Below are positions 1 through 64,000 of a stretch of DNA of 64,000 bases, in pieces; position 1 is the first letter of the stretch; every line of letters begins with the position of its first letter. The stretch comes from Tunicatimonas pelagia (GTDB taxonomy: Bacteria; Bacteroidota; Bacteroidia; Cytophagales; Cyclobacteriaceae). The notes under the pieces are model-generated. The model ran no database searches. It was not told the origin of the DNA and saw nothing but the letters and a program-made list of their open reading frames with translations. The DNA lies in NCBI RefSeq assembly GCF_030506325.1, contig NZ_CP120683.1, forward strand, positions 992,001 through 1,056,000, read 5' to 3'. A program made the position numbers and the translations under genes.

Positions 1-233
1 TTGCTTACCTGAGACACATACGTAGTATCATTCCACAGCAAAATCTCGCCCTGCAAATAAGCCACCGGGCCGAGTCCGTACAAATTCTTCCCGGTTAAAG
101 TATCCAACTGTACTTTTCCTGCTAATCGCCCCAGTTGTTTTACCTGCTTCACTGCCCCAATCACCTGAACAGATTGAGCCGACAGCCCCAAGGAACTGAA
201 CCCTAGTACCAGTAAAATGATAATAGCTCTCAT
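1..233 (-). CDS. Acetolactate decarboxylase-like protein, N-terminal part
   Basis: The gene starts at ATG 233 on the minus strand and runs off the window's left edge, so only about 77 residues are visible. A hydrophobic signal peptide (IIILLVLGFSSLGLSAQ) comes first. It is followed by residues such as GRLAGKVQLDTL and GLGPVAYLQGEILLWN. This matches the start of the alpha-acetolactate decarboxylase fold, whose family has G..G.....L....GLGTF..LDGE. Cytosolic BudA makes acetoin from acetolactate; a secreted relative like this one may have another role. The zinc-binding histidines lie outside the window, so activity cannot be judged. Confidence 0.6.
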   Translation of the reverse strand, partial: MRAIIILLVLGFSSLGLSAQSVQVIGAVKQVKQLGRLAGKVQLDTLTGKNLYGLGPVAYLQGEILLWNDTTYVSQVS

Positions 234-289
234 GCTTTTAATAAATAATGACGGATGAGTGATACGTTTCATTAATCATCAGTTATTAT

Positions 290-667
290 TCACCTAATAG
301 CGACTTTGCTTTCTATTTGCTGCTTTACTTGCTCAATAGCCGTTTTTTGGCTCTGCTGTATCTGAACAATATTGGTGGTATCTGCTACCTCCATCGCCAT
401 TTCATTTTGATCAGCGGATTGCCGCCCAGCGGATTGCCGCCCAGCGAATTGTCGCCCAGCGAATTGTGCTTCCTCCCGCTCCGGAATTTTCTTTACGTTA
501 CGCATCCACTGCATCATACCTTGGTCAGCATACTGAAGGTTAAGAACCACGAACTGCATATACCGCATCGTATCGGCGTAAGCCTCAGAATCTCGCTGAT
601 TGAGAGAGTCTATCTGAGTCTCTACTGCTCGTCGCAACTGCGTGAGCAAATCATCTTGAATTGGCAT
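290..667 (-). CDS. Small coiled protein of the Bacteroidota 'viral A-type inclusion' type, no signal peptide
   Basis: The protein has 125 residues. The segment YADQGMMQWMRNVKKIPE resembles the conserved DEGMMNWM region of small Bacteroidota lipoproteins often labelled viral A-type inclusion protein. Those proteins usually start with a lipoprotein signal and a HDEVMPKM region; here the sequence begins directly at MPIQDDLL, so the exported N-terminus seems lost. The middle holds four 5-residue repeats (AGRQF/S) from a 15-bp tandem repeat. The C-terminus is helical. It is transcribed divergently from the sulfatase 46 nt away. Function is unknown; it may be a decayed gene. Confidence 0.5.
   Translation of the reverse strand: MPIQDDLLTQLRRAVETQIDSLNQRDSEAYADTMRYMQFVVLNLQYADQGMMQWMRNVKKIPEREEAQFAGRQFAGRQSAGRQSADQNEMAMEVADTTNIVQIQQSQKTAIEQVKQQIESKVAIR
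412..471. repeat. 15-bp tandem repeat, four units
   Basis: Units start at 412, 427, 442 and 457. The first two are identical (CAGCGGATTGCCGCC); the third and fourth have drifted by substitutions. The repeat is in frame with the minus-strand gene at 290-667 and encodes repeated AGRQ residues. Confidence 0.85.
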
Positions 668-713
668 AAATAACGAAAACAGCTAATTTAGACCGAACAA
701 CTATATTAGACCT

Positions 714-2327
714 ATGGCTATCCAACAATCGCTTACGCTGCTGGGCTTCTGTGTCCTGTTCTTTACTTGTGAACCTAAGGAAGAACCCGAAACGAAACGT
801 CGCCCCAATATACTATTTATTTTAGCCGATGACCTGGGTTATCACGATTTGAGTTGCACCGGAAGCCATTTTTATGAGACGCCCAATATTGACCGCATTG
901 CAGAAAGAGGAATGCAGTTTACGCAAGGCTACGCGGCCTGTCAGGTCTGTAGCCCTTCCCGAGCCAGTATTATGACCGGGAAATTTCCCGCTCGCCACGG
1001 CATCACTGATTGGATCGGGGCTAAAACCGGAACAGACTGGCGAGACTTCAACCGCCATAATAAATTACTACCTGCCCAGTACGTTCATCAGCTACCCACC
1101 GAATACACTACCCTCCCCGAAGCCTTTCAAGAAGCTGGTTACACCACTTTCTTCTCTGGAAAATGGCACATTGGCGATGAAGGTTCTTACCCCGAAGATC
1201 ATGGATTTGATATTAACCGAGGTGGCTGGGAAAAGGGAAGTCCAATGGGAGGTTTTTTCGCCCCACACAACAACCCAAAATTGGCCGATAAGAAAGCAGG
1301 CGAGAGCCTGACGCTACGCTTAGCCGAAGAAACCGTAGATTTCTTGGAAGCACATAAAGATTCTTCCTTCTTCGCATTCTTATCGTTCTACGCCGTACAC
1401 GCTCCGCTGGAGACGACTCAGGAGAAATGGAAAAAATACCGCCAGAGGGCCTACGAGCAAGGTATGGCCGACAGTGGCTTTGTAATGGAGCGACGCTTAC
1501 CTATCCGTACGGTGCAGGACAATCCGGTCTATGCAGGGCTGGTGTCTACTATGGATGATGCCGTAGGTAACGTCTTACATGCGCTAGAAGAGCTGGGTTT
1601 AAGTGATAATACTATCATTGTATTTACCTCTGACAATGGGGGGGTAGCTTCCGGAGATGCCTACGCCACTACGAACTTACCCCTACGCGGTGGTAAGGGC
1701 TACCAGTGGGAAGGTGGTATTCGCGAACCATACTTTATTGCTGCCCCCTGGATAAACACCGCAGGAAAAAAGAGTGCTGTGCCAGTATCGGGAGTAGACC
1801 TCTACCCTACCCTATTAGACTTAGCTGGCCTGGAATTAAAACCTAATGAACACACCGACGGCGTAAGCTTGCTTCCCCTGATGCAGGGAGATTCTATTAC
1901 CGAACGCCCTCTGTACTGGCACTATCCGCACTACGGCAACCAAGGTGGCGACCCGTCCTCCATTATCCGCTTAGGCGATTGGAAGTTAATTCACTACTGG
2001 GAAGATGGTCAACGGGAATTATATAATCTGAGAGATGATCCTCAAGAGGCTGCTAATATCATTGAGCAGGAGCCAACCGTCGCTCAACAACTAGGCCAGC
2101 AACTAGAACAGTTTCTCAGAGAAACGCAAGCCAACACTCCTGAACCCGACCTAGAGTACAACGAACAACTGGCACAGGCGCGACAAGCTAATATCGTCAA
2201 TGAACTATTGCCTCGTTTAGAGCAACAGCGAACTAATATTTTACAAGAAGATTGGCAGCCGAACCCTGACTGGTGGGGCAGCCAAGTAGATTCACTTACG
2301 CAAAACAGTGCTGCTGTATTAGACTAA
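714..2327 (+). CDS. Lipoprotein sulfatase (formylglycine-dependent)
   Basis: A 537-residue sulfatase of the alkaline-phosphatase superfamily (family S1). It removes sulfate esters, here probably from a carbohydrate. The N-terminus is a lipoprotein signal with lipobox Cys19 (VLFFTC). The metal-binding start PNILFILADDLG follows at about 31-42. The formylglycine motif C79-S-P-S-R83 is complete. Further family blocks are GKWHIG, the VFTSDNGG metal site and a C-terminal GDWKLIHY strand. The next gene begins 3 nt downstream and is a fuconolactonase-like enzyme followed by a fucose permease, so the likely substrate is a sulfated fucose-containing glycan. That substrate is an inference from context. 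Confidence 0.92.
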   Translation: MAIQQSLTLLGFCVLFFTCEPKEEPETKRRPNILFILADDLGYHDLSCTGSHFYETPNIDRIAERGMQFTQGYAACQVCSPSRASIMTGKFPARHGITDWIGAKTGTDWRDFNRHNKLLPAQYVHQLPTEYTTLPEAFQEAGYTTFFSGKWHIGDEGSYPEDHGFDINRGGWEKGSPMGGFFAPHNNPKLADKKAGESLTLRLAEETVDFLEAHKDSSFFAFLSFYAVHAPLETTQEKWKKYRQRAYEQGMADSGFVMERRLPIRTVQDNPVYAGLVSTMDDAVGNVLHALEELGLSDNTIIVFTSDNGGVASGDAYATTNLPLRGGKGYQWEGGIREPYFIAAPWINTAGKKSAVPVSGVDLYPTLLDLAGLELKPNEHTDGVSLLPLMQGDSITERPLYWHYPHYGNQGGDPSSIIRLGDWKLIHYWEDGQRELYNLRDDPQEAANIIEQEPTVAQQLGQQLEQFLRETQANTPEPDLEYNEQLAQARQANIVNELLPRLEQQRTNILQEDWQPNPDWWGSQVDSLTQNSAAVLD

Positions 2328-2330
2328 GTT

Positions 2331-3188
2331 ATGCAGGAAGACAACATTAAATTAATGAAGATAGATGCCCATCAGCATTTTTGGAAATTTGATCCAGTAC
2401 AAGATACTTGGATTACCAATGACATGGCTGTGCTCCAACGTGACTATACCCCATCTGACCTAGAATCTTTGCTCTCGGCTCACGGATTTTCAGGATGTGT
2501 AGCGGTGCAGGCCGATCAGGCGGAGGCCGAGACCTATTATCTGGCCGACTTAGCCAAACAGCACGATTGGATCAAGGGAGTAGTGGGCTGGGTAGACCTC
2601 CGTTCGGATCGCCTGCAAGCCTCGTTAGATCAAATCAGCGAGCTACCATCAGTCAAGGGGTTTCGCCATATCATACAGAGTGAACCCGATGGATTTATGC
2701 GACAACCGGCGTTCATTGAGGGCCTCCGCCAACTTGAGTCGTATGACTTCACCTACGATATTCTCATCTACGAGCAACAGTTGGAAGAAGTAATTACGCT
2801 GGTAGACCTACTATCAGAAAACCAGAAGCTGGTGATCGACCATATTGCTAAACCGATTATTAGAGAGAAGTCATTTACTACGTGGGAAAAGTACATTCGG
2901 CAACTTGCCAAACGACCCAACACACGGATCAAAGTATCTGGCTTAGTAACCGAAGCCGATTGGCAGCATTGGCAACAAAGTGATTTTCAGCCCTACCTTA
3001 GTACCGTCTTGGACGCTTTCGGCCCTCACCGCATGATGTTTGGCAGCGATTGGCCGGTTTGTTTGCTAGCCGCCCAATACGAACAAGTTGTATCCGTCAT
3101 TCAGGACTTTGTAAATCCACTAAGTGCTACCGAACAGGCCGCGATTATGGGGCAAACGGCAGTAGACTTTTATCAACTATCTGACTAA
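2331..3188 (+). CDS. Amidohydrolase, probable L-fuconolactonase (or related sugar lactonase)
   Basis: A 285-residue TIM-barrel metal hydrolase of the amidohydrolase-2 family (PF04909). The metal motif MKIDAHQHFW lies at the N-terminus and the late FGSDWPVC block holds the catalytic Asp. Cytosolic: no signal peptide. The annotated ATG (2331) sits just after the sulfatase stop; ATG 2355 (nine codons in) gives the usual family start and is also plausible, since AGGAAG lies upstream of it. Lactonases of this family hydrolyse L-fucono- or L-rhamnono-lactone in non-phosphorylating sugar breakdown. The FucP gene next door favours L-fucose. Confidence 0.85.
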   Translation: MQEDNIKLMKIDAHQHFWKFDPVQDTWITNDMAVLQRDYTPSDLESLLSAHGFSGCVAVQADQAEAETYYLADLAKQHDWIKGVVGWVDLRSDRLQASLDQISELPSVKGFRHIIQSEPDGFMRQPAFIEGLRQLESYDFTYDILIYEQQLEEVITLVDLLSENQKLVIDHIAKPIIREKSFTTWEKYIRQLAKRPNTRIKVSGLVTEADWQHWQQSDFQPYLSTVLDAFGPHRMMFGSDWPVCLLAAQYEQVVSVIQDFVNPLSATEQAAIMGQTAVDFYQLSD

Positions 3189-3331
3189 TCATTACTACTA
3201 CGGATTTAGGGGCAATAGCAAACAGTGGGTGAGCTGCACTGAATAGTGGTCTTTTAGAAAAATAGCACTATTATTGAACCAGTAATACGCTTTTACCAAA
3301 TCTGCTCACCCTAGTATAACTGCCCTTTTGC

Positions 3332-4651
3332 ATGACCAAACCTCGCTTAATTCCCCAAGAATTTATTGTTCCCTTTGTTCTAATCACCTCACTATTTGCA
3401 CTCTGGGGGTTTGCCAATTCCGTAACCGACCCAATGGTGCAAGCCTTCAAAAAAGTATTGGAACTAACCAACGCTCAGGCGGCTTGGGTGCAAATGGCTT
3501 TTTACGGAGGGTACTTCTCTATGGCATTACCCGCCGCACTTTTCATTCGGAAATACTCCTATAAAACGGGAGCACTTATTGGGCTGGCCTTATTCGCGGT
3601 AGGGGCTCTTCTGTTCTATCCGGCTGCCATCAGCGAGCAGTTTTGGTTCTTTTGCCTGGGGCTCTACGTGCTAACTTTTGGGCTAGCTTTTCTAGAGACG
3701 ACCGCTAACCCTTACATTCTCGCCATGGGCCCACCGGAGACCGCCACCCAACGGCTCAACCTAGCGCAAGCGTTCAACCCTTTCGGTCTATTAGGCGGAT
3801 TATTAGTTGCCCAGCAGTTTGTCCTTAAAAAGTTGCAGTCCGATGATCTAGAAAACTACGCTACTCTTGCGGAAGCACAAAAAGCCGTGGTGCGAACCGC
3901 CGATCTGATGGTGATCCGTGACCCATACCTAATGTTGGGATTAGCCGTAATGGTTATTTTTATCTTGGTACTAGTCAGCAAAATGCCCGAAGGAAAAGCA
4001 GAAGGCGAGCTATCGCTAGGAAATACCGTGAGAAGACTTACTAAAAATTCTCGTTATACCTCCGGAGTTGCTGCCCAAATGCTGTACGTTGGGGCGCAAA
4101 TTATGTGCTGGACTTACATCTACCAATACGCTGAAGCCCAAGCTATGGATAGCGATGTAGCCGCCAGCTACCAGTTTATTGCCTTTCTCGCTTTTATGAT
4201 CGGCCGCGCCATCGGCACCTATCTGCTACGGTTCGTTTCCGCCGAAACGTTGCTTGCCATCTTTTCGCTGGGGGCTACCCTGCTTACGTTGGGTACCATA
4301 TTTATTCAGGGACTATTTGGATTATACTGCCTAGTAAGCCTTTCATTTTTTATGTCCCTTATGTTTCCTACCATTTACGGAATAGCACTGGATGGACTGA
4401 CCCAAGACGAATTTAAACTGGGAGCTGCCGGACTAGTAATGGCCATTGTTGGCGGAGCCCTTCTCCCCAAACTACAAGGAATGATTATCGATTTTGGGGG
4501 AGCGGGCGTGGCTGACGTACAGATTGTGGGAGTGCCTGAAGTCAACTTTTCGTTTGTTCTGCCCCTCGGATGCTTTGCAGCTATTGCCCTTTACGGTTGG
4601 CTTATTGGTAAGCGTACCTTGCCTAATCCGCTAAGCTCTTCTCAACAGTAG
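3332..4651 (+). CDS. fucP: L-fucose:H+ symporter family permease
   Basis: A 439-residue major facilitator of the FucP/GluP family with about 12 membrane segments. Recognisable blocks are LFALWGFANSVTDPMVQAF in helix 1, FLETTANPYIL around helix 4-5 and LNLAQAFNPFG soon after. These are hallmark FucP positions. It imports a hexose, probably L-fucose, across the inner membrane by proton symport. It lies 143 nt behind the lactonase gene and completes a sulfatase-permease-lactonase set. Substrate specificity cannot be fixed from sequence alone; related permeases carry glucose, galactose or mannose. Confidence 0.88.
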   Translation: MTKPRLIPQEFIVPFVLITSLFALWGFANSVTDPMVQAFKKVLELTNAQAAWVQMAFYGGYFSMALPAALFIRKYSYKTGALIGLALFAVGALLFYPAAISEQFWFFCLGLYVLTFGLAFLETTANPYILAMGPPETATQRLNLAQAFNPFGLLGGLLVAQQFVLKKLQSDDLENYATLAEAQKAVVRTADLMVIRDPYLMLGLAVMVIFILVLVSKMPEGKAEGELSLGNTVRRLTKNSRYTSGVAAQMLYVGAQIMCWTYIYQYAEAQAMDSDVAASYQFIAFLAFMIGRAIGTYLLRFVSAETLLAIFSLGATLLTLGTIFIQGLFGLYCLVSLSFFMSLMFPTIYGIALDGLTQDEFKLGAAGLVMAIVGGALLPKLQGMIIDFGGAGVADVQIVGVPEVNFSFVLPLGCFAAIALYGWLIGKRTLPNPLSSSQQ

Positions 4652-4946
4652 AAAAACACTTACTGAACAAATTAGAATTTACGCGGCGACTTTCAGTCCA
4701 CAGCAGATTACTGGCGGTAGGCTTAGGAAAAATTTACTGATTTTTGAAAAACAACCTCGATTCCCACAACGGTGGGAATAATTTTCATCGCGATAGTGGT
4801 CACAACGATGACTCTATCATACTGAAAAAACACACTACTAAATAGGTAGTGCCAATTACAGTAGTGGCAATTGGCAAGCTTTCAGTAACATTCAGGCTAG
4901 TAACAATCAGCGTATGATGTCCCCAGAGGTGTAGCATCTGTTCTCT

Positions 4947-5150
4947 CTAGCCCAGCACTCGGTTGAAAGTAAACGCGATGAAGACTACCAGCCATACGAT
5001 GCTTAGCAGTAGGTAGGCGATGGTATGCTTGCGTTGCTTACTCAGTACGAGTGTTCCCAGAAAGAAGGCTAGAAAAGCTCCCAAGAATCCGATAAACTTC
5101 AGATGTTGCATACCGCCGACATTACTTCCCACAAAGAAAAGCATTGACAT
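4947..5150 (-). CDS. Small two-helix membrane protein, unknown function
   Basis: A 67-residue protein with two predicted membrane helices (FIGFLGAFLAFFLGTLVL and TIAYLLLSIVWLVVFIAF) joined by a basic KQRKH loop. A start at Met14 (MQHLKFIG) would also give a sensible protein. The first helix and the KQRKHT loop resemble the first helix of 7TM-AraC regulators of this phylum, and the neighbouring gene is such a regulator, divergently oriented. It may be a relic of one or a genuine small protein. Confidence 0.45.
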   Translation of the reverse strand: MSMLFFVGSNVGGMQHLKFIGFLGAFLAFFLGTLVLSKQRKHTIAYLLLSIVWLVVFIAFTFNRVLG

Positions 5151-5234
5151 TCAGTAACTCTACCAAAAAGTTAACTTGATGCTACTTGCTCTCACAGTTA
5201 GTAGATTATTACTTTAGTCGTTTATTCTTACAGT

Positions 5235-6251
5235 ATGACTCTTTCGCGTGAAATTATTGCAGTACTGAGTAACTTAGGAGTAGCCCAGGGGGTATTTTTG
5301 GCCTTTTATCTGCTTCGATTGAAAAGCGAGCCTCGGCTCGCCAACCGCTTACTTGCTTTGCTACTGCTAGCACTATCTGTTCGAGTGGGCAAATCAGTTT
5401 TTAACCATTACCTGACACTCGAACCCTGGCAGCGCAATTTAGGCTTAGCCGGTTTTCTATTGGTCGGGCCTTTCCTGTGGTTCTACGGAAAGAGTTTGTT
5501 TCAGAAGAAATTTCGTTTAGTACAAAGAGATTATTGGCACTTTGTTCCAGCCACGCTTTATACGCTACTCAGCCCGGTTATTCCTAATGAAAGCAACTTA
5601 CTGTCTTACGTTAGCTACGGTTTGGTGTTAGGTCAACTACTTACCTATTGCCTAGTTAGCTACCGCTACGCTCACTTACAATCGGCATTACCTAATCAAT
5701 CGTTATATCGCTGGTACCGGAATATTGTGTTGGGAGTGGCCGCTATCTGGCTGTTGTATCTACTGATCTTTCTAAATATAGTACCTTTTTACATGGTTGG
5801 GGCTATTGCTTATTCGCTGCTGATTTATCTTTTCTCGTATCAGCTACTGCGTCGCCACCAGTTTGCTCATCTGAAATACCGAAATTCCACACTCTCCGGC
5901 GAGAAGGCTCAACGTACTTTGCAGGCTCTAGAGCAGCTATTCGCACAAGAAAAGCTCTATCTTAAGAATGACCTCACCGTTGCCGAAGTAGCGCAAGCCC
6001 TAAAAATAACTCCTAGACACCTTTCTCAAGTAGTTAACGAACAAAAGAGGTAAAACTTCTCTGAGTTGGTTAATGAACTTCGTATCTGAGAGGCGCAACA
6101 ACTGTTAGAAGATCCTAGCATGGCAGATCAGAAGATTGCAGCGATTGCTTTTGACTCAGGATTTAATAACCTCACCTCCTTCAATGCAGCTTTTAAAGCA
6201 CACACGCAGTGTACTCCTTCGCAGTATCGTAAGCAGTTTTTGACTTCCTAA
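5235..6251 (+). pseudogene. AraC-family regulator with N-terminal membrane domain, broken by two in-frame stops
   Basis: The first 272 residues hold about six to seven membrane helices, then the beginning of an AraC HTH (LTVAEVAQALKITPRHLSQVVNEQ). Reading stops at TAA 6051-6053. The same frame continues as NFSELVNELRI, a TGA at 6087-6089, then EAQQLLEDP, IAAIAFDSGFNNLTSFNAAF and TPSQYRKQ, ending at TAA 6249-6251. This is the normal second HTH half of the family, so one gene has been interrupted twice. CAA to TAA and CGA to TGA would each need a single C to T change. If translated, the product would keep the membrane part and lose DNA binding. Confidence 0.85.
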
Positions 6252-6319
6252 GTCTTTAATATTCCTGATTCTTGAAGTTTTATGTACGGTTAACGGCTTT
6301 CTTAGCCGAAAACATTACA

Positions 6320-7480
6320 ATGATTTTTGCCTATCAACACTTTGTCTATTATTTGCTCCTATTGAGCCTAGGATCCTGTACATACGTTTCAGCCGATGCC
6401 GAAACCACTCCCCAAGCCCAACGTGTCACCGTAGTAACGGGGCTAATTCGCCCGTGGAGTATGGCTTTTCTTTCTGAAGAAGAAGTATTGGTGACTGAAA
6501 AGGAAGGTAGCCTTAAGCGGGTAAACTTAGCTACCGGAACCCAACAAGTAATCAAAGGCTTTCCGAAAGATTTAGACAACACTCCGCAGCATGATCCTCG
6601 CGATAATGCGGGGTTGTTTGATGTCGTACTAGATCCGGATTACGCGAACAGTGCCTGGGTGTATATCGCTTACTCGGCTTCGGAACCCGGAGGTAGTACC
6701 ACGAAAGTCATCCGTGGGCAGCTCCGCAAAGATTCTCTAACCAATGTACAAGCTTTACTGGTCGCCGAGCCTTTTTCGCCCGACCGCTTTCACTACGGTG
6801 GGGGAATGGTATTTGGTACGGATAACAAACTGTATGTAACGGTGGGCGAGCGTTACTTTCGGGAAATAGAGCAACCCTCGTTACCCATTGCCCAAGATGT
6901 GCAGGATCGAAGAGGAATGATTTATCGTCTTAATCCGGATGGAAGTCTCCCTGATGATAATCCGGACTGGGGATCAGATGCGGTTCCGGGAGCATATGCC
7001 ATTGGGATTCGTGCGGCACAGGGCATAACTTGTCACCCCGAGAGCGGGCAGATTTGGTTCAGTGAGCACGGTTCCCGGCAGGGTGATGAAATTAATATCT
7101 TGCAAGCCGGAGCTAACTACGGCTGGCCTTTGCAAACCACTGGTCAATACCGCGACTCTGCTTATATTCCACCACCGATAGGCGATCGGGTACTCACCGA
7201 TCCGGTATGGTCTTGGGACGAAACGGTAGCACCCACCGGACTTACGTTCTACACTGGCAGTGAGTTTCCTGCTTGGCAGGGCAGCTTGTTTGTGGCTGGT
7301 TTATCCGGAGGAAGCTTACGGAGATTGACTGTTGAAGGTGAACAAGTGAAAGCTGCAGAAAAACTGTTTGCCGATGACCCTATCCGACTACGGCAAGTAA
7401 TTCAGAGCCCAGGAGGCAAACTCTATCTGCTCACCGATGAAATTGAAGGGCGCATCCTTCGCATTGATCCGGCACCATGA
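6320..7480 (+). CDS. PQQ-type aldose/sorbosone dehydrogenase family lipoprotein
   Basis: A GSDH-family six-bladed propeller (glucose/sorbosone dehydrogenase, YliI-like). The ATG at 6320 is chosen because it starts a lipoprotein signal ending LLLSLGSC; an upstream ATG at 6272 adds 16 residues that spoil the signal. Family blocks are LIRPWSMAFL, ENAGLFDVVLDP-like DNAGLFDVVLDP, the Tyr-rich entry loop, AYAIGIRAAQGI and WFSEHGSRQGDEIN with ANYGWP. Members oxidise sugars in the periplasm with PQQ, though many homologs have unproven activity. The stop overlaps the start of the next gene (ATGA). Confidence 0.82.
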   Translation: MIFAYQHFVYYLLLLSLGSCTYVSADAETTPQAQRVTVVTGLIRPWSMAFLSEEEVLVTEKEGSLKRVNLATGTQQVIKGFPKDLDNTPQHDPRDNAGLFDVVLDPDYANSAWVYIAYSASEPGGSTTKVIRGQLRKDSLTNVQALLVAEPFSPDRFHYGGGMVFGTDNKLYVTVGERYFREIEQPSLPIAQDVQDRRGMIYRLNPDGSLPDDNPDWGSDAVPGAYAIGIRAAQGITCHPESGQIWFSEHGSRQGDEINILQAGANYGWPLQTTGQYRDSAYIPPPIGDRVLTDPVWSWDETVAPTGLTFYTGSEFPAWQGSLFVAGLSGGSLRRLTVEGEQVKAAEKLFADDPIRLRQVIQSPGGKLYLLTDEIEGRILRIDPAP

Positions 7481-7740
7481 AACGTTTTTTACAATTCGCT
7501 GCCATTGGGGCGATGCTCAGCACCGTTACTACGTTTTTGCTATGGTTGCTTCCTAAGTTCTATCCAGAAATCAGCACTTTTGACGAGCAGGTAGCACTGC
7601 ATACTAACGGATTTTATCTCGGTAGGCTATGGGTTAATTTTGCACATATTTTTTTAGCTGTAGAAGGAACGAAAAACCACCTTGTTTCTACATTTAGAGG
7701 AGCAGTACATTACTGGGCGGAAGCTTGTTGTCGCTTTTGA
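7477..7740 (+). pseudogene. Truncated integral membrane protein
   Basis: The start overlaps the dehydrogenase stop, so the gene was once translationally coupled to it. The first ~60 residues look coding: one hydrophobic helix (FAAIGAMLSTVTTFLLWLLP), an EQVALHTNGFYLGRLWVNFAHIFLA segment that would lead into a second helix, and then abrupt change to non-membrane sequence (VEGTKNHLVST onward). I judge it a multi-helix protein cut after about residue 62. The broken continuation was not found downstream. Confidence 0.5.
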
Positions 7741-7825
7741 AATAGCTGGCACTAATCCGGTCGATAAATCGTTTTCTTATCGGCATATGGTGAGCAGCTA
7801 TTTTGGACAACTTTCTTGTCTTTAA
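7664..7825 (+). other. Open 53-codon fragment in another frame, possible gene remnant
   Basis: This frame overlaps the tail of the truncated membrane gene in the +1 frame. It reads LEEQYITGRKLVVAFEIAG and continues with PVDKSFSYRHMVSSYFGQLS before TAA 7823-7825. It has the residue balance of real coding sequence, but there is no start codon because a TAG precedes it. I do not recognise the family. It may be the 3' end of a gene whose front was deleted. Confidence 0.3.
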
Positions 7826-7891
7826 TCAGTGCTCATTGCTAACGAGCTATAGCTTTTGGAAAACCGCATAAAAATTGCTAGTATTCGGAGT

Positions 7892-8317
7892 ATGAATAAT
7901 CAGAAGTTCATAACGGATGTATTACACGCGCACGGATTAAGAAAAACACCTATCCGTACTGAGATGCTAACCCTTTTTCTTAAGCATGATACCGCCCTAG
8001 CTGCTAGTGATATTATTGCGAAGATGAAACTGCGGCTGGATCGGGTTACGGTATACCGTGCCCTGAACTCATTTGAGGAACACGGCATACTACATCGTGC
8101 CTCCGAAGACGAGCGAGGCATCAAATACGCTCTGTGCGGGCAGCACTGTCCGGATGAAGCCCACGCCGATCAGCACGCCCATTTCATCTGCGATCAGTGT
8201 CACCAAACCTACTGTTTGGAAGATGTAAAAGTACCGGAAGTAGCTGTGTCCGATGAGTTTTCGGTAGATCGAAAAAACTATACCCTTAGTGGCACCTGCA
8301 AAGCGTGTAATGCCTAA
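7892..8317 (+). CDS. Fur-family metal regulator, probable Zur
   Basis: About 141 residues from ATG 7892; the longer frame from TTG 7856 adds residues not typical of the family. Winged-helix part: RKTPIRTEMLTLFLKHDTAL, then DRVTVYRALNSFEEHGILHR. The second half binds metals: AHFICDQCHQTYCL and TCKAC give two CxxC pairs for the structural zinc, and HADQHAHF supplies the His-rich regulatory site. It could be Fur, PerR or Zur by sequence alone. The zinc-type genes around it and the repeated operator in this window make Zur the best inference. It represses genes when zinc is bound. Confidence 0.85.
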   Translation: MNNQKFITDVLHAHGLRKTPIRTEMLTLFLKHDTALAASDIIAKMKLRLDRVTVYRALNSFEEHGILHRASEDERGIKYALCGQHCPDEAHADQHAHFICDQCHQTYCLEDVKVPEVAVSDEFSVDRKNYTLSGTCKACNA

Positions 8318-8432
8318 AGCTTTCTGGCTCCTATAGGCACTGATACGTCAATCCCCCTCACCGGAAATATTGAAACGTAACAAATTTGTGTGCGCTTAGT
8401 TCTTGTAATAATTATTAACCAAGTCTGTTTCT

Positions 8433-8915
8433 ATGTTACGCTATTTCCTTTTCATTCCGTTCGTTCTTTTGCTTGCTTGCTCACCGGGCAATCAAGAAAA
8501 AATTGCTTCTTTTCAGGAAGAACATAAGCAGATGGAAGAGGCCCATCAACAGATGGAAGCTGAGCACGATCAACTGGAGCAAGAACACCAGCAGTGGGTT
8601 CAGGAGAACCAAGCAGCCACTCAAGACGATTCCTTAATGATGGCCATGGAAGATCAGCATCAAGCATTGCTAGACAAGCACCAAGCTATGATCGACGAGC
8701 ATCAGGCCGTAATTGATAAACATAGTGAGCTACTGGAAAATCCGGAAGTAAGTAACTTCACCGAAGAAGAATTGGAGGCGCAGTTTAGCACTATGCGCGA
8801 TGAGCACCAACAGATGGAAAAAGAACATGACATGATGATGCAAGAGCACCAAACCATGCAGGAAGAACACCAGCGCATGACCGATGAGACTGCTACTGAT
8901 TCAGTATCGTCATGA
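8433..8915 (+). CDS. Coiled-coil lipoprotein with repeated EHxxM/EHQ units
   Basis: 160 residues with a lipoprotein signal (FVLLLACS, Cys16) followed by an almost purely helical, charged domain. EHQQM, EHDQL, KHQAM, DEHQAV and similar units recur every seven residues, which gives a long coiled coil with a His stripe. The regular His and Met positions could bind metal, and the gene follows the Fur-family regulator by 115 nt. No known enzyme motif is present. A palindrome ACAAATTTGT lies at 8380-8389 in its upstream region. Confidence 0.75.
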   Translation: MLRYFLFIPFVLLLACSPGNQEKIASFQEEHKQMEEAHQQMEAEHDQLEQEHQQWVQENQAATQDDSLMMAMEDQHQALLDKHQAMIDEHQAVIDKHSELLENPEVSNFTEEELEAQFSTMRDEHQQMEKEHDMMMQEHQTMQEEHQRMTDETATDSVSS

Positions 8916-8933
8916 AATGATCGTCATGAGGCG

Positions 8934-9860
8934 TTAGTCTATTAGTATCGTAAACTCCCGCACCGCCAGATTACCTCCTTCATCTTCCACCTCAATCCGC
9001 AATACCCGTTCGTTATCTCCCGCCGTCAGCGTGTAAGGCTGACCTTCCCACAAGGTCGTAAACAGTAGCTGATCGTTGGTGAAGGCAGGAATATCTGGCC
9101 CCGTTAGCATGGCTCCGGTATTATCGCGTAGAAACTGCGATTCGCCCCACATGGCTTCGTAGCTGGTATCGCCCTGCCAGTCAGTATCACTATCCCGGTC
9201 GGTATCCTGCACCAGCGAAACGCGGATGAAAGTGATGGCAAAGTCGTGCTCATCGCGTCGCTGCTCCAAGTATCCTTCCACCGATAAAGCATTGCCCACC
9301 GCGCCGGATAGCTGTTCCAATGTTTCGTCCGGGTCATTTGCTAAAGCAATTAAGGGCATGTAGGGACGCTTAAGGTACACACTCCGAACCACACTAGAGC
9401 CGTCCGAAAACGAAGTAACGTTACCGGCAGCATCAACTGCGTGTAATATTACGTGGTATGGTCCCGCCAGATAGTCACGATCATCGTAGCGAATAGTTTG
9501 GTCAATGGTGTGGCTCCTACCATTCAACTGAACCTCCTCTTGCACCACTAAGCCTGGTAGTCGCTGTTCAATACGGGCGTGGGTGTGCCCATCTTGCGAA
9601 TTATGAATATCAATCTGCATTTCGCTGAGGGCCAAGTTGTCCGATAGTTCGCCCTGTAAACGTAACTCCGAACTATTTTCCGGTAACACTTCCATATATT
9701 CTCCCCGGATTTTGACTACGTTGGGATCGCCCTGGGTAGAAGGACGACTGATCGATGAAAAAACCGGAGCCTCCAGATCATTGCTAGGGTCATCAGGATC
9801 ATTATCCGAACAAGCAGTTAGTATAGCTGTAAGAAACAGGGTAAGCAAAAAGTATTTCAT
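8934..9860 (-). CDS. DUF4625 lipoprotein, partner of the TonB receptor at 9865-12306
   Basis: 308 residues with a lipoprotein signal (FLTAILTACS) and two Ig-like DUF4625 domains. The first has the family features LALSEMQIDIHNSQDGHTHAR, with His residues that may touch metal, and a GPYHVILHAVDAAGN strand. The second repeats the pattern (FITFIRVSLVQD, VLRIEVEDEGGN). It lies four nt downstream of the ZnuD-like receptor gene and is surely co-transcribed. A shorter relative follows the paralogous receptor at 38.5-41 kb. I infer a surface lipoprotein that helps the receptor collect zinc. Confidence 0.8.
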   Translation of the reverse strand: MKYFLLTLFLTAILTACSDNDPDDPSNDLEAPVFSSISRPSTQGDPNVVKIRGEYMEVLPENSSELRLQGELSDNLALSEMQIDIHNSQDGHTHARIEQRLPGLVVQEEVQLNGRSHTIDQTIRYDDRDYLAGPYHVILHAVDAAGNVTSFSDGSSVVRSVYLKRPYMPLIALANDPDETLEQLSGAVGNALSVEGYLEQRRDEHDFAITFIRVSLVQDTDRDSDTDWQGDTSYEAMWGESQFLRDNTGAMLTGPDIPAFTNDQLLFTTLWEGQPYTLTAGDNERVLRIEVEDEGGNLAVREFTILID

Positions 9861-9864
9861 AAGG

Positions 9865-12306
9865 TTAGGAATTTAAATTAAAAGACAGAGGAACTCGTAA
9901 CGTGACTACCACATTACGGCCCGGTTCGGGTAAATTCAGTAAACGGTAACGACTCAGATGGTGTAGATATTGGGTGTTGAGTGCATTGTCTACCTGCACC
10001 ATTATATTAAAAAATGTATCGCCCATCAGCCATTCACTACTTATCCCCCCACCGAGCAGGGTATAGCCGGGCGTCGCCCGTTCGTTGCGGTCTACCCGGT
10101 TTTGGTCAGCTACCCAGCGAACGTCACCGTGTAGCTCTAGCGATTGTAGCCACCCTTGCTGGGTAATAATTTGATACGTCACTTCACCCAGGGCTGAAAA
10201 GGGCGGAGTGAGCGGTAGCGGTAACTGAAAGTCAAGATTGTAGTTAGCAACGTATTCTAGCGAAGCTTGTACGTTTAGGTTCGATATTGGTTGATAGTTA
10301 GTAACCCACTCACCGCCCCAGAAGCTAGCGTCAGCCTGCCGAAACTCCCAGGTAAGCTGACTACCCGAGGGCAAACGGCTGAACGAAGCAGTCGGGGCTA
10401 AGTAAATATATTGATCGTAGTAAGCCACAAACGGAGTAAGTGTGCTGCTTATTTTACCTTGTTGGTAAGTAAGCGCGTAGTCAAGCTGATAGCCACGTTC
10501 CGATTGCAAATCAGGATTACCCAACTCATGGCGGAACGTGCCGTGATGAACACCATTAGACGCCAGTTCTATGGCAGTGGGCATCCGAAAGCTAGTACCA
10601 ACATTGAGCTTCATCTGCCAAGTAGACGAAGGCTGCCACTGTGCGCCCACCGCTCCACTGACATCAGCAAATTGCCGGGTGAGATCAGCATTGCGCTGCT
10701 CAAACTCTCCCGTTGGCTGGAGAGTCTCGTCGTACAATGGTTGCTGATGCTCCAGGATTTCGTGCTGCCCACCGTCAAAGCGCAAACCAGCGTTGAACTG
10801 CCAGCGCGGGTTAACCGGCGAATCAGCGTATTCCACCAAGGTAAATCCACCACCTTGCCAGGTAGTGAAGGCCGGAATCAGAAACTCAAATCCGCCGTAG
10901 TTATTCTGCATCCGTTGCCCCTGTACTCCGTAGGTAACTGTCCACTGAGAACCCATTTCTTGAATAAGCCGAGCGTTTAGCGAATACGTTCTTAGCCTTA
11001 AATCGTGCGCTACGGTACCATCGGCTGTTTGTCCTACGTTTTGGGTATGAGGCAGTGACTCTTCTAATCGTTGGTTGTGCTGATAACCAGCGTCTATTTC
11101 CAGGATAGATCGATCCCATCCGTACTGCGTATTCCAGAGGACCTTCCAGTGGGTGTTGTCCTGCCGGGGCAGACCGATACTACGTCGCTGGTCGTAACGT
11201 TGCAGTTGGTAGCCACTCGGGATGCCTACCGCCCCCGGAAACAAACCTACTCGCTGATGAAACCGACTGATTTTTACCGTCGATTGACCCCAATCTCGCT
11301 TCAACCCGGTGGTAAAGGCAAAGTTTCGTTCTTGCCCTGCGGTGTTGCGGAGCCGCTCGTCGTAAATCGGTAGCTCAAAACCGGCGTAGGTAAAACGGTC
11401 GGCGGGTACCCGGTAGTTGTCGAAATCCTGCTGACTGTAGCGTAGTCGGTAGAGCCAGCCCTGATGGTTGCCTTCCGCGGCAGCACTTAGGCCTCGTAGG
11501 TTGTTATTGTACTGGTAAATTCCCTTCACTTCGGTTTGGAGTTGCCCCCTCTCGGGGAAAGGAGTGGGTAAAATATTGATCACTCCACCCATCGCATCCG
11601 AACCGTAGCGCAGTGACGCGGGTCCTTTGATGATTTCTACTTGCTGTACGTCAAATTGATCAATTTCTAGCCCGTGGTCAGAACCCCACTGCTGCCCTTC
11701 CTGCTTTACCCCTTGGTCGTTGACCATAATTCGGTTGTAGCTCATCCCCCGAATTACCGGTTTGGCAATTCCCACCCCAGTGTTGATAGCATTGATACCT
11801 GCCACCGGAGTGAGTGCATCTACAAAGCTTCCCTCAGCGGATTGATCTAGATCAGAACGAGTTACCGTGATGACTGCTTGGGAAGAGGTGGAAGTGCTGC
11901 GGATTCCAGTTCCATCAATTTGCACTTCAGCTAAAATCTTGGCACTCGGCTGCAAACGCACCTGAACAGAGTTTTGGGTAGTGGGCGACAGCGTGACACG
12001 TTGCTCAGCGTATCCGAGCGAGCGTATGGCTAGCGTATAAAGTGTATCAGTGAGAACATTGAAGGTGAAAAAGCCCTCGGACGTGGTGAATTGCAACTGA
12101 ACAGAATTCAGTAGTTCTACCTGAGCTCCAGCAATAGCCTGAAGATCCTCGTCAACTACCTGTCCTCGCAGTGAAAATGACTGGGCCAAACTAATAAAAG
12201 GGGATACAAAAAGGATAAATACATGGATATACGCAATCAGATTGCTTCTGGTAAAAACACAAAAATACTGGCGATCAATATGCTTTATTGAGGTATACCG
12301 ATGCAT
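9865..12306 (-). CDS. ZnuD-like TonB-dependent receptor (zinc type), copy 1
   Basis: 813 residues: signal peptide ending ISLAQS, CarboxypepD_reg-like domain (SLRGQVVDEDLQAIAGAQVEL), plug domain with KPVIRGMSYNRIMV, GSDHGLEIDQFDVQQVEIIKG and LRYGSDAMGGVINI, then a 22-strand barrel ending in an aromatic-free VVTLRVPL. The plug resembles neisserial ZnuD and is very close to the receptor at 38.5 kb. Import would be of zinc or a zinc chelate, powered by TonB. The zinc-type operator at 12357 lies 51 nt upstream, shared with the divergent AztD-like gene. The ATG at 12306 gives a long signal region; a later start is possible. Confidence 0.87.
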   Translation of the reverse strand: MHRYTSIKHIDRQYFCVFTRSNLIAYIHVFILFVSPFISLAQSFSLRGQVVDEDLQAIAGAQVELLNSVQLQFTTSEGFFTFNVLTDTLYTLAIRSLGYAEQRVTLSPTTQNSVQVRLQPSAKILAEVQIDGTGIRSTSTSSQAVITVTRSDLDQSAEGSFVDALTPVAGINAINTGVGIAKPVIRGMSYNRIMVNDQGVKQEGQQWGSDHGLEIDQFDVQQVEIIKGPASLRYGSDAMGGVINILPTPFPERGQLQTEVKGIYQYNNNLRGLSAAAEGNHQGWLYRLRYSQQDFDNYRVPADRFTYAGFELPIYDERLRNTAGQERNFAFTTGLKRDWGQSTVKISRFHQRVGLFPGAVGIPSGYQLQRYDQRRSIGLPRQDNTHWKVLWNTQYGWDRSILEIDAGYQHNQRLEESLPHTQNVGQTADGTVAHDLRLRTYSLNARLIQEMGSQWTVTYGVQGQRMQNNYGGFEFLIPAFTTWQGGGFTLVEYADSPVNPRWQFNAGLRFDGGQHEILEHQQPLYDETLQPTGEFEQRNADLTRQFADVSGAVGAQWQPSSTWQMKLNVGTSFRMPTAIELASNGVHHGTFRHELGNPDLQSERGYQLDYALTYQQGKISSTLTPFVAYYDQYIYLAPTASFSRLPSGSQLTWEFRQADASFWGGEWVTNYQPISNLNVQASLEYVANYNLDFQLPLPLTPPFSALGEVTYQIITQQGWLQSLELHGDVRWVADQNRVDRNERATPGYTLLGGGISSEWLMGDTFFNIMVQVDNALNTQYLHHLSRYRLLNLPEPGRNVVVTLRVPLSFNLNS

Positions 12307-12356
12307 TCTATTCCAAAAATATGGCCGATCGTGAGAATTAATAAAAAATATTTAAC

Positions 12357-12369
12357 GCAACAATGTTGC
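12357..12369. promoter_or_regulatory. Putative Zur box 1, between ZnuD-like and AztD-like genes
   Basis: GCAACAATGTTGC, a perfect inverted repeat around one central base. For the rightward gene, the TTG at 12366-12368 is followed after 20 nt by TACTTTCG (12389-12396), a near-perfect -7 element. For the leftward gene a TTTG lies just beyond the box and TATTTTTT (complement of 12343-12350) follows, placing the box in the spacer. A repressor bound here would block both promoters. Confidence 0.8.
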
Positions 12370-12422
12370 AAATGTATTGTTACTACTTTACTTTCGCAAA
12401 CAAAAGTAAAACTATTAACACT

Positions 12423-13730
12423 ATGAGAAATCTTCGTCTATTTTTTATGTTACTAAGCCTATCCTGGCTTACTTTTTCTTGTTCCGATGATGATAACAAC
12501 AATGTTGTTCCCGATGATGCTTCCCAATCTTTTGGGGAACTTGAAGGAGAGTATATCCGCCTGGCTATGATGGTGGATAGTACTCAAATGATGATTATGG
12601 ATCCGGTCTCCGAGCAAACCAAATTTACGGTAAGTGAGCCAATGACCCCGGGAGCCCGTTACTACCTCAGTCCTACCGGACGTTATCTGGTATCAATAGA
12701 GCGCTCCCAAAACCAAACCCGTTTTTTTGATGTGGGTATTGTGAACCATAATGACCATGGTCATGAGTATCAGGCACTATGGTTAGATAAAGTAATTACT
12801 TCGCCTTTGCCTACCCACTATTCTGATACTGGCGATGATATCGTGATATTTAACGATGGAGACGGTTCTATTATCCATATTGAAGAAAGTAGATTGGAGT
12901 TTGACGGTTACCAAGCCCCTGTCATTCCTATGCCTAATCAGACCCAGCACCACGGCGCAACCGTACGTCTGGATAATGGTTTGTTTGCCGTTACCTTTCA
13001 AGATAATCCGACGGAGGGAAATAAGAGATTGCCCCAAGCGGTTAAGCTAGTGGACGGTCAAGGGCAAGTTCAAGTAGATAATGAAGACGTACGGGTAGGT
13101 GCTATTCACGGAAATACTTCTAACGGCAAAGTGGCGTTGTTTGGCTCTACTGATGGGGTCATCGTAGCCAATGCCAATAACGAAATCTCGCTGATTCCCA
13201 ACGTGGATACCTTACTGAATGCGACCAGTGGTAACTGGATTGGGAGGGTGATTGGTCATGATGACCTAGATGTATTCTACGGCTGGGTTCGCTTACAAGG
13301 TCTGCTACGTATTGACCCGGCTAGTCAAAGTATGACCCGCTTCTACGAAGGTGACGATGTAAAATCAATCTTTTTTAGCGAAGATGGTGCCTATCTTATT
13401 TTGCACAAAACCGATGACGAAATAGTGGTGTACAATGCCGCCAGTGGTAATGAAATGACCCAGGAGGTAATTGCGATTGCCCCGGATGCAGCCTACGACA
13501 ACGCCCGGAAAGAAGCCCCGACTGAGTTAGAACGATTACGCCTGATGGAAGAGCCCGAGCGAGTGCTAACTACTTCCGCTGAATTTTTGTACGTATTAGA
13601 ACCTTCTCAAACGGAAATCAACGTTCTTCGGTTATCAGATCTATCATCAGTGAAAACCATAACGCTAGATGCACCGGTAGACTTAATCAAGCGAGTTGGC
13701 TTCCACCGAAAAGAGAACGCAGCTTGGTAA
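12423..13730 (+). CDS. AztD-like zinc chaperone lipoprotein (beta-propeller)
   Basis: 435 residues from ATG 12423, chosen because it opens a lipoprotein signal (SLSWLTFSC, Cys20); an upstream TTG frame start lies inside the operator and is unlikely. AztD-type propeller features: His cluster HNDHGHE (about 109-115), PTHYSDTGDDIVIFNDGDG with His132, QTQHHGATVRL (176-177), then AIHGNTSNGKVALFG and STDGVIV. AztD of alphaproteobacteria hands zinc to the AztC binding protein in the periplasm. Here the protein is membrane anchored and no AztABC genes are visible, so its client may be a TonB receptor or ABC system in this island. Confidence 0.75.
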   Translation: MRNLRLFFMLLSLSWLTFSCSDDDNNNVVPDDASQSFGELEGEYIRLAMMVDSTQMMIMDPVSEQTKFTVSEPMTPGARYYLSPTGRYLVSIERSQNQTRFFDVGIVNHNDHGHEYQALWLDKVITSPLPTHYSDTGDDIVIFNDGDGSIIHIEESRLEFDGYQAPVIPMPNQTQHHGATVRLDNGLFAVTFQDNPTEGNKRLPQAVKLVDGQGQVQVDNEDVRVGAIHGNTSNGKVALFGSTDGVIVANANNEISLIPNVDTLLNATSGNWIGRVIGHDDLDVFYGWVRLQGLLRIDPASQSMTRFYEGDDVKSIFFSEDGAYLILHKTDDEIVVYNAASGNEMTQEVIAIAPDAAYDNARKEAPTELERLRLMEEPERVLTTSAEFLYVLEPSQTEINVLRLSDLSSVKTITLDAPVDLIKRVGFHRKENAAW

Positions 13731-13789
13731 AGTTAACAAAGCATTTCGTTTGACAATCGTGTGGAACGGAGCTGCTGAGAATAATCCTT

Positions 13790-13834
13790 CACCAAATCAT
13801 AGCCCACTCCGCTGAGCTGTGATTTGGTGTTTTT
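13790..13834 (+). terminator. Intrinsic terminator after the AztD-like gene
   Basis: CACCAAATCA (13790-13799) pairs perfectly with TGATTTGGTG (13820-13829), with a 20-nt loop that can form a small inner stem, followed by TTTTTA. The position 60 nt after the stop codon and the orientation fit. Confidence 0.8.
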
Positions 13835-13931
13835 ATAGCAGGTAAACTTTTTATATGGCTCTATATATCGTATCTATTGCTGGTTGCTTTACGTTCTGTA
13901 AAGTATTATCAGTCATAAAATACCAGGCACT

Positions 13932-14996
13932 ATGAAGAGGATATTCACTTTCATCATCTTCGCTTTTTTAGCTCTAGGCTGCAAAGAAAGGGAAACAATC
14001 GCCCCAGAAGATGCTCTAGAAGCTGTAAGAAATGAGCCTTTAGTAGATTCTGCTAATCATATTCTGACCGAGCTAGAGTCATCCGTTGAGTTTACTGAGG
14101 TCATTGAGTTTAGCGGTAAGTATATTTTTGGAGGTTTTAATGGTTATGTTATTACTGATCAGAGCCTAAACTTGCTGGATACCTACGAGCGTAACATGAT
14201 AGTATATCACTTAATTAACTACAATGATGATTTTGCCTGTGTATGCGCTAACCAAGGTATATTTAAAGTAGATCAAAGTTTAAGAACTACCAAACTTATT
14301 GATTTACCCTGTACCGATATAGAAATTGATGGAAGTGGGCAAATTCTTTTTATTTCAGGGTTGGGCGAATTAAGTCAGCAGCGGCAGATTTCGGCTAATA
14401 TTTTAGCATTGGATGTGGATGAGCAGCAATTTGACTTTTATTCTGATCCAACTGATAGTATTGGTGAATTCCTTAGTCAGATTGAGATATTATCTAGTGG
14501 CGAAATATTTACACTGAGCAGTAATTCATCAGTTTTTCAGTATCAAGATAGAAACGTAATAGCCAAATATTCACAGGAGGATGTTGATTTCTTTCCGGAG
14601 GATAAATCCGGTCTGAGTAGTGGTTATGAAATACGCGCTGTTGGTAATGAACTTTACTACACTACCCCCCAGTGGCCCCGAAGATTGTTAAGGTATGACC
14701 AAGATTGGGAAACTGTATTTGATATAAGTTTTGATAGCTACGAAAATACTGAAGAAGTCCCGGAAAGAGACCAGGAAATACTTTTTAGCACTTTTAATAG
14801 TTTAAATTCCATTGATGGGCAAGTTGTAATTGGGGCACAAGACGGAATTATTAAGGTAAATCCGACCACGAATGAATACTCATTTATCAAAGATCCTAAT
14901 CTCCCTAATCAGTATGTTCGTAAAATCTACTCAGACACTTCGGGCGATGTTATCGTAATCGTGGCAGGAAATAACATTATCAAATATCAAAACTAA
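13932..14996 (+). CDS. Lipoprotein with beta-propeller-like sequence, unknown function
   Basis: 354 residues with lipobox FLALGC (Cys17). The body is rich in short beta strands with recurring turns (FSGKYIFGGFNGYVITDQ, VNPTTNEYSFI, YSDTSGDVIVIVAGNN) of the kind found in WD/Kelch-like propellers. No metal motif or enzyme motif is evident. It lies alone between a terminator and the operator at 15076, and its A+T content is higher than that of the flanking genes. It may have arrived separately. Confidence 0.65.
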   Translation: MKRIFTFIIFAFLALGCKERETIAPEDALEAVRNEPLVDSANHILTELESSVEFTEVIEFSGKYIFGGFNGYVITDQSLNLLDTYERNMIVYHLINYNDDFACVCANQGIFKVDQSLRTTKLIDLPCTDIEIDGSGQILFISGLGELSQQRQISANILALDVDEQQFDFYSDPTDSIGEFLSQIEILSSGEIFTLSSNSSVFQYQDRNVIAKYSQEDVDFFPEDKSGLSSGYEIRAVGNELYYTTPQWPRRLLRYDQDWETVFDISFDSYENTEEVPERDQEILFSTFNSLNSIDGQVVIGAQDGIIKVNPTTNEYSFIKDPNLPNQYVRKIYSDTSGDVIVIVAGNNIIKYQN

Positions 14997-15075
14997 AGCC
15001 GGATAATTATCGCTCTCTCTGAGGTGCATATGTCACCAATGGCTTTCTTCTAAATGGTAAATTAGGCGTATTTTC

Positions 15076-15088
15076 GCAACTCTGTTGC
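15076..15088. promoter_or_regulatory. Putative Zur box 2, ahead of the ABC/TonB run
   Basis: GCAACTCTGTTGC, with five-base arms fully conserved and a divergent centre. TTG 15085-15087 is followed after 20 nt by TATATTCA (15108-15115), six of eight matches to TAnnTTTG. It points rightward only; the leftward neighbour is convergent and ends at 14996. Confidence 0.7.
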
Positions 15089-15120
15089 AATTGAATTCAC
15101 CTCTTGGTATATTCACTTCT

Positions 15121-15435
15121 GTGAATCACAACCGCCCAATAATAGCTTTACTGCTGGCTGCATCCTTCATGGTGCAACCACTGCTATTTGCTCTCCATGC
15201 GACTGAGCACGAACCGCCTCGCATCAAACCGGTGACAGATTACCTAGTAGTGGAGCAATCAGTGTCAGATTGTGATCTGTGCGATAATTATAAGCACCTT
15301 TCTTTTTTTAGCCTAACCTTTTTCTCGCTAACATTTCACAAACTATTTGCTGCTTACGTAGCATCCTTTTGTCTATCTATCCTACAGGAAGTTAACGTAA
15401 ACTACTGGCTACGTGGGCCCCCAGTTACCCAGTAA
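15121..15435 (+). CDS. Small exported protein with CxxC, first gene after Zur box 2
   Basis: About 104 residues from GTG 15121, which opens a hydrophobic signal (PIIALLLAASFMVQPLLFAL). ATG 15169 is an alternative but would cut the signal. Features are HATEHEPP, then VSDCDLCDNYKHLSFF and a second hydrophobic stretch, ending in RGPP. Small Bacteroidota proteins with H..C.LC and a terminal RGPP are often found next to metal-receptor genes; their function is not established. The predicted transcription start almost coincides with the GTG, so a leaderless message is possible. Confidence 0.55.
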   Translation: MNHNRPIIALLLAASFMVQPLLFALHATEHEPPRIKPVTDYLVVEQSVSDCDLCDNYKHLSFFSLTFFSLTFHKLFAAYVASFCLSILQEVNVNYWLRGPPVTQ

Positions 15436-15649
15436 ATAGTCTGATATTCTGACTCAGGAATTAGTCGCTTAGTAGTGGCTACAGACGTTTTCTCTCGACT
15501 CTAATTTTAGCTAGTGAGTTATGGCTGACTAACTCTTGCCGACATTCGTGGTGTATCCAGTCTATTCATTCGATAGCTTTCTAATTATCCTTGCCTACTT
15601 AAGGTAATAAACTCACTATTTACTTTCTACCTATCTAATCTATACAACT

Positions 15650-16360
15650 ATGCTAGAAGCCATTGGCCTATCTAAAACCTACGATCAGCATCCAGCTTTA
15701 ACCGATCTGAACCTAACGGTGGCCGCAGGCGATATTTACTGCCTACTGGGAGCGAACGGAGCTGGAAAGACGACCACCATCAACCTGTTCATGAATTTCA
15801 TTACTCCTACCTCCGGAATAGCAAAGGTAAATGGCTTAGCTGTAGCCCAAGGCCAGGAAGTCAAAAAGCACCTGGCCTATATTCCCGAAAACCTGAACCT
15901 CTACGGTACACTCACCGGACTGGAAAATCTGCAATTCTTTGCCGGATTAGGCGGAGAAAAGCCCGATAAAGCTTCGGCTGAAGAATTACTCCGGAGCGTA
16001 GGATTACCGCCCGAATTTATTCACCGACGAGTGAGCAAGTACTCCAAAGGGATGCGACAAAAAGTTGGGATTGCAATTGCCAAGGCAAAGCAAGCTGATA
16101 ACTTACTGATGGATGAGCCAACCTCCGGCTTAGATCCACAAGCCAGTAACGAGTTTGCTCAACTGTTAGCTACCCTGCGAGAGAACCAAGTGGCGATTTT
16201 GATGGCTACCCACGATTTATTCCGGGCTAAAGAATCCGGTACGCACATCGGTATTATGCGAGCTGGGCAATTGGTACACTCACTGAAGAGCGAGGAAATC
16301 TCACTGAGCGAACTGGAGCAACTATACTTGGAAACGATGAAATCTACTGTCTATGCTTAA
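15650..16360 (+). CDS. ABC transporter ATPase
   Basis: 236 residues. Walker A GANGAGKTT (about 34-42), Q-loop region YIPENLNLYGTLTG, signature YSKGMRQKVGIAIA (an ABC-2 style variant of LSGGQ), Walker B NLLMDEPTSGLDP and switch His in ATHDLF. It belongs to the CcmA/NatA/NosF group that works with ABC-2 permeases. It is the only ATPase in the 13-kb run and its end overlaps the first permease by 8 nt, so it probably serves both permease pairs (16.4-19.1 and 23.5-26.4 kb). Confidence 0.93.
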   Translation: MLEAIGLSKTYDQHPALTDLNLTVAAGDIYCLLGANGAGKTTTINLFMNFITPTSGIAKVNGLAVAQGQEVKKHLAYIPENLNLYGTLTGLENLQFFAGLGGEKPDKASAEELLRSVGLPPEFIHRRVSKYSKGMRQKVGIAIAKAKQADNLLMDEPTSGLDPQASNEFAQLLATLRENQVAILMATHDLFRAKESGTHIGIMRAGQLVHSLKSEEISLSELEQLYLETMKSTVYA

Positions 16361-17777
16361 CCTAATCATCAAAAAAGAATTTCTGACCGCGCTGCGGGAT
16401 ATTCGCCTGCAAGTGTCCGGTGGTATTTTACTAGTTCTGATGCTTACGGCTGTGCTAGTAGGTAAGCAAGGTCAACAACAGCTTCGGCAAGAGCGGGAAG
16501 CGGCTCAGACGGAGATGCGCGCCCAGTGGGTGAATCAAGGCGAAAAGCATCCGCACTCTGCGGCCCACTACGGGCAATTTGCCTTCAAGCCGAAACCCGT
16601 GCTTAGCTTTTTAGATGTGGGCTTGGATAATTATACCGGAGTATCCGTCTTTTTGGAGGCGCATAAACAGAATGAAATACTGTTTAGTAGTGCCCAGGAC
16701 AGCAATGGTATGACTCGCTTCGGTGAGATGACCGTCGCCCTGATCTTTCAGGTGCTGATGCCGTTGTTGATTATTTTCCTGACATTCAACACCTTTAGTC
16801 AGGAACGAGAAGAAGGTACTCTCCGGCTCATTCATGGACAAGGTTTGTCAATGGCTAAACTCTTCTGGGGCAAAGTAGGTGGTATCTACGGCATGGTATT
16901 GCTACTCTTTGTGCCGATTATTGTCTTAGCCTACCTGATGCTCAATCAGCAGTCAGCTAGTCTGGATTCGGAGGTGACAACCAAGTTTGGAGTTCTCACG
17001 GTGGGCTACGCCGTATACTTCTTGGTCTTCGTTACACTGGGAGTACTAATTTCAGCTTTCGCCCGTAGTTCGGGCGTGGCACTGTTGACCCTGCTAGGCT
17101 TATGGGTAGTAGCCTGCATCATCTTACCGAAGGCAGCGACCAGTTTGGCGAGCAAACTGTACCCAGCTCCTTCCCAATTTGAATTCCGGGAAACGATTCA
17201 CAATCAGGTAAAAAATGGCATTGACGGACATAACCCTTCGGATGTTCGTCTGGCCTCGCTTAAAGAAGAAGTATTGCAGGAGCACGGAGTAGAGACGATA
17301 GAGGAACTTCCGGTCAACTGGAGTGGCATTGCCATGCAAGCCGGAGAGGAATACACCGACCAAGTGTATGATGATGAGTTCTCGAAAGTCACGTCTATTT
17401 TTCAGCGACAGAATCGGCTATCCGAGTGGGTGGGTTTTCTGAATCCCTATTTGGCAATTCGCCACTTGTCAATGGCCTTAGCCGGTACGGATTTTACCCA
17501 CCACGTCACCTTTGCCCGAGCGGCCGAAAATTATCGTCGGGATTTTGTAAAGTTGATGAACAAAGATATGGAGGTAAACCACAAGCCAGGCATAGCTTAC
17601 GGTGACTACAAAGTAGGAGAGGAAATGTGGAGCAGCGTTCCACCGTTTCAATACGATCTTCCTAGCACTACTACCATTCTAGCTACCCAATGGCGTAGTG
17701 TAACGGCACTAGTGCTGTGGTTAATAGCACTTTCCTTCATTGGAAGCCAATTGGCTTACCGAATACCAAAACTATAG
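16353..17777 (+). CDS. ABC-2 permease with DUF3526, subunit A1
   Basis: 474 residues. One N-terminal helix, a large periplasmic region with HPHSAAHYGQFAFKPKPVLSFLD and GVSVFLEAHKQNE, then about five membrane helices (MPLLIIFLTFNTFSQEREEGTLRL is the ABC-2 cytoplasmic motif), a second soluble stretch with QAGEEYTDQVYDDEF, and a last helix. This layout is the DUF3526 family. Closely related to the gene at 23489 (same HPHxAAHYG.FVFKPK block). Direction of transport is unknown for the family. Confidence 0.88.
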   Translation: MLNLIIKKEFLTALRDIRLQVSGGILLVLMLTAVLVGKQGQQQLRQEREAAQTEMRAQWVNQGEKHPHSAAHYGQFAFKPKPVLSFLDVGLDNYTGVSVFLEAHKQNEILFSSAQDSNGMTRFGEMTVALIFQVLMPLLIIFLTFNTFSQEREEGTLRLIHGQGLSMAKLFWGKVGGIYGMVLLLFVPIIVLAYLMLNQQSASLDSEVTTKFGVLTVGYAVYFLVFVTLGVLISAFARSSGVALLTLLGLWVVACIILPKAATSLASKLYPAPSQFEFRETIHNQVKNGIDGHNPSDVRLASLKEEVLQEHGVETIEELPVNWSGIAMQAGEEYTDQVYDDEFSKVTSIFQRQNRLSEWVGFLNPYLAIRHLSMALAGTDFTHHVTFARAAENYRRDFVKLMNKDMEVNHKPGIAYGDYKVGEEMWSSVPPFQYDLPSTTTILATQWRSVTALVLWLIALSFIGSQLAYRIPKL

Positions 17778-17779
17778 TC

Positions 17780-19093
17780 ATGAAACTATTCACCCACATT
17801 TTTCAGTACGAGTGGAAGTCGCTCTGGCGAAGTAGTATTTTGAAAGCACTGTTGCTGGTGGTGCTCGGGGCCGGAATCTACGGCATCTACTTCGGTAAGT
17901 TTGAGGTTGAGAAACAAGAAACCCGCATGGCGCAAGTGCAGCAGTACGAACGTCAGCAGTTCGACAGTCTCCTTTACTGGTCCACGCTGGATACTACCTA
18001 CGAAACGAATCAGGAGAAGTACCAACAAGCCGTGTCGCCAACCGGAGTAGGCTGGAGCAAGCACTTTACCTACTACCTCACCCACGACGCGCCACCTTTG
18101 GCGGGTTTGTGCTTGGGGCAGCGTGATTTGTTTCCGGTATACTACGGTTTTAATGTGACCGACTTAGCCCGACAAGTGAACGTAGGCGAGCTGGCCAACC
18201 CGATGAAACTGCTGACCGGAAACTTTGACCTGTCCTACGTCTTCGTCTTTCTGATTCCGCTGCTGATTATCGCCTTATTTTACAATATCTACGCTCGTGA
18301 AAAAGAAGGCGGTACGCTCTCTCTGTTGCAATCGCAACCTGTACCGCTCACCACAATTCTCATTAGCAAAGGACTGCTGCGGATGCTGATCGTGCTGGCG
18401 ACAGTTACCGTTCTGCTACTGCTTGGTTTTCTACTGCACGGTATTTCACTAGCGCAGCAATTCGGGTTGTTTATGAGTTGGCTACTGGTCATCTGCGGCT
18501 ATTGTTTACTGTGGACCTTGCTAATGGGGGTAGTGATTGCCCTGAAACGTACCGCAGCGCTGAGTGCCATGCTGGGTTTAGGGGTATGGCTGATTTTTAC
18601 GCTCATTACTCCTGCTTTACTCAATATGTTTGTATCCGCTCAGGAACCCCCGCCTAATCGGGCAGAAATGATTCATGCCGTGCGAAGCCTGAATGATAAG
18701 AACTGGGAAATGCCCAAATCGTTCGTCTTTGACCGCTTCTATCAGGAAAACCCGGACTTCCCTCCGGCCGATACGGCTGACTTCAATCAGTGGTACTACG
18801 CTAGTTTTGTGCTGCTGGACAGTGAAGCCAATGCGCTGAAGCAGCAGTTTGAGGCTCAGGTGGCTGAGCGCAATCAGATGCTAAAGCGTTGGGAGTGGCT
18901 GGCTCCAGCAGCGATGGTACACGAAAAGTTATCTACCCTGTCGCAGACGGATCGGCGGAGTCATCAGGAGTTTGTAACCGAAATGTACGCCTACCACCAA
19001 GGTTTAAAAGATCTCTACTACAACAAAATATTCTCATCCGAGATGTTCGGGACTGCTGATCTGGAGACTCTAAGTGCCCGGCTATCCGAATGA
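17780..19093 (+). CDS. ABC-2 permease with DUF3526, subunit B1
   Basis: 437 residues from ATG 17780, two nt after the previous stop; the longer frame from 17717 overlaps the upstream gene. It has an N-terminal helix, a soluble domain with LGQRDLFPVYYG and ELANPMKLLTGNFDLSYVFVFLIPLLIIALFYN, the ABC-2 motif YAREKEGGTLSLL, several helices and a C-terminal soluble arm. Paralog of the gene at 24918 (shared GQRDLF and ELANPxxLxxGNFDLS blocks). Together A1 and B1 should form one membrane heterodimer. Confidence 0.87.
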   Translation: MKLFTHIFQYEWKSLWRSSILKALLLVVLGAGIYGIYFGKFEVEKQETRMAQVQQYERQQFDSLLYWSTLDTTYETNQEKYQQAVSPTGVGWSKHFTYYLTHDAPPLAGLCLGQRDLFPVYYGFNVTDLARQVNVGELANPMKLLTGNFDLSYVFVFLIPLLIIALFYNIYAREKEGGTLSLLQSQPVPLTTILISKGLLRMLIVLATVTVLLLLGFLLHGISLAQQFGLFMSWLLVICGYCLLWTLLMGVVIALKRTAALSAMLGLGVWLIFTLITPALLNMFVSAQEPPPNRAEMIHAVRSLNDKNWEMPKSFVFDRFYQENPDFPPADTADFNQWYYASFVLLDSEANALKQQFEAQVAERNQMLKRWEWLAPAAMVHEKLSTLSQTDRRSHQEFVTEMYAYHQGLKDLYYNKIFSSEMFGTADLETLSARLSE

Positions 19094-19111
19094 TTACCTC
19101 CAAGCAATACT

Positions 19112-19780
19112 ATGAATGAACAAGAGATAGCGGCTCAATTAGCCCACCCGCACGGTGAGAGAGCGGCTGAAGTCGGAGAGAAACTGGCGGTATCTAACCA
19201 AACGATGATCCGGGGAGCGATGGACGCCCTCGCCCTCGCCCCAGGTGATCGAGTACTAGAAATCGGTATGGCCGCCGGGCGACACGTAGATGAACTGCTG
19301 CGATCTGCCCCGCGTGGATACGCCCCGCGTATCCACTACACGGGCGTGGATATTTCCGAAGATATGGTGCAGGAAGCACAACGGATCAATGCGTCTTGGG
19401 TAGCAGCGGGTCAGGCGAAGTTTATTGCTGGTTCTTCTGATCGCCTACCCTTTGCCGATCAGCAATTTACCAAAATACTATCGGTTAATACACTCTATTT
19501 CTGGAATCCGCTCACTGCGCATCTGCGAGAAATTGTTCGCGTACTGCAACCGGGCGGACGACTGGTACTGGGGTTTGGCTCCCGCGATTTCATGCAGCAA
19601 CTCCCCTTTACCCAGCACGGCTTCAACCTGTACCAACCGGAAGAAATGGCTACTCAGTTGCAACACCACGGACTAGAGGTGGTAGACGTGCAGCACCGGA
19701 AGAATCTTGGGGAGGCAGAGGGATATCCTGGAATTCAAAAAGATCAGATCATTCTAACCGCTATTCACTCAAATCAGTAA
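19112..19780 (+). CDS. Class I SAM-dependent methyltransferase
   Basis: 222 residues with the methyltransferase-11 order: motif I DRVLEIGMAAGRHVDELL, motif II-like YTGVDISEDMVQEAQ, post-II AGSSDRLPFADQQFTKILSVNTLYFW and LREIVRVLQPGGRLVLGF. Motif I has A in place of the second usual G. It follows permease B1 by 18 nt in the same run. A methylation step inside a transporter/TonB-receptor run may alter a small-molecule ligand such as a metallophore, but UbiE-like enzymes act on many substrates. Confidence 0.85.
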   Translation: MNEQEIAAQLAHPHGERAAEVGEKLAVSNQTMIRGAMDALALAPGDRVLEIGMAAGRHVDELLRSAPRGYAPRIHYTGVDISEDMVQEAQRINASWVAAGQAKFIAGSSDRLPFADQQFTKILSVNTLYFWNPLTAHLREIVRVLQPGGRLVLGFGSRDFMQQLPFTQHGFNLYQPEEMATQLQHHGLEVVDVQHRKNLGEAEGYPGIQKDQIILTAIHSNQ

Positions 19781-19817
19781 TCGTATTACTTCGACTTCTA
19801 TCCACCCTAAACCAACT

Positions 19818-19898
19818 ATGAAGCAAAAGTTACTATTGTTTGTCCTATTCGTATCAGTTAGTTTCTTGTCTTTTGCCCGGCTTAGCATCACTGGTTAA
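19818..19898 (+). CDS. 26-residue signal-peptide stub
   Basis: ATG 19818 to TAA 19898 encodes a basic start (MKQKLL), a hydrophobic core (LFVLFVSVSFLSFA) and RLSITG. That is a full signal peptide and the first residues of a typical SITGKV carboxypeptidase-like domain, then a stop. It sits right before the TonB receptor gene and may be the fossil start of an earlier receptor or a short leader peptide. Confidence 0.4.
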   Translation: MKQKLLLFVLFVSVSFLSFARLSITG

Positions 19899-19906
19899 TT
19901 GTTACT

Positions 19907-22246
19907 ATGAACCATTGTTATGCTTTCCTAACTGCGCTCATTATTAGCATCAACCTCGGCTACGGACAAAGCCCGTCAGTATCAGGAGAGGTATATTCCG
20001 AAGACGGGGAAAAATTGCTGGGAGTGTACGTGCAACTAAACAACAAACAAGCTACCGTCACTGATGAGGCCGGGCGGTTTGTTTTTAAAAATCTTGAAGC
20101 GGGTAAGTACATACTTACGGCTTCTTTTATGGGTTTTCAAGCCTTAGAAAAGAGCTTTACACTGGCAGAAGGACAAACGTTTAGCCTCAACCTAGAATTA
20201 GAGGAAGAAGTAACTCAGCTAAGCGAGGTGACCGTGACCGGAAAATCCGAAGCCCGAGAACTGAGAGAAAGTACGGCTAGTGTAGCGGTACTGGAGACCA
20301 AGGATCTCTACACCCAAAGCAACAATACCAGTGATGTTATCAAGCAAATTTCCGGAGTAAATGTCCGCCAGACAGGGGGCTTCGGTAGTGAGGCGGAAGT
20401 AAGCATCAGTGGGATGTCAGGCAAACAGGTAAAGTTCTTTCTGGACGGAATTCCGCTGACCTACTTTGGCTCGGGATTAGGGCTGAATGTGCTTCCGGTT
20501 AATTTGATGGAGCAAATTGAAGTCTACAAGGGAGTGGTTCCGGTGCACCTAGGAGCTGATGCTTTGGGCGGAGCGATCAATATTGTGTCCCGAAAAGAAT
20601 ACAGTAGCTATCTGGATGCTGCCTATTCCTTCGGATCGTTTAACAGCCACCGAGCGAATCTGAATGGGCAGTTTATCAGTCCTGAAACCAATTTCCTTTT
20701 TGGAGTCAACGCGTTTTATAATCATTCCGACAACAACTATTTCGTCGATGTGGAGATTCCCAATGAATTTGGCAATCCCGAACCGGCCAGGGTCAGGCGG
20801 TTTCACGACCAATTTTCTAATTACTTGCTGAACGTGTATGTCGGAGTAGTTGATAAACCGTACGCCGACCGACTGATCCTGAGTGTTCGCTATTCTGGCC
20901 TGGGTGATGACCTACAGCACAACGCCATTATGGCTCAGCCCTACGGCGAAGTGGTGTATAGCGAATCTACTCGGGGGCTTTCCCTAGAGTATGAAAAGCG
21001 TCAGCTACTACCAAACACTGACCTGCAATGGTACGGTGGGCTGAACCATACAGCAGGAAACTTTACCGATACCACGCTGAACGCCTACACCTGGGACGGA
21101 GAAGTGTACCGGCGAAGAACCGATGGGGGAGAAATATCAGCCTCGCGCAATCTGTTGCAACTCAATTCCCGAAACGCGGTAAGTCGGTTGAATATCAACC
21201 ACGAACCCTGGAAAAACGGGCGCATTACCCTGAATGTATTCACTTCTTGGTTCCAGCGGACGGGGGAAGATCCGGTGGCAGCCGAGTTCTACGGACAGGA
21301 TTACTATGCTAACCCCACTGTTTTGATGAAAAATGCGACAGGCCTTGCTTACGAGCACACGCTAGGGAAAGCCCTGGTCAGCTACACCGCTCTTAAACAC
21401 TATGCCTATTCAGCCGACGGGTATGCTATTCAGAACCTGGAATTTCAGCCCAATCAGCAATCCGTTTCCAACTTCGGCTACGCCCAATCCTTTCGATACA
21501 GCTTTACCGATAAGCTGCTGGCCAAAGCATCCTACGAATACGCGACTCGGCTACCGGATGAGATCGAACTGTTCGGCGATTTTACGCTCGTTCGACCCAA
21601 TCCGTTCCTAAAGCCGGAGCAGAGTCATAATGCTAACGTAGGCGGGCAGTTCAGTTCCAAAATGTTGAATATTGAACTTAACGGCTTCTTTCGGCATACC
21701 GATAACATCATCTGGCTCCGCACTTCCCAGTTTTTTGCTCAGTACCAGAACCTACTGCAAGCCATGATACGGGGAGTGGATGCCGAAGTACAGTTTCGCC
21801 CCTTTGATTTCTTAAAGATCACCGCCAACGCGACCTATCAGGACATCCGAAACCGTTCGCCCCGCCAGGTGACCGGATCGGTAGATGATCGCTACTACGA
21901 CGCTCGTTTGCCCAACATGCCTTACCTATTTGGTAACGGAGAAATCAGGTATCAGAAAAATAGTTTCCTCAACAGTGAAAACCAATTTTCAGCCTGGTGG
22001 TCGGCCAACTACGTACACGACTTTTTCCTGTTTTGGGCAGTTGATGGTCGAGAGGAACTGAAGAATACCATTCCGGCTCAGTTTATTCAAAACGTCGGAA
22101 TTTCCTATGCGCTACCAGATAATCGCTTATCGCTCTCGCTGGAAGCCACCAATCTGTTGGATCAAAAAGCCTTTGACAATTTTAGCGTACAGCGACCGGG
22201 AAGGGCCTTGTACGCCACCCTAAGAACCTATTTTAACAAAAAGTAA
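19907..22246 (+). CDS. TonB-dependent receptor of the ABC/DUF4374 run
   Basis: 779 residues. Signal peptide ending NLGYGQ, CarboxypepD_reg domain (SGEVYSEDGEKLLGVYVQL), plug with SDVIKQISGVNVRQTGGFG, GKQVKFFLDGIPLTY, MEQIEVYKGVVPVHLGADALGGAINIV, then a barrel that ends ALYATLRTYFNKK. The plug is of the siderophore-receptor type rather than the ZnuD type. The DUF4374 lipoprotein gene follows eight nt later, matching the XusA/XusB pairing of Bacteroides. Ligand unknown; I infer a metal chelate. Confidence 0.88.
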   Translation: MNHCYAFLTALIISINLGYGQSPSVSGEVYSEDGEKLLGVYVQLNNKQATVTDEAGRFVFKNLEAGKYILTASFMGFQALEKSFTLAEGQTFSLNLELEEEVTQLSEVTVTGKSEARELRESTASVAVLETKDLYTQSNNTSDVIKQISGVNVRQTGGFGSEAEVSISGMSGKQVKFFLDGIPLTYFGSGLGLNVLPVNLMEQIEVYKGVVPVHLGADALGGAINIVSRKEYSSYLDAAYSFGSFNSHRANLNGQFISPETNFLFGVNAFYNHSDNNYFVDVEIPNEFGNPEPARVRRFHDQFSNYLLNVYVGVVDKPYADRLILSVRYSGLGDDLQHNAIMAQPYGEVVYSESTRGLSLEYEKRQLLPNTDLQWYGGLNHTAGNFTDTTLNAYTWDGEVYRRRTDGGEISASRNLLQLNSRNAVSRLNINHEPWKNGRITLNVFTSWFQRTGEDPVAAEFYGQDYYANPTVLMKNATGLAYEHTLGKALVSYTALKHYAYSADGYAIQNLEFQPNQQSVSNFGYAQSFRYSFTDKLLAKASYEYATRLPDEIELFGDFTLVRPNPFLKPEQSHNANVGGQFSSKMLNIELNGFFRHTDNIIWLRTSQFFAQYQNLLQAMIRGVDAEVQFRPFDFLKITANATYQDIRNRSPRQVTGSVDDRYYDARLPNMPYLFGNGEIRYQKNSFLNSENQFSAWWSANYVHDFFLFWAVDGREELKNTIPAQFIQNVGISYALPDNRLSLSLEATNLLDQKAFDNFSVQRPGRALYATLRTYFNKK

Positions 22247-22254
22247 AAACAAAA

Positions 22255-23463
22255 ATGAAAAAATCACTACACTTCGCCCTCGCCCTACTTTTACCCGCCT
22301 ACCTATTGACCGGATGCTCAGATGATGAAAACCCTGAACCTGGTGACGGTGATAGCAACACTCCCATTGAAACCGGCTACACCATTTCAACCGTAAGTGG
22401 GGCCTGGCCCGATCTGACGACCTATATTCAGTGGACTGACGATCTTGGCTTTTCTTCTATTGGGAACGAAAGTGCGGTAGAGCTTACCGGTGGTGCTGGC
22501 ACGGTCACTTTCGATGGTGCTATGTACGCTACCCCCTTTGGGGCTCCGGCCAATTTGGTGAAATATGTCGTCAGCAGCGATTCTATTCCGCAGGAGGAAC
22601 AAAGAATCGTCGTGCCGGGAGCTAACACCTTTTCTACTCTTTATTTCAAGAGCGAAACGGAAGCTTACGGAACTGTAGCGGGAGGAATATCTAAACTCAT
22701 CGTATTTGACCCCACCACCATGCGAATCACGGATGAAGTCTCGCTCAACCTGATAACTGATCGGCTTCCCGAAGCTACTCGTACTTACTATCTGGACATG
22801 CTAGAGCGAGATGATAAGCTGTTCATGGGAGTGCACTACGAGAACAGCGGATTGCCTGCTAATGATTCTGCTTATGTCGCCGTCATTGATCTAAATACGA
22901 ATACGGTAGAAAAAGTCTTATCGGACGGAAGAACCGGAATGATCTTCGGAGGTCAAGCTCCCAATTCCGGTATGGTACAGGATAGTAATGGCGACATTTA
23001 CGTACAGGCGCTCGGCACCAGCAACGCTGGGGGCACTAGTCCTAGCGGGGTACTTCGGATCAGCAACGGACAAACTGATTTTGATCAAGACTACTTCTTC
23101 GATCTCGAGGCTGCCGTAGGCAACATTTGCTACGGAATCTACCATACTTCAGGTGGACGCACCTTCACGGCTAACGTGCAGGATGCATCTGATTTCTGGG
23201 AGTTCGCTACCGGTCAGCCACAGTTCAAGTACGTAGAAATCGATCTGGCGGCTACGTCAAGCCTAGGTGCGGTGCCCGGGTTACCCACCACTTACGGAAC
23301 CCGAACCATGATCATTCACGAGATGGAAAACCAAAACCTGTTGTTCACTATCGCAACCAATGAAGAAAATGCGGTCTACGAGTTTGATGTATCGGGCAAT
23401 AGTGCCAGTAAGTTCTTCACCTCTACGGGTGGATATATCACCGGATTAGAAAAACTGGATTGA
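22255..23463 (+). CDS. DUF4374 lipoprotein (XusB-like ligand-binding propeller)
   Basis: 402 residues, lipobox LLTGC (Cys21), acidic linker DDENPEPGDGDS, then a propeller-like domain with ISTVSGAWPDLTTYIQWTD, PTTMRITDEVSLNL, YLDMLERDDKLFMGVHY, GQAPNSGMVQDSNGDIYV and TGGYITGLEKLD. DUF4374 includes XusB of Bacteroides thetaiotaomicron, a surface lipoprotein that binds enterobactin for a TonB receptor. Its place directly after a receptor gene supports the same job here, although the upstream operator suggests zinc rather than iron control. Confidence 0.82.
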   Translation: MKKSLHFALALLLPAYLLTGCSDDENPEPGDGDSNTPIETGYTISTVSGAWPDLTTYIQWTDDLGFSSIGNESAVELTGGAGTVTFDGAMYATPFGAPANLVKYVVSSDSIPQEEQRIVVPGANTFSTLYFKSETEAYGTVAGGISKLIVFDPTTMRITDEVSLNLITDRLPEATRTYYLDMLERDDKLFMGVHYENSGLPANDSAYVAVIDLNTNTVEKVLSDGRTGMIFGGQAPNSGMVQDSNGDIYVQALGTSNAGGTSPSGVLRISNGQTDFDQDYFFDLEAAVGNICYGIYHTSGGRTFTANVQDASDFWEFATGQPQFKYVEIDLAATSSLGAVPGLPTTYGTRTMIIHEMENQNLLFTIATNEENAVYEFDVSGNSASKFFTSTGGYITGLEKLD

Positions 23464-23488
23464 TATTGTAAGCTACTCACCTTACCTG

Positions 23489-24925
23489 ATGCACTTACTA
23501 TTATTGATTGCCCAGAAAGAGATCAAAGTAGCTCTACGTGAAAGGCTAGTGGTCGTGCTGGGGGGCATTATCTTGCTGTTGTTGGGGGTAGCTTTGTACG
23601 CGGGTTATCTGGCTTACCAGCAGCAGCAGGCCATTATCACCCAGGTTCAGACAGAAAAGCGACAGGAGTGGCTCAATCAGGGTGATAAGCATCCGCACAT
23701 TGCAGCCCACTACGGCACCTTTGTGTTCAAGCCCAAAACGGTGCTTAGCCTCTTTGACTTCGGTCTGGATGCCTACACTGGCACCTCAAAGTACCTGGAG
23801 GCGCATCATCCGCACGAGTTTATGTTTCGGCCCGCCCAAGACCATAGCAGTATGATTCGCTTCGGTGAGCTAAGTGCGGCTCTGGTGTTGCGAATTTTGG
23901 TGCCTTTGCTCATTATCTTCCTGGCTTTTGCCGCATTTACCCGTGAGCGGGAAAGTGGTACGCTCAAACTGCTGGTGGCCCAGGGCGTTTCCTTTTCCAC
24001 CCTCACCTGGGGAAAAATCCTGGCGTACGTTACTCTGCTGGCGGCAATGCTTTTGCCCTTTTTGCTGGGAATTGTCATGCTGTCCTTGGCGAATACTCAG
24101 CAGGAAACGATTCCCGATGTCGTTACCCGGGCAGTACTACTGGCTCTGGTTTATGGGGCTTATCTGTTTCTCTTTATTGCCTTTTCCGTGTGGGTATCGC
24201 TGCGTTCGTCTACCGGAAGAAATGCGCTGTTAATCCTACTTTCCGGTTGGATCTTCCTGGGTATTCTGATGCCTAAGACGGTAGCCAACCTGAGCGAAAA
24301 TTTTTACGCGCTACCGTCGATGCGAGAGTTCAAAGCCACTATTGAGCAGGATAAAATCAACGGACTGGACGGCAAAACACCCCGCTCGGTGCGGATGGCT
24401 ACGCTAGAAAAAGAATATCTAGAGAAATACGAAGTAGATTCCGTGCAGCAGCTTCCGTTCAACTTTGAGGGAGTAAGTATGCAAGCCGGAGAGGAATATG
24501 GCAATACAATATACGATCATCATTTGAGGGAGCTTCGGCAGATTTTTCATCAGCAAAACCGATTGGGTAGCCTAGCCAGTCTGTTGAACCCCATCATCGC
24601 GGTGCAGCACCTCTCAATGGCCTTGTCGGGCACGGATATGCGTACCTTCATTCATTTTGAAGAACAAGCGGAAGACTATCGGCGGAACCTAGTTCGGAAG
24701 ATGAATGCTGATATGGCCGAGAATTCTCAGTACGGGGAGTTTTATGGCTACAAAGCCGGAAGCGACCTATGGCAGCAGATGGAGGACTTTTCCTATCAAA
24801 CTCCCACTGCCTGGCAACTACTCCAGTACTACCGGCTGGAGGTGATTTCGCTACTTCTTTGGACTGCGCTGGCACTCGTGCTGATTCATTACACCCACCG
24901 AAAAGCCAAACCGCTTTATGCCTAG
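23489..24925 (+). CDS. ABC-2 permease with DUF3526, subunit A2
   Basis: 478 residues, clear paralog of the gene at 16353: HPHIAAHYGTFVFKPKTVLSLFD, TSKYLEAHHPHEFMFRPAQD, RILVPLLIIFLAFAAFTRERESGTLKLL and MQAGEEYGNTIYD. Same topology with one N-terminal helix, a large external loop and a helix bundle. No ATPase gene accompanies this second pair, so it must borrow one, most simply the one at 15650. Confidence 0.88.
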   Translation: MHLLLLIAQKEIKVALRERLVVVLGGIILLLLGVALYAGYLAYQQQQAIITQVQTEKRQEWLNQGDKHPHIAAHYGTFVFKPKTVLSLFDFGLDAYTGTSKYLEAHHPHEFMFRPAQDHSSMIRFGELSAALVLRILVPLLIIFLAFAAFTRERESGTLKLLVAQGVSFSTLTWGKILAYVTLLAAMLLPFLLGIVMLSLANTQQETIPDVVTRAVLLALVYGAYLFLFIAFSVWVSLRSSTGRNALLILLSGWIFLGILMPKTVANLSENFYALPSMREFKATIEQDKINGLDGKTPRSVRMATLEKEYLEKYEVDSVQQLPFNFEGVSMQAGEEYGNTIYDHHLRELRQIFHQQNRLGSLASLLNPIIAVQHLSMALSGTDMRTFIHFEEQAEDYRRNLVRKMNADMAENSQYGEFYGYKAGSDLWQQMEDFSYQTPTAWQLLQYYRLEVISLLLWTALALVLIHYTHRKAKPLYA

Positions 24926-26354
24926 AACCTCCCAACTCCTGATTTACTACGAGTGGAAAATGCTCATCCGCAACCGCTTTCAGTTGCTGATGCTGGCGGT
25001 TACATTTTTGTTTGGCATGTACGCCATTTACTACGGACAATCCGAAATCAACGCCCAACGGCAGACGATTCGGGCGGTGCAAGCGCTGGAGCAAGAAGAA
25101 TTTTCGTCGTACCAAGCTAGCTTCACCGAGGAGATGGAAACGCTAGAGCAAGAACAGACACACGATATCGCCTCTCGTCCGGCCTACGCCTGGTACCGAC
25201 ACGGCTACCACGCTATTCTTCCCCCTCACGATTATGCCGCTTTGACGATCGGTCAGCGCGATTTGTTTCGCTACTACTATCGCCTGACCGGCATGAGTTT
25301 GCACTACCAACTTTTTGAAAACGAGCTGGCGAACCCGGTCAACCTGATGGTCGGTAATTTTGATCTTTCTTTCGTGCTGGTCTACCTGCTTCCGCTGCTC
25401 ATCATTGCGTTCTGCTACGGCTTATTTTCATCCGAAAAGGAGAACGGTACCCTGCCGCTATTGCAGATGCAGCCCGTCAGCCTTCGCCGTATCATCCTGG
25501 TGCGGCTCTTATTCTATTTCGGGCTGATCACCGAACTCGCTTTCCTGCTCTCGTTGATCGGTCTATTCACCTCGGGTAATCCGCTAAAGGGAGAAAATCT
25601 GGTTCCGGCTCTGGCTTGGCTGGTGGGAGTGCTGGTGTACTGCGCTTTTTGGTTTGGGTTGCTGTTCCTGATCATCAGCTTCCGCCAAAGCTCAGCCTTT
25701 AATGCCATCACCGCGGTAGGCTGCTGGCTCTTACTGCTGATCGTAGTCCCGGCGGTGCTCAACGTGATCGTCACGGTGAAGTATCCGCTCAGCAGTGCCA
25801 CCCTGGCGGGACTTACCCGCCGCACCGGGCTGGAAAACGAGAATGACGAAGAAGAAGCCCGGGCCGTGATTCAGGAGTTTTTGGCCCACAAACCCGAACT
25901 GACCGGTAGCGACAGTCTGATGAAGAACGACCTGCTGCCCAAGGCGTACGCGGCTTTCACGTCGCTGAAAGACATCAACAACCAGCAGCAGGTAGACCGG
26001 TATAACGCTCAGGTAGCGCAGCGGAACGCGTGGACATCCCACTTTCACTGGCTCAGTCCGGCGGTCAACATGCAGGAGGTCCTGGCCCACATTGCCGAAA
26101 CCGATGTGAATACCTTTTTGCAGTTTCAGAGTGCATTAGCTGGTTTTCATGGAGAGATCACAGATTTCTACTTCACCCGACTATTTTGGGATAAACTCAT
26201 TGTGTCGGAAGACTACGCTCACTTGCCCGCTTTTGAAATGCCCAAAGATAGCCATCGGTGGAATACGGTTTGGTGGGGCTTAGGCAAAATTTTTCTAGCT
26301 GCTGGTGGGACATTTGTCTTTGGGTTTATCAAGATGAAAGAGAGGGCTAAATGA
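24918..26354 (+). CDS. ABC-2 permease with DUF3526, subunit B2
   Basis: 478 residues, overlapping the previous gene by 8 nt as the ATPase/A1 pair also does. Blocks shared with the gene at 17780 include TIGQRDLFRYYY, ELANPVNLMVGNFDLSFVLVYLLPLLIIAFCYG and FSSEKENGTLPLLQ. Ends in a helix and basic tail KMKERAK. Forms the second permease heterodimer with A2. Confidence 0.87.
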   Translation: MPRTSQLLIYYEWKMLIRNRFQLLMLAVTFLFGMYAIYYGQSEINAQRQTIRAVQALEQEEFSSYQASFTEEMETLEQEQTHDIASRPAYAWYRHGYHAILPPHDYAALTIGQRDLFRYYYRLTGMSLHYQLFENELANPVNLMVGNFDLSFVLVYLLPLLIIAFCYGLFSSEKENGTLPLLQMQPVSLRRIILVRLLFYFGLITELAFLLSLIGLFTSGNPLKGENLVPALAWLVGVLVYCAFWFGLLFLIISFRQSSAFNAITAVGCWLLLLIVVPAVLNVIVTVKYPLSSATLAGLTRRTGLENENDEEEARAVIQEFLAHKPELTGSDSLMKNDLLPKAYAAFTSLKDINNQQQVDRYNAQVAQRNAWTSHFHWLSPAVNMQEVLAHIAETDVNTFLQFQSALAGFHGEITDFYFTRLFWDKLIVSEDYAHLPAFEMPKDSHRWNTVWWGLGKIFLAAGGTFVFGFIKMKERAK

Positions 26355-26434
26355 TTGTAGTAGAACGGCTTTTTAAAACTGCTACCGCAGGCTCTGTCAG
26401 ATTATCTCACTGGCGTGGATTACCAACAATACTT

Positions 26435-28672
26435 ATGAAGAACGTAAAGTATTTTCTATTCATAACGCTTCTTACGTTTGGTTCGTCCTACGCTCAAGAA
26501 ACTGGAAATTTTCCCCCTCCTGAGAACCCACCCGTGATTGAAGCTACTCGGGCTGTCGGCAATATTACCGTTGATGGTAAACTCAATGAAGCCGCTTGGC
26601 AAAATGCTTCAGTAATTCAGGATTTCTTTCGGATGGAGCCTCGGCAGGGCGGGGCGTATCGCTACCCCACTCAGGTACGATTACTGTTCGACGAGAAGAA
26701 TCTGTACGTGGGAGCATTCTGCTACGACTCACTAGGGAAAGCCGGGCGGCGGGTGCAGGACCTGCGACGGGACTTTGAGTACGGGGAGAACGATATCTTC
26801 GGTATTCAGCTTGATCCGCAAAATTTAAAGCAGTATGCCGTGTCGTTTCAAACCACTCCCTACGGTAACCAGCGGGACATGCAGAGCTTTAACGATACCA
26901 ACCGGGATGATGACTGGAATGCTTTGTGGTCGGTTCGTACTCACCCCACCGATTCAGGTTACTTCGCCGAGTTTGCGATTCCGTTCAAGTCCATCCGCTA
27001 CGAACGGCCGGCCGAGTCACGTCTGACCGGCGATCCGGCAGTTACCGGTGATTCTGCCACCTGGGGACTGACTTTTTATCGCTTAGCACGTCGCGACTAC
27101 GAGCAGACGGTATTTCCGGCAATTCCTCAGTCTTTTTCACCCTACCGTATGACTTACGCGGCTCAACTGAAAGGATTGGAACTGCCTGAACCCAGTGCCA
27201 ACATCCGAGTAGAGCCCTACGCTTTGTACCAGTACGATGATTTGAAGGAAGGAGATGTCCGTTCCACGGATGGGAACCTAAAAGTAGGCGGTGATGTAAA
27301 GTGGGCGATTAATCCTCGCTCAGTGCTCGACTTAACCTTCAACACCGACTTTGCCCAAGCGGATGTCGATAGAGCTGTGAACAACCTGGAACGCTTTAAC
27401 ATCTTCTTTCCCGAACGGAGGCAGTTTTTTCTGGAAAACTCTGGCATTTGGGCCGGAGCAGGCAATAGGTCGGTCGTGCCCTTTTTCAGTCGCCGGATTG
27501 GCTTGCAGGGTGACTTCAATGCCGAACCCGCCCGGATTAACGGCGGAGCGCGCTATACCATGCGAAACGAAAAACGCGCGATTGCCGGACTGTACATTCA
27601 TCAGGCCGAAACGGAAAACTCTCCAGCAGCCAGCTTCGGGGTGGCGCGCTACCTGCACAACTACGGCTCCGAAAACAACGTGGGGGTTATGCTCACTCAT
27701 CGGCTAGACGAAGCTTCCTCGGAGTTAGGACTGGCGCAGAGTAACAATACCACGTTGACCGTGGATGGGTTTATCCGACCGAAAGATGAGCTGACAATTT
27801 CGTATATGGTATCGGGCTCGCGTGATGACTCCAACGATACGCTGGGAGTGGCCGGTCGCTTTTTCGCCGGTTATAGTACCAATCGATGGTACTTGGGCTG
27901 GCTCACCAACTTTGTGTCGCAGGATTACAATCCCGATATGGGCTTTGTCTTTCAGAAGAACGTGATCCAGCACAACCCGGGCGGCTACTTCATCTGGCGA
28001 CCGAAAGGCCTTCCCTGGATTCGCCGCTTCGATCCCGGACTGTTTGTGAACTACTACCACGATGCTAACAATCCGGGTAACTTTCAGCAGGGAAGCCTCT
28101 ACTTGTTCCCAATCTATATATTCTTTGCCAATAACAGTTTTTTAGAATACGCCATCTATCCGACCTGGCAGAATATCAATTTTGATTTTGCCCCGTTAGG
28201 TATCCGTATTGCCCAGGACAACTATTACTATACTCGGCAGGCAGTTCGCTTCCGTACCGACCAGTCAGCTAAACTTTCGGTTTCAGGTACAATCGAGTGG
28301 GGCGGTTTCTACAACGGGCAGCGAACCAGCGTGGAAGCAGGGCTGCGCTTTGTACCGATCCCCCACGTAGCCCTCACGGCCGACTACGAGTTTAATGATT
28401 TGAAAGAGTTAGGTGAGCAACAGGAAAACCTGCGAACCCATCTTACTACGCTGGGGGCCCGCTTTGCTCTGAATCCCCGACTACAGTTATCCGCCTTTTA
28501 TCAGTACAACACCTTTGACGAGCAGGGTCGCTGGAACATCCGGGGTAGTTGGGAATATCAGCCTCTATCATTTATCTATCTCGTCTTCAACGATACCCGC
28601 ATCGATGGACTGGAGAATCCACTAGAAGAGCAGCAGTTTATCAGCAAAATTACTTTTCTAAAGCAGTTTTGA
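26435..28672 (+). CDS. DUF5916 outer-membrane protein with CBM9-like domain
   Basis: 745 residues from ATG 26435, which starts a proper signal peptide (FLFITLLTFGSSYAQ); the frame is open back to 26351, overlapping permease B2, but that start buries the signal. N-terminal family-9 carbohydrate-binding fold: VDGKLNEAAWQNASVI, RLLFDEKNLYVGAFCYD, ENDIFGIQLDP, FAEFAIPFKSIRY. Then a DUF5916 barrel with NINPERRQFFLEN-like FPERRQFFLENSG and PFFSRRIGL, ending ITFLKQF. Such proteins are large outer-membrane barrels of unknown role. It closes the run begun at 15650; a 3' remnant of a second copy lies at 30418. Confidence 0.85.
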   Translation: MKNVKYFLFITLLTFGSSYAQETGNFPPPENPPVIEATRAVGNITVDGKLNEAAWQNASVIQDFFRMEPRQGGAYRYPTQVRLLFDEKNLYVGAFCYDSLGKAGRRVQDLRRDFEYGENDIFGIQLDPQNLKQYAVSFQTTPYGNQRDMQSFNDTNRDDDWNALWSVRTHPTDSGYFAEFAIPFKSIRYERPAESRLTGDPAVTGDSATWGLTFYRLARRDYEQTVFPAIPQSFSPYRMTYAAQLKGLELPEPSANIRVEPYALYQYDDLKEGDVRSTDGNLKVGGDVKWAINPRSVLDLTFNTDFAQADVDRAVNNLERFNIFFPERRQFFLENSGIWAGAGNRSVVPFFSRRIGLQGDFNAEPARINGGARYTMRNEKRAIAGLYIHQAETENSPAASFGVARYLHNYGSENNVGVMLTHRLDEASSELGLAQSNNTTLTVDGFIRPKDELTISYMVSGSRDDSNDTLGVAGRFFAGYSTNRWYLGWLTNFVSQDYNPDMGFVFQKNVIQHNPGGYFIWRPKGLPWIRRFDPGLFVNYYHDANNPGNFQQGSLYLFPIYIFFANNSFLEYAIYPTWQNINFDFAPLGIRIAQDNYYYTRQAVRFRTDQSAKLSVSGTIEWGGFYNGQRTSVEAGLRFVPIPHVALTADYEFNDLKELGEQQENLRTHLTTLGARFALNPRLQLSAFYQYNTFDEQGRWNIRGSWEYQPLSFIYLVFNDTRIDGLENPLEEQQFISKITFLKQF

Positions 28673-28854
28673 ATTGGTGTACTTGCTACATTTGAGTGGA
28701 CATTGAGGCAAGTCGCCTTAATTTGCCAATAGAAAAGAACCGCGTCTAAGTTGCTTATCAACAAACATAGAAACACAATATCACGTTATGATGCGTGTTG
28801 TATGCATGTATTTGTAGAGAAATACACAGGCATCACTAAAATATATACATACTT

Positions 28855-29289
28855 ATGAGAAATTTTGCCATTTTATCTGCACTGTTTTTATGCTTAGTAT
28901 CTGTGCAGACCTCTTATGCCCAAAAAGCTGACGACATTGTGGGCATTTGGATGCCTAGCGAAGGTACTTCTTATATCCAAATCTATAAAAATGAGGACAA
29001 TCAGAAGTACTACGGTCGTATCGTTTGGCTTAAGGAACCTAATGATGAATCGGGTAAACCCAAAACTGATCCTGAGGGTGAACCAATTCTGAAAATGGTT
29101 AACCTAAAAGATTTTGTCTTTGACGATGACGAGTGGACGGATGGTACAATCTACGACCCTAAGTCGGGCAATCTATACTACTGTAGTATTGAATTGGCTA
29201 AGAAAGATAAACTAGAGGTGCGGGGTTCACTAGATCCCTTCGGGCTGGTAGGCCGTACTGATGTATGGGTACGTATGAAATCTAAATAA
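28855..29289 (+). CDS. DUF2147 exported protein
   Basis: 144 residues: signal peptide ending TSYAQK, then the DUF2147 beta-barrel pattern DDIVGIWMPSEGTSYIQIYKN, YYGRIVWLKEPND, DGTIYDPKSGNLYYCSIEL and DPFGLVGRTDVWVRM. The family adopts a lipocalin-like fold; binding partner unknown. A 182-nt spacer separates it from the DUF5916 gene and the next gene follows by 6 nt. Confidence 0.85.
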   Translation: MRNFAILSALFLCLVSVQTSYAQKADDIVGIWMPSEGTSYIQIYKNEDNQKYYGRIVWLKEPNDESGKPKTDPEGEPILKMVNLKDFVFDDDEWTDGTIYDPKSGNLYYCSIELAKKDKLEVRGSLDPFGLVGRTDVWVRMKSK

Positions 29290-29295
29290 AATACT

Positions 29296-30354
29296 ATGAA
29301 GCCTAGGTATTGGCTATTACTGGCTGCCTCCCTCATGGGCACTACTACGCTACGTGCTCAGGAAGACGATTTTGATTTTAGCACCTTGGTACCGGCCGAA
29401 GAGGTCAAAGCTTTTTGCTCTAATCGAATACTCGGAGGTATACCCCAAAAGCTGGTGTCAATTGGATATGATGTACAAGGTAGCTATGACATGAATGTAG
29501 GTACCAATGGTAATCTTGGTGATGTTAGCTTCTCAGAAACTGATTATCAGGTAAATCGTACTAGTGAGTTTCGCATTGACATACAGTATCCGGTTATTTC
29601 TAAAAATAACATTACGGTGGCACTGCAAGTGAATTACCTACGCACCTTCTACGATATAGAAAATGCGACTGCCAACAATGAACTACCCTTTGCCAATACG
29701 CTAGACGATAACGGGCTTAATAGTACCAGTATTTCTACCGTTGTTTTTAAGCCTTTGAATATGACCAACTTCTTGATATTGCAAGGCGGGGCGACCCTCA
29801 ATGGTGACTACACCTTGGCCGATATGCAGCCTCTCGCGTACACTCGTTGGTTTGGTGCCGCCATATTCGGATGGAAGCCTACCGAGCGTAAGATGTGGGG
29901 TTTAGGTATTTCACGGACTTATTTAGGTGGGGCACTTAACTATTTACCAGTATTTTACTACCAGTACGCTTCAACTGATGGTAAGTGGGGGCTGGATGTG
30001 GTATTACCCTCCCGACTCAACGTAGTATATAATTTTAATAAAAAGACGATCCTATCATTAGGTCATAATTTTCAAGGTAACACCTACCGCCTCAATGCGC
30101 TGGCTGACAACCTTGAAGGAGGAGTAGATCCTGAACTGAGGCGTTCTGAATTAAGGTTTCGGGCTATCCTGGATAGGGCCATTACTCGTACAGTTTGGTT
30201 TTCGGTACAGGCCGGCCTTAGGTACAACTGGGAGTTTAATGTAGACGATGGCGATTTTTTCAGGAGTTTGTTTTCTGACGACCCCTATTTATTCGAGAAT
30301 TCGTTGGGCAATCCAGTATTCGCTCAGTTTAGCATTAGTTGGGTGAGTCCCTAA
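29296..30354 (+). CDS. Outer-membrane beta-barrel protein, DUF6268-like
   Basis: 352 residues with signal peptide (LLAASLMGTTTLRAQ) and a series of alternating strands such as RTSEFRIDIQYPVISKNNITVALQVNYL, KWGLDVVLPSRLNVVYNFN and RTVWFSVQAGLRYNWEF, ending in an outer-membrane style FSISWVSP. The pattern recalls DUF6268. Co-transcribed with the DUF2147 gene and followed by a terminator. No known substrate. Confidence 0.7.
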   Translation: MKPRYWLLLAASLMGTTTLRAQEDDFDFSTLVPAEEVKAFCSNRILGGIPQKLVSIGYDVQGSYDMNVGTNGNLGDVSFSETDYQVNRTSEFRIDIQYPVISKNNITVALQVNYLRTFYDIENATANNELPFANTLDDNGLNSTSISTVVFKPLNMTNFLILQGGATLNGDYTLADMQPLAYTRWFGAAIFGWKPTERKMWGLGISRTYLGGALNYLPVFYYQYASTDGKWGLDVVLPSRLNVVYNFNKKTILSLGHNFQGNTYRLNALADNLEGGVDPELRRSELRFRAILDRAITRTVWFSVQAGLRYNWEFNVDDGDFFRSLFSDDPYLFENSLGNPVFAQFSISWVSP

Positions 30355-30378
30355 TCTAGATTCAGCATAAATTTTAAT

Positions 30379-30407
30379 AGCACCACCCGGCTGGGCAGTG
30401 CTTTTTT
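30379..30407 (+). terminator. Intrinsic terminator after the DUF6268-like gene
   Basis: AGCAC (30379-30383) pairs with GTGCT (30398-30402), with an inner CCC/GGG pairing, followed by a run of six Ts. It lies 25 nt after the stop at 30354. Confidence 0.75.
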
Positions 30408-30417
30408 AGTATGCAGG

Positions 30418-30518
30418 CGTCATCTACCTCGTATTCAATGATACCCGTATCGATGGACTGGAAACCCGCTAGAAGAGTAATGATTCATCAGCAAAATAAC
30501 CTTTCTAAAGCAGCTCTA
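30418..30518 (+). pseudogene. 3' remnant of a second DUF5916 gene
   Basis: This stretch is a degenerate copy of the last ~100 nt of the gene at 26435-28672. It shares GATACCCG.ATCGATGGACTGG, CTAGAAGAG, ATCAGCAAAAT and CTTTCTAAAGCAG with positions about 28574-28670, at roughly three quarters identity by eye, with small indels. In one frame it still reads IYLVFNDTRIDGLE. It abuts the 3' end of the convergent TonB receptor at 30516. Confidence 0.8.
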
Positions 30519-32687
30519 GAGGCTGAGTTTCACCCCGCCGTTCACCACAAAGCCATCTACCGGGGCGTAAATATCTCGGAATGTTGGATCAGTTACCGAA
30601 CCGGTGAAGATGGTGTCAAAACGGGTCTGGCGGGTGTCTAAGAAGTTTTCTAAGTTAAGGAACAGTGAAAACTTAGAGAATACTTTTTCCATCATCAGTC
30701 CGCAAATCCAGTACGATTGCCCAGTGGTCCCGTCGGAAAGAGGTTGGGGACTGAAGTAGTAGGCTTCTAAGCCAATGCGTCCCTTGCCGTGTACCTCGTA
30801 GACTAGTACGTTGTTGAGCCGATGCTGAGCTGTCAGTGGCAAAGGAGTTACTTCATCACCGAAATGTTGTTTTACGTCGGCGAGGGTGTAGCCAATAAAT
30901 AGTTTGAAGTGCTGGTACTGCAATTTGAGATTGGTTTCCATCCCTCGGGACAATACGTAGCCATCGGCGTTGCGAAAAGCGAAAAGCCCCTCTGCGGTGC
31001 GCGTCAGCAGCAATGGATCAGTCAATTGAGTGACGAAGAACAGATGATTGATCGATAAACTCATCTGATCTTGAAATAGGCCGGTTCGGTAGTTTATGTC
31101 CCAGTTTCCTCCGATAGATCGTTCTAGTGCGGTGGATTCCGTAACGATCGGTAGTACTTGCTGGAACTGTTGCTCCTCAGCCTCTTCGGTGAAAATAGAC
31201 GGAGTTTTGTAGCCTAACCCTCCGCCTAGGCGGGAGGTAAGCTGAGGCGATACCTTCAGCAAAGCAGAAATTCGGGGAAGTGCCACCCATCCGTAATCTA
31301 CCACATAATCGCCCCTCAATCCAGCTTCCAGGGTAAACTGCTCTGAAAACAAGTAGGTACTCTGTACAAATCCTCCCACAATGGTCTGATCCTGATCTCG
31401 CTCCGGAACGAAAGACGAGGTTTCCCGGAACCGATCGGTCCACAGATTTAACCCCGCAATCCACTCCAACTTATCGGTGCTAACCTGATAATTTACTTCG
31501 GAAAAAGACGCCAACTGGTATCCGGTAAAGCGGTAGTCCGGAATTTCAATATCGCGATCAAATACATTGAAACTACTTTTGACCACTAACGATTTCTGCT
31601 CGTTGAAACGGTGGGTCAGGGAAAACTGACTGGTCGTTCTTCGGGTATCGTTACGCTCAAAGTAGCGGTTGGAGTTCTCCGAAGGTTCCTCTATGTACTG
31701 CAAGTCGCCACCCAGTCGGTCTTCGGTGCTTAGATTGAGTGCTAGGCTCACTTCCGTCGCTTCACTGGGGTACCAGTAGAGCGTAGGATTCAGCGTATAC
31801 CGCTCAAACTGGGGAATAGCAGTGAGCCCTATATCAGTCGGATCGTAGGCGGCATTACTATTGCGGGAAGCAAACACCGTAAGGCCGTATTTCTTCCACT
31901 TTTTACCGTAAAAACCGCTTAAATCTAAGCCCCCGGCCGAAGTGAGATTAACCATGAAATCGGTCACCCGTTCCTCAGTCGGACGACGGGAGATCAGATT
32001 GACCAAGCCAGCAATGGCTCCGCCCCCGTAGAGCGTAGAAGAACTGCCTTTAATTACCTCTACCTGCTGTAAATCCAACGGGGGAATTTGCATGATGCTC
32101 AGCCCACCGGAGAATCCCGCGTAGAGCGGAAATCCATCGCGGAGTAACTGGGTGTATCTTCCCTCCAATCCCTGAATACGGATGCTGGAGTTAGCCGAAG
32201 TAGCGGACGTTTGCTGGGTTTGGATACCCGTGCTTTCGTTGAGGAGCATCCGGATATCACCGGGTTTCATATTAGCTTTTTCGTCCAGTTCCTCCCCAGC
32301 AATGATTTCCACTCGAGTAGGTACATCCGCGATGGTACGACTGCTGCGGGTAGAGGTTACCGTAATTTCTTCTAACTCTTCTTCATGGGAGTGCAGTTCT
32401 ATCGTGCGGGTTTGACCATCATCTTCGGGAAACTGGAGGGTGATAGATTCATCTTCGTAACCGACAAACCGAAAAACGATTTGCACCGAGCCTTTAGGAA
32501 GGTTATCGAACTGTACTTGGCCATTGACATCGGCTACTTGTCCCTGAGGGTCACCTTTGATTTGAGCGGTGGCTCCCACTAGTGGTTCTTGGCTGTGGTG
32601 ATCTTTCACAATAGCGGTGAATCGATGTTGAGCATATAAGCTTCCGGACAGGCCGATCAGGCAGAGCCCTATTATTATTTTTTTCAT
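30516..32687 (-). CDS. TonB-dependent receptor, heavy-metal type (third copy)
   Basis: 723 residues. Signal peptide ending GSLYAQ, CarboxypepD_reg domain (VKDHHSQEPLVGATAQIKG), His-containing linker ELHSHEEELEEITVTSTRSSR, plug with DVPTRVEIIAGEELDEKANMKPGDIRMLL, GIQTQQTSATSANSSIRIQGL, YTQLLRDGFPLY and STLYGGGAIAGLVNLI, then the barrel. It differs from the two ZnuD-like copies; the plug is of the kind often annotated for copper or cobalamin. A DUF6660-like gene lies upstream on the same strand, and no Zur-type box was found ahead of the pair. Confidence 0.87.
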   Translation of the reverse strand: MKKIIIGLCLIGLSGSLYAQHRFTAIVKDHHSQEPLVGATAQIKGDPQGQVADVNGQVQFDNLPKGSVQIVFRFVGYEDESITLQFPEDDGQTRTIELHSHEEELEEITVTSTRSSRTIADVPTRVEIIAGEELDEKANMKPGDIRMLLNESTGIQTQQTSATSANSSIRIQGLEGRYTQLLRDGFPLYAGFSGGLSIMQIPPLDLQQVEVIKGSSSTLYGGGAIAGLVNLISRRPTEERVTDFMVNLTSAGGLDLSGFYGKKWKKYGLTVFASRNSNAAYDPTDIGLTAIPQFERYTLNPTLYWYPSEATEVSLALNLSTEDRLGGDLQYIEEPSENSNRYFERNDTRRTTSQFSLTHRFNEQKSLVVKSSFNVFDRDIEIPDYRFTGYQLASFSEVNYQVSTDKLEWIAGLNLWTDRFRETSSFVPERDQDQTIVGGFVQSTYLFSEQFTLEAGLRGDYVVDYGWVALPRISALLKVSPQLTSRLGGGLGYKTPSIFTEEAEEQQFQQVLPIVTESTALERSIGGNWDINYRTGLFQDQMSLSINHLFFVTQLTDPLLLTRTAEGLFAFRNADGYVLSRGMETNLKLQYQHFKLFIGYTLADVKQHFGDEVTPLPLTAQHRLNNVLVYEVHGKGRIGLEAYYFSPQPLSDGTTGQSYWICGLMMEKVFSKFSLFLNLENFLDTRQTRFDTIFTGSVTDPTFRDIYAPVDGFVVNGGVKLSL

Positions 32688-32710
32688 GGTATCATCAATA
32701 AAAATGCGTG

Positions 32711-32726
32711 TTCACCCTCGGGTGAA
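32711..32726. promoter_or_regulatory. Palindrome ahead of the third TonB receptor
   Basis: TTCACCC-TC-GGGTGAA, seven-base perfect arms, 24 nt upstream of the receptor start at 32687. It has no T-run in the right orientation for a minus-strand terminator, so an operator or mRNA hairpin near the start codon is more likely. Confidence 0.5.
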
Positions 32727-32880
32727 AAAAAATTACGTGGATAAGGAGAATGTATGAGCACTCCGAATTGATACCTTGCCGATATCTACGAGCGTCAGTA
32801 GTAAGGCAAGCACTATCTTCTAGTCACACCCCAACTAGGATTGGTCGTTAGTGGGGTGGTCAGTGAAGCTAATGAATTAC

Positions 32881-33240
32881 TTATGAGTGCAGGGAAAGTA
32901 AGCTAGGTTGAGGCGGCTGCCACACTGGGGATAACCAAGCCGATGCCCAATAAGGCAATACAAAAAAAGAATTGGCCTGATCGGGAGCTAATAGTGTAGT
33001 CTTTTCAGATGAAACAGTAGACAGGTTTACTACAAAGCCACTGCAATTCCCACAGCGCACAAATGGAGAACAATTTTGATCTCGGGCATCGGAAGGATAA
33101 TCTGTAGAAGCAGGCTCGTGGTGATGACCCGACGTAGTGTCGGCACAGGAGTCAACGATGCAGAGGTCATCTTCCCAGCAGCAGGGGGCGATTGACAAAT
33201 AAAGCACCCAGAGAGAGTATGTGAAGATTAGCATCCGCAT
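32881..33240 (-). CDS. DUF6660-like Cys/His-rich small exported protein
   Basis: 119 residues: hydrophobic start LIFTYSLWVLYLSIAPCC, His cluster SGHHHEPAS, then QNCSPFVRCGNCSGFVV and an ending FVLPYWASAWLSPVWQPPQ. This order (signal, acidic/His stretch, CSPF.xC.C, WQPPQ end) matches DUF6660 of Bacteroidota, small proteins found beside metal TonB receptors. It may be a periplasmic metal binder. Met3 is an alternative start. Confidence 0.75.
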   Translation of the reverse strand: MRMLIFTYSLWVLYLSIAPCCWEDDLCIVDSCADTTSGHHHEPASTDYPSDARDQNCSPFVRCGNCSGFVVNLSTVSSEKTTLLAPDQANSFFVLPYWASAWLSPVWQPPQPSLLSLHS

Positions 33241-33244
33241 CGGG

Positions 33245-33275
33245 CAAAAGTAAAATAGGAAACAGTAGGGTGCAA
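33245..33275 (-). promoter_or_regulatory. Promoter of the DUF6660-like gene and TonB receptor 3
   Basis: On the minus strand TTG (33273-33275) is followed after 20 nt by TACTTTTG (33245-33252), a perfect TAnnTTTG -7 element. The predicted start point falls at or very near ATG 33240, which hints at a leaderless message or use of Met3. No GCAAC-N3-GTTGC box overlaps it. Confidence 0.65.
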
Positions 33276-33393
33276 ATGCTAGGCTGATTTTGTAAGTACC
33301 ACTAAATTTAAGCTAACGCCTTCCCCACTAATAAATTCGCGATAACCCTTGCGGAAAATAGCTTCTTAGAAGCTGAAAGGTAAATCTACCGAA

Positions 33394-33606
33394 TTAGCGA
33401 AAATAACGATACAGTTGCCATCCGGCCACTGCCAGCAGCAACACTGCTGTGCTAACCTCAAGCAGTATAGTGCTATTCATGGCTACGCTGTGAGCACCGA
33501 AAGGTGCTAAAATATAGTGCCCTAGGCTATCCATCCCGAGTAGAGCGTAAGTAATAAGGCAAATCAGTCCAATGAATCGCGCACCTCGATATGAGCGGTA
33601 CTCTAC
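33394..33606 (-). CDS. Small membrane protein, start unclear
   Basis: An open frame of 71 codons ends at TAA 33394-33396. It begins within the stop region of the carbonic-anhydrase gene without an ATG in the usual place. It reads RGARFIGLICLITYALLGMDSL, then GHYILAPFGAHSVAMNS and a second helix ILLEVSTAVLLLAVAGW, ending in basic YRYFR. The residue pattern is that of a real two- or three-helix protein. Either a non-ATG start couples it to the upstream gene or its front end is lost. ATG at Met of GMDSLGHY (33535-33537) is the first Met. Confidence 0.45.
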   Translation of the reverse strand, partial: VEYRSYRGARFIGLICLITYALLGMDSLGHYILAPFGAHSVAMNSTILLEVSTAVLLLAVAGWQLYRYFR

Positions 33607-34316
33607 AGGCTTTTTACCTCAACCACTTCAAAGTTTCGGGCATCGAAGTAATCGTCTAAGCCGTAGTCGGTATTAATGATAATGCCGCCCAACAGCGTTA
33701 CTTTATCTACGTGAAATTCACTTTTACAGTCTTTCAAGTAAGTGTGAATCTTTTGATCGATAATTTCATAAGCGGCTTCGGTAATAGCTTTTTCTGGATT
33801 ATCACTAGCCAGAATTTCTTCTCGGTACGGGAGTAGGCTTTCTTCCAGCTTCATTTGCTGGTAATCTTCTTCTTTCAACACTGGTTTGTAATCGCCGTCT
33901 TGCAATCTACCTAATGCCAGCATAAGGGCACCGCAAGAGTTACCTTTGTGATCTTGACGGGGTCGGTACATCTTACCCAAGTCACCCTCCAATGTGGCAC
34001 CAATATGAGGGCCATAAAAGATGAATGCGCTACCATCGTCCGGAATATGGTGAGCAAAAGCAGTCATACCAGTTTGCCCGGCAAAAGGTAAACCGCCCAA
34101 TCCTCCCATAATAAATGGACCAAATAGCACATTAAAGAACGTGGTAGAGGGCACGTTTATGTCGTCGGAACACAAGGAGGTAGCCATTAACGCTTTAGAA
34201 ACATCAATGTGGTGTTCAAGTTGCATTTTCCCTAAATAGTGGATAGAGGTATCCTTGGCATCCATCGCATTGGGAAAGTAGCCTTTTACAATTTGGTCAA
34301 ATTTTCTTTGTAGCAT
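33603..34316 (-). CDS. LCIB/theta-type carbonic anhydrase family protein
   Basis: 237 residues matching the LCIB_C_CA family (theta carbonic anhydrase): FNVLFGPFIMGGLGGLPFAG, TAFAHHIPDDGSAFIFYGPHIG, GDLGKMYRPRQ and NSCGALMLAL. Candidate zinc ligands are Cys49, His104 and Cys128. In algae LCIB supports CO2 capture; bacterial members have shown carbonic anhydrase activity. It lies downstream of the COG0523/DUF1826 genes on the same strand after a 230-nt gap holding a hairpin. It may replace a more zinc-demanding enzyme under zinc shortage, an inference from context. Confidence 0.8.
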   Translation of the reverse strand: MLQRKFDQIVKGYFPNAMDAKDTSIHYLGKMQLEHHIDVSKALMATSLCSDDINVPSTTFFNVLFGPFIMGGLGGLPFAGQTGMTAFAHHIPDDGSAFIFYGPHIGATLEGDLGKMYRPRQDHKGNSCGALMLALGRLQDGDYKPVLKEEDYQQMKLEESLLPYREEILASDNPEKAITEAAYEIIDQKIHTYLKDCKSEFHVDKVTLLGGIIINTDYGLDDYFDARNFEVVEVKSL

Positions 34317-34341
34317 AAGTTAGTATGATTAGAGGAGTAAA

Positions 34342-34402
34342 GACTTGCGAAGTTTTAAGACTCTTATTATCGCAGGGTAATCTGTTCTAAACTTCGTAAG
34401 TC
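34342..34402. repeat. Long inverted repeat between DUF1826 and carbonic anhydrase genes
   Basis: GACTTGCGAAGTTT (34342-34355) pairs with AAACTTCGTAAGTC (34389-34402), 14 bp with one G-T wobble and a 33-nt loop. It looks like a REP-type intergenic palindrome. It could end or attenuate the upstream transcript. Confidence 0.7.
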
Positions 34403-34546
34403 TCGTCAAACTATCCAAAAAACTAGCAACCAAAATAAATTGAGATCGAGCTGATTCTAAGCATAAATTGACCAATTATCCTTAAAAGAATTGCCGGAAG
34501 CTATTACCGATTCTTCTAATTCACCCATCAGATAACGTCTGGGTTA

Positions 34547-35194
34547 TCAGTCCAATCTAAAAATTGATCGTTTCAAACCCTGCTCCTTGATTGGAGGCGA
34601 ACGGTGCACAATTCCGTAGTTGGTCTGATTACCCTTCATAATTCCTACATGAAACGAACCCATGTTCTGAATGTTGTAGGGGTCTTTCGCAATTTGCTCA
34701 TTGGTGGTTTGTAAAGCTTTGCGATTGACTTGATGGTTGGGGAGCCACTGCGTACCGGGGCCATCGTACGTGCAGATGAGCCGTATCGGGTAGAGATCCA
34801 CATGAAATTTACGGCAAGCATCATTTTCTACGGTCTGTAGCAGCAATTGGGTTTGAGAGCGATGGGTCAATTTCATGAAAAGATCAGTTAGCATGACCAT
34901 GTCCTCGATAAGCCGAAAAGCACCTTCACTGTGAAGGGAAATATAATCGGACAGAGCCTCGCTAAGCTGCTCCCTAACCTGCCCCTGGTTAGCAGCTAGG
35001 CTGACCGGATGAAAGGGTGATAGATAGACTAACTGAATGAATGAGGCGATAGAGTGTTCCACTGTTCTCGGGCAAACCACCAGCTTGACATCAGGCTTTT
35101 AAATCTGCCGAAAAGCCTCTTCTAGATTCTCACAGATTACATGCTTGAGTGCGGATGCTTCCAGGGTGGGGAGCATGAGGTCAGGCTTAGGCAT
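34547..35194 (-). pseudogene. DUF1826 gene interrupted by an in-frame TAA
   Basis: DUF1826 proteins lie next to COG0523 GTPases in zinc loci. Here the natural start is ATG 35194, which overlaps the stop of the COG0523 gene. The frame reads MPKPDLMLPTLEASALKHVI and continues to AFRQI, then TAA (35099-35101), then KPDVKLVVCPRTVEHS and the rest of the domain. Family blocks after the stop are TYDGPGTQWLPNHQVNRKAL and MGSFHVGIMKGN with IVHRSPP. Without readthrough only a 30-residue peptide or a product restarted at GTG 35080 could be made. The restarted 177-residue form would keep most of the domain, so partial function is possible. Confidence 0.82.
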
Positions 35195-36392
35195 GTACCG
35201 GCCAGTTATCCTCAAAACGATGACCAGCAACTACGGCCCTTCCTTCTAGGCTATTCACCAAGCACTCACGCAGTTCGTGGCTAATGGATTCTTCGTCTAA
35301 ATCTTGACCAATAATCACCAACTCATTCATCCGGTCGCCCCACTGCTCGTCCCACTTTTCCATGATAGCTTGGCGGTTTTCTACGTACCCCGGATTCAAC
35401 AATCTTTCCTGCTTGGGTACTGATGCCCACCAGCGACCGTAAGCATCTGCCCGGGTTGATCCACCCGCTTGGCTCCAAATAAGTGCTTGGTCAGGGCGGG
35501 AAGCTAGCCAGAACAACCCTTTGCTGCGGATGACATTGCCCGGCCAGTTGCGATTCACATGTTGCCAGAAACGCTCGGGATGAAACGGTCGGTGATCCCG
35601 AAAAACAAAGGAAGAAATGCCGTATTCTTCCGTTTCCGGGGTATGCTCATTATTTAGTTCTTTGAGCCAACCCGCGGACTGTTCAGCCTGATCGTAGTCG
35701 AACATCCGGGTATTGAGAATTTCCTTAGGATCAATTTGGCTGTGCGTGGTGCGAATGATGCGGGCATCCGGGTTGAGCTTGGTCAGTACTACCTCCAGTA
35801 GGCGTAGCTGATTCTCATCCACCAAGTCGGTTTTGTTGAGCAAAATAACGTTAGCAAACTCTACCTGGTCGGTGAGCAGGTTCACAATGGTTCGCTGGTC
35901 TTGGGCATCATCGGTCATGCGCCGATCCAAGATGGTATCGGCACTGCCAAAGTCTCGGAAAAAGTTAAAGGCATCTACAACGGTCACCATCGTATCCAAG
36001 CGACTGAACAGGGTTAGATCAAATAGTTCATCTCCGGTAGCGAAAGAAAAGGTCTGGGCTACCGGAATAGGTTCGGAAATACCCGTGCTCTCGATTAGTA
36101 GGTAATCAAACTTCTTCACCTTTGCCAGTCGTTCCACCTCGATCATCAGATCTTCCCGTAGAGTGCAGCAGATGCAGCCGTTGCTCATCTCCACCAGTTT
36201 TTCATCGGTACGAGAGAGTTTTATTTCATTTTGCACCAGTTGGCCGTCTACATTCACCTCGCTCATATCGTTGACGATTACCGCTACTTTCAATCCTTGG
36301 CGGTTATGCAACACATGGTTGAGTAGTGTGGTTTTACCCGCTCCCAGAAAACCACTGAGCACAGTTACGGGCAATTTTTCGCTTTCAAGCAT
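35187..36392 (-). CDS. COG0523 (CobW-like) GTPase metallochaperone, copy 1
   Basis: 401 residues from ATG 36392, overlapping the end of the MerC gene; the longer frame to 36485 is not needed. G1 GFLGAGKTTLL, metal-binding CxCC in MSNGCICC, Walker B/G3-like LIESTGISEP, G4 NKTD, and a CobW C-terminal domain with RSKGLFWLASRP and GRAVVAGHRFEDNWPVHA. COG0523 proteins insert or deliver zinc; ZigA/ZagA types are Zur controlled. Operon order MerC, COG0523, DUF1826 and the operator at 36863 fit that class. The domain structure is complete. Confidence 0.93.
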   Translation of the reverse strand: MLESEKLPVTVLSGFLGAGKTTLLNHVLHNRQGLKVAVIVNDMSEVNVDGQLVQNEIKLSRTDEKLVEMSNGCICCTLREDLMIEVERLAKVKKFDYLLIESTGISEPIPVAQTFSFATGDELFDLTLFSRLDTMVTVVDAFNFFRDFGSADTILDRRMTDDAQDQRTIVNLLTDQVEFANVILLNKTDLVDENQLRLLEVVLTKLNPDARIIRTTHSQIDPKEILNTRMFDYDQAEQSAGWLKELNNEHTPETEEYGISSFVFRDHRPFHPERFWQHVNRNWPGNVIRSKGLFWLASRPDQALIWSQAGGSTRADAYGRWWASVPKQERLLNPGYVENRQAIMEKWDEQWGDRMNELVIIGQDLDEESISHELRECLVNSLEGRAVVAGHRFEDNWPVHA

Positions 36393-36807
36393 TTTGTTTA
36401 GTGTTTTTGAGGGAATGAATATAGTTAGAAAGTGCTGCTCGGGCTTGCTGCACCTGTTTCCAGTTAACCAAATGGGCGATAGCAACGAGTACCGCTCCAG
36501 AAGAGGTAAGCACGGATTCCGGTTCTAAAAAGCGACCGGAACCAATTAGCAAAAACCCCAGAAGGACGAGAATCAATGCTAGTGGCTTACGATGGTATCT
36601 CCGGTAGCCGGGTATCAAAGCGTAGCAAGCGATACAGAAACTTATCAAAATTAAGGTGTACTCTATCCAGGGATTACGTAGGAACTGAAGTCCCGCCAAC
36701 GGAGCCAGCGTGAGCAAAAAAGGTAAGGCCGCGCAATGTAGGGCACACAGCAGGGAGGCACTGAAGCCCACAAAATCAGAGTGAAGCCCTACGAATTTAT
36801 TCTTCAT
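36385..36807 (-). CDS. MerC-domain membrane protein
   Basis: 140 residues from ATG 36807, 30 nt after a TATATTTG -7 element; the open frame to 36915 runs through the promoter and is not used. MerC signature: SDFVGFSASLLCALHCAALP with Cys21 and Cys25, then helices LLTLAPLAGL, YTLILISFCIACYALIP and PLALILVLLGFLLIG. MerC moves mercury in resistance operons; in Bacteroidota MerC-like genes next to COG0523 genes more likely handle zinc. First gene of the zinc operon on this strand. Confidence 0.88.
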   Translation of the reverse strand: MKNKFVGLHSDFVGFSASLLCALHCAALPFLLTLAPLAGLQFLRNPWIEYTLILISFCIACYALIPGYRRYHRKPLALILVLLGFLLIGSGRFLEPESVLTSSGAVLVAIAHLVNWKQVQQARAALSNYIHSLKNTKQNA

Positions 36808-36862
36808 GTTAGATTGATTTTGGTGCAATGAAATTGCAAATATAGCGGTAATTATAACTAAT

Positions 36863-36875
36863 GCAACATTGTTGC
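36863..36875. promoter_or_regulatory. Putative Zur box 3, between two COG0523 units
   Basis: GCAACATTGTTGC, a perfect inverted repeat. Leftward: TTG in the box, then exactly 19 nt, then TATATTTG (complement of 36837-36844), a consensus promoter for the MerC operon. Rightward: TTG 36872-36874 with a weaker TACTAATTG-like element near 36897. One box would silence both units. The 19-mer around it on the minus strand equals that of box 7. Confidence 0.88.
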
Positions 36876-36942
36876 GTTTATTAAAAACTTGATCTATACT
36901 AATTGTGTTAACCATATTGGGTCCTACACCAACTAATAGAAT

Positions 36943-37860
36943 ATGGAAGCTATTATTGCCGTTGTCGGCTTCTTAGGAGCAGGAAAAACTACATTGCTAA
37001 AACAGTTAGTGACTAGCTATCTTGATGAAGACTGGAATCCATTCGTCATCTTAAATGATTATGAAAATGCCAACCTTGATGTACAGCAATTTCTGGAGAA
37101 AATGGAGGCAAAATGGGTAAGAGCGCTCAGTGGCAGTTGCATTTGCTGTAGTGGCATACAAGAACTGAGGGAATTCGTCAACAGTATCCCGGAGCGCAAG
37201 CACGGAGTTACGCTCATTGAAGCTAATGGTACTTCTGATTCCTGTTCACTAATGGGCTTCCTTGGGGTTGGACTTAACGATCGGTTTTTACCACCCATTC
37301 AAGTATCGGTGGTAGATGTCAAAAACTGGCAGCAACGCGGAGAGCACAATGAGCTGGAAGCAAATCAGGTTCAGGTATCTTCTCTAATTGTATTAACCCA
37401 TCTTGAAAATGTATCGGCGGATAGACAAACTTTCGTGATTACAGATCTCCAGCGACTCAATCCATTGGCAGAAATTATTACCGCAGACGAAGTTGATGTT
37501 TCTCTTCTGCCTAAACTCTTGCCTTCTAAAAACAATGCACAAAAGCTTGATCACCTTAAAGCCCATTGGGCTTCATATTCTACTGATTTACCCAATTTGC
37601 CTGACCTAGCGTGCATTTATCATTTATGCGAAAGACTGCCTGAGAGCATCCTTAGAGTAAAGGGTTGTACCCAAATTGGGAACGAAGAACGATTCACCTA
37701 CTTTGAGCGAACCCCCGATGGCGAATTGTATATCAGACCCTATAACGGAGTGCCGGTTACTGGGCCAAAGCTACTGACGGTTGGTCCTGGAAGTGATTTA
37801 TCAGTGCTTCAACACGCTATTGAAGGCAGTCTCATTGAAGCAGAGTTACGGGCTCAATAA
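36943..37860 (+). CDS. COG0523 GTPase metallochaperone, copy 2
   Basis: 305 residues. G1 GFLGAGKTTLL (9-19), CxCC in ALSGSCICCSG, LIEANGTSD in the G3 region, SLIVLTHLE as a weak G4 (no NKxD), and a short CobW C-terminal part ending in PKLLTVGPGSD. It is about 100 residues shorter than copy 1 and clearly diverged from it. Divergently transcribed from the MerC operon across box 3. The altered G4 (LTHLE) may change nucleotide specificity. Probably a zinc-starvation chaperone for a different client. Confidence 0.88.
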   Translation: MEAIIAVVGFLGAGKTTLLKQLVTSYLDEDWNPFVILNDYENANLDVQQFLEKMEAKWVRALSGSCICCSGIQELREFVNSIPERKHGVTLIEANGTSDSCSLMGFLGVGLNDRFLPPIQVSVVDVKNWQQRGEHNELEANQVQVSSLIVLTHLENVSADRQTFVITDLQRLNPLAEIITADEVDVSLLPKLLPSKNNAQKLDHLKAHWASYSTDLPNLPDLACIYHLCERLPESILRVKGCTQIGNEERFTYFERTPDGELYIRPYNGVPVTGPKLLTVGPGSDLSVLQHAIEGSLIEAELRAQ

Positions 37861-37878
37861 TAAGTAGAATGTTTAGAA

Positions 37879-37891
37879 GCAACTATGTTGC
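37879..37891. promoter_or_regulatory. Putative Zur box 4 (over the -33 element)
   Basis: GCAACTATGTTGC. Its TTG (37888-37890) is followed after 19 nt by TAGGTTTG (37910-37917), a perfect -7 element for the rightward small gene and ZnuD-like receptor. It is one of a pair: box 5 centre lies 38 bp away. Confidence 0.85.
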
Positions 37892-37916
37892 GTTTGCGTA
37901 ACTAATTTGTAGGTTT

Positions 37917-37929
37917 GCAACAATGTTGT
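37917..37929. promoter_or_regulatory. Putative Zur box 5 (over -7/start site)
   Basis: GCAACAATGTTGT, one mismatch at the last base. It begins at the final G of the -7 element and covers the predicted start point, so boxes 4 and 5 bracket the promoter. Confidence 0.75.
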
Positions 37930-38339
37930 GTTCTTCGGGTTCATATTCATGGTCACTAAAAGAGAAGCTTGAAAATGGAATTAGTATTCTGTTGGCAATG
38001 CTTATGCTTTTGAGCGTATTTAGTTCGGCCATCTCTTTAATGACATTCCACTGGCAATTTGATACTCACTTAGCGGAATGCCAACTAGACCGTCACCACG
38101 CCGAAGGTTGACAGGCCAGTTGCATACTTAAGGAAATGATACCCGAGCCACCGGAGGCAACAACAGAAAAGACTATTACCTTCACCTACTCTTTTCCGGC
38201 TTTATTTTTTCAAAACTATCAGTCGGTCTCGACATCGCTATTGAGTAAGATTACTGTGGTGAACTGCTTTGTCCATCATCTTACGCTCTATTCTCCGCCC
38301 GATTTAGGAATGCATTCCCCTCCTCCCGAACTGGGCTAA
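37923..38339 (+). pseudogene. Small exported CxGxC-type protein with in-frame TGA
   Basis: The first part has a hydrophobic signal (ISILLAMLMLLSVFSSAISL) and FDTHLAECQLDRHHAEG, then TGA at 38109-38111. The same frame continues QASCILKEMIPEPPE, TFTYSFPALFFQNY and ends MHSPPPELG at TAA 38337-38339. This order matches small Bacteroidota proteins with a CxGxCxLxK motif that precede metal TonB receptors. The TGA aligns with the first Cys of that motif, so a TGC/TGT to TGA change (or recoding) is suggested. ATG 37923 overlaps box 5 and the predicted start point; ATG 37998 is the next Met. Confidence 0.65.
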
Positions 38340-38520
38340 TTCCCAGTCAGTATGCTTTCCTTACCATTAGGTAATTAACCTGCTTTCAAAAGCAGAGTTG
38401 GTTGAAGCTTTAAGGCTTTCAGACAATTGCCTTTCTATTCACCTTTAGCAAGGTTTTCACAATCCGGTCTTTACTGTTCCGCCCGAATATCGGTGTCTGG
38501 AAAAATATTGAATAAATACA

Positions 38521-40956
38521 ATGAAGAAATATCTCCTGGTTAGTTGGTGCCTCTTTAGGGTATGTTGCTACGCCCATGCTACCCAAGGCAGACAGTTTTC
38601 AGACTCCTGTGCCTATGAAATCCGCGGCAGTATTCTGGATGCGGAAACCCAACAGCCTATCCCCTTTGCCACGGTAATGATCAAAAATACCCGGAAAGGA
38701 GTTGAAGCCAATAAACAGGGAAAGTTTTTGCTGGAAAACCTTTGTAAAAAAGAATACACCCTGGTGTGTTCCAGTGTCGGCTACGAAAATTACCGTAAGC
38801 GCATTTCTCTAAGTGAGGATACGGAGATGAATGTCCGGATGACGCCCAAGATGGTGAGCCTCAGTGAAGTAGTGGTTTCCGCTAATTATGAGGAGCAACG
38901 TAAACAAGAAGAAGCCCTCAGCCTGGAAATCGTCAATAGCGATTATCTCAAACAGCACCAGGGAGGCAGCCTTATGAACTCCCTGGATCGGTTGGCGGGG
39001 GTCACTACCATGGACATTGGTTCCGGGCAGTCCAAACCGGTGATTCGCGGACTTGGCTTCAATAGGGTGGTGGTGGTAGAAAACGGCATTAAGCACGAAG
39101 GCCAACAGTGGGGGGTAGATCATGGACTGGAGATCGATCAATATGCCGTTGACAATGTAGAGGTTATCAGAGGCCCTTCTTCACTGAGGTACGGCTCCGA
39201 TGCCATTGGGGGAGTGATCAATGTTAAACAGGATCAATTGCCCGAGCAAAATACGCTCTCAGGAACCGTTGATCTTACCGGAAAAACGAACAATAACCTG
39301 TTAGGAACCTCCATTTCTCTGGCCGGCCGAGGAGATGTTTTTTTTGCTACTTTTCGGGCCACATTACTCGACTACGGCGACTATAAAGTGCCAACCGATA
39401 GCGTGGATATCTATAACTTCCGGGCACCACTCTACAAAAATCATTTGCGTAATACGGCCGGTCACGAACACGACCTGCATTTCTCGTTTGGCTACACTAA
39501 GCCTACCTTTCAAAGTAGATTCTACGTCAGCAACATCCAGAGTAAGAGCGGCTTCTTTGCCAATGCTCACGGCCTTGAACCCAGAAATGTAGACGAGGAG
39601 TTTCATGACCAATCTAACCGGGACATTCACTATCCCTACCAACAGGTTAACCACTTCAAGGTAATCAACAAAAGCCAGTGGGAGTGGAAAAAATACGAGT
39701 TAAAAAGTGAAGTGGGTTTTCAACGAAATTTTCGGCAAGAGTGGAGCCAATACGTAAGTCATGGCTTTATGCCAGCTGTTTATCAGGGGGAAGAGGGCTT
39801 TAATCCTGAGCTGGAGCGTCAGTTTGATAAATACGTGTATTCAGCCAATGTTGAGGGAGCGTACTTTCATTCGGATCGAACGTCGGTCACGGTAGGGGTC
39901 AATGGTTCGTACCAGGATAATCGTATTGGAGGGAGAGGTTTTATTATCCCCGCCTTTCGCCAGCTCAACGTAGGCAGCTTTGTTTTAGCCCGACATCGCT
40001 TTACCGAAAAAAGCACCTTGCAGGCGGGTATCCGGTACGATTACGGGAATACCCAAATAGACAGCTACCAGGATTGGTTCACTTCACCAGCTATTTTCGG
40101 AACAGATACTACTGACCAATACTTGCAGCGAGCTAGTGATTTGAACCGAAATTTTTCCAACGTATCCTGGTCAATCGGGTACAATTACCATACGCCCCAC
40201 TGGTCGTTTAAAACCAACCTGGGGAAAAGCTTTCGTATGCCCATTGCGAAAGAACTCGGTGCCAATGGGGTGAACTATCACCGCTTTAGCTTTGAAGTAG
40301 GCGACCCGGACCTCTCTCCGGAAGTGGCCTATCAAGTAGATGCAGGGCTGGAATATCGTTCGGAAAGATTCGCTCTGGGGCTTACTCCTTTTGCCAATTA
40401 TTTTTCCAATTATATTTACCTCAACCCCACGGCGGAGCACGACCGGCTCTACGGTAGTGGCAATCAGGTATTCTACTATTCCCAGGCCAGAGTATTTCGC
40501 TCCGGAGGTGAAATTCATGGTCACTATCAGATCATTAGTCCATTAAGCATTGGCCTAGTGGGCGAATATGTCTACCAAATTCAGTTGTCGGGCGAAAAGA
40601 AGGGCTTTACCCTACCCTTCTCACCGCCGGCATCGGTCATTTTTAATCTGAGGTACGAAAGGGATGAATGGAAATTACTGAAGAACCCTTATGTGTCGGT
40701 GGACTATAAAGTAGCGGCATCCCAGACCCGTATTGTGCCTCCGGAAGAGGTAACGGACGGCTACCAAGCAGTAAACCTCGGTATGGGAGGGGAAGTAAAG
40801 TTGCCCGAACGCAGCCTTAGCATTTCGCTACAGGTGCAAAACCTGTTCAATACTCAATACTTTAACCACACCAGCTTCTACCGACTGATTAATGTACCTG
40901 AACCGGGACGGAATTTTATCCTGAATATTTCAATACCATTTTCAAGAAGAATATAA
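38521..40956 (+). CDS. ZnuD-like TonB-dependent receptor, copy 2
   Basis: 811 residues, close paralog of the receptor at 9865: CarboxypepD_reg domain (EIRGSILDAETQQPIPFATVMIK), plug KPVIRGLGFNRVVVVENGIKH, GVDHGLEIDQYAVDNVEVIRG, LRYGSDAIGGVINV, and barrel end YRLINVPEPGRNFILNISIPF. The end block PEPGRN is shared with copy 1. It follows the small CxGxC gene by 181 nt with no clear promoter of its own, so boxes 4/5 probably govern it. Role: zinc or zinc-chelate uptake across the outer membrane. Confidence 0.9.
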   Translation: MKKYLLVSWCLFRVCCYAHATQGRQFSDSCAYEIRGSILDAETQQPIPFATVMIKNTRKGVEANKQGKFLLENLCKKEYTLVCSSVGYENYRKRISLSEDTEMNVRMTPKMVSLSEVVVSANYEEQRKQEEALSLEIVNSDYLKQHQGGSLMNSLDRLAGVTTMDIGSGQSKPVIRGLGFNRVVVVENGIKHEGQQWGVDHGLEIDQYAVDNVEVIRGPSSLRYGSDAIGGVINVKQDQLPEQNTLSGTVDLTGKTNNNLLGTSISLAGRGDVFFATFRATLLDYGDYKVPTDSVDIYNFRAPLYKNHLRNTAGHEHDLHFSFGYTKPTFQSRFYVSNIQSKSGFFANAHGLEPRNVDEEFHDQSNRDIHYPYQQVNHFKVINKSQWEWKKYELKSEVGFQRNFRQEWSQYVSHGFMPAVYQGEEGFNPELERQFDKYVYSANVEGAYFHSDRTSVTVGVNGSYQDNRIGGRGFIIPAFRQLNVGSFVLARHRFTEKSTLQAGIRYDYGNTQIDSYQDWFTSPAIFGTDTTDQYLQRASDLNRNFSNVSWSIGYNYHTPHWSFKTNLGKSFRMPIAKELGANGVNYHRFSFEVGDPDLSPEVAYQVDAGLEYRSERFALGLTPFANYFSNYIYLNPTAEHDRLYGSGNQVFYYSQARVFRSGGEIHGHYQIISPLSIGLVGEYVYQIQLSGEKKGFTLPFSPPASVIFNLRYERDEWKLLKNPYVSVDYKVAASQTRIVPPEEVTDGYQAVNLGMGGEVKLPERSLSISLQVQNLFNTQYFNHTSFYRLINVPEPGRNFILNISIPFSRRI

Positions 40957-40989
40957 AAAAATTTTATGTCTAACTATTTAAATTTTAAA

Positions 40990-41337
40990 ATGATCAAAAG
41001 AAGAGTAGTACTATTAAGCGCAGTATTTGCCACCGGAGTGATTTTCGCTTCTTGTGAGGAAGACGAAACCGTCGACACCCAAGGACCGGCTATTAGTGGT
41101 TTAGAAGTTGGTCACGATGGAGAGCTCCACGTAGGTGAAGACGTGCATCTTGAATTTACGGTGACTGACAATAACCTGCTCGCCTATTACGAAATTGAAA
41201 TCCATGCCGAAGGCGAAGATCACGATCACGGACGTTTCGCTGAAGAGCACTGGGAGTTTGAACAACGGTTTACTGAGGTCGATGGGTTAAGAAACCTGGA
41301 CGTACACCATCATGAACCCTGCAGGGTGACCTGGTAA
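40990..41337 (+). CDS. DUF4625 lipoprotein, truncated at the 3' end
   Basis: About 115 residues from ATG 40990 (lipoprotein signal ATGVIFASC); an in-frame ATG at 40966 also exists. The visible domain is DUF4625: ISGLEVGHDGELHVGEDVHLEF, NNLLAYYEIEIHAEGEDHDHGRF, FTEVDGLRNLDVHHHE. After HHHEP it changes to CRVTW and stops, where relatives continue with another strand pair. The last 28 nt lie antisense to the clipped hisI gene. His-rich loops suit zinc binding. Partner of ZnuD-like copy 2; whether the shortened form folds is unclear. Confidence 0.75.
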   Translation: MIKRRVVLLSAVFATGVIFASCEEDETVDTQGPAISGLEVGHDGELHVGEDVHLEFTVTDNNLLAYYEIEIHAEGEDHDHGRFAEEHWEFEQRFTEVDGLRNLDVHHHEPCRVTW

Positions 41338-41627
41338 ACGAAGGCATCTTGGTCGCAATCAACCAGTATATTGTCTATTTTCAGGAAATCTCCTGAGGTT
41401 TCTCCTTTCACCCAAATCTGGTCACGGGAAGTACTCCAGAAGGTAGCCAAGCCCGTTTGTATCGTCTGTTGTAGTGCTTCTTCATTGATGGAAGCCAACA
41501 TCAGAAGCTGCCCAGTATCGGTTTCCTGCACGGCTACCGGTAGCAGACCTCCGCGCTTACTAAACTGAGGTGCAATTTGAAGTCCTTCTTCCAGGTCTAT
41601 CGCTGTACAATTATCTACCGAACTCAT
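41310..41627 (-). CDS. hisI: Phosphoribosyl-AMP cyclohydrolase-like HisI, C-terminus missing
   Basis: 105 residues with PRA-cyclohydrolase blocks: GLLPVAVQETDTGQLLMLASINEEAL, ATFWSTSRDQIWVKGETSG and ILVDCDQDAFVYQVTLQG. The enzyme normally ends with a GxxCHTGxxSCFYR segment that provides two of the three zinc Cys ligands; here it stops one residue after QG. Catalysis (third step of the imidazole ring opening in histidine synthesis) would be lost or altered. HisI paralogs have been reported in Zur/COG0523 loci. It follows the His-rich lipoprotein gene by 6 nt, placing it under box 6. Confidence 0.82.
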   Translation of the reverse strand: MSSVDNCTAIDLEEGLQIAPQFSKRGGLLPVAVQETDTGQLLMLASINEEALQQTIQTGLATFWSTSRDQIWVKGETSGDFLKIDNILVDCDQDAFVYQVTLQGS

Positions 41628-41633
41628 ACGTAT

Positions 41634-42095
41634 TTATTTTTCTTTTACTTGGTTGACTTCTTCTGCTATTGCCTTAATTTCTTCTAGCAGATGTTGCTGA
41701 ACTTGCAAGTGTTGCTCGGGGGTCAGTTTCGTTTGCTCACCATGATCATGGTCGTGGTCGTGATCATGCCCCGAATGGTCATGGTCATGATCATGGTCGT
41801 GCTCAAAGCCGGGTACCTCTACTAGCTGTTCATCCCACTCTTTCAGCGAGCGGCTGATAGACTCCAAATCCGCTGTATAGGTATTTACAAACAAGGAATC
41901 CTCATTGGCTTTCAGTTGGTCTATTTGCTTATCCGCCATCTGACGAATTTCTACGGCTTCCTGATGAAGCTCAAAAGCTTGTTGCAAGTTTTCATCTGTT
42001 TTCTTACTATCTCCACAAGCCACGACCAGAGATGTCATTCCAAGGGTGAGGGCGAGCAGCGTACCGTAGTTGGAAAAGTATTTTTTTTGTATCAT
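41634..42095 (-). CDS. His/Asp-rich zinc-binding lipoprotein
   Basis: 153 residues; lipobox TSLVVACG, helical body (QQAFELHQEAVEIRQMADKQIDQL, LESISRSLKEWDEQLVEVPGF), then a run of alternating His and Asp (HDHDHDHDHSGHDHD type) and a helical tail. The helical plan recalls the viral A-type inclusion lipoproteins of this phylum with an added metal tail. It likely buffers or passes zinc in the periplasm for the divergent ABC system. Promoter: TTG in box 6, 19 nt, TATATTTG (complement of 42128-42135). Confidence 0.82.
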   Translation of the reverse strand: MIQKKYFSNYGTLLALTLGMTSLVVACGDSKKTDENLQQAFELHQEAVEIRQMADKQIDQLKANEDSLFVNTYTADLESISRSLKEWDEQLVEVPGFEHDHDHDHDHSGHDHDHDHDHGEQTKLTPEQHLQVQQHLLEEIKAIAEEVNQVKEK

Positions 42096-42153
42096 TTGCT
42101 TCCAGTTATAGATAGTTCATTCCTATGCAAATATATGGTTAATCATAATAATT

Positions 42154-42166
42154 GCAACCATGTTGC
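42154..42166. promoter_or_regulatory. Putative Zur box 6, between His-rich lipoprotein and ABC operon
   Basis: GCAACCATGTTGC. Leftward: TTG, 19 nt, TATATTTG (42128-42135 complement). Rightward: TTG 42163-42165, 20 nt, TACATTTG (42186-42193). Both are consensus promoters with the -33 inside the box, so a single dimer could shut both off. Confidence 0.88.
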
Positions 42167-42210
42167 GTTTGATAGCTTTACTCGCTACATTTGGCTGGAA
42201 TATAACGTTG

Positions 42211-42837
42211 ATGTTCAAGACTCATTCACTGTCTTTTGCTTATAACCAACAAGCAAGTTTCCACTTCCCGGATATTGAGCTGGATGCTGGGGGAAATCTG
42301 CTGATATTGGGTGAGTCAGGGATCGGTAAAACCACCTTATTGCACCTAATGGCGGGGTTATTACAACCTCAGTCAGGCCGGGTAGAACTCATGGGTACTC
42401 TCATTCATGAACTTTCTTCAAGTCAATTGGACTGTTTTCGGGGTAGCCATATTGGTTTGGTGTTTCAACGACTCCACTTCGTCCGCGCCCTTTCTTTGCA
42501 GGAAAACCTAGCTTTGGTGCAACATTTGGCTCGGAAACCAGTAGACAAATCGCGCATCAAAGATGTGCTCGACGGCTTGGGAATTGGCCATAAATTATCC
42601 GAAAAACCGCATCGGCTCAGTCAGGGTGAGCAACAACGGGCAGCTATTGCGCTGGCGGTAGTCAATCGCCCTCAACTTATCCTAGCCGATGAGCCTACCT
42701 CTAGCCTGGACGATAAAAACGCCAATCGGGCAGCCCGCCTGCTACAAGAACAGGCGTTCACCACTGAAGCACAGTTAATCATTATCACCCACGACCAACG
42801 GTTGAAAGCGCAGTTTTCCAATACCCTGACGTTATGA
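42211..42837 (+). CDS. ABC transporter ATPase (Zrg/LolD type)
   Basis: 208 residues from ATG 42211, 18 nt after the -7 element; a longer frame to 42160 would start inside the operator. Walker A LGESGIGKTTLLHL, Q-loop HIGLVFQRLHFV, signature LSQGEQQRAAIALA, Walker B LILADEPTSSLD and ITHDQRL. It belongs to the LolD/MacB group that pairs with FtsX-like permeases. The stop overlaps the permease start (ATGA). I infer the energiser of a zinc-linked system like Vibrio ZrgABCDE. Confidence 0.92.
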   Translation: MFKTHSLSFAYNQQASFHFPDIELDAGGNLLILGESGIGKTTLLHLMAGLLQPQSGRVELMGTLIHELSSSQLDCFRGSHIGLVFQRLHFVRALSLQENLALVQHLARKPVDKSRIKDVLDGLGIGHKLSEKPHRLSQGEQQRAAIALAVVNRPQLILADEPTSSLDDKNANRAARLLQEQAFTTEAQLIIITHDQRLKAQFSNTLTL

Positions 42838-44159
42838 ATATTTTCCGCCTCAGCTTACGAAATATGACCAGCCGTCCGCTCAGTACTACCCTGAGCCTGG
42901 TACTGCTAACACTAGGTGTAGGCATGATCGCTTTGTTGTTGCAGGTGAACCGCCATATTCAGCAACAGATGGAAAACAATATTCGGGGTATCGACATGGT
43001 GGTAGGAGCCAAAGGTAGTCCTCTGCAACTGATTCTCTCAGCGGTCTACCATATTGATGCCCCTACTGGTAACATTGCCCTGCATGAAGCGGAGCAACTT
43101 CAAAACAATAGGCTGGTAGCTTATGGTATTCCCCTTTCCTACGGAGACAGCTATGAGGGCTACCGGATTGTCGGTACCGATCATCAGTACCCTGAACTCT
43201 ACGCTGCTACACTTGCTGAAGGCCAGCTCTGGCAAGCTCCTTTTGAAGTGACGGTGGGAGCGACGACAGCCAACCTCCTGAACCTGAAGATTGGCGACAA
43301 TTTTGTGGGGGCGCACGGACTAACCGAAGGTGGGGAAGTGCATGACGAACACGCGTATCAGGTAGTAGGCGTATTTGACTACACCAATTCAGTACTGGAT
43401 CAACTGATTCTTACCGCTACTGAAAGTGTATGGGCAGCCCACCACCATGAAGAAGAGCATGAGGGGGAAGAGCACGGACACGGAGAAGAAGAAGAACGCC
43501 ATGAACATCAGGAGGGAGAGGAACATCATGAGCATGAGGAAGAACACAAACATGAAGAAGGGGAAGAGCACCACGAACACGATGGAGAGCACGAACATGA
43601 TGAACACGAAGAAGAGCGGGAAATTACTGCAATGCTGGTGAAGTTCCGAAGCCCGATGGGGATAGTACAACTTCCCCGTAGGGTGAACGAAGACACCAAT
43701 ATGCAGGCGGCAGTGCCCGCTTATGAGATCAGTCGGCTGTTCAGCCTGATGGGGGTTGGGGTAGATACGCTCAGCACTATCGCACTAGTGATTATGGCTG
43801 TTTCAGGACTTAGTGTTTTCATCAGCCTGTACAACGCCTTGAAAGACCGACAGTACGAAATGGCTTTAATGCGAACCTACGGAGCCAGTCGTTGGCAGTT
43901 GGTAGGGTTGGTACTCCAGGAGGGTTTATTGTTGACCTTGGTCGGTTTTTTGCTGGGTATTTTAGTGAGTCGTCTGGGGCTATGGTTAATATCCGGTCTG
44001 ATGGAAGCGAGCTACCACTACTCCTTTTCAGGATGGGGCTGGTTGGTCGAAGAATGGTGGTTACTGGTGAGTGCTTTAGCTATTGGGCTACTAGCTTCCC
44101 TACTTCCAGCGATTCGCGTATTTCGTATCAACATCTCCAAAACATTAGCCGATGCTTAG
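42834..44159 (+). CDS. FtsX/MacB-type permease with a long His/Glu-rich loop
   Basis: 441 residues. N-terminal helix (STTLSLVLLTLGVGMIALLLQ), MacB-like periplasmic domain (NNIRGIDMVVGAKGSPLQLILSAVYHIDAPTGNI), then about 60 residues almost all H, E and G (nt about 43441-43620), and three C-terminal helices of the FtsX domain (ALVIMAVSGLSVFISLYNALKDRQYEMALMRTYGASRW). The loop points to the periplasm and must bind metal, surely zinc given the operator and neighbours. The start overlaps the ATPase stop; the end overlaps the next gene by 8 nt. Confidence 0.9.
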   Translation: MNIFRLSLRNMTSRPLSTTLSLVLLTLGVGMIALLLQVNRHIQQQMENNIRGIDMVVGAKGSPLQLILSAVYHIDAPTGNIALHEAEQLQNNRLVAYGIPLSYGDSYEGYRIVGTDHQYPELYAATLAEGQLWQAPFEVTVGATTANLLNLKIGDNFVGAHGLTEGGEVHDEHAYQVVGVFDYTNSVLDQLILTATESVWAAHHHEEEHEGEEHGHGEEEERHEHQEGEEHHEHEEEHKHEEGEEHHEHDGEHEHDEHEEEREITAMLVKFRSPMGIVQLPRRVNEDTNMQAAVPAYEISRLFSLMGVGVDTLSTIALVIMAVSGLSVFISLYNALKDRQYEMALMRTYGASRWQLVGLVLQEGLLLTLVGFLLGILVSRLGLWLISGLMEASYHYSFSGWGWLVEEWWLLVSALAIGLLASLLPAIRVFRINISKTLADA

Positions 44160-44586
44160 ACTGACGATCGTATTTTTACTGTTTATCGCTACTCCGGGTT
44201 GGTCACAAACCGAGATTACCTGGCTAACCCTAACGGATGTAAAATTCACCCGAAAATACTTTGAGGAGGTAGACGAATATCTCTTTTACCCTCAGTTCGG
44301 GGCTACCGTGAAAGACCTGGAAGGCAAAGAGGTATACTTGCAAGGCTATATGCTGCCAATTGCCCCGGAAGAAGATATTTACATTCTTTCCCGTTATCCT
44401 TTTGCCTCCTGCTTTTTCTGCGGGGCTAGCGGTCCGGAATCCATTGTGGAGTTGAAGCTTAAACCCGGTCATCCGAAGTTCCAAATGGACCAGACGGTAA
44501 CCATTCTAGGTAAATTACGGCTCAACCAGGATGATATTAATGAGTGCAATTTCATATTTGAAGAGGCTGAGGTTTACGAAGATTGA
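44152..44586 (+). CDS. DUF3299-like exported protein of the zinc ABC system
   Basis: 144 residues: signal peptide FLLFIATPGWSQ, then VEYLQGYMLPI-like KEVYLQGYMLPIAPEEDIYILSRYPFASCFFCGASGPESIVEL, a DUF3299-type OB-fold, with Cys-rich CFFC. Relatives accompany FtsX permease/ATPase pairs in zinc-regulated operons of proteobacteria. Likely a periplasmic helper, possibly metal binding through the Cys pair. Translationally coupled to the permease. Confidence 0.75.
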   Translation: MLRLTIVFLLFIATPGWSQTEITWLTLTDVKFTRKYFEEVDEYLFYPQFGATVKDLEGKEVYLQGYMLPIAPEEDIYILSRYPFASCFFCGASGPESIVELKLKPGHPKFQMDQTVTILGKLRLNQDDINECNFIFEEAEVYED

Positions 44587-44758
44587 TCGATAGTATACTT
44601 GTAATGGTTCAAAAGAACCACGTGGCCACAGAAATATACTCACTTACCCAATCATTCTTTTAAAAGTATCTGTGGTATGTTAGGTTTTCCCTACGAAAAT
44701 ATAACGAACAAATGTAATATTGCGCTTACCTGATATTACTTGGTAACAAAAGAAAATT

Positions 44759-45661
44759 ATGGCAAAAAAATCACTTCTATCAATCTTATTTTTCTTACTA
44801 GTTTTTACACAAGGGTATTCGCAAGAAACCAAAACATTAAGACTGAAAATAGAGGATATTATAAGTTCTAAAAACGCGATTGTTGGAGTTGCGATTAATG
44901 GGATGGACGTTAAAGACACGCTGAGTATTAATGGTCAAAGGCACTTTCCGATGCAAAGTGTATTCAAGTTTCCCATTGCGTTGACCGTTTTATCTGAAAT
45001 GGACAAAGGCAATCTTTCTTTTGACCAAAAAATTGACATCAAGAAAAGTGAGTTATTACCTGGGTTATGGAGTCCAATACGAGAAAAATATCCAGAAGGG
45101 GGCACACTTACCATAGCGGAAATTCTAGAATATACCGTTGCTTTGAGTGATAATGTAGGTTGCGATGTACTGCTAAACCTTCTTGGAGGGCCTCAAGTGG
45201 TAGAAAACTACTTTTCTAGTCTCGGTTTTAAAGATTTTTCGGTTAAAATAAACGAAGAGACTATGCAAAATAATTGGGATTTGCAGTTTCTAAATTGGAC
45301 AACGCCAAAAGAAGCAAACAGAATATTAGCAACATTTTATGAGAACAAAAGCGGGTTGCTCTCCGAAGAAAGCTATGACTTTGTGTGGGATGTAATGAAA
45401 GGAACCAAAACAGGTAAGGGCCGATTAAAGGGACAATTGCCTAAAGAAACGGTAATTGCTCATAAAACAGGGTGGTCAGGAGCACATAAAGAAACAGGAA
45501 TAACGGCCGCAGTCAATAATATTGGGATTGTTTTTCTGCCCAATGGAAAGCACTTCACCATAAGCGTTTTTGTCACTGAATCAGCAGAAAATCTTGAAAC
45601 CAGTGAGAAAATAATAGCTGATATTTCGAAAGCAACTTGGGATTATTTCACAGACAAATAG
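44759..45661 (+). CDS. Class A beta-lactamase (subclass A2-like)
   Basis: 300 residues with signal peptide ending QGYSQE. Catalytic S67-V-F-K70, SDN at 130-132, omega-loop NEETMQNNWDLQFLNWTTP containing the general-base Glu, and KTG at 236-238 in AHKTGWSG. The layout is that of the Bacteroidota A2 enzymes (CepA/CfxA/PER relatives). It hydrolyses penicillins or cephalosporins in the periplasm. A+T content is visibly higher than in the neighbouring ABC genes and it has no functional link to them, so transfer into the zinc island is likely. It lies between the ABC system and a REP-like hairpin. Confidence 0.93.
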   Translation: MAKKSLLSILFFLLVFTQGYSQETKTLRLKIEDIISSKNAIVGVAINGMDVKDTLSINGQRHFPMQSVFKFPIALTVLSEMDKGNLSFDQKIDIKKSELLPGLWSPIREKYPEGGTLTIAEILEYTVALSDNVGCDVLLNLLGGPQVVENYFSSLGFKDFSVKINEETMQNNWDLQFLNWTTPKEANRILATFYENKSGLLSEESYDFVWDVMKGTKTGKGRLKGQLPKETVIAHKTGWSGAHKETGITAAVNNIGIVFLPNGKHFTISVFVTESAENLETSEKIIADISKATWDYFTDK

Positions 45662-45674
45662 CTACATAGCCTGC

Positions 45675-45713
45675 CCCCTACTGGTTGCAGCGAGACGCTA
45701 CGACCAGTAGGGG
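45675..45713. repeat. REP-like palindrome A, after the beta-lactamase
   Basis: CCCCTACTGGT (45675-45685) pairs perfectly with ACCAGTAGGGG (45703-45713); the loop holds a further AGCG-AGA-CGCT stem. It could also terminate the beta-lactamase transcript although no T-run follows. A diverged copy lies at 46919-46968. Confidence 0.75.
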
Positions 45714-45796
45714 TATAACACCGAACGCACCCATCGGCACGTTTATTCAGCCGTTGCAATCAACTGTCTACTCCACATTTACCCATAAGAAACTTA

Positions 45797-46915
45797 ATGC
45801 CTATGGTAGTTATTAAAGCGTTAGACTTTACAGTGAAGATTGATGAGCTTCAAAAACACCAGCTCGTAGCCAAAACCTATTCTGATGAAATATCATCAAA
45901 CCAAGTCCTCTTAAAAGTCGATAAGTTTTCGTTTACCTCCAACAATATCACCTATGGTATCGTAGGGGAGCGAATGAGCTATTGGAAATTTTTTCCAACT
46001 CAATCTGGCTACGGAATTATTCCAGCCTGGGGCTTTGCCAGCGTCATTATCTCCAATCATCCGGATGTAAAGGTGGGCCAGCGATTTTATGGCTACTATC
46101 CAATGAGTACCCATTTACTGGTGACCATTGACCATGTTAGTAGCAAAGGTTTTGTGGATAAGACTGAGCACCGTCAAGGACTACCACCAATCTATAATTT
46201 CTATACCAATACAGAGCATGACCCTAATTTTACCCCAGAAACTGAAAACCTGATTTCCATATTTCGTCCCTTGTTTATTACATCTTTTTTGATCGATGAT
46301 CATTTGGCAGCGCAGGATTTTTACCAAGCCACTCAACTAATCGTCACCAGTGCATCTAGCAAAACTGCTCAAGCAGTGGCGTGCCTGTTAGCGCATAGAA
46401 AAAAAGAGGACGGATTGAGATTCAACCTTTTGGGGCTTACCTCAAACAAAAATGTAGCATTTGTCAAGCAACTAGGTTGGTACGATCAAACAATGAGTTA
46501 CGACGAAATTTCTCATCTGAATGCTAGCGAAAAATCCATTGTCGTGGATTTTACCGGCAATTACCAAACTCAATTTCAATTACAAACGCTGCTAAATGGC
46601 AACCTGGTCTATAACTGTTTGGTAGGACTGGTTGATTGGCAAAATCTAACAGGCGAAAACCCATTACCTCAAAAGGGAAAACTCTTCTTTGCTCCTACGT
46701 ATGCCGAGAAGCGACAAAAAGAATGGGGGGCAGCAAAGTTTCATCAAAACACTGGAATGGCTTGGCAACAGTTTATAGACGCTATTCAACCAATAATCTC
46801 AATTGAAGAACATAGTGGAACTGAGGGGCTGGAACAGTTATATTTAGATACGTTAAACGGAAAAATTGACCCTAGACACGGTAATATCGTGAGGTTGAAC
46901 AAACGTGGCGACTGA
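45797..46915 (+). CDS. DUF2855 family protein
   Basis: 372 residues of the DUF2855 family, a diverged relative of medium-chain reductases: VLLKVDKFSFTSNNITYGIVGERMSYWKFFP, GIIPAWGFASVI, GQRFYGYYPMSTHLLV, and QLIVTSASSKTAQAVA where a Rossmann loop would sit. Reaction unknown. Higher A+T than neighbours. It is bracketed by two related palindromes in the same orientation, which suggests a small mobile or inserted unit. Start ATG 45797 is followed by a second ATG at 45803 (MVVIKAL). Confidence 0.82.
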   Translation: MPMVVIKALDFTVKIDELQKHQLVAKTYSDEISSNQVLLKVDKFSFTSNNITYGIVGERMSYWKFFPTQSGYGIIPAWGFASVIISNHPDVKVGQRFYGYYPMSTHLLVTIDHVSSKGFVDKTEHRQGLPPIYNFYTNTEHDPNFTPETENLISIFRPLFITSFLIDDHLAAQDFYQATQLIVTSASSKTAQAVACLLAHRKKEDGLRFNLLGLTSNKNVAFVKQLGWYDQTMSYDEISHLNASEKSIVVDFTGNYQTQFQLQTLLNGNLVYNCLVGLVDWQNLTGENPLPQKGKLFFAPTYAEKRQKEWGAAKFHQNTGMAWQQFIDAIQPIISIEEHSGTEGLEQLYLDTLNGKIDPRHGNIVRLNKRGD

Positions 46916-46918
46916 TGT

Positions 46919-46968
46919 AGCTCGCCCCCACTAGTCGTAGGGCCCGAGTCTCGCTACGACCAGGAAGC
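46919..46968. repeat. REP-like palindrome B, after DUF2855
   Basis: Arms CTAGTCGTAG (46931-46940) and CTACGACCAG (46954-46963), one wobble. It shares TAGC..GCCCCC at its start and CGCTACGACCAG near its end with palindrome A, in the same orientation. Confidence 0.65.
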
Positions 46969-47171
46969 GTGCTAACTTACACTACCAACCGTAGAACACT
47001 CCTTTGGTTCGATACACTCCCTTCGCCTGAAACAACAGAAAAACGTTGAGGCAGTGAAGTAAGGGCGTTGGTATCAAAAGTTTCGGTAAAAGTGAAGCTA
47101 ATCACCCCAATATGAAGCCCGTGAGCAAGGTTACTGGTTTTGATCCACTCAGAACTTGTTCTGCCATTTCG

Positions 47172-48749
47172 TTAGCCAAGTTGCTGTATCTGATTGAGCA
47201 ACGCCCCCTGAATGGTGACCACCGCTGATCGGGGGATACTATTGGGTTCGCCTGGCCAATGGCTCGTGAGTGATTCCAGAGACGACGATTGTTCGCCGGG
47301 GTGCTGAACGCTTAGAAATAGAGTGCTTCCATCCGGGGAGAAGCAGGGGCCCGTAAACTCAGCGTCTACCGGGGCACTCGCCATTTGAATCACTTCTCCG
47401 GCTTGGGGGCCGTCACGCATCACCAAGAACAGACCATTATTTCTGAACGCGCTGTACGGGGGCTGATTCATCTTGGAACCGGAGATGTCAGAGGTAAACC
47501 ACAGATTGCCCGCCCGGTCGAATACCATATTATCGGGAGAAGCGAAGCCGGTATCTTCCCCGCCCGTCAGATACGTAGCAGCCTTAAAAGTTAACGCAGC
47601 ATGGTCGCCGTTTTCTTCCTCAATCTTGAGAATAGAACCAAAGAAGTTTTCTCGAGGAATATTGTTGGTCAGCGCGACTAGCACATCGCCACTTACTGGG
47701 TCAATCTCAATATCTTCGGGACGGTCGAGCCGCGTAGCTCCCAGAATCTTGGCCGATTCTCGCAAGTAGACGAGGGCTTCGGTCTGGGTCTTAAACTGCG
47801 TCATCAGCAGCGGCTGTTGATTCACGTCTACCGGAATCCACATGCCTACGTCTAAGTTGGCTACGTACAGCGTACCTTCCCGCAGCGAGCCGGGTTGGCT
47901 GGAGATGAATTTGTACAGATGTTCGTCGTTTTTATCGTCTCCGGTGTAGACCACCAGTCGCCCATCGGCTAGCTCTTTGACCGTGGCGCATTCGTGGGAG
48001 CAGCGACCCAGAGCCACGTGTTTCTGGGCGGCTCCGGTGGTGGGATCTACTTCTACCACCCAGCCATAGTGCTCCGGCGGATTGGCGTAGAATTTTTCCC
48101 AGCCTTCGGTACTCGGCGTAATGCTTCGGTTGCTAGAAGAACGATCACTGTAGAAATGTTGATAGTTTTCTTCGCAGGTAAGCACCGTGCCCCAGGGAGT
48201 AACTCCACCCGCGCAGTTGCCTAGCGTACCCATTGCTGTGCGTTTTCCTTCTATCGGAGTCCCCCAGTTAAAGGGAATTTCGGTAAGCCCAGTAATGCGT
48301 TTATTATCCGGGTGGGGTACAACTGACCATTGGCTATTTTCTTTTTTCACCCGTACCAAAGAACCCCCGACAGCGTACATTTCCTTCTCTACCTGTTCCT
48401 TGGTCTTTCCGGTAACCGCTTTCTGATGAATCATTAAGGAGTTAATGTACTCATGATTCACCCACAGGGTACCCTCATCGGTTTTTTGCTTATCAGGCAC
48501 AAAGGCGATGAAATCGTTATTGAATCCGAAAGTGTCTTGCTCACTGATAGGATCGCCCCACTGAATTAATAAATTATAATCCAGCTCTTCAGCTAACACT
48601 AAAGCATCATCGGAAGAAGGGGCAATGCCCCGAACTGACTTAGAGTTTACTTTCTTAGCTGCACATCCGCTGACGGCGTACGGTAATAAGGAGGCTGAAA
48701 CTGTGCCTTTAGTTAGTATTTCCAGAAATTTACGTCGGTTAGGTAGCAT
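47172..48749 (-). CDS. phoX: PhoX-family (DUF839) alkaline phosphatase
   Basis: 525 residues. N-terminus NRRKFLEILTKGTVSASLLPYAVSGC is a Tat-like signal that also has a lipobox-like Cys. PhoX hallmarks: GNCAGGVTPWGTVLTCEENYQ, LGRCSHECATV, and LDRPEDIEIDPVSGDVLVALTNN, which carry the Fe/Ca ligands. PhoX releases phosphate from organic esters and does not need zinc, unlike PhoA. The consensus promoter (TTG in box 7, 19 nt, TATTTTTG at 48808-48815 complement) sits under the zinc-type operator, so it may stand in for a zinc phosphatase. Confidence 0.88.
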   Translation of the reverse strand: MLPNRRKFLEILTKGTVSASLLPYAVSGCAAKKVNSKSVRGIAPSSDDALVLAEELDYNLLIQWGDPISEQDTFGFNNDFIAFVPDKQKTDEGTLWVNHEYINSLMIHQKAVTGKTKEQVEKEMYAVGGSLVRVKKENSQWSVVPHPDNKRITGLTEIPFNWGTPIEGKRTAMGTLGNCAGGVTPWGTVLTCEENYQHFYSDRSSSNRSITPSTEGWEKFYANPPEHYGWVVEVDPTTGAAQKHVALGRCSHECATVKELADGRLVVYTGDDKNDEHLYKFISSQPGSLREGTLYVANLDVGMWIPVDVNQQPLLMTQFKTQTEALVYLRESAKILGATRLDRPEDIEIDPVSGDVLVALTNNIPRENFFGSILKIEEENGDHAALTFKAATYLTGGEDTGFASPDNMVFDRAGNLWFTSDISGSKMNQPPYSAFRNNGLFLVMRDGPQAGEVIQMASAPVDAEFTGPCFSPDGSTLFLSVQHPGEQSSSLESLTSHWPGEPNSIPRSAVVTIQGALLNQIQQLG

Positions 48750-48833
48750 TGTGATATAGGGTTGGAGAACACAATTTATTCTTAAAGAATTGAGTAGACT
48801 CTACCTACAAAAATAAGGAAGCAATCAAAAAAC

Positions 48834-48846
48834 GCAACAATGTTGC
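48834..48846. promoter_or_regulatory. Putative Zur box 7, ahead of PhoX
   Basis: GCAACAATGTTGC, identical to box 1. On the minus strand TTG is followed after 19 nt by TATTTTTG, perfect for the -7 element. The start codon lies 59 nt further on at 48749. Confidence 0.88.
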
Positions 48847-48947
48847 ATTATAAAAGCGCAGCATTGGCTAAATTAATCTCTTTTCGGCCAGATACCAGCT
48901 GTTTTAAAACAGTGAAGTGACTTAAAGTTTTGAGATCGGAATGAGTA

Positions 48948-49017
48948 AAATCCCCCTCCCCTCGTGCCGCGGCGGCTTTGAAACAGAGCTGCCGTGGAAC
49001 GGGATTGAGGGGGATTT
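48948..49017. repeat. G/C-rich intergenic inverted repeat
   Basis: AAATCCCCCTC (48948-48958) pairs perfectly with GAGGGGGATTT (49007-49017). Inner arms GTGCCGCGGCGGC and GCTGCCGTGGAAC extend it with few mismatches, leaving a 20-nt central part. Looks like a dispersed repeat of the AATCCCCCT type. The rest of the 338-nt gap (48750-49087) contains box 7 and no gene that I credit. Confidence 0.75.
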
Positions 49018-49087
49018 GCTACTTCGGGTAGTATGATTGGCCGTGAACCCGATAGTGCTATAGTAAACAATCTAAATCGCTTCTATG

Positions 49088-50677
49088 TCAGTTTAGGTCC
49101 CAGAACAACGAATTATTTAAATCATCATCGGCTGCTATTCTGGCATAATTTACTTCATTGAAAGTTTGTTCGGAACCAGGAATGTTGAAACGAACCGGAG
49201 GTAGCGTTTGAATATTGCTATTATCAGGTTCAAAAACCAAATCAATTTGATCCAATCGTCTAAACTCTGCCCAATTTTCATAAGGTTGAATAATGTTGTA
49301 GTGAACCCACTTTTGTCTAGCGATAAGTTCTAATTTTTCATCATTCGTAGTAGCAGCATCCCAGCTTACGTCAGCTCCGGCCAGGTAGGCGGATACGTCT
49401 TCCTCAGTTGGAGTGATTGGTTCAGGAGCCGGACCAACATCGTTGGTTACAGCTCTGATTCTTACGTAGTGATCTACCGAATGAGCGACAGACGATTCAT
49501 AGGAGGCTTTACCCATAGCATCATCACCCGACTTCAGATAGTATTCGGCCTTATACAGATCAACTTCAGCAGCGTTAATAATTAGTCCCGGGAAAAAGCG
49601 GTTCCTGGCGTAGGTGCCACGGTTAAACTGGGCGATTAAACCATCACCTACATCATTAGCAACATCAGCAGCATCAGCGAGCTGATCAATCCCGTTATAA
49701 ACCCCTTCTGCGTTTTCGCCTGGTTCCCAGATATAGGGCAGTCGGGGATCTCCCGTGCTGACCATCTGATCGAGAAAGGCTTGTCCCGCAAAGCTTGAAT
49801 ACCATCCTTCGGCATCATTCTCCAGCGTAGTGATATTTGAATTGACGGGTGTACCAAAATCCACAACATCAATCTGTATGTTCTGATCATTATCCTCAAC
49901 GACCGGATAATCAGCAGCGTTGCTTACAATCTGTCCAATCTCAGTGGTGGCACGAGCACTAAATTCAGGAGCATCTTGAACTCTGGTAAGCATTCGTAAC
50001 CGAAGAGAGTTGCAATACCTACGCCAGCTATCAACATCACCCTCATTCACGTAATCCTGAATAGTAAAGGACGACTGGACAACATCCGTCAACGCTATAT
50101 CATTCAGGTCATCGGCGATCGTTGCCAGTTCATCCAACATAAACGTATAGATGGCACTGGGGTCGTCAAATTCCGCCAATGAAGCCACATAATCTCCACC
50201 GTTTTGGCTGAGTCTTCCGGCTTCCAGGAACGGAATGGCTCCGTATAGATCCGTAACTCGCTGGGTATAGTCATACATATATACCTTAGCAGCCAGCATA
50301 AAGATTTTCTTATCGGCCTGCTCAGTTTCAGGTGCATTATTATAGGTTTTCTCAAGCTCTCTAAACTGAAACAACGTTCCGTAATAGTTATTCCAAACCG
50401 CGTCTGAGCCAGACGATGGCGGTATATATTGGTTGGGTTCATTTTCCCAACCGATAATTTGCATGTATCGGTTTAAACTGGTTCGTAGTACAACAAAATA
50501 GTTTATATACGCTTTCAAAACGTATTCCCTATTTTGGTATAAAAATCCTGTGAACTGGCGATCAATCGAGGTACTTGCCAGTTTACCGGGATCTGCGTAG
50601 GCATCTTCAAAATCCGATTCAGTACAAGAAAAAAGAACCGAGATAATTAATACTGTTACTGATAATATCTTTTTCAT
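49088..50677 (-). CDS. SusD/RagB-like lipoprotein (SusD-like_2)
   Basis: 529 residues; lipobox VLFSCT. TPR-rich SusD fold: YINYFVVLRTSLNRYMQIIGWEN, FMLAAKVYMYDYTQRVTDLYGAIPFLEAG, DWRRYCNSLRLRML-like DSWRRYCNSLRLRMLTRV, LIINAAEVDLYKAEYYLKSG, and IQPYENWAEFRRLDQ. It caps a SusC channel and binds the ligand, usually an oligosaccharide or peptide. Lies 24 nt after susC on the same strand. No carbohydrate enzyme is adjacent on this strand, so the ligand is open. Confidence 0.9.
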   Translation of the reverse strand: MKKILSVTVLIISVLFSCTESDFEDAYADPGKLASTSIDRQFTGFLYQNREYVLKAYINYFVVLRTSLNRYMQIIGWENEPNQYIPPSSGSDAVWNNYYGTLFQFRELEKTYNNAPETEQADKKIFMLAAKVYMYDYTQRVTDLYGAIPFLEAGRLSQNGGDYVASLAEFDDPSAIYTFMLDELATIADDLNDIALTDVVQSSFTIQDYVNEGDVDSWRRYCNSLRLRMLTRVQDAPEFSARATTEIGQIVSNAADYPVVEDNDQNIQIDVVDFGTPVNSNITTLENDAEGWYSSFAGQAFLDQMVSTGDPRLPYIWEPGENAEGVYNGIDQLADAADVANDVGDGLIAQFNRGTYARNRFFPGLIINAAEVDLYKAEYYLKSGDDAMGKASYESSVAHSVDHYVRIRAVTNDVGPAPEPITPTEEDVSAYLAGADVSWDAATTNDEKLELIARQKWVHYNIIQPYENWAEFRRLDQIDLVFEPDNSNIQTLPPVRFNIPGSEQTFNEVNYARIAADDDLNNSLFWDLN

Positions 50678-50701
50678 ATGTAGTTAGTCTGTTCTTTACA
50701 A

Positions 50702-53700
50702 TTAGAAGCTAGCCCGTAACGTGAATCCCATAGACCTAAAAGCCGGATTGTTACCAGCGGTATTGATGTTTTGAAACCACCGGGTTCCGGAAGTAGTCTG
50801 CTCGGGATCTAGGTCTTTGACGGTTCTGTGCAGAAAGAATAGGTTTCTACCAAAAACGGAAACCGTCAGATCCCTTGCCCCAATCTTCTCAGAAATAGAT
50901 CGGGGAATTGTGTACCCCAAAGAGAGCTCCCGCATTTTAATGTAGTTATTCTTTTTAACATACAATTCGTAACGGGATGATCCGTACTGGGGGCCGCCCC
51001 AGCCGTAGGTATTTAGATAATACACTGATTGCGAAATTACGTTCGTGTTAGGTTCTCCGTTTTGCAAAACACCTTCTACCAATATACCATCTTCGTACAC
51101 CGTTTCACCGTTTGGTCCATTAGGCCCGGTAGCTGCGTCAATCTGAACACCTTTTCCGTTCTCATCAAGGTAGTAGGTAAGACCGCCACGCTCGGCGTTC
51201 ATTGCTCCCAGACTTTCCTCAAGCAATCCACGACTAACCATCCAGTTTATACCGGTGGGCATAATGCTGGAGCCAAAGCTAAAATCCAGGAGAACATTTA
51301 GATTGAACCCTTTGTACGAAATATTATTGATGAAACCTCCGATCACATCAGGCATGGCATTTCCGGAGTTGATCCACTCATCTCCATCCAGTTGATATAA
51401 TCCATTATCCTGAACAATCTTGTTACCGTTATCATCAGTTGCCACAGGGTGGGTGAAAATGTCTCCCATTGGGCGACCTACCACTGAACGTACCTCAGCC
51501 GCGTTTCCGTCGTAGTTTGCGTGAATGAGTTCGGTTGAATTATTTGCCAGTTTTTCTACTTCGTTGGTATTTCGGGCTAAGTTCAACATGGCATTCCAGT
51601 TGAAAGCCCCTCGGCTGATTACTTGAGCATCAATCGCTAACTCCAATCCTTGGTTCCTTAGCGTTCCGATGTTTGTCAGTATGGCCCCAGCACCCGTACT
51701 TCGCGCAATATCAAGGGGAAGAATCTGATCTCTGATCTGGGCGTTGTAGTACGCTAAGTCAAATCCTATTCTGTTATTAAAGAACCGTGCTTCTAAACCA
51801 ATTTCAAATTCGTACTTCTGTTCCGGTCTGATAAAATCATTACCGAATGTGCCACTGGGGATAAACGTGTACAGCGGAGCAGCACTAGCCGCTTGGGTAC
51901 CAAGTGTGCGCTGAGTATAGGCAACATTGGCCTGGTACACCCCAGGGTAATTACCTACCACACCATAACTTGCTCTGAGCTTACCGTAAGAAACACCAGC
52001 AGGTAGAGATAATAACTCCGAGAATATAAAGCTGGAATTGACTGAGGGGTAAAAAAATGAGTTGTTATCCGGATTCATGGTAGAAAAGCGGTCTCTTCTT
52101 CCGGTTCCTTCCACATACAGATAATCCCTAAAATTGAGTGATACTGTTCCAAAGTAGGCATCATTGACACGATTGACCCGTCTCAATTCGGTAATTGCTT
52201 GATTTAAAGAGGAGCTCAGATCAAAGAAATTCTCCGTGGCCAAACCATCGTTCGTTCTGGAAGACTGATAGGATTCTTCTTCCGCTCTCGCTGAGTATCC
52301 CGCCATGGCGGTGATGGCTAGATCATCCGTGATCTCTTCTTCATAGGTAAGCAATACGTCTCCGTAGAGGTTCTTTAATTCATTTTGATTAATACTGAAG
52401 CTTCCAGAGTTGCCAATCACTAAAGGGAACCTGGTAGCATTCTCATTCCGGATCGTTTCTGAAGTAAAATCATTGGCTAACCGCCCTCTCAAACTCAAAT
52501 TATCAGTGAACTGGATAGTCTGAGTGATACTGGCCAAGATTCTATTATTAGTTTCAAATGATTGGTGCCTATTTAATCGCCACACATAGTCAGCAATGGC
52601 ACTTCTGAAGGGGCCGTAAGCAGGATTGATGTTCTCATCGGGAGTAGCACTGGCCTGCGTGCCTGTTCTGAATTGGTAACCTAAACTGGTTTGATAATTA
52701 TCAAAATACCATTCAGCTCGCTCAAAACGATTCATCATACCCCCAAAGTTGTTAATCATTCGGTCGACTTTGTAGGGTCGGTTTCTGGTGGACTGGTTAA
52801 TGTACTGTACGGAAACATCGGTCTTGGACCACTCAGTCAAGTTAAAAGATGAATTCAGATTGAAGACATTTCTCTCGTTCTTTGAACCAAAACTGATCAT
52901 CTGGTTATCCTGACGGGTGTAGGAAAGTCTCATATTCGCCCTTTCGTTTGCCGCAGACAAGGCCACATTGGTCATTTGAGAATTTGCATTCTGAAAAAGG
53001 TCTGCATACGAACTATTGGAAGGGGAGTAAGGTACAATATCGCCCGTCCAAGCACGTATAGGTTCACCGTCAAATTCAGGCCCATAGTTTACGCTGGTAT
53101 TGATCAAAGTACGATTACCTTCACCATCGTCAATAAATTTATCATCGCCCTGACCGGCATCAGCTAATACTACAGGATATCCGGGCCCTCTCACATTTTG
53201 ATATCTTGGCAAGTAAGCAATTCTGTCGTGCGTAAAGGAAGTAAAAACTTCTACTCCAAGTCCTTGTGTCCCTTTTCCTGATTTGGTGGTGATCATTACG
53301 ACCCCATTATTGGCTTCAGAACCATAGAGTGCCGCGGCGGATGCTCCTTTCAGAATGGTGATGTCTTCGATATCAGCCGGGTTCAGGTCATTCAGGCCAT
53401 TACCTCTGATTCTTTGATCTTCCCAATAGCTACCGTTGTTGAACTCGCCACTTCTGATGGGCACTCCGTTGAGGACGATTAGGGGCTGAGTGTTTCCTGT
53501 AATGGAAGAAAACCCTCTAATATTAAAACTAACGCCGGAGGTAGCTCCGCCAGGAGTAGACTGGATCTGGACTCCGGGTGCTCTTCCGTAAAGCGAAGCA
53601 CCCAGGGTTGGTGCCGCTGTTCGGTTAATATCTGCGGCTTCAATCGTACTTACCGCATATCCGGTTTTCCTTTTGTCTTTCTCAATACCGTAAGCCGAGA

Positions 53701-54346
53701 CAATCACTTCTTCAAGGGCAGACACATCGGGCGTTAGTGCTATATCAATAGTGGTTCGGTTGTCGATAGCCACGTCTTCGGTTAAATACCCCACATAGGA
53801 GAATGTCAGGGTTGTGGCCTGGTCAGGTACACTTAACCTATAGTTTCCATCAACATCGGTTACCGTTCCTGTACCCAAATCTTTTACTATTACATTCACC
53901 CCGGGCATGCCCACTCCCTCCGAATCAGTAACGGTTCCCGAAACAGTGATGGCTACGGTTTCTTCGGTAACGGAAGAAGACTGGTTTCGCAGTAATTTTC
54001 GTACGTTAATGTTAGAATTTACCCGTTTGAAACCAAGCCTAGTATCTTTTGATATACTGGTAAGTATGTCGTACAAGGACGTTCGTCGGTACTCATTGTT
54101 TAATGTGACACCTGGGTCAATATCTTTTTGATTGTATACAAAGCTAAAATCAGTAAGCTTTTCAATTTTTGAGAACACCTCTAGTATATTGTCATTTCTA
54201 AGCTCTAAGGTGAGGTAAACTTCTTTAGTGCCGGAGGTTTTCTGAGCAAGTCCTGGTGTAGTTGCAAGTAGCACACCCCCCAAGCTAATTTGCAAAATTA
54301 AAGTGATGAATAGATACATAAATAACCTGATAGAGATCTTTTTCAT
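50702..54346 (-). CDS. SusC/RagA TonB-linked outer-membrane channel with STN domain
   Basis: About 1214 residues from ATG 54346 (MKKISIRLFMYLFITL signal); the frame is open to 54394. Order: signal, STN domain (DNILEVFSKIEKLTDFSFVYN) that receives and transmits the signal to FecR, CarboxypepD_reg (GTVTDSEGVGMPGVNVIVKD), plug (EEVIVSAYGIEKDKRKTGYA, RAPGVQIQSTPGGATSGVSFNIRG, ILKGASAAALYGSEANNGVVMITTK), and barrel ending MGFTLRASF. Forms a pair with the SusD next to it. The STN domain plus FecR and ECF genes upstream suit induction by ligand. Confidence 0.93.
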   Translation of the reverse strand: MKKISIRLFMYLFITLILQISLGGVLLATTPGLAQKTSGTKEVYLTLELRNDNILEVFSKIEKLTDFSFVYNQKDIDPGVTLNNEYRRTSLYDILTSISKDTRLGFKRVNSNINVRKLLRNQSSSVTEETVAITVSGTVTDSEGVGMPGVNVIVKDLGTGTVTDVDGNYRLSVPDQATTLTFSYVGYLTEDVAIDNRTTIDIALTPDVSALEEVIVSAYGIEKDKRKTGYAVSTIEAADINRTAAPTLGASLYGRAPGVQIQSTPGGATSGVSFNIRGFSSITGNTQPLIVLNGVPIRSGEFNNGSYWEDQRIRGNGLNDLNPADIEDITILKGASAAALYGSEANNGVVMITTKSGKGTQGLGVEVFTSFTHDRIAYLPRYQNVRGPGYPVVLADAGQGDDKFIDDGEGNRTLINTSVNYGPEFDGEPIRAWTGDIVPYSPSNSSYADLFQNANSQMTNVALSAANERANMRLSYTRQDNQMISFGSKNERNVFNLNSSFNLTEWSKTDVSVQYINQSTRNRPYKVDRMINNFGGMMNRFERAEWYFDNYQTSLGYQFRTGTQASATPDENINPAYGPFRSAIADYVWRLNRHQSFETNNRILASITQTIQFTDNLSLRGRLANDFTSETIRNENATRFPLVIGNSGSFSINQNELKNLYGDVLLTYEEEITDDLAITAMAGYSARAEEESYQSSRTNDGLATENFFDLSSSLNQAITELRRVNRVNDAYFGTVSLNFRDYLYVEGTGRRDRFSTMNPDNNSFFYPSVNSSFIFSELLSLPAGVSYGKLRASYGVVGNYPGVYQANVAYTQRTLGTQAASAAPLYTFIPSGTFGNDFIRPEQKYEFEIGLEARFFNNRIGFDLAYYNAQIRDQILPLDIARSTGAGAILTNIGTLRNQGLELAIDAQVISRGAFNWNAMLNLARNTNEVEKLANNSTELIHANYDGNAAEVRSVVGRPMGDIFTHPVATDDNGNKIVQDNGLYQLDGDEWINSGNAMPDVIGGFINNISYKGFNLNVLLDFSFGSSIMPTGINWMVSRGLLEESLGAMNAERGGLTYYLDENGKGVQIDAATGPNGPNGETVYEDGILVEGVLQNGEPNTNVISQSVYYLNTYGWGGPQYGSSRYELYVKKNNYIKMRELSLGYTIPRSISEKIGARDLTVSVFGRNLFFLHRTVKDLDPEQTTSGTRWFQNINTAGNNPAFRSMGFTLRASF

Positions 54347-54531
54347 ATCTTTAAGTTGTTTTAGTAGTGAAATCATTATTAAAACTTCTTTCAACAGTCA
54401 GCACTATGAATAGCATCTTGCCTTTTTGCCCACTTCATAGTATGACTGAAGAAAGAATCATCTAAGTAGCCCTATTCCTTTTGGGCTGCTTTTTTTATCC
54501 TGTATCAATGTATTGCATAGTAATTAATTTT

Positions 54532-55647
54532 TTAGTATTTGATTAAGACATGATCTTCATTGATCTGAAAGGAAAAGCCATTGATGTAGCTCAGAGAAGT
54601 AAGCACACTTTTTAGAGATTGATTGTCAAATTTAGCGTTAACGTTCCAAGCTTTTGGATCGCCTCCATCCACCTTAATGGGTATCCCGTACCAACGCTCC
54701 AGAATTTTTAAAACGGTGGCTTGGTTAGCATTTTCCAGATAGATCACGCCAGCCTTCCAGGCCAGCACCTTATCTGTATCGAAGAGCTCCTTTGATGCGT
54801 TACGCTGATTTCGATCATAATGTACTTGTTCGCCGGGGGCAAGATGATAGACCTCCGGGTTCAGGGACTCACCGATTGATTCATATCCCATACGTACCTT
54901 GCCAGTAGCGAGAGAGACACTAAAGAGACTATCGGTAGGATAAGCCATAACATTGAAACTAGTGCCCAAAACGGTAGTCGTAAGTTCACCGCTTATTACC
55001 TGAAAAGGGCGCAAAGAATCTTTCACCACTTCAAAAAACGCTTCTCCTTCCAGGATGACAGCTCGCTGGTTGGGCTGAAATGGTTTCGTATAGCTTATTT
55101 TACTTCCCGAATTGAGTATTACTTTAGAGCCATCAGCTAAAAATACCGTTAGTTTTTGTCCGTTTTTGGTTTCTTTAACGATTGACTCATAAACTACTGA
55201 AGGCAGTTCTTTATTCGCCAAATAATCGTAAGCAACATATACAAGGCCAACCATTAAAATAAAGCTGGCCGCTATTGCCATCAACATTGGTCTATACCTT
55301 ACTTGCTGATAAAGAGGGCTCTCTTTCTTTTGCGGGTTATTTGCATACTCCATCAAAGGCACTGTCTTGCCCTCACCAGTTGGCTGCGGCCTAACCCTCT
55401 CTAACTCATCAATCCCTTCTTCTATGCTTTGGGTGATAGAAGTTATTTGTGTCTCGTTGAGCTTCACCGGCAACATTGGCAATTGCTGAACTAGCTCAAT
55501 TGCTTGGACTACAAGCTCAGCTTTTTGAGGATGCGTTTCCAGCCACCTACCCCAATAAGCTTGCGGATCTTGATTATTTTCCAGCACCCATTCTCTGAAA
55601 GATTCGTTCAGCACAAAGTCCTCGACACTGTATTCTTCGTAGTTCAT
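54532..55647 (-). CDS. FecR-family anti-sigma factor
   Basis: 371 residues: N-terminal cytoplasmic anti-sigma part (FVLNESFREWVLENNQDPQAYWGRWL), one membrane helix at about 125-150 (MLMAIAASFILMVGLVYVAYDYL), the FecR domain (LTVFLADGSKVILNSGSKISYTKPF, RAVILEGEAFFEVVKDSLRPFQV) and the DUF4974 end (ILERWYGIPIKVDGG, LTSLSYINGFSFQI). It holds the sigma factor inactive until the SusC STN domain signals. A weak hairpin AGCCC/GGGCT with T-run, oriented to the right, lies at 54468-54497 between it and susC. Confidence 0.92.
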   Translation of the reverse strand: MNYEEYSVEDFVLNESFREWVLENNQDPQAYWGRWLETHPQKAELVVQAIELVQQLPMLPVKLNETQITSITQSIEEGIDELERVRPQPTGEGKTVPLMEYANNPQKKESPLYQQVRYRPMLMAIAASFILMVGLVYVAYDYLANKELPSVVYESIVKETKNGQKLTVFLADGSKVILNSGSKISYTKPFQPNQRAVILEGEAFFEVVKDSLRPFQVISGELTTTVLGTSFNVMAYPTDSLFSVSLATGKVRMGYESIGESLNPEVYHLAPGEQVHYDRNQRNASKELFDTDKVLAWKAGVIYLENANQATVLKILERWYGIPIKVDGGDPKAWNVNAKFDNQSLKSVLTSLSYINGFSFQINEDHVLIKY

Positions 55648-55815
55648 TTAGCGGCCCTTTACTGGTAAGAGCCACAGATCCCAAAAAGTTATTCACCCTT
55701 TTGCAAAAAAATCAGAATTTTTTTTACGCTTGAAGGAAAGACGATTTTTTCGCTACGCGCTATTGATCTAGAAAGGCATTAATCATCTACCAATACAGGA
55801 AGGTTCTTGGTCTGT

Positions 55816-56439
55816 TTACAGGAAAACTCCTATCAACCCTATAAATAGGCTGCTGAGCTCTTTACGAAGTGCAGCGAGTGCTTTCCAGGCTAGTGTGTAC
55901 ACCGACCGGATATTAATCTCCATAATGTCGGCTACCTCTTCGTAAGAGCACTGCTCATAAAACAGTAGATTGATTACCTCTCGTTGTCGTTCAGATAGGA
56001 TTAATATAGCCTGCTGCACTCTCTTCTTATTCTCTAATTGCGTCTGTTGGGCTATCATACTACTTTCAAAGGATGAACAAGTTAATACCTCCTTAAATTT
56101 ATGCTCCATATCGCAGACAAAGTATTTATGCCGACCTACCTCTTTGCTTATGTTGTTACGCAGGGCGCGAAACAGATAGGGTTTCACGTTAACCGCAGCA
56201 GGTAAATCACTTTTAGTCTTCCATAGAATGATGAAGAGCTCCTGTATCTGATCGGTTACTACTGCTTCATTAGGAATGATGTGATAGCCGTAATTATACA
56301 AATCATTCAAATACCGTCTATACAAGGTTTGGTAAGCTGCCCGATCCCCTTTCCGAAACCTATCCCATAGTACTTCATCAGCAGATGGTAGATTTAAGTT
56401 TTCTGACTGGGTAGGAGAGCTAATCATAGATTCCATCAA
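55816..56439 (-). CDS. ECF RNA polymerase sigma factor
   Basis: 207 residues. Region 2: WDRFRKGDRAAYQTLYRRYLNDLYNYGYHI and VTDQIQELFIILWKTKSDLP; region 4: ILSERQREVINLLFYEQCSYEEVADIMEINIRSVYTLAWKALAALRKEL. Typical Bacteroidota ECF sigma encoded before FecR and SusCD. Met at residue 2 or 5 could also be the start. It drives the downstream SusCD genes. Confidence 0.92.
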   Translation of the reverse strand: MMESMISSPTQSENLNLPSADEVLWDRFRKGDRAAYQTLYRRYLNDLYNYGYHIIPNEAVVTDQIQELFIILWKTKSDLPAAVNVKPYLFRALRNNISKEVGRHKYFVCDMEHKFKEVLTCSSFESSMIAQQTQLENKKRVQQAILILSERQREVINLLFYEQCSYEEVADIMEINIRSVYTLAWKALAALRKELSSLFIGLIGVFL

Positions 56440-56778
56440 GTAAGTGCAAAATCAGTATAATGTATGCATTAAAAACTGTTTTCCAAAGGATATGGCACCA
56501 TCGCAGTGACGAACACATTAAAATCTGGATACACTGATTTTAGAAAAAATAGGGAATCATAAAAAACCGTAGAGCACTTTTAATGTCCTTTGATATCAAT
56601 AGATGTTTCAGTATTGCTACGGTTTTGATTTCCTTCTTACCTTTTAAAGTGTTTGACCCAAACCATTACACCACATTTTTTTCATAATCTCATCATTCAA
56701 AGGAGTTTGCTCTGGCGTTAACACATCTTTCCAAGCTTGTAAGTCAATGGTTCATTAACTTTTTTAAGCAAGACTTCA
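56440..56778. other. 339-nt gap: hairpin and a possible coding remnant
   Basis: AAAACCGTAG (56563-56572) and CTACGGTTTT (56617-56626) form a 10-bp inverted repeat with a 44-nt loop. On the minus strand 56644-56751 is a 36-codon open stretch without start codon, TIDLQAWKDVLTPEQTPLND followed by EIMKKMWCNGLGQTL; it looks coding but I do not recognise it. No promoter was credited. Confidence 0.35.
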
Positions 56779-57240
56779 TTAAAAAAAATACGATGTCTCC
56801 TGCTTGATTTCTTTTAGTACAAAATAGCTTTCCAAAACACCAATATTGGATATATTGGATAGTTTAGTTCTCACAAATTCATGGTAATCTTCTAAACTGC
56901 TCACATTGATTTTCAGGAAAAAATCGACTTTCCCCGCCATATGGAAACATTCTTGTACTTCGCTCAAGCGGGTAATTTCCTGGTCAAACTGGTCGATAAA
57001 GCCCTCGTTGTGATAGCGTAAGGAGACCATACATATTGCTGTAACTGGCAAATTAAGCTTTTTCTTATCTAGTATGGCTACGTACTTCTTTATGTACCCC
57101 AGCTTTTCCAGTCGCCGAATCCGCTCGTAGGCTGGTGAATTGGTAAGGTTAAGGTGTTCTGCCACTTCCTTGGTCGTTTTCTTTGCATCGCTCTGAAGTA
57201 GCCTTAAAATCTCTAAATCGGTATCATCAAGTCTTTCCAT
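56779..57240 (-). CDS. Lrp/AsnC-family regulator
   Basis: 153 residues from ATG 57240 (MERLDDTDLEILRLLQSDA), the usual family start; the frame is open 13 codons further. HTH: KKTTKEVAEHLNLTNSPAYERIRRLEKLGYIKKYVA. RAM/effector domain: VQECFHMAGKVDFFLKINVSSLEDYHEFV. Divergent from threonine dehydrogenase with a 161-nt AT-rich gap, a common regulator-target layout, so it probably senses an amino acid and controls threonine breakdown. Confidence 0.92.
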   Translation of the reverse strand: MERLDDTDLEILRLLQSDAKKTTKEVAEHLNLTNSPAYERIRRLEKLGYIKKYVAILDKKKLNLPVTAICMVSLRYHNEGFIDQFDQEITRLSEVQECFHMAGKVDFFLKINVSSLEDYHEFVRTKLSNISNIGVLESYFVLKEIKQETSYFF

Positions 57241-57401
57241 AGGAGTAAAATATTCTACTATAGTATCGGCTAAAGCCACAATAAAGATAAATTATCTTAA
57301 AACATACGTAATAAAAGATTATATACCTTAATTTATGAATAATCGTAGAATATTTTTCCTAATTTTTTCAATCGATGTACATTTGTGAAAATAATCAAGC
57401 A

Positions 57402-58379
57402 GTGAAAAAGAATAGTATATTAATCACGGGTGCTTCAGGACAACTAGGTAGTGTGCTAGTAGAAGCTATTATCGGCATCTACGGTAGCAATTCTGTAATT
57501 GCTACAGATATTAAGCCTATTGAGAACAGTAACTGCCACACTAAATTGTTGGATGCCACTGACCAGGAGGCTATTGTTCAGATAATTCTCAAACACAATG
57601 TTACAGAAATATATCATTTAGCTGCTGTACTTTCAGCTAACGGTGAAGCCCACCCAACTCGCACTTGGGACGTTAATATGGTGTCTTGGCTTAATGTGCT
57701 GGAGGCAAGTAGACGGTGCCAGGTTCAGAAGGTGTTTTTCCCTAGTTCTATCGCAGTTTATGGTGGTCAATTTGAACGGGAAAATACCCCACAAAATAGT
57801 GCACTTAATCCGGCTACAGTATACGGTATGAGTAAAGTGTCTGGTGAGCAGTGGGGGCAGTACTACTTTTCCAGATACGGTCTTGACGTGCGATCGCTAC
57901 GATACCCTGGCATTATCAGTTACCAGTCGCTACCCGGTGGGGGTACTACCGACTACGCGGTTGATATCTATCATAAAGCTGTTTCGCAAACTAGTTTCAA
58001 CTGCTACCTTAAGCCCGACACGAAATTACCCATGATTTACGTAGATGATGCCGTGAGAGCTACATTAGAGTTAATGCATTTTCCAGAGGCATCTGTCAAA
58101 ACCCGCGCATCTTACAATATTCAAGGGGTGAGTTTTACTCCGGAGGATGTTGTTGCTTCTATTCAATTATGGTACCCTGGTTTTACCGCCAGTTACCAGC
58201 CTGATTTCCGGCAAGCTATTGCTGATCAGTGGCCTTCTTCACTGGATGACCGCGAAGCCAGAACCGACTGGCACTGGAAACCAAAGTACACGCTGAAAAA
58301 AATCTCGCGAAAAATGATTGGTAACCTGAAAGCACTTAAGAATGCTTCTATCAAAAATGAGGACTATGTTACTCTATAG
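57402..58379 (+). CDS. L-threonine 3-dehydrogenase, short-chain (GalE-like) type
   Basis: About 325 residues from GTG 57402, giving the standard start VKKNSILITGASGQLGSVL. An ATG at 57375 lies in frame but overlaps TACATTTG (57378-57385), a perfect -7 element, which argues for the GTG. Rossmann glycine motif GASGQLGS, IYHLAAVLSANGEAHP, PSSIAVYG, YGMSKVSGE (catalytic Tyr and Lys), LRYPGIISYQSLPGGGTTDYAVDIYHKAV. This matches NAD-dependent threonine dehydrogenases that form 2-amino-3-ketobutyrate. Divergent Lrp gene supports the role. Confidence 0.88.
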   Translation: MKKNSILITGASGQLGSVLVEAIIGIYGSNSVIATDIKPIENSNCHTKLLDATDQEAIVQIILKHNVTEIYHLAAVLSANGEAHPTRTWDVNMVSWLNVLEASRRCQVQKVFFPSSIAVYGGQFERENTPQNSALNPATVYGMSKVSGEQWGQYYFSRYGLDVRSLRYPGIISYQSLPGGGTTDYAVDIYHKAVSQTSFNCYLKPDTKLPMIYVDDAVRATLELMHFPEASVKTRASYNIQGVSFTPEDVVASIQLWYPGFTASYQPDFRQAIADQWPSSLDDREARTDWHWKPKYTLKKISRKMIGNLKALKNASIKNEDYVTL

Positions 58380-58436
58380 CTGGGTCAGAGTATGTTAAGG
58401 AATATGAAATGCTCTAAAAGGGTGGTTTTATGCTCG

Positions 58437-61400
58437 CTAGTATGTAGCCGACTCGGAGGGTATAGTAGAATCTTGAACTTGAAGCTGGGGGATTCGATAT
58501 TTTTTTGCTAACGCAGCCATGCCAATTTTCTGGTGCTCTCTTTTCATAGCCATCGGTGCTATTCCAAACTCGCTTTTAAAACACTTAGTAAAGTACTTAG
58601 AATCTTTGTAGCCAACCATGTAAGCAGCTTCAGAAATATTGTAGCTGTTCTCTACAATAAGGATTACCGCATGTTGTAACCTCATAATTTTGAAATACTC
58701 TAACGGTGTTTTACCGACCACCTGTTGGCATCTTCGGTAAATTCCGGAGTAGCTCATATTCATGCTATCGGCCAAATCCTCTAATCTAAACTCAGCGTTT
58801 TCAAGTTCCTTATTTAGTTCAGAAGCAAGCCGCTCTAAAAACTGTTCATCCTTCGACGACACATTCTCGGTACGAGGAGCACTCAGAACATCAGCGCGGT
58901 GTTTGGTGATTGTTTTATCTTTATTGTCCAAGATATTACTAACCCGCAATAACAATTCGTGGGGAGCAAATGGTTTCTGTATGTAAGCCAAGGCCCCCGA
59001 TGCAAAGCCAGAAAGCTTGGCTTCTGCCGTATTTTTAGCCGTAAGTAGCAGTATTGGAATATGAGCAGTCGCTTTAGCTTTTAGTAGTTTTTTACTCATA
59101 CTGATGCCATCCATTACGGGCATCATTATGTCGCTCACAATAACATCAGGAGATTTTTTTCGGGCAAACTCAATTCCTTCCTCACCATTTTCGGCAATGA
59201 GCACGTAAAATTGACTCGAAAACAGGCCTTGCAAAAAGATTTGCATCTCCACATTATCTTCCACGATCAGTATTGTTCCTCGCTTTTTGGTAGTTTCTTG
59301 GGTAATTTCGTTCGATTCATCAGCGAGGAACGATACTTCAGCAAGTGGTTGAGAGGTATTTGTTTGGGGAATGGGTAATGGAACCTCTTTGCCAGCAGAA
59401 AAAATATTACCTTTCTTTAGAAGTACCACAAAGGAGGTGCCTTGCTCAGAAGATGAAACTTTGATGCTTCCGTGATGAAGATCAATCAACTCCTTACTAA
59501 ATGCCAATCCTATCCCCTGGCCTTTCGCCTTCTTACCGACTTCTGACTGATAGAAAAGCTCGAAAATATCCTCCCGCTCCTCGGCTGGTATCCCAGGGCC
59601 AGAGTCTGTGACTGAAATAGTAACACATTGCTTATCAGGTTGGTCGGTAATATAAAGATGAACCGCCCCTCCCCTAGGAGTAAACTTAAAAGCATTGGAT
59701 AACAGATTGTAAAACACGTGCTCTAGCTTTTCTACATCATACCAGAGAAGCACTTCCTGGTAATCGTATTCTTCAGTAAAGACAATGTTTTTAAACCGGG
59801 CGTGTTCGGCGAAAGAATCTGCTATTTTCTTGATGTCGGTCACAATATTTCTTTTCTCAGGAAATATCTTCAGTGTGTTCATCTCCTTATTGCGGATTGT
59901 CATCAGTTCGGCCGATATTCGGGAGAGACGTTGGGCATTGTTTTTAATAAGAGTTAGCCGTTGTTTTAGTAACAGATTGTTGTTGGCGGTGGCACTGCGT
60001 ACCATTTCGTCAATGGGAGCCATAATAAGCGTAAGGGGTGTCTGTATCTCGTGGGACATTTTAGCGAAGAAATTCATCTTCAGAGCATACAGCTCTTTTT
60101 CTTTGCTAAATAGCAGTTCTTCCCGGCTCATTCTGTTTTTCATTCGTACCCACAAAGTGATACCTGAAATGATTAGCAGTATTGCCATACCGTAGCTGAA
60201 ATAGGCAAAGCTACTTTGCCACCAGGGCGGAGCTATGAAGATGGCAATTTGCCGATATGGTATGTCCCATACGCCCCTTTTTGTTCCGGCTCTTACCTCA
60301 AAATTGTAATGACCAGAAGGAATATTGGTGTAGGTTGCGACTCGTTGTGACTCAGGATAAACCCAGTCATCATCAAAGCCTGTTAGGCGATATGAGTAGT
60401 AATAGTTTGGGTTAAGTAGATTACCAATGGCTGAAAAGTGAAATGAAAAAGAGGATTGATCCGAACGTAATTGAAGATTTTTTACGTTCGCCAGACCATC
60501 CTGCAACTGCTCAGGAATAATCTTATCGGCTGATTGATTAAGAATTTCTATCTCCTGAGTGTATAAGTTAGATTCGGGTACCCTGGTGGTCATGGAATCA
60601 GGGTAAAAGCCATTCACCCCTTCCACTCCGCCGAAATACAGACGACCATTTTCAGTACTAAAAGCACTTTTTCTCACAAAGCTATCTCCTTGTAGGCCAT
60701 CTACCCGAAAGTAGGATTGTAGTGAGTCACTTTTTGCATCATACCGGTGAATGCCACGGCCACTACTTAGCCACATATTATCAGACTTATCAAACAAAAC
60801 AGCACTAACCGAAATGCCTTTAAGTGTAGGATGGTCGGCGTAAGAGGTAAAGGTTAAATCCGAGGGGTTCAGACGAGTAAGTGCTCCAGTTGCTGTAGTA
60901 ATCCAGAGATTTTTTTTATTATCACTGGTCATGTAAAGCGGGTTGTTATTGCCCTGATGTTCTTTTGTTTCTTCGCTATAAACAATTTTCTCAAAGTATG
61001 ATTGCGACAACTTATCTGAATTCTCAACCAGTCGATAGAGTCCTTGGTCAGTTCCTACCCATAGCGAACCCTCGTCGGTTTGATGAATACTTTCCGAGAT
61101 TGTACCGGAAAGTCCGTGAGTACGGTAGGAGAAAGTAGCCAGAAGCCGGGTATCTTCGGCAAAAACGTGTACCCCAGCAATAGTAGACGCCCAAATACGT
61201 TCTTTATCATCTTTGAAGAGAAAGCGAAAATCAGAATTTGCATGCTCGGATATGTCGCTAACTACTACCTTGGTAAATATATCTTGCTTTAGGTCATAGG
61301 TGTATAATCCACTTTGGTAGGTAGCAATCCAAAGCTTTCCCGAAGCACTTTCTACTAAACGTTGTATATAACGCCCGGGGAAATTATACGAAGGACTTAA

Positions 61401-62666
61401 ACCATTACCGTATTGAACGCTCTCACCATTGGCGAAAATTCGGTTAAGCCCCTTTCCATCAGTGCCAATCCAGATGCTTCCTTCCGAAGACTTGAATAAA
61501 CACAATACGGAAGCAGGCGAGCCACCTGCGGTTCCGGCATGGTATTCAATAGTATTATTATAGTTGGGCAATACATCAATTTCACCGTTCTTAGTAATTA
61601 CCCAGAGGTTTCCGTGACAATCTTCGTTGATATCAATCACGGTATTGTTGCTCAACGATAGGCTATTGCGATCATTGTTCCTAAAGATAGCCTCAACCTG
61701 CCCATGAGCGTCTATTTTATATAAGCCATCACCGTCCGTTCCTGCCCAGATATTTCCCTGCTTATCGCAAAACAATGAATAGAACATCGGATAACGATTG
61801 AGAGTCAAGGTTGAATTATAAGTAGGAACCTCAGTAAGACTTCTAAGGTGAGGTTCGTATACGTAAAGTCCGGTAAGTTCGGTGGAAATCCATAATCGCC
61901 CCGTGTGGTCGGCGACCAGACGGATGTACACCGGTAGATCATTCGTAAACGAAAGTGTCAGTTCCTCTAGTTTATCTCGCGAAGAGTTGTATCCATACAC
62001 TTTCCCATCCGCTGTGCCAATCCAGATTTGATCCGGAGCAGTTAACGCCAAGCTATTGATTACTTGGGGTGCCTCTGCCACTAGTGGTAATGTAACTATT
62101 TTCTCAAATACCGAATCTGCGTAATTGAAGCGATGCAGCGTACCGTTTGAACTACCAAACCAGGTAGCAGCTTGTCCGCTGGTTATTGCACTGGTACGTT
62201 CCGAACCAGCCTTATTAGGAGGTTCACTTGGCAAAGGAAGTTTCTTCTCATTGGCATCAAACCTGATTAACTTGCCATTGAATGTTGCCAGCCAGAAGCT
62301 GCCTTGCTGATCTTTGTTAAAAATAACGCGGCCACCACTCGAGTATTCAGAACCAAATAGTTTTCTGAACGGAATACGTTCAAATGAGTAGCCATTGTAC
62401 TTATTTATTGCTGTAGAACTCACGACCAGCATATTTCCGAAGCGATCGCTCTCAATATAAGAAGTGCCCGGAACCTCTTGGTCTAAATGAATAAAATTAC
62501 TAACCTGCTGGGCTAAAGCTGGGCTAAGACCGGAAGGCAGCACTAGGATAGCAATGACAATAAATAAGGCCGAAATATTTTTCTGATGGTACGGCGGATA
62601 CGCCACATACTTGAAAAGTTTGAGGTATAGTCGCTTAGGTAGTATATCTCTCATCATACGCAACAC
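58437..62666 (-). CDS. Hybrid two-component system protein (sensor kinase, receiver, AraC output)
   Basis: 1409 residues. A signal/anchor helix near 33-52, about 14 Reg_prop propeller repeats in the periplasm (IWIGTADGKVYGY, IWAGTDGDGLYKID, LWVGTDQGLYRL and others), a Y_Y_Y domain (YYSYRLTGFDDDWVYPES), a membrane helix near 820-840, HisKA (FFAKMSHEIQTPLTLI, phospho-His), HATPase (FYNLLSNAFKFTPRGG, GPGIPAEER), a receiver (ILIVEDNVEM, phospho-Asp in DVIVSDIMMPVMDG) and an AraC HTH (EAAYMVGYKDSKYFTKCFKSEFG). It senses a glycan fragment and switches on glycan-use genes. Divergent from the GH109 gene. Confidence 0.94.
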   Translation of the reverse strand: MLRMMRDILPKRLYLKLFKYVAYPPYHQKNISALFIVIAILVLPSGLSPALAQQVSNFIHLDQEVPGTSYIESDRFGNMLVVSSTAINKYNGYSFERIPFRKLFGSEYSSGGRVIFNKDQQGSFWLATFNGKLIRFDANEKKLPLPSEPPNKAGSERTSAITSGQAATWFGSSNGTLHRFNYADSVFEKIVTLPLVAEAPQVINSLALTAPDQIWIGTADGKVYGYNSSRDKLEELTLSFTNDLPVYIRLVADHTGRLWISTELTGLYVYEPHLRSLTEVPTYNSTLTLNRYPMFYSLFCDKQGNIWAGTDGDGLYKIDAHGQVEAIFRNNDRNSLSLSNNTVIDINEDCHGNLWVITKNGEIDVLPNYNNTIEYHAGTAGGSPASVLCLFKSSEGSIWIGTDGKGLNRIFANGESVQYGNGLSPSYNFPGRYIQRLVESASGKLWIATYQSGLYTYDLKQDIFTKVVVSDISEHANSDFRFLFKDDKERIWASTIAGVHVFAEDTRLLATFSYRTHGLSGTISESIHQTDEGSLWVGTDQGLYRLVENSDKLSQSYFEKIVYSEETKEHQGNNNPLYMTSDNKKNLWITTATGALTRLNPSDLTFTSYADHPTLKGISVSAVLFDKSDNMWLSSGRGIHRYDAKSDSLQSYFRVDGLQGDSFVRKSAFSTENGRLYFGGVEGVNGFYPDSMTTRVPESNLYTQEIEILNQSADKIIPEQLQDGLANVKNLQLRSDQSSFSFHFSAIGNLLNPNYYYSYRLTGFDDDWVYPESQRVATYTNIPSGHYNFEVRAGTKRGVWDIPYRQIAIFIAPPWWQSSFAYFSYGMAILLIISGITLWVRMKNRMSREELLFSKEKELYALKMNFFAKMSHEIQTPLTLIMAPIDEMVRSATANNNLLLKQRLTLIKNNAQRLSRISAELMTIRNKEMNTLKIFPEKRNIVTDIKKIADSFAEHARFKNIVFTEEYDYQEVLLWYDVEKLEHVFYNLLSNAFKFTPRGGAVHLYITDQPDKQCVTISVTDSGPGIPAEEREDIFELFYQSEVGKKAKGQGIGLAFSKELIDLHHGSIKVSSSEQGTSFVVLLKKGNIFSAGKEVPLPIPQTNTSQPLAEVSFLADESNEITQETTKKRGTILIVEDNVEMQIFLQGLFSSQFYVLIAENGEEGIEFARKKSPDVIVSDIMMPVMDGISMSKKLLKAKATAHIPILLLTAKNTAEAKLSGFASGALAYIQKPFAPHELLLRVSNILDNKDKTITKHRADVLSAPRTENVSSKDEQFLERLASELNKELENAEFRLEDLADSMNMSYSGIYRRCQQVVGKTPLEYFKIMRLQHAVILIVENSYNISEAAYMVGYKDSKYFTKCFKSEFGIAPMAMKREHQKIGMAALAKKYRIPQLQVQDSTIPSESATY

Positions 62667-62930
62667 CAGTGAGTTAGTACCTTCTGCTTGCGCCTAGCGG
62701 GCACGTTAGCAAAAGCCTATATCCTAAAGTAATCAAAGTTCCTGATTATGCAATATGGACATTTTAGAAAAGTAGTATTGGGATAGGTAAGTAGAAGCAA
62801 AAAGTAGCGATTTGCCGGAAAATTAGGAGGTATTTGACAAAAATATCCCCCTTTTCTGCCAGCGATTCTTCCAACATTTGAGTGCAGAGAAACCCAACGA
62901 CGTTTACAAGAACCTAGTAACTACTCATTC

Positions 62931-64000
62931 ATGAACTCAAGAAGAAAATTTATTAAAGAATCAGCTCTGGCCGGAGTGGGAATTGTAGCAGCCCCCGGTA
63001 TTTCTAAGGCTGGTTTTTCAAGTGCGTCAATCAATAAACTGAATGTGGGTCTTATTGGGATAGGTCTGCGAGGCACCAATCATCTGAACAACCTTCTGTT
63101 GCGCGATGATATCAACATTGCTGCTATCTGTGATGTTGATGATACCCGAGTTCAGCTAAACCTTGAGTCCATTAAAAAGAAAGGATGCCCTGCCCCAAAA
63201 GTATTTGGTAAGGATGAGTACGACTACCGCAATCTTTTAGAATTATCGGAAGTAGATGCAGTTGTCATTGCCACTCCTTGGTTATGGCATACCCGCATGG
63301 CGAAGGATAGCCTACTGGCGGGCAAGTATACCGGACTGGAGGTTTCTGCTGCCAACACCCTAGAAGAGTGCTGGGATTTAGTAAACGCTCACGAACAAAG
63401 CGGAACTCATCTAATGCTGATGGAAAATGTGAACTACCGCCGGGATGTACTGGCCGTGCTCAATATGGTAAGGCAAAACGTGTTTGGCGAGCTGATTCAC
63501 TTTCGCTGTGGCTACCAGCACGATTTACGGTGGGTGTTATTTAACGACGGCAAAACCGCCTACGGCAAAGGAGCGGAATTTGGCGAGAAAGGTATATCTG
63601 AATCTAAGTGGCGCACCCAGCATTCGTTACGACGAAATGGGGACTTTTACCCTACCCACGGCGTAGGCCCGATTGCTGCTATGGCTAATATTAACCGAGG
63701 CAATCGGTTTGTCTCCATGACTTCGCACGCTACCAAGGCGGTGGGTTTCCAAAACTACATTGTCGCTCAGGGGGGTAAAGATCATCCGAATGCTAACCTC
63801 AATTGGAAGCAGGGGGATGTCATCACCAGCACGATAGAAACCGCTAATGGTGAAACCATCATCATCACCCATGACTGCAATCTGCCCCGTCCGTATTCTT
63901 TAGGATTTCGGGTGCAAGGGGCTAACGGATTGTGGGAAGTAGATGGTAACCGCATATATATTGAAGGGCAGTCGGAACCCCATCGCTGGGATGAAGCCGA
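62931..64000 (+). CDS. GH109-type Gfo/Idh/MocA glycosidase, 3' end outside the window
   Basis: The ATG at 62931 gives a twin-arginine type signal (MNSRRKFIKESALAG), and 356 residues are visible before the edge. Rossmann NAD site KLNVGLIGIGLRGTNHL, AAICDVDD, then GH109 blocks MENVNYRRDVLAVLNMVRQ, GYQHDLRWVLFNDG, FGEKGISESKWRTQHSLRRNG, DFYPTHGVGPIAAMANINRGNRF and LPRPYSLGFRVQG. GH109 enzymes cleave alpha-N-acetylgalactosamine with bound NAD by a redox step. Divergent from the hybrid sensor, which may control it. Confidence 0.93.
   Translation, partial: MNSRRKFIKESALAGVGIVAAPGISKAGFSSASINKLNVGLIGIGLRGTNHLNNLLLRDDINIAAICDVDDTRVQLNLESIKKKGCPAPKVFGKDEYDYRNLLELSEVDAVVIATPWLWHTRMAKDSLLAGKYTGLEVSAANTLEECWDLVNAHEQSGTHLMLMENVNYRRDVLAVLNMVRQNVFGELIHFRCGYQHDLRWVLFNDGKTAYGKGAEFGEKGISESKWRTQHSLRRNGDFYPTHGVGPIAAMANINRGNRFVSMTSHATKAVGFQNYIVAQGGKDHPNANLNWKQGDVITSTIETANGETIIITHDCNLPRPYSLGFRVQGANGLWEVDGNRIYIEGQSEPHRWDEA

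Follow-up and report, generated by a model that had tools for sequence, protein, structure and literature searches.

A likely Zur operator embedded in promoters of zinc-type genes in Tunicatimonas pelagia

In the stretch of the Tunicatimonas pelagia genome analysed here (64,000 nucleotides, hereafter the window), a palindromic box stands in front of zinc-type genes and is conserved in relatives, which is the pattern sought for a Zur operator. We consider it quite probable, judging from sequence, that these boxes are operators at which a Zur-type repressor (Fur family) shuts off genes for zinc scavenging when the metal is abundant. The genes concerned would then likely constitute a Zur regulon, as the initial annotation had proposed. 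Sequence tests lend support to that proposal: the box recurs in relatives, lies near Fur-family genes and is found upstream of Zur-like genes, and the protein group has a Zur-type sensory cysteine. The box, its conservation, its geometry, its neighbourhood and part of the Zur ligand set can all be read directly from the DNA.

The box and its gene neighbourhood in the window

A pattern search for GCAACN3GTTGC returned six perfect copies in the window, starting at 12357, 15076, 36863, 37879, 42154 and 48834. Seven had been counted before; the remaining site, at 37917 (GCAACAATGTTGT), has one mismatch. The number of perfect boxes expected by chance is 0.09 per window and six were reached in none of 100 shuffles, which rules out a chance origin. 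A position weight matrix (PWM) scan at a threshold of at least 8 bits recovered exactly the seven sites (20 mono-shuffled windows at the same threshold: mean 0.45 sites, maximum 1), the matrix having been built on 125 intergenic boxes that include 6 of the window. The full box is approximately AAATGCAACANTGTTGCATTT, a 7-1-7 repeat of Fur-family-like architecture. Mechanically called open reading frames (ORFs) begin within the boxes at 12357, 15076 and 42154; the true starts are likely later for two of them (12423 and 42217), the start of the 15085 ORF being uncertain. If the starts do fall later than the boxes, the window has no perfect copy inside a gene, as had been stated; this does not carry over to the genome, where 6 of the 8 outside copies are in ORFs.

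The box at 12357..12369 lies between a minus-strand gene for a ZnuD-like TonB-dependent receptor (9865..12306; NF038289, 2.9e-35, below cut-off, TonB-hemin scoring slightly higher) and a divergent plus-strand gene for an AztD-like protein [12423..13730; NF038015, 1.5e-16, below cut-off; PDB 6ck1 (a chain that we take to be AztD), 6.1e-10]; this arrangement is repeated in relatives G002 (L111) and G003 (L116). The box at 15076..15088 precedes a gene for a small Cys/His protein, homologs of which are box-preceded in L171 and L224, with ABC/DUF3526 genes further on. The box at 36863..36875 separates minus-strand genes for a MerC-family membrane protein (36385..36807; PF03203, 4e-26), a ZigA-like COG0523 GTPase (COG0523b, 35187..36392; NF038288, 568 bits, cut-off 600), DUF1826 and LCIB from a plus-strand gene for another COG0523 GTPase (COG0523a, 36943..37860; PF02492, 8.7e-25), and its MerC/COG0523a arrangement recurs in G003 (L117). 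Two boxes (37879..37891 and, with the mismatch, 37917..37929) form a pair 38 bp apart; a second ZnuD-like TonB-dependent receptor is encoded at 38521..40956 on the plus strand (NF038289, 5e-42, below cut-off, TonB-hemin scoring higher). Selenocysteine was considered for the in-frame TGA of the small gene behind the pair and rejected (best tRNA-Sec match 40.4 bits, cut-off 47); a sub-cut-off match means little, since the search gives a signal in each of the 14 control genomes, above the cut-off in 5 of them.

The box at 42154..42166 is situated between a minus-strand gene for a His-rich, weakly ZrgA-like lipoprotein (41634..42095; PF10986) and a plus-strand Zrg-like unit (42217..44586) encoding an ABC ATPase, an FtsX-type permease and a weak DUF3299 protein, an arrangement repeated in G002 (L109). 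With the Zur-regulated ZrgABCDE system of Vibrio, as presented in the available text of PMC9817125, this locus shares the ATPase, the permease, a DUF3299-like protein and a His-rich ZrgA-like protein beside a box. The ABC and FtsX matches are clear and the box is present. The matches to ZrgA (E 0.0025) and to DUF3299 (E 0.0028) are weak and below cut-off, the arrangement is divergent and no ZrgD was seen. Finally, the box at 48834..48846 precedes a PhoX-family gene (47172..48749, minus strand; PF05787, 4.1e-100), homologs of which are box-preceded also in L115 (G002) and L118 (G003).

Distribution of the box in the genome and in relatives

The whole genome (7.29 Mb) contains 14 perfect copies, 6 of them in the window, against 4 of the reversed control pattern. 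Two of the 8 copies beyond the window are intergenic and 6 are in ORFs (one of these, L012, was judged by its flank alone, which is identical to that of L009). The initial annotation had named a high frequency of the motif inside genes genome-wide as a refuting condition; the six in-ORF copies are about at the level of the reversed control. The two intergenic copies precede genes for a second MerC-family protein and for a pyridine-nucleotide oxidoreductase; homologs of both are also box-preceded in relatives.

Among 58 relatives, GCAACANNGTTGC gave 262 strand hits versus 43 with the reversed control. In same-family genomes 101 of 129 box copies are intergenic; these precede TonB receptor, MerC, COG0523, Zrg-like ABC, AztD-like and PhoX genes, while 41 of the 101 have no recurring gene class alongside. 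Homologs of window genes make up 54 of 115 box-adjacent genes compared with 60 among the 432 remaining genes of these stretches. In passing, neither ZnuABC nor a zinc-free ribosomal protein was noticed among the genes behind boxes. The 28 named loci yielded 24 boxes, all intergenic, versus none for the control (8 of the 24 boxes lie in 5 loci whose contigs were already counted among the relatives' genomes); a perfect box occurs in 12 of the loci and is absent from 16. In L151, a box precedes the HisI gene (phosphoribosyl-AMP cyclohydrolase) at 202 bp. The flanks of the boxes are unlike one another, ruling out a private repeat or mobile element. A strict 15-mer, TGCAACANTGTTGCA, is found in 11 of 296 genomes of the phylum (control in one genome); since it is overly strict, with no copy even in the T. 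pelagia genome, we make no claim on phylum-wide spread.

Overlap of the box with the promoter

According to the parts of the sources consulted, TAnnTTTG is the -7 element of the Bacteroidota primary sigma factor (PMC7366714, PMC9723704) and the -33 element in promoters of the phylum is hard to find (PMC7366714). TAnnTTTG occurs 14–21 bases past the box in 28 of 113 box orientations versus 0.83 after shuffling, 23 of the 28 being at distance 18 or 19; a perfect -7 at fixed distance is absent from the other 85. A looser -7 (at least 5 of 6 bases) at 17–20 is present in 33 of 67, versus 2.9. Among one-sided boxes, 4 of 57 have a -7 directed away from the gene. Box pairs (34 distinct) are spaced 35–40 bp in 29 instances, commonly 38 bp, and in 21 pairs a perfect TAnnTTTG ends on the second box; none is found beside 28 in-gene boxes.

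These features recur in the window. Upstream of the first receptor gene, TACATTTG (12369..12376, minus strand) occupies the -7 position, its last base, read towards that gene, being the first of box 12357. In the pair, the -33 TTG is contained in the GTTG of the first box, and the last base of the plus-strand -7 element TAGGTTTG (37910..37917) is the first base of the second. Further -7 elements are TATATTTG at 36837..36844 (minus strand, towards MerC), TATATTTG at 42128..42135 (minus strand) and TACATTTG at 42186..42193 (plus strand) on either side of box 42154, and TATTTTTG of the PhoX-family gene at 48808..48815 (minus strand).

The fixed spacing to TAnnTTTG would also suit boxes that are part of an alternative-sigma promoter class and no operator at all. 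This reading we reject as highly improbable: the box is a palindrome, it is seen at -33 and at -7 positions and in divergent promoters, and TAnnTTTG belongs to the primary sigma factor as its -7 (PMC7366714, PMC9723704, in the text available). What appears to be new is the overlap of the putative operator with a primary-sigma promoter of the phylum, the -33 TTG coming from the right half of the box. Since the boxes occupy RNA polymerase binding spots, the geometry suggests how zinc turns the genes off. A repressor dimer would sit on the 7-1-7 repeat TGCAACA-N-TGTTGCA within the promoter, the right half of this repeat carrying the TTG read at -33 by the primary sigma factor; a second box, if present, commonly follows at 38 bp and typically starts on the final base of TAnnTTTG, the -7 element. 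Once bound, the repressor would lie over the -33 element, over the -7 or over both, and a drop in zinc would release it, so that receptors, chaperones and the Zrg-like transporter could be made. If one operator half doubles as the -33 element while the following operator starts on the -7, the repressor spacing (commonly 38 bp) would be set by the sigma spacing.

The candidate repressor and comparison with known Zur systems

We infer that the main binder is the Zur-like Fur-family protein encoded at 7892..8317 (plus strand; PF01475, 9.2e-13, 48.8 bits, cut-off 23.1), and that it binds the box and represses with zinc as the signal. In a 30-row alignment of its group, the structural cysteines C103, C106, C139 and C142 are invariant, and H71 (30/30) and C85 (29/30) are aligned with His77 and Cys88 of E. 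coli Zur (EcZur). A Zur sensory site is taken to comprise two N, one O and one S ligand; in the alignment EcZur His96 sits next to an invariant His instead of in the same column, and its Glu ligand is unmatched. The sensory Cys column is Ser in L023, a close relative from G005, the genome with most box hits. A profile of 30 proteins ranked E. coli Zur 4mtd first by a narrow margin (1.9e-14; Fur 1.3e-12, PerR 3.2e-12), and the single window protein as query ranked a Fur first. The best NCBIfam model, NF008646 (PRK11639, Zur), gave 41 bits, below its cut-off of 167, a model that covers one equivalog and not the whole Zur family. Genomes with a Fur match (n = 47, own included) have a median of 5 box hits versus 0 in those without (n = 12; P = 2.6e-4, uncorrected for kinship), 9 of 178 boxes are less than 2 kb from a Fur hit versus 0.25 expected, and a site of at least 12 bits lies upstream of 12 of 78 Zur-like genes versus 38 of 1560 control stretches.

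The upstream site scan found no box for the 7892 gene itself, and the genome has a second Zur-like gene (G000:C1:5363225-5363653). An imperfect box scoring 16.2 bits stands 12 bp ahead of the matched start of this paralog, similarly in G003 (18.9 bits), and the paralog adjoins a gene for a ZnuD-like homolog of the window's receptors. The box could thus be an operator for the paralog instead of the 7892 protein, or one that the two proteins share, which we hold to be a possible though less probable arrangement, given that the 7892 gene ends 4.0 kb from the first box and that close relatives of it also lie near a box (3.5 kb in G003, 2.4 kb in G005, 11.5 kb in G022 and <300 bp in L225 and L231).

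A signal other than zinc (iron, manganese, nickel, copper or haem) seems unlikely. Most zinc labels of the window genes are below curated cut-offs, haem-type scores exceed ZnuD scores for both receptors, and the MerC and PhoX families are not specific to zinc; against this, the neighbours are ZigA-, AztD- and Zrg-like and the Zur-type Cys is present in the 7892 group. The genome's two other Fur-family genes, L015 and L016, fall into a group of their own and are probably better iron or peroxide candidates; the tree of 79 Fur-type proteins, with few columns and unsettled bootstrap, was used only for the 7892 clade and for this apartness.

Under the favoured reading, a zinc-responsive Zur-type operator, the system resembles the Zur regulons of Proteobacteria, Bacilli, Actinobacteria and Cyanobacteria in the available text of review PMC6103462: there, too, a Fur-family dimer acts on zinc-uptake targets, boxes are palindromic (7-1-7 among the reported forms) and the sensory site has one Cys, with which C85 of the 7892 group aligns. 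It differs in that the operator overlaps the -33/-7 of another promoter type, and the half-site TGCAACA is unlike the Zur boxes known to us. The Caulobacter Zur regulon likewise includes TonB outer-membrane receptors, but its motif, GTTA-N5-TAAC, differs (PMC4176598, text available). The words Bacteroid and Flavobact are absent from the text of PMC6103462, and the literature searched, as far as its text was available, yielded no Zur operator for Bacteroidota, where zinc control seems hardly described.

On balance we lean towards a combined view for Cytophagales-type Bacteroidota, in which a single sequence serves both as Zur operator and as primary-sigma promoter, with PhoX and LCIB perhaps zinc-controlled too. 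Phosphatases of the PhoX family work without zinc, and control of PhoX and of the LCIB-type carbonic anhydrase may represent zinc-sparing steps. A clear box consensus would make zinc regulons readable from genome sequence in this lineage. It would also single out small Cys/His proteins, MerC-like proteins and an oxidoreductase class as candidate zinc proteins, and offer a direct test of repressor action at promoters as unusual as those of this phylum.

Box copies in the window and in the genome

The motif GCAACN3GTTGC had been described in the initial annotation as present in seven copies. Six of these are perfect (12357, 15076, 36863, 37879, 42154 and 48834) and the one at 37917 carries a single mismatch. 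Shuffling of the window (G000:C1:992001-1056000; GC 46%) gave 0.09 perfect copies on average (100 shuffles), and none of the shuffled sequences reached six. When the window was scanned with a weight matrix for the 25-bp site (125 training sites, 6 of them from the window), the same seven sites and no others scored ≥8 bits. From symmetrised frequencies, the full site is approximately AAATGCAACA-N-TGTTGCATTT; its core, TGCAACA-N-TGTTGCA, is a 7-1-7 repeat and has this form in common with one type of Zur box reported in the accessible text of PMC6103462.

The whole genome (7.29 Mb) contains 14 perfect boxes (6 in the window, 8 elsewhere) versus 4 copies of the control pattern, i.e. the reversed box. 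If ATG starts are assumed, two of the eight outside copies are intergenic: one (L269) is ~7 bp upstream of a second MerC-family gene (PF03203, 30.5 bits; cut-off 27.6) and the other (L270) ~120 bp upstream of a pyridine-nucleotide oxidoreductase gene (PF07992). Both would fall within longer open frames if GTG and TTG starts were allowed; box-preceded homologs of both genes occur in relatives. The remaining six lie within ORFs (for L012 this was judged solely by its flank, identical to that of L009). Therefore, in-gene copies exist at about the control number, and the earlier statement that perfect copies are absent from genes does not extend to the genome.

Box-adjacent genes in relatives

Among 59 genomes (58 relatives and our own), GCAACANNGTTGC gave 275 strand hits versus 43 for the control (262 versus 43 without our own genome), a symmetric copy being counted twice, once per strand. 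At least 178 copies were listed, from 42 relatives; G038, G042, G046 and G048 are further genomes with a match. The 129 same-family copies among the matches listed were all retrieved, in 115 stretches; a simple ORF caller placed 101 in intergenic regions and 28 within ORFs. Two of the latter (L112 and L132) probably reflect wrong start calls, as suggested by homology of their ORFs to MerC and COG0523. Sixty of the 101 intergenic boxes (53 of 93 outside the genus) adjoin a gene that is homologous to one in the window or belongs to a recurring class: TonB receptors (16), Zrg-like ABC systems (8), MerC (8), DUF3299-like proteins (7), COG0523 (5), a lipoprotein class (5), AztD-like proteins (4), an oxidoreductase class (4), a second MerC class (4) and PhoX (2; PhoX is preceded by a box in G002 and G003 as well as in the window genome). 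Window-gene homologs make up 54 of 115 box-adjacent genes versus 60 of 432 other genes in the stretches, a comparison of near with less near genes rather than with the whole genome because the stretches are box-centred.

A six-row alignment led to 28 loci in a collection of named genomes, including Agaribacillus aureus, Fulvivirga species, Reichenbachiella agariperforans and a Marivirga MAG. These loci (458 kb) contain 24 boxes, all intergenic, versus no controls; 12 of the 28 have a box. Five (L224, L227, L229, L238 and L240, with 8 boxes) have sequence in common with contigs of the first set of relatives, which leaves 23 new loci with 16 boxes. Boxes separate a fur gene from a ZigA-like gene in L225 and L242 and from MerC in L231.

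Other neighbours were also observed. In three genomes (L167, L195 and L221) a box separates divergent RuvB-like (labelled by eye) and ApbE-family genes (tested by PF02424 for L221). In G005, which has the most box hits, boxes lie 86 and 193 bp upstream of S8 and M57 family peptidase genes (L127 and L130). G001, a draft of ~880 contigs from the same genus, lacks both the box and any match to the Fur-family protein encoded at 7892.

A role of the target genes in zinc traffic is supported by homology, mostly below curated cut-offs: ZigA (568 bits; cut-off 600), AztD (60; 400), two ZnuD matches (144 and 122; 950), ZrgA (E 0.0025) and DUF3299 (E 0.0028). According to the available part of PMC9817125, Zrg genes of V. 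parahaemolyticus are upregulated 76- to 206-fold without zinc. MerC, ZigA-like, DUF1826 and LCIB-type carbonic anhydrase genes stand in a row at 33603-36807 (minus strand), possibly a zinc-sparing unit. The box pair at 37879/37917 is followed by a small His/Cys-rich gene (37950-38340) whose reading frame is broken by a TGA at 38109; L112, L125 and L182 carry intact relatives, and a tRNA-Sec search gave no match above cut-off. Four small box-downstream proteins (window 15085-15435, L145, L171 and L197) combine CxxC with an LRGPP/LRAPP tail; a Pfam search with the window protein gave no match at E 10.

Position of the box relative to promoter elements

The promoter of the Bacteroidota primary sigma factor, sigma-ABfr, has TTTG at -33 and TAnnTTTG at -7 (PMC7366714; for -7 also PMC9723704; both as far as accessible). 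In gene orientation, 28 of 113 cases have a TAnnTTTG that starts 14-21 bases past the box (shuffled 0.83, maximum 3), and 23 of these 28 start at 18 or 19. Where genes lie on one side only (n = 57), 13 elements point gene-ward and 4 away. With start codons 36-150 bp off, at least five of six consensus bases occur at 17-20 in 33 of 67 cases (shuffled 2.9, maximum 8). Thus the TTG of GTTGC is 19-20 bases before -7, the position expected for the sigma-ABfr -33 element. In the window, perfect elements 18-19 bases past the box are found at 36863 (minus side), 42154 (both sides) and 48834; none was found at 15076 or on the plus sides of 12357 and 36863.

Counting sites of ≥10 bits as second boxes, there are 34 distinct pairs, spaced by 23 (1), 25 (1), 28 (3), 35 (2), 36 (5), 37 (1), 38 (14), 39 (5) and 40 bp (2); at this threshold none accompanies the 28 in-gene boxes. 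In 21 of the 34 pairs, including 13 of the 14 spaced by 38 bp, the last base of a perfect TAnnTTTG coincides, in one orientation, with the first base of the second box. The window pair 37879/37917 has this arrangement (TAGGTTTG); at 12357, TACATTTG likewise shares its last base with the start of the box when read towards the receptor gene.

Candidate regulators and the predicted regulon

The genome has four Fur-family genes (PF01475). The clade of the 7892 protein includes proteins from Fulvivirga, Agaribacillus, Reichenbachiella and Marivirga. Alone it best matches a Fur (3.1e-9), then E. coli Zur (3.2e-7); a 30-protein profile of its group ranks E. coli Zur first (1.9e-14), followed by a Fur (1.3e-12) and PerR (3.2e-12). 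In the profile alignment, from which the E. coli residue numbers are taken, His77 and Cys88 of E. coli Zur align with H71 (30/30 invariant) and C85 (29/30), 11 and 14 residues apart, respectively, with a gap between; His96 aligns adjacent to, not on, an invariant His column, and no counterpart of the Glu ligand was matched. No box is found upstream of the 7892 gene. The second Zur-like gene (G000:C1:5363225-5363653) has an imperfect box upstream and adjoins a receptor gene homologous to those of the window. The box may be bound by the 7892 protein, the second Zur-like protein or both.

Our literature search found no Zur operator for Bacteroidota, which is not proof of absence since most subscription journals and RegPrecise were outside its scope; Zur-linked COG0523 genes are mainly from Firmicutes and Proteobacteria in the available text of PMC2770081. 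The proposal of a Zur regulon is strengthened by the occurrence of the box before the same gene classes in relatives and by E. coli Zur being the best profile match, and zinc-dependent binding is predicted. Judged from sequence, this is probably a Zur-type regulon that would differ from known ones in its new operator sequence, embedded in the promoter and sometimes paired.
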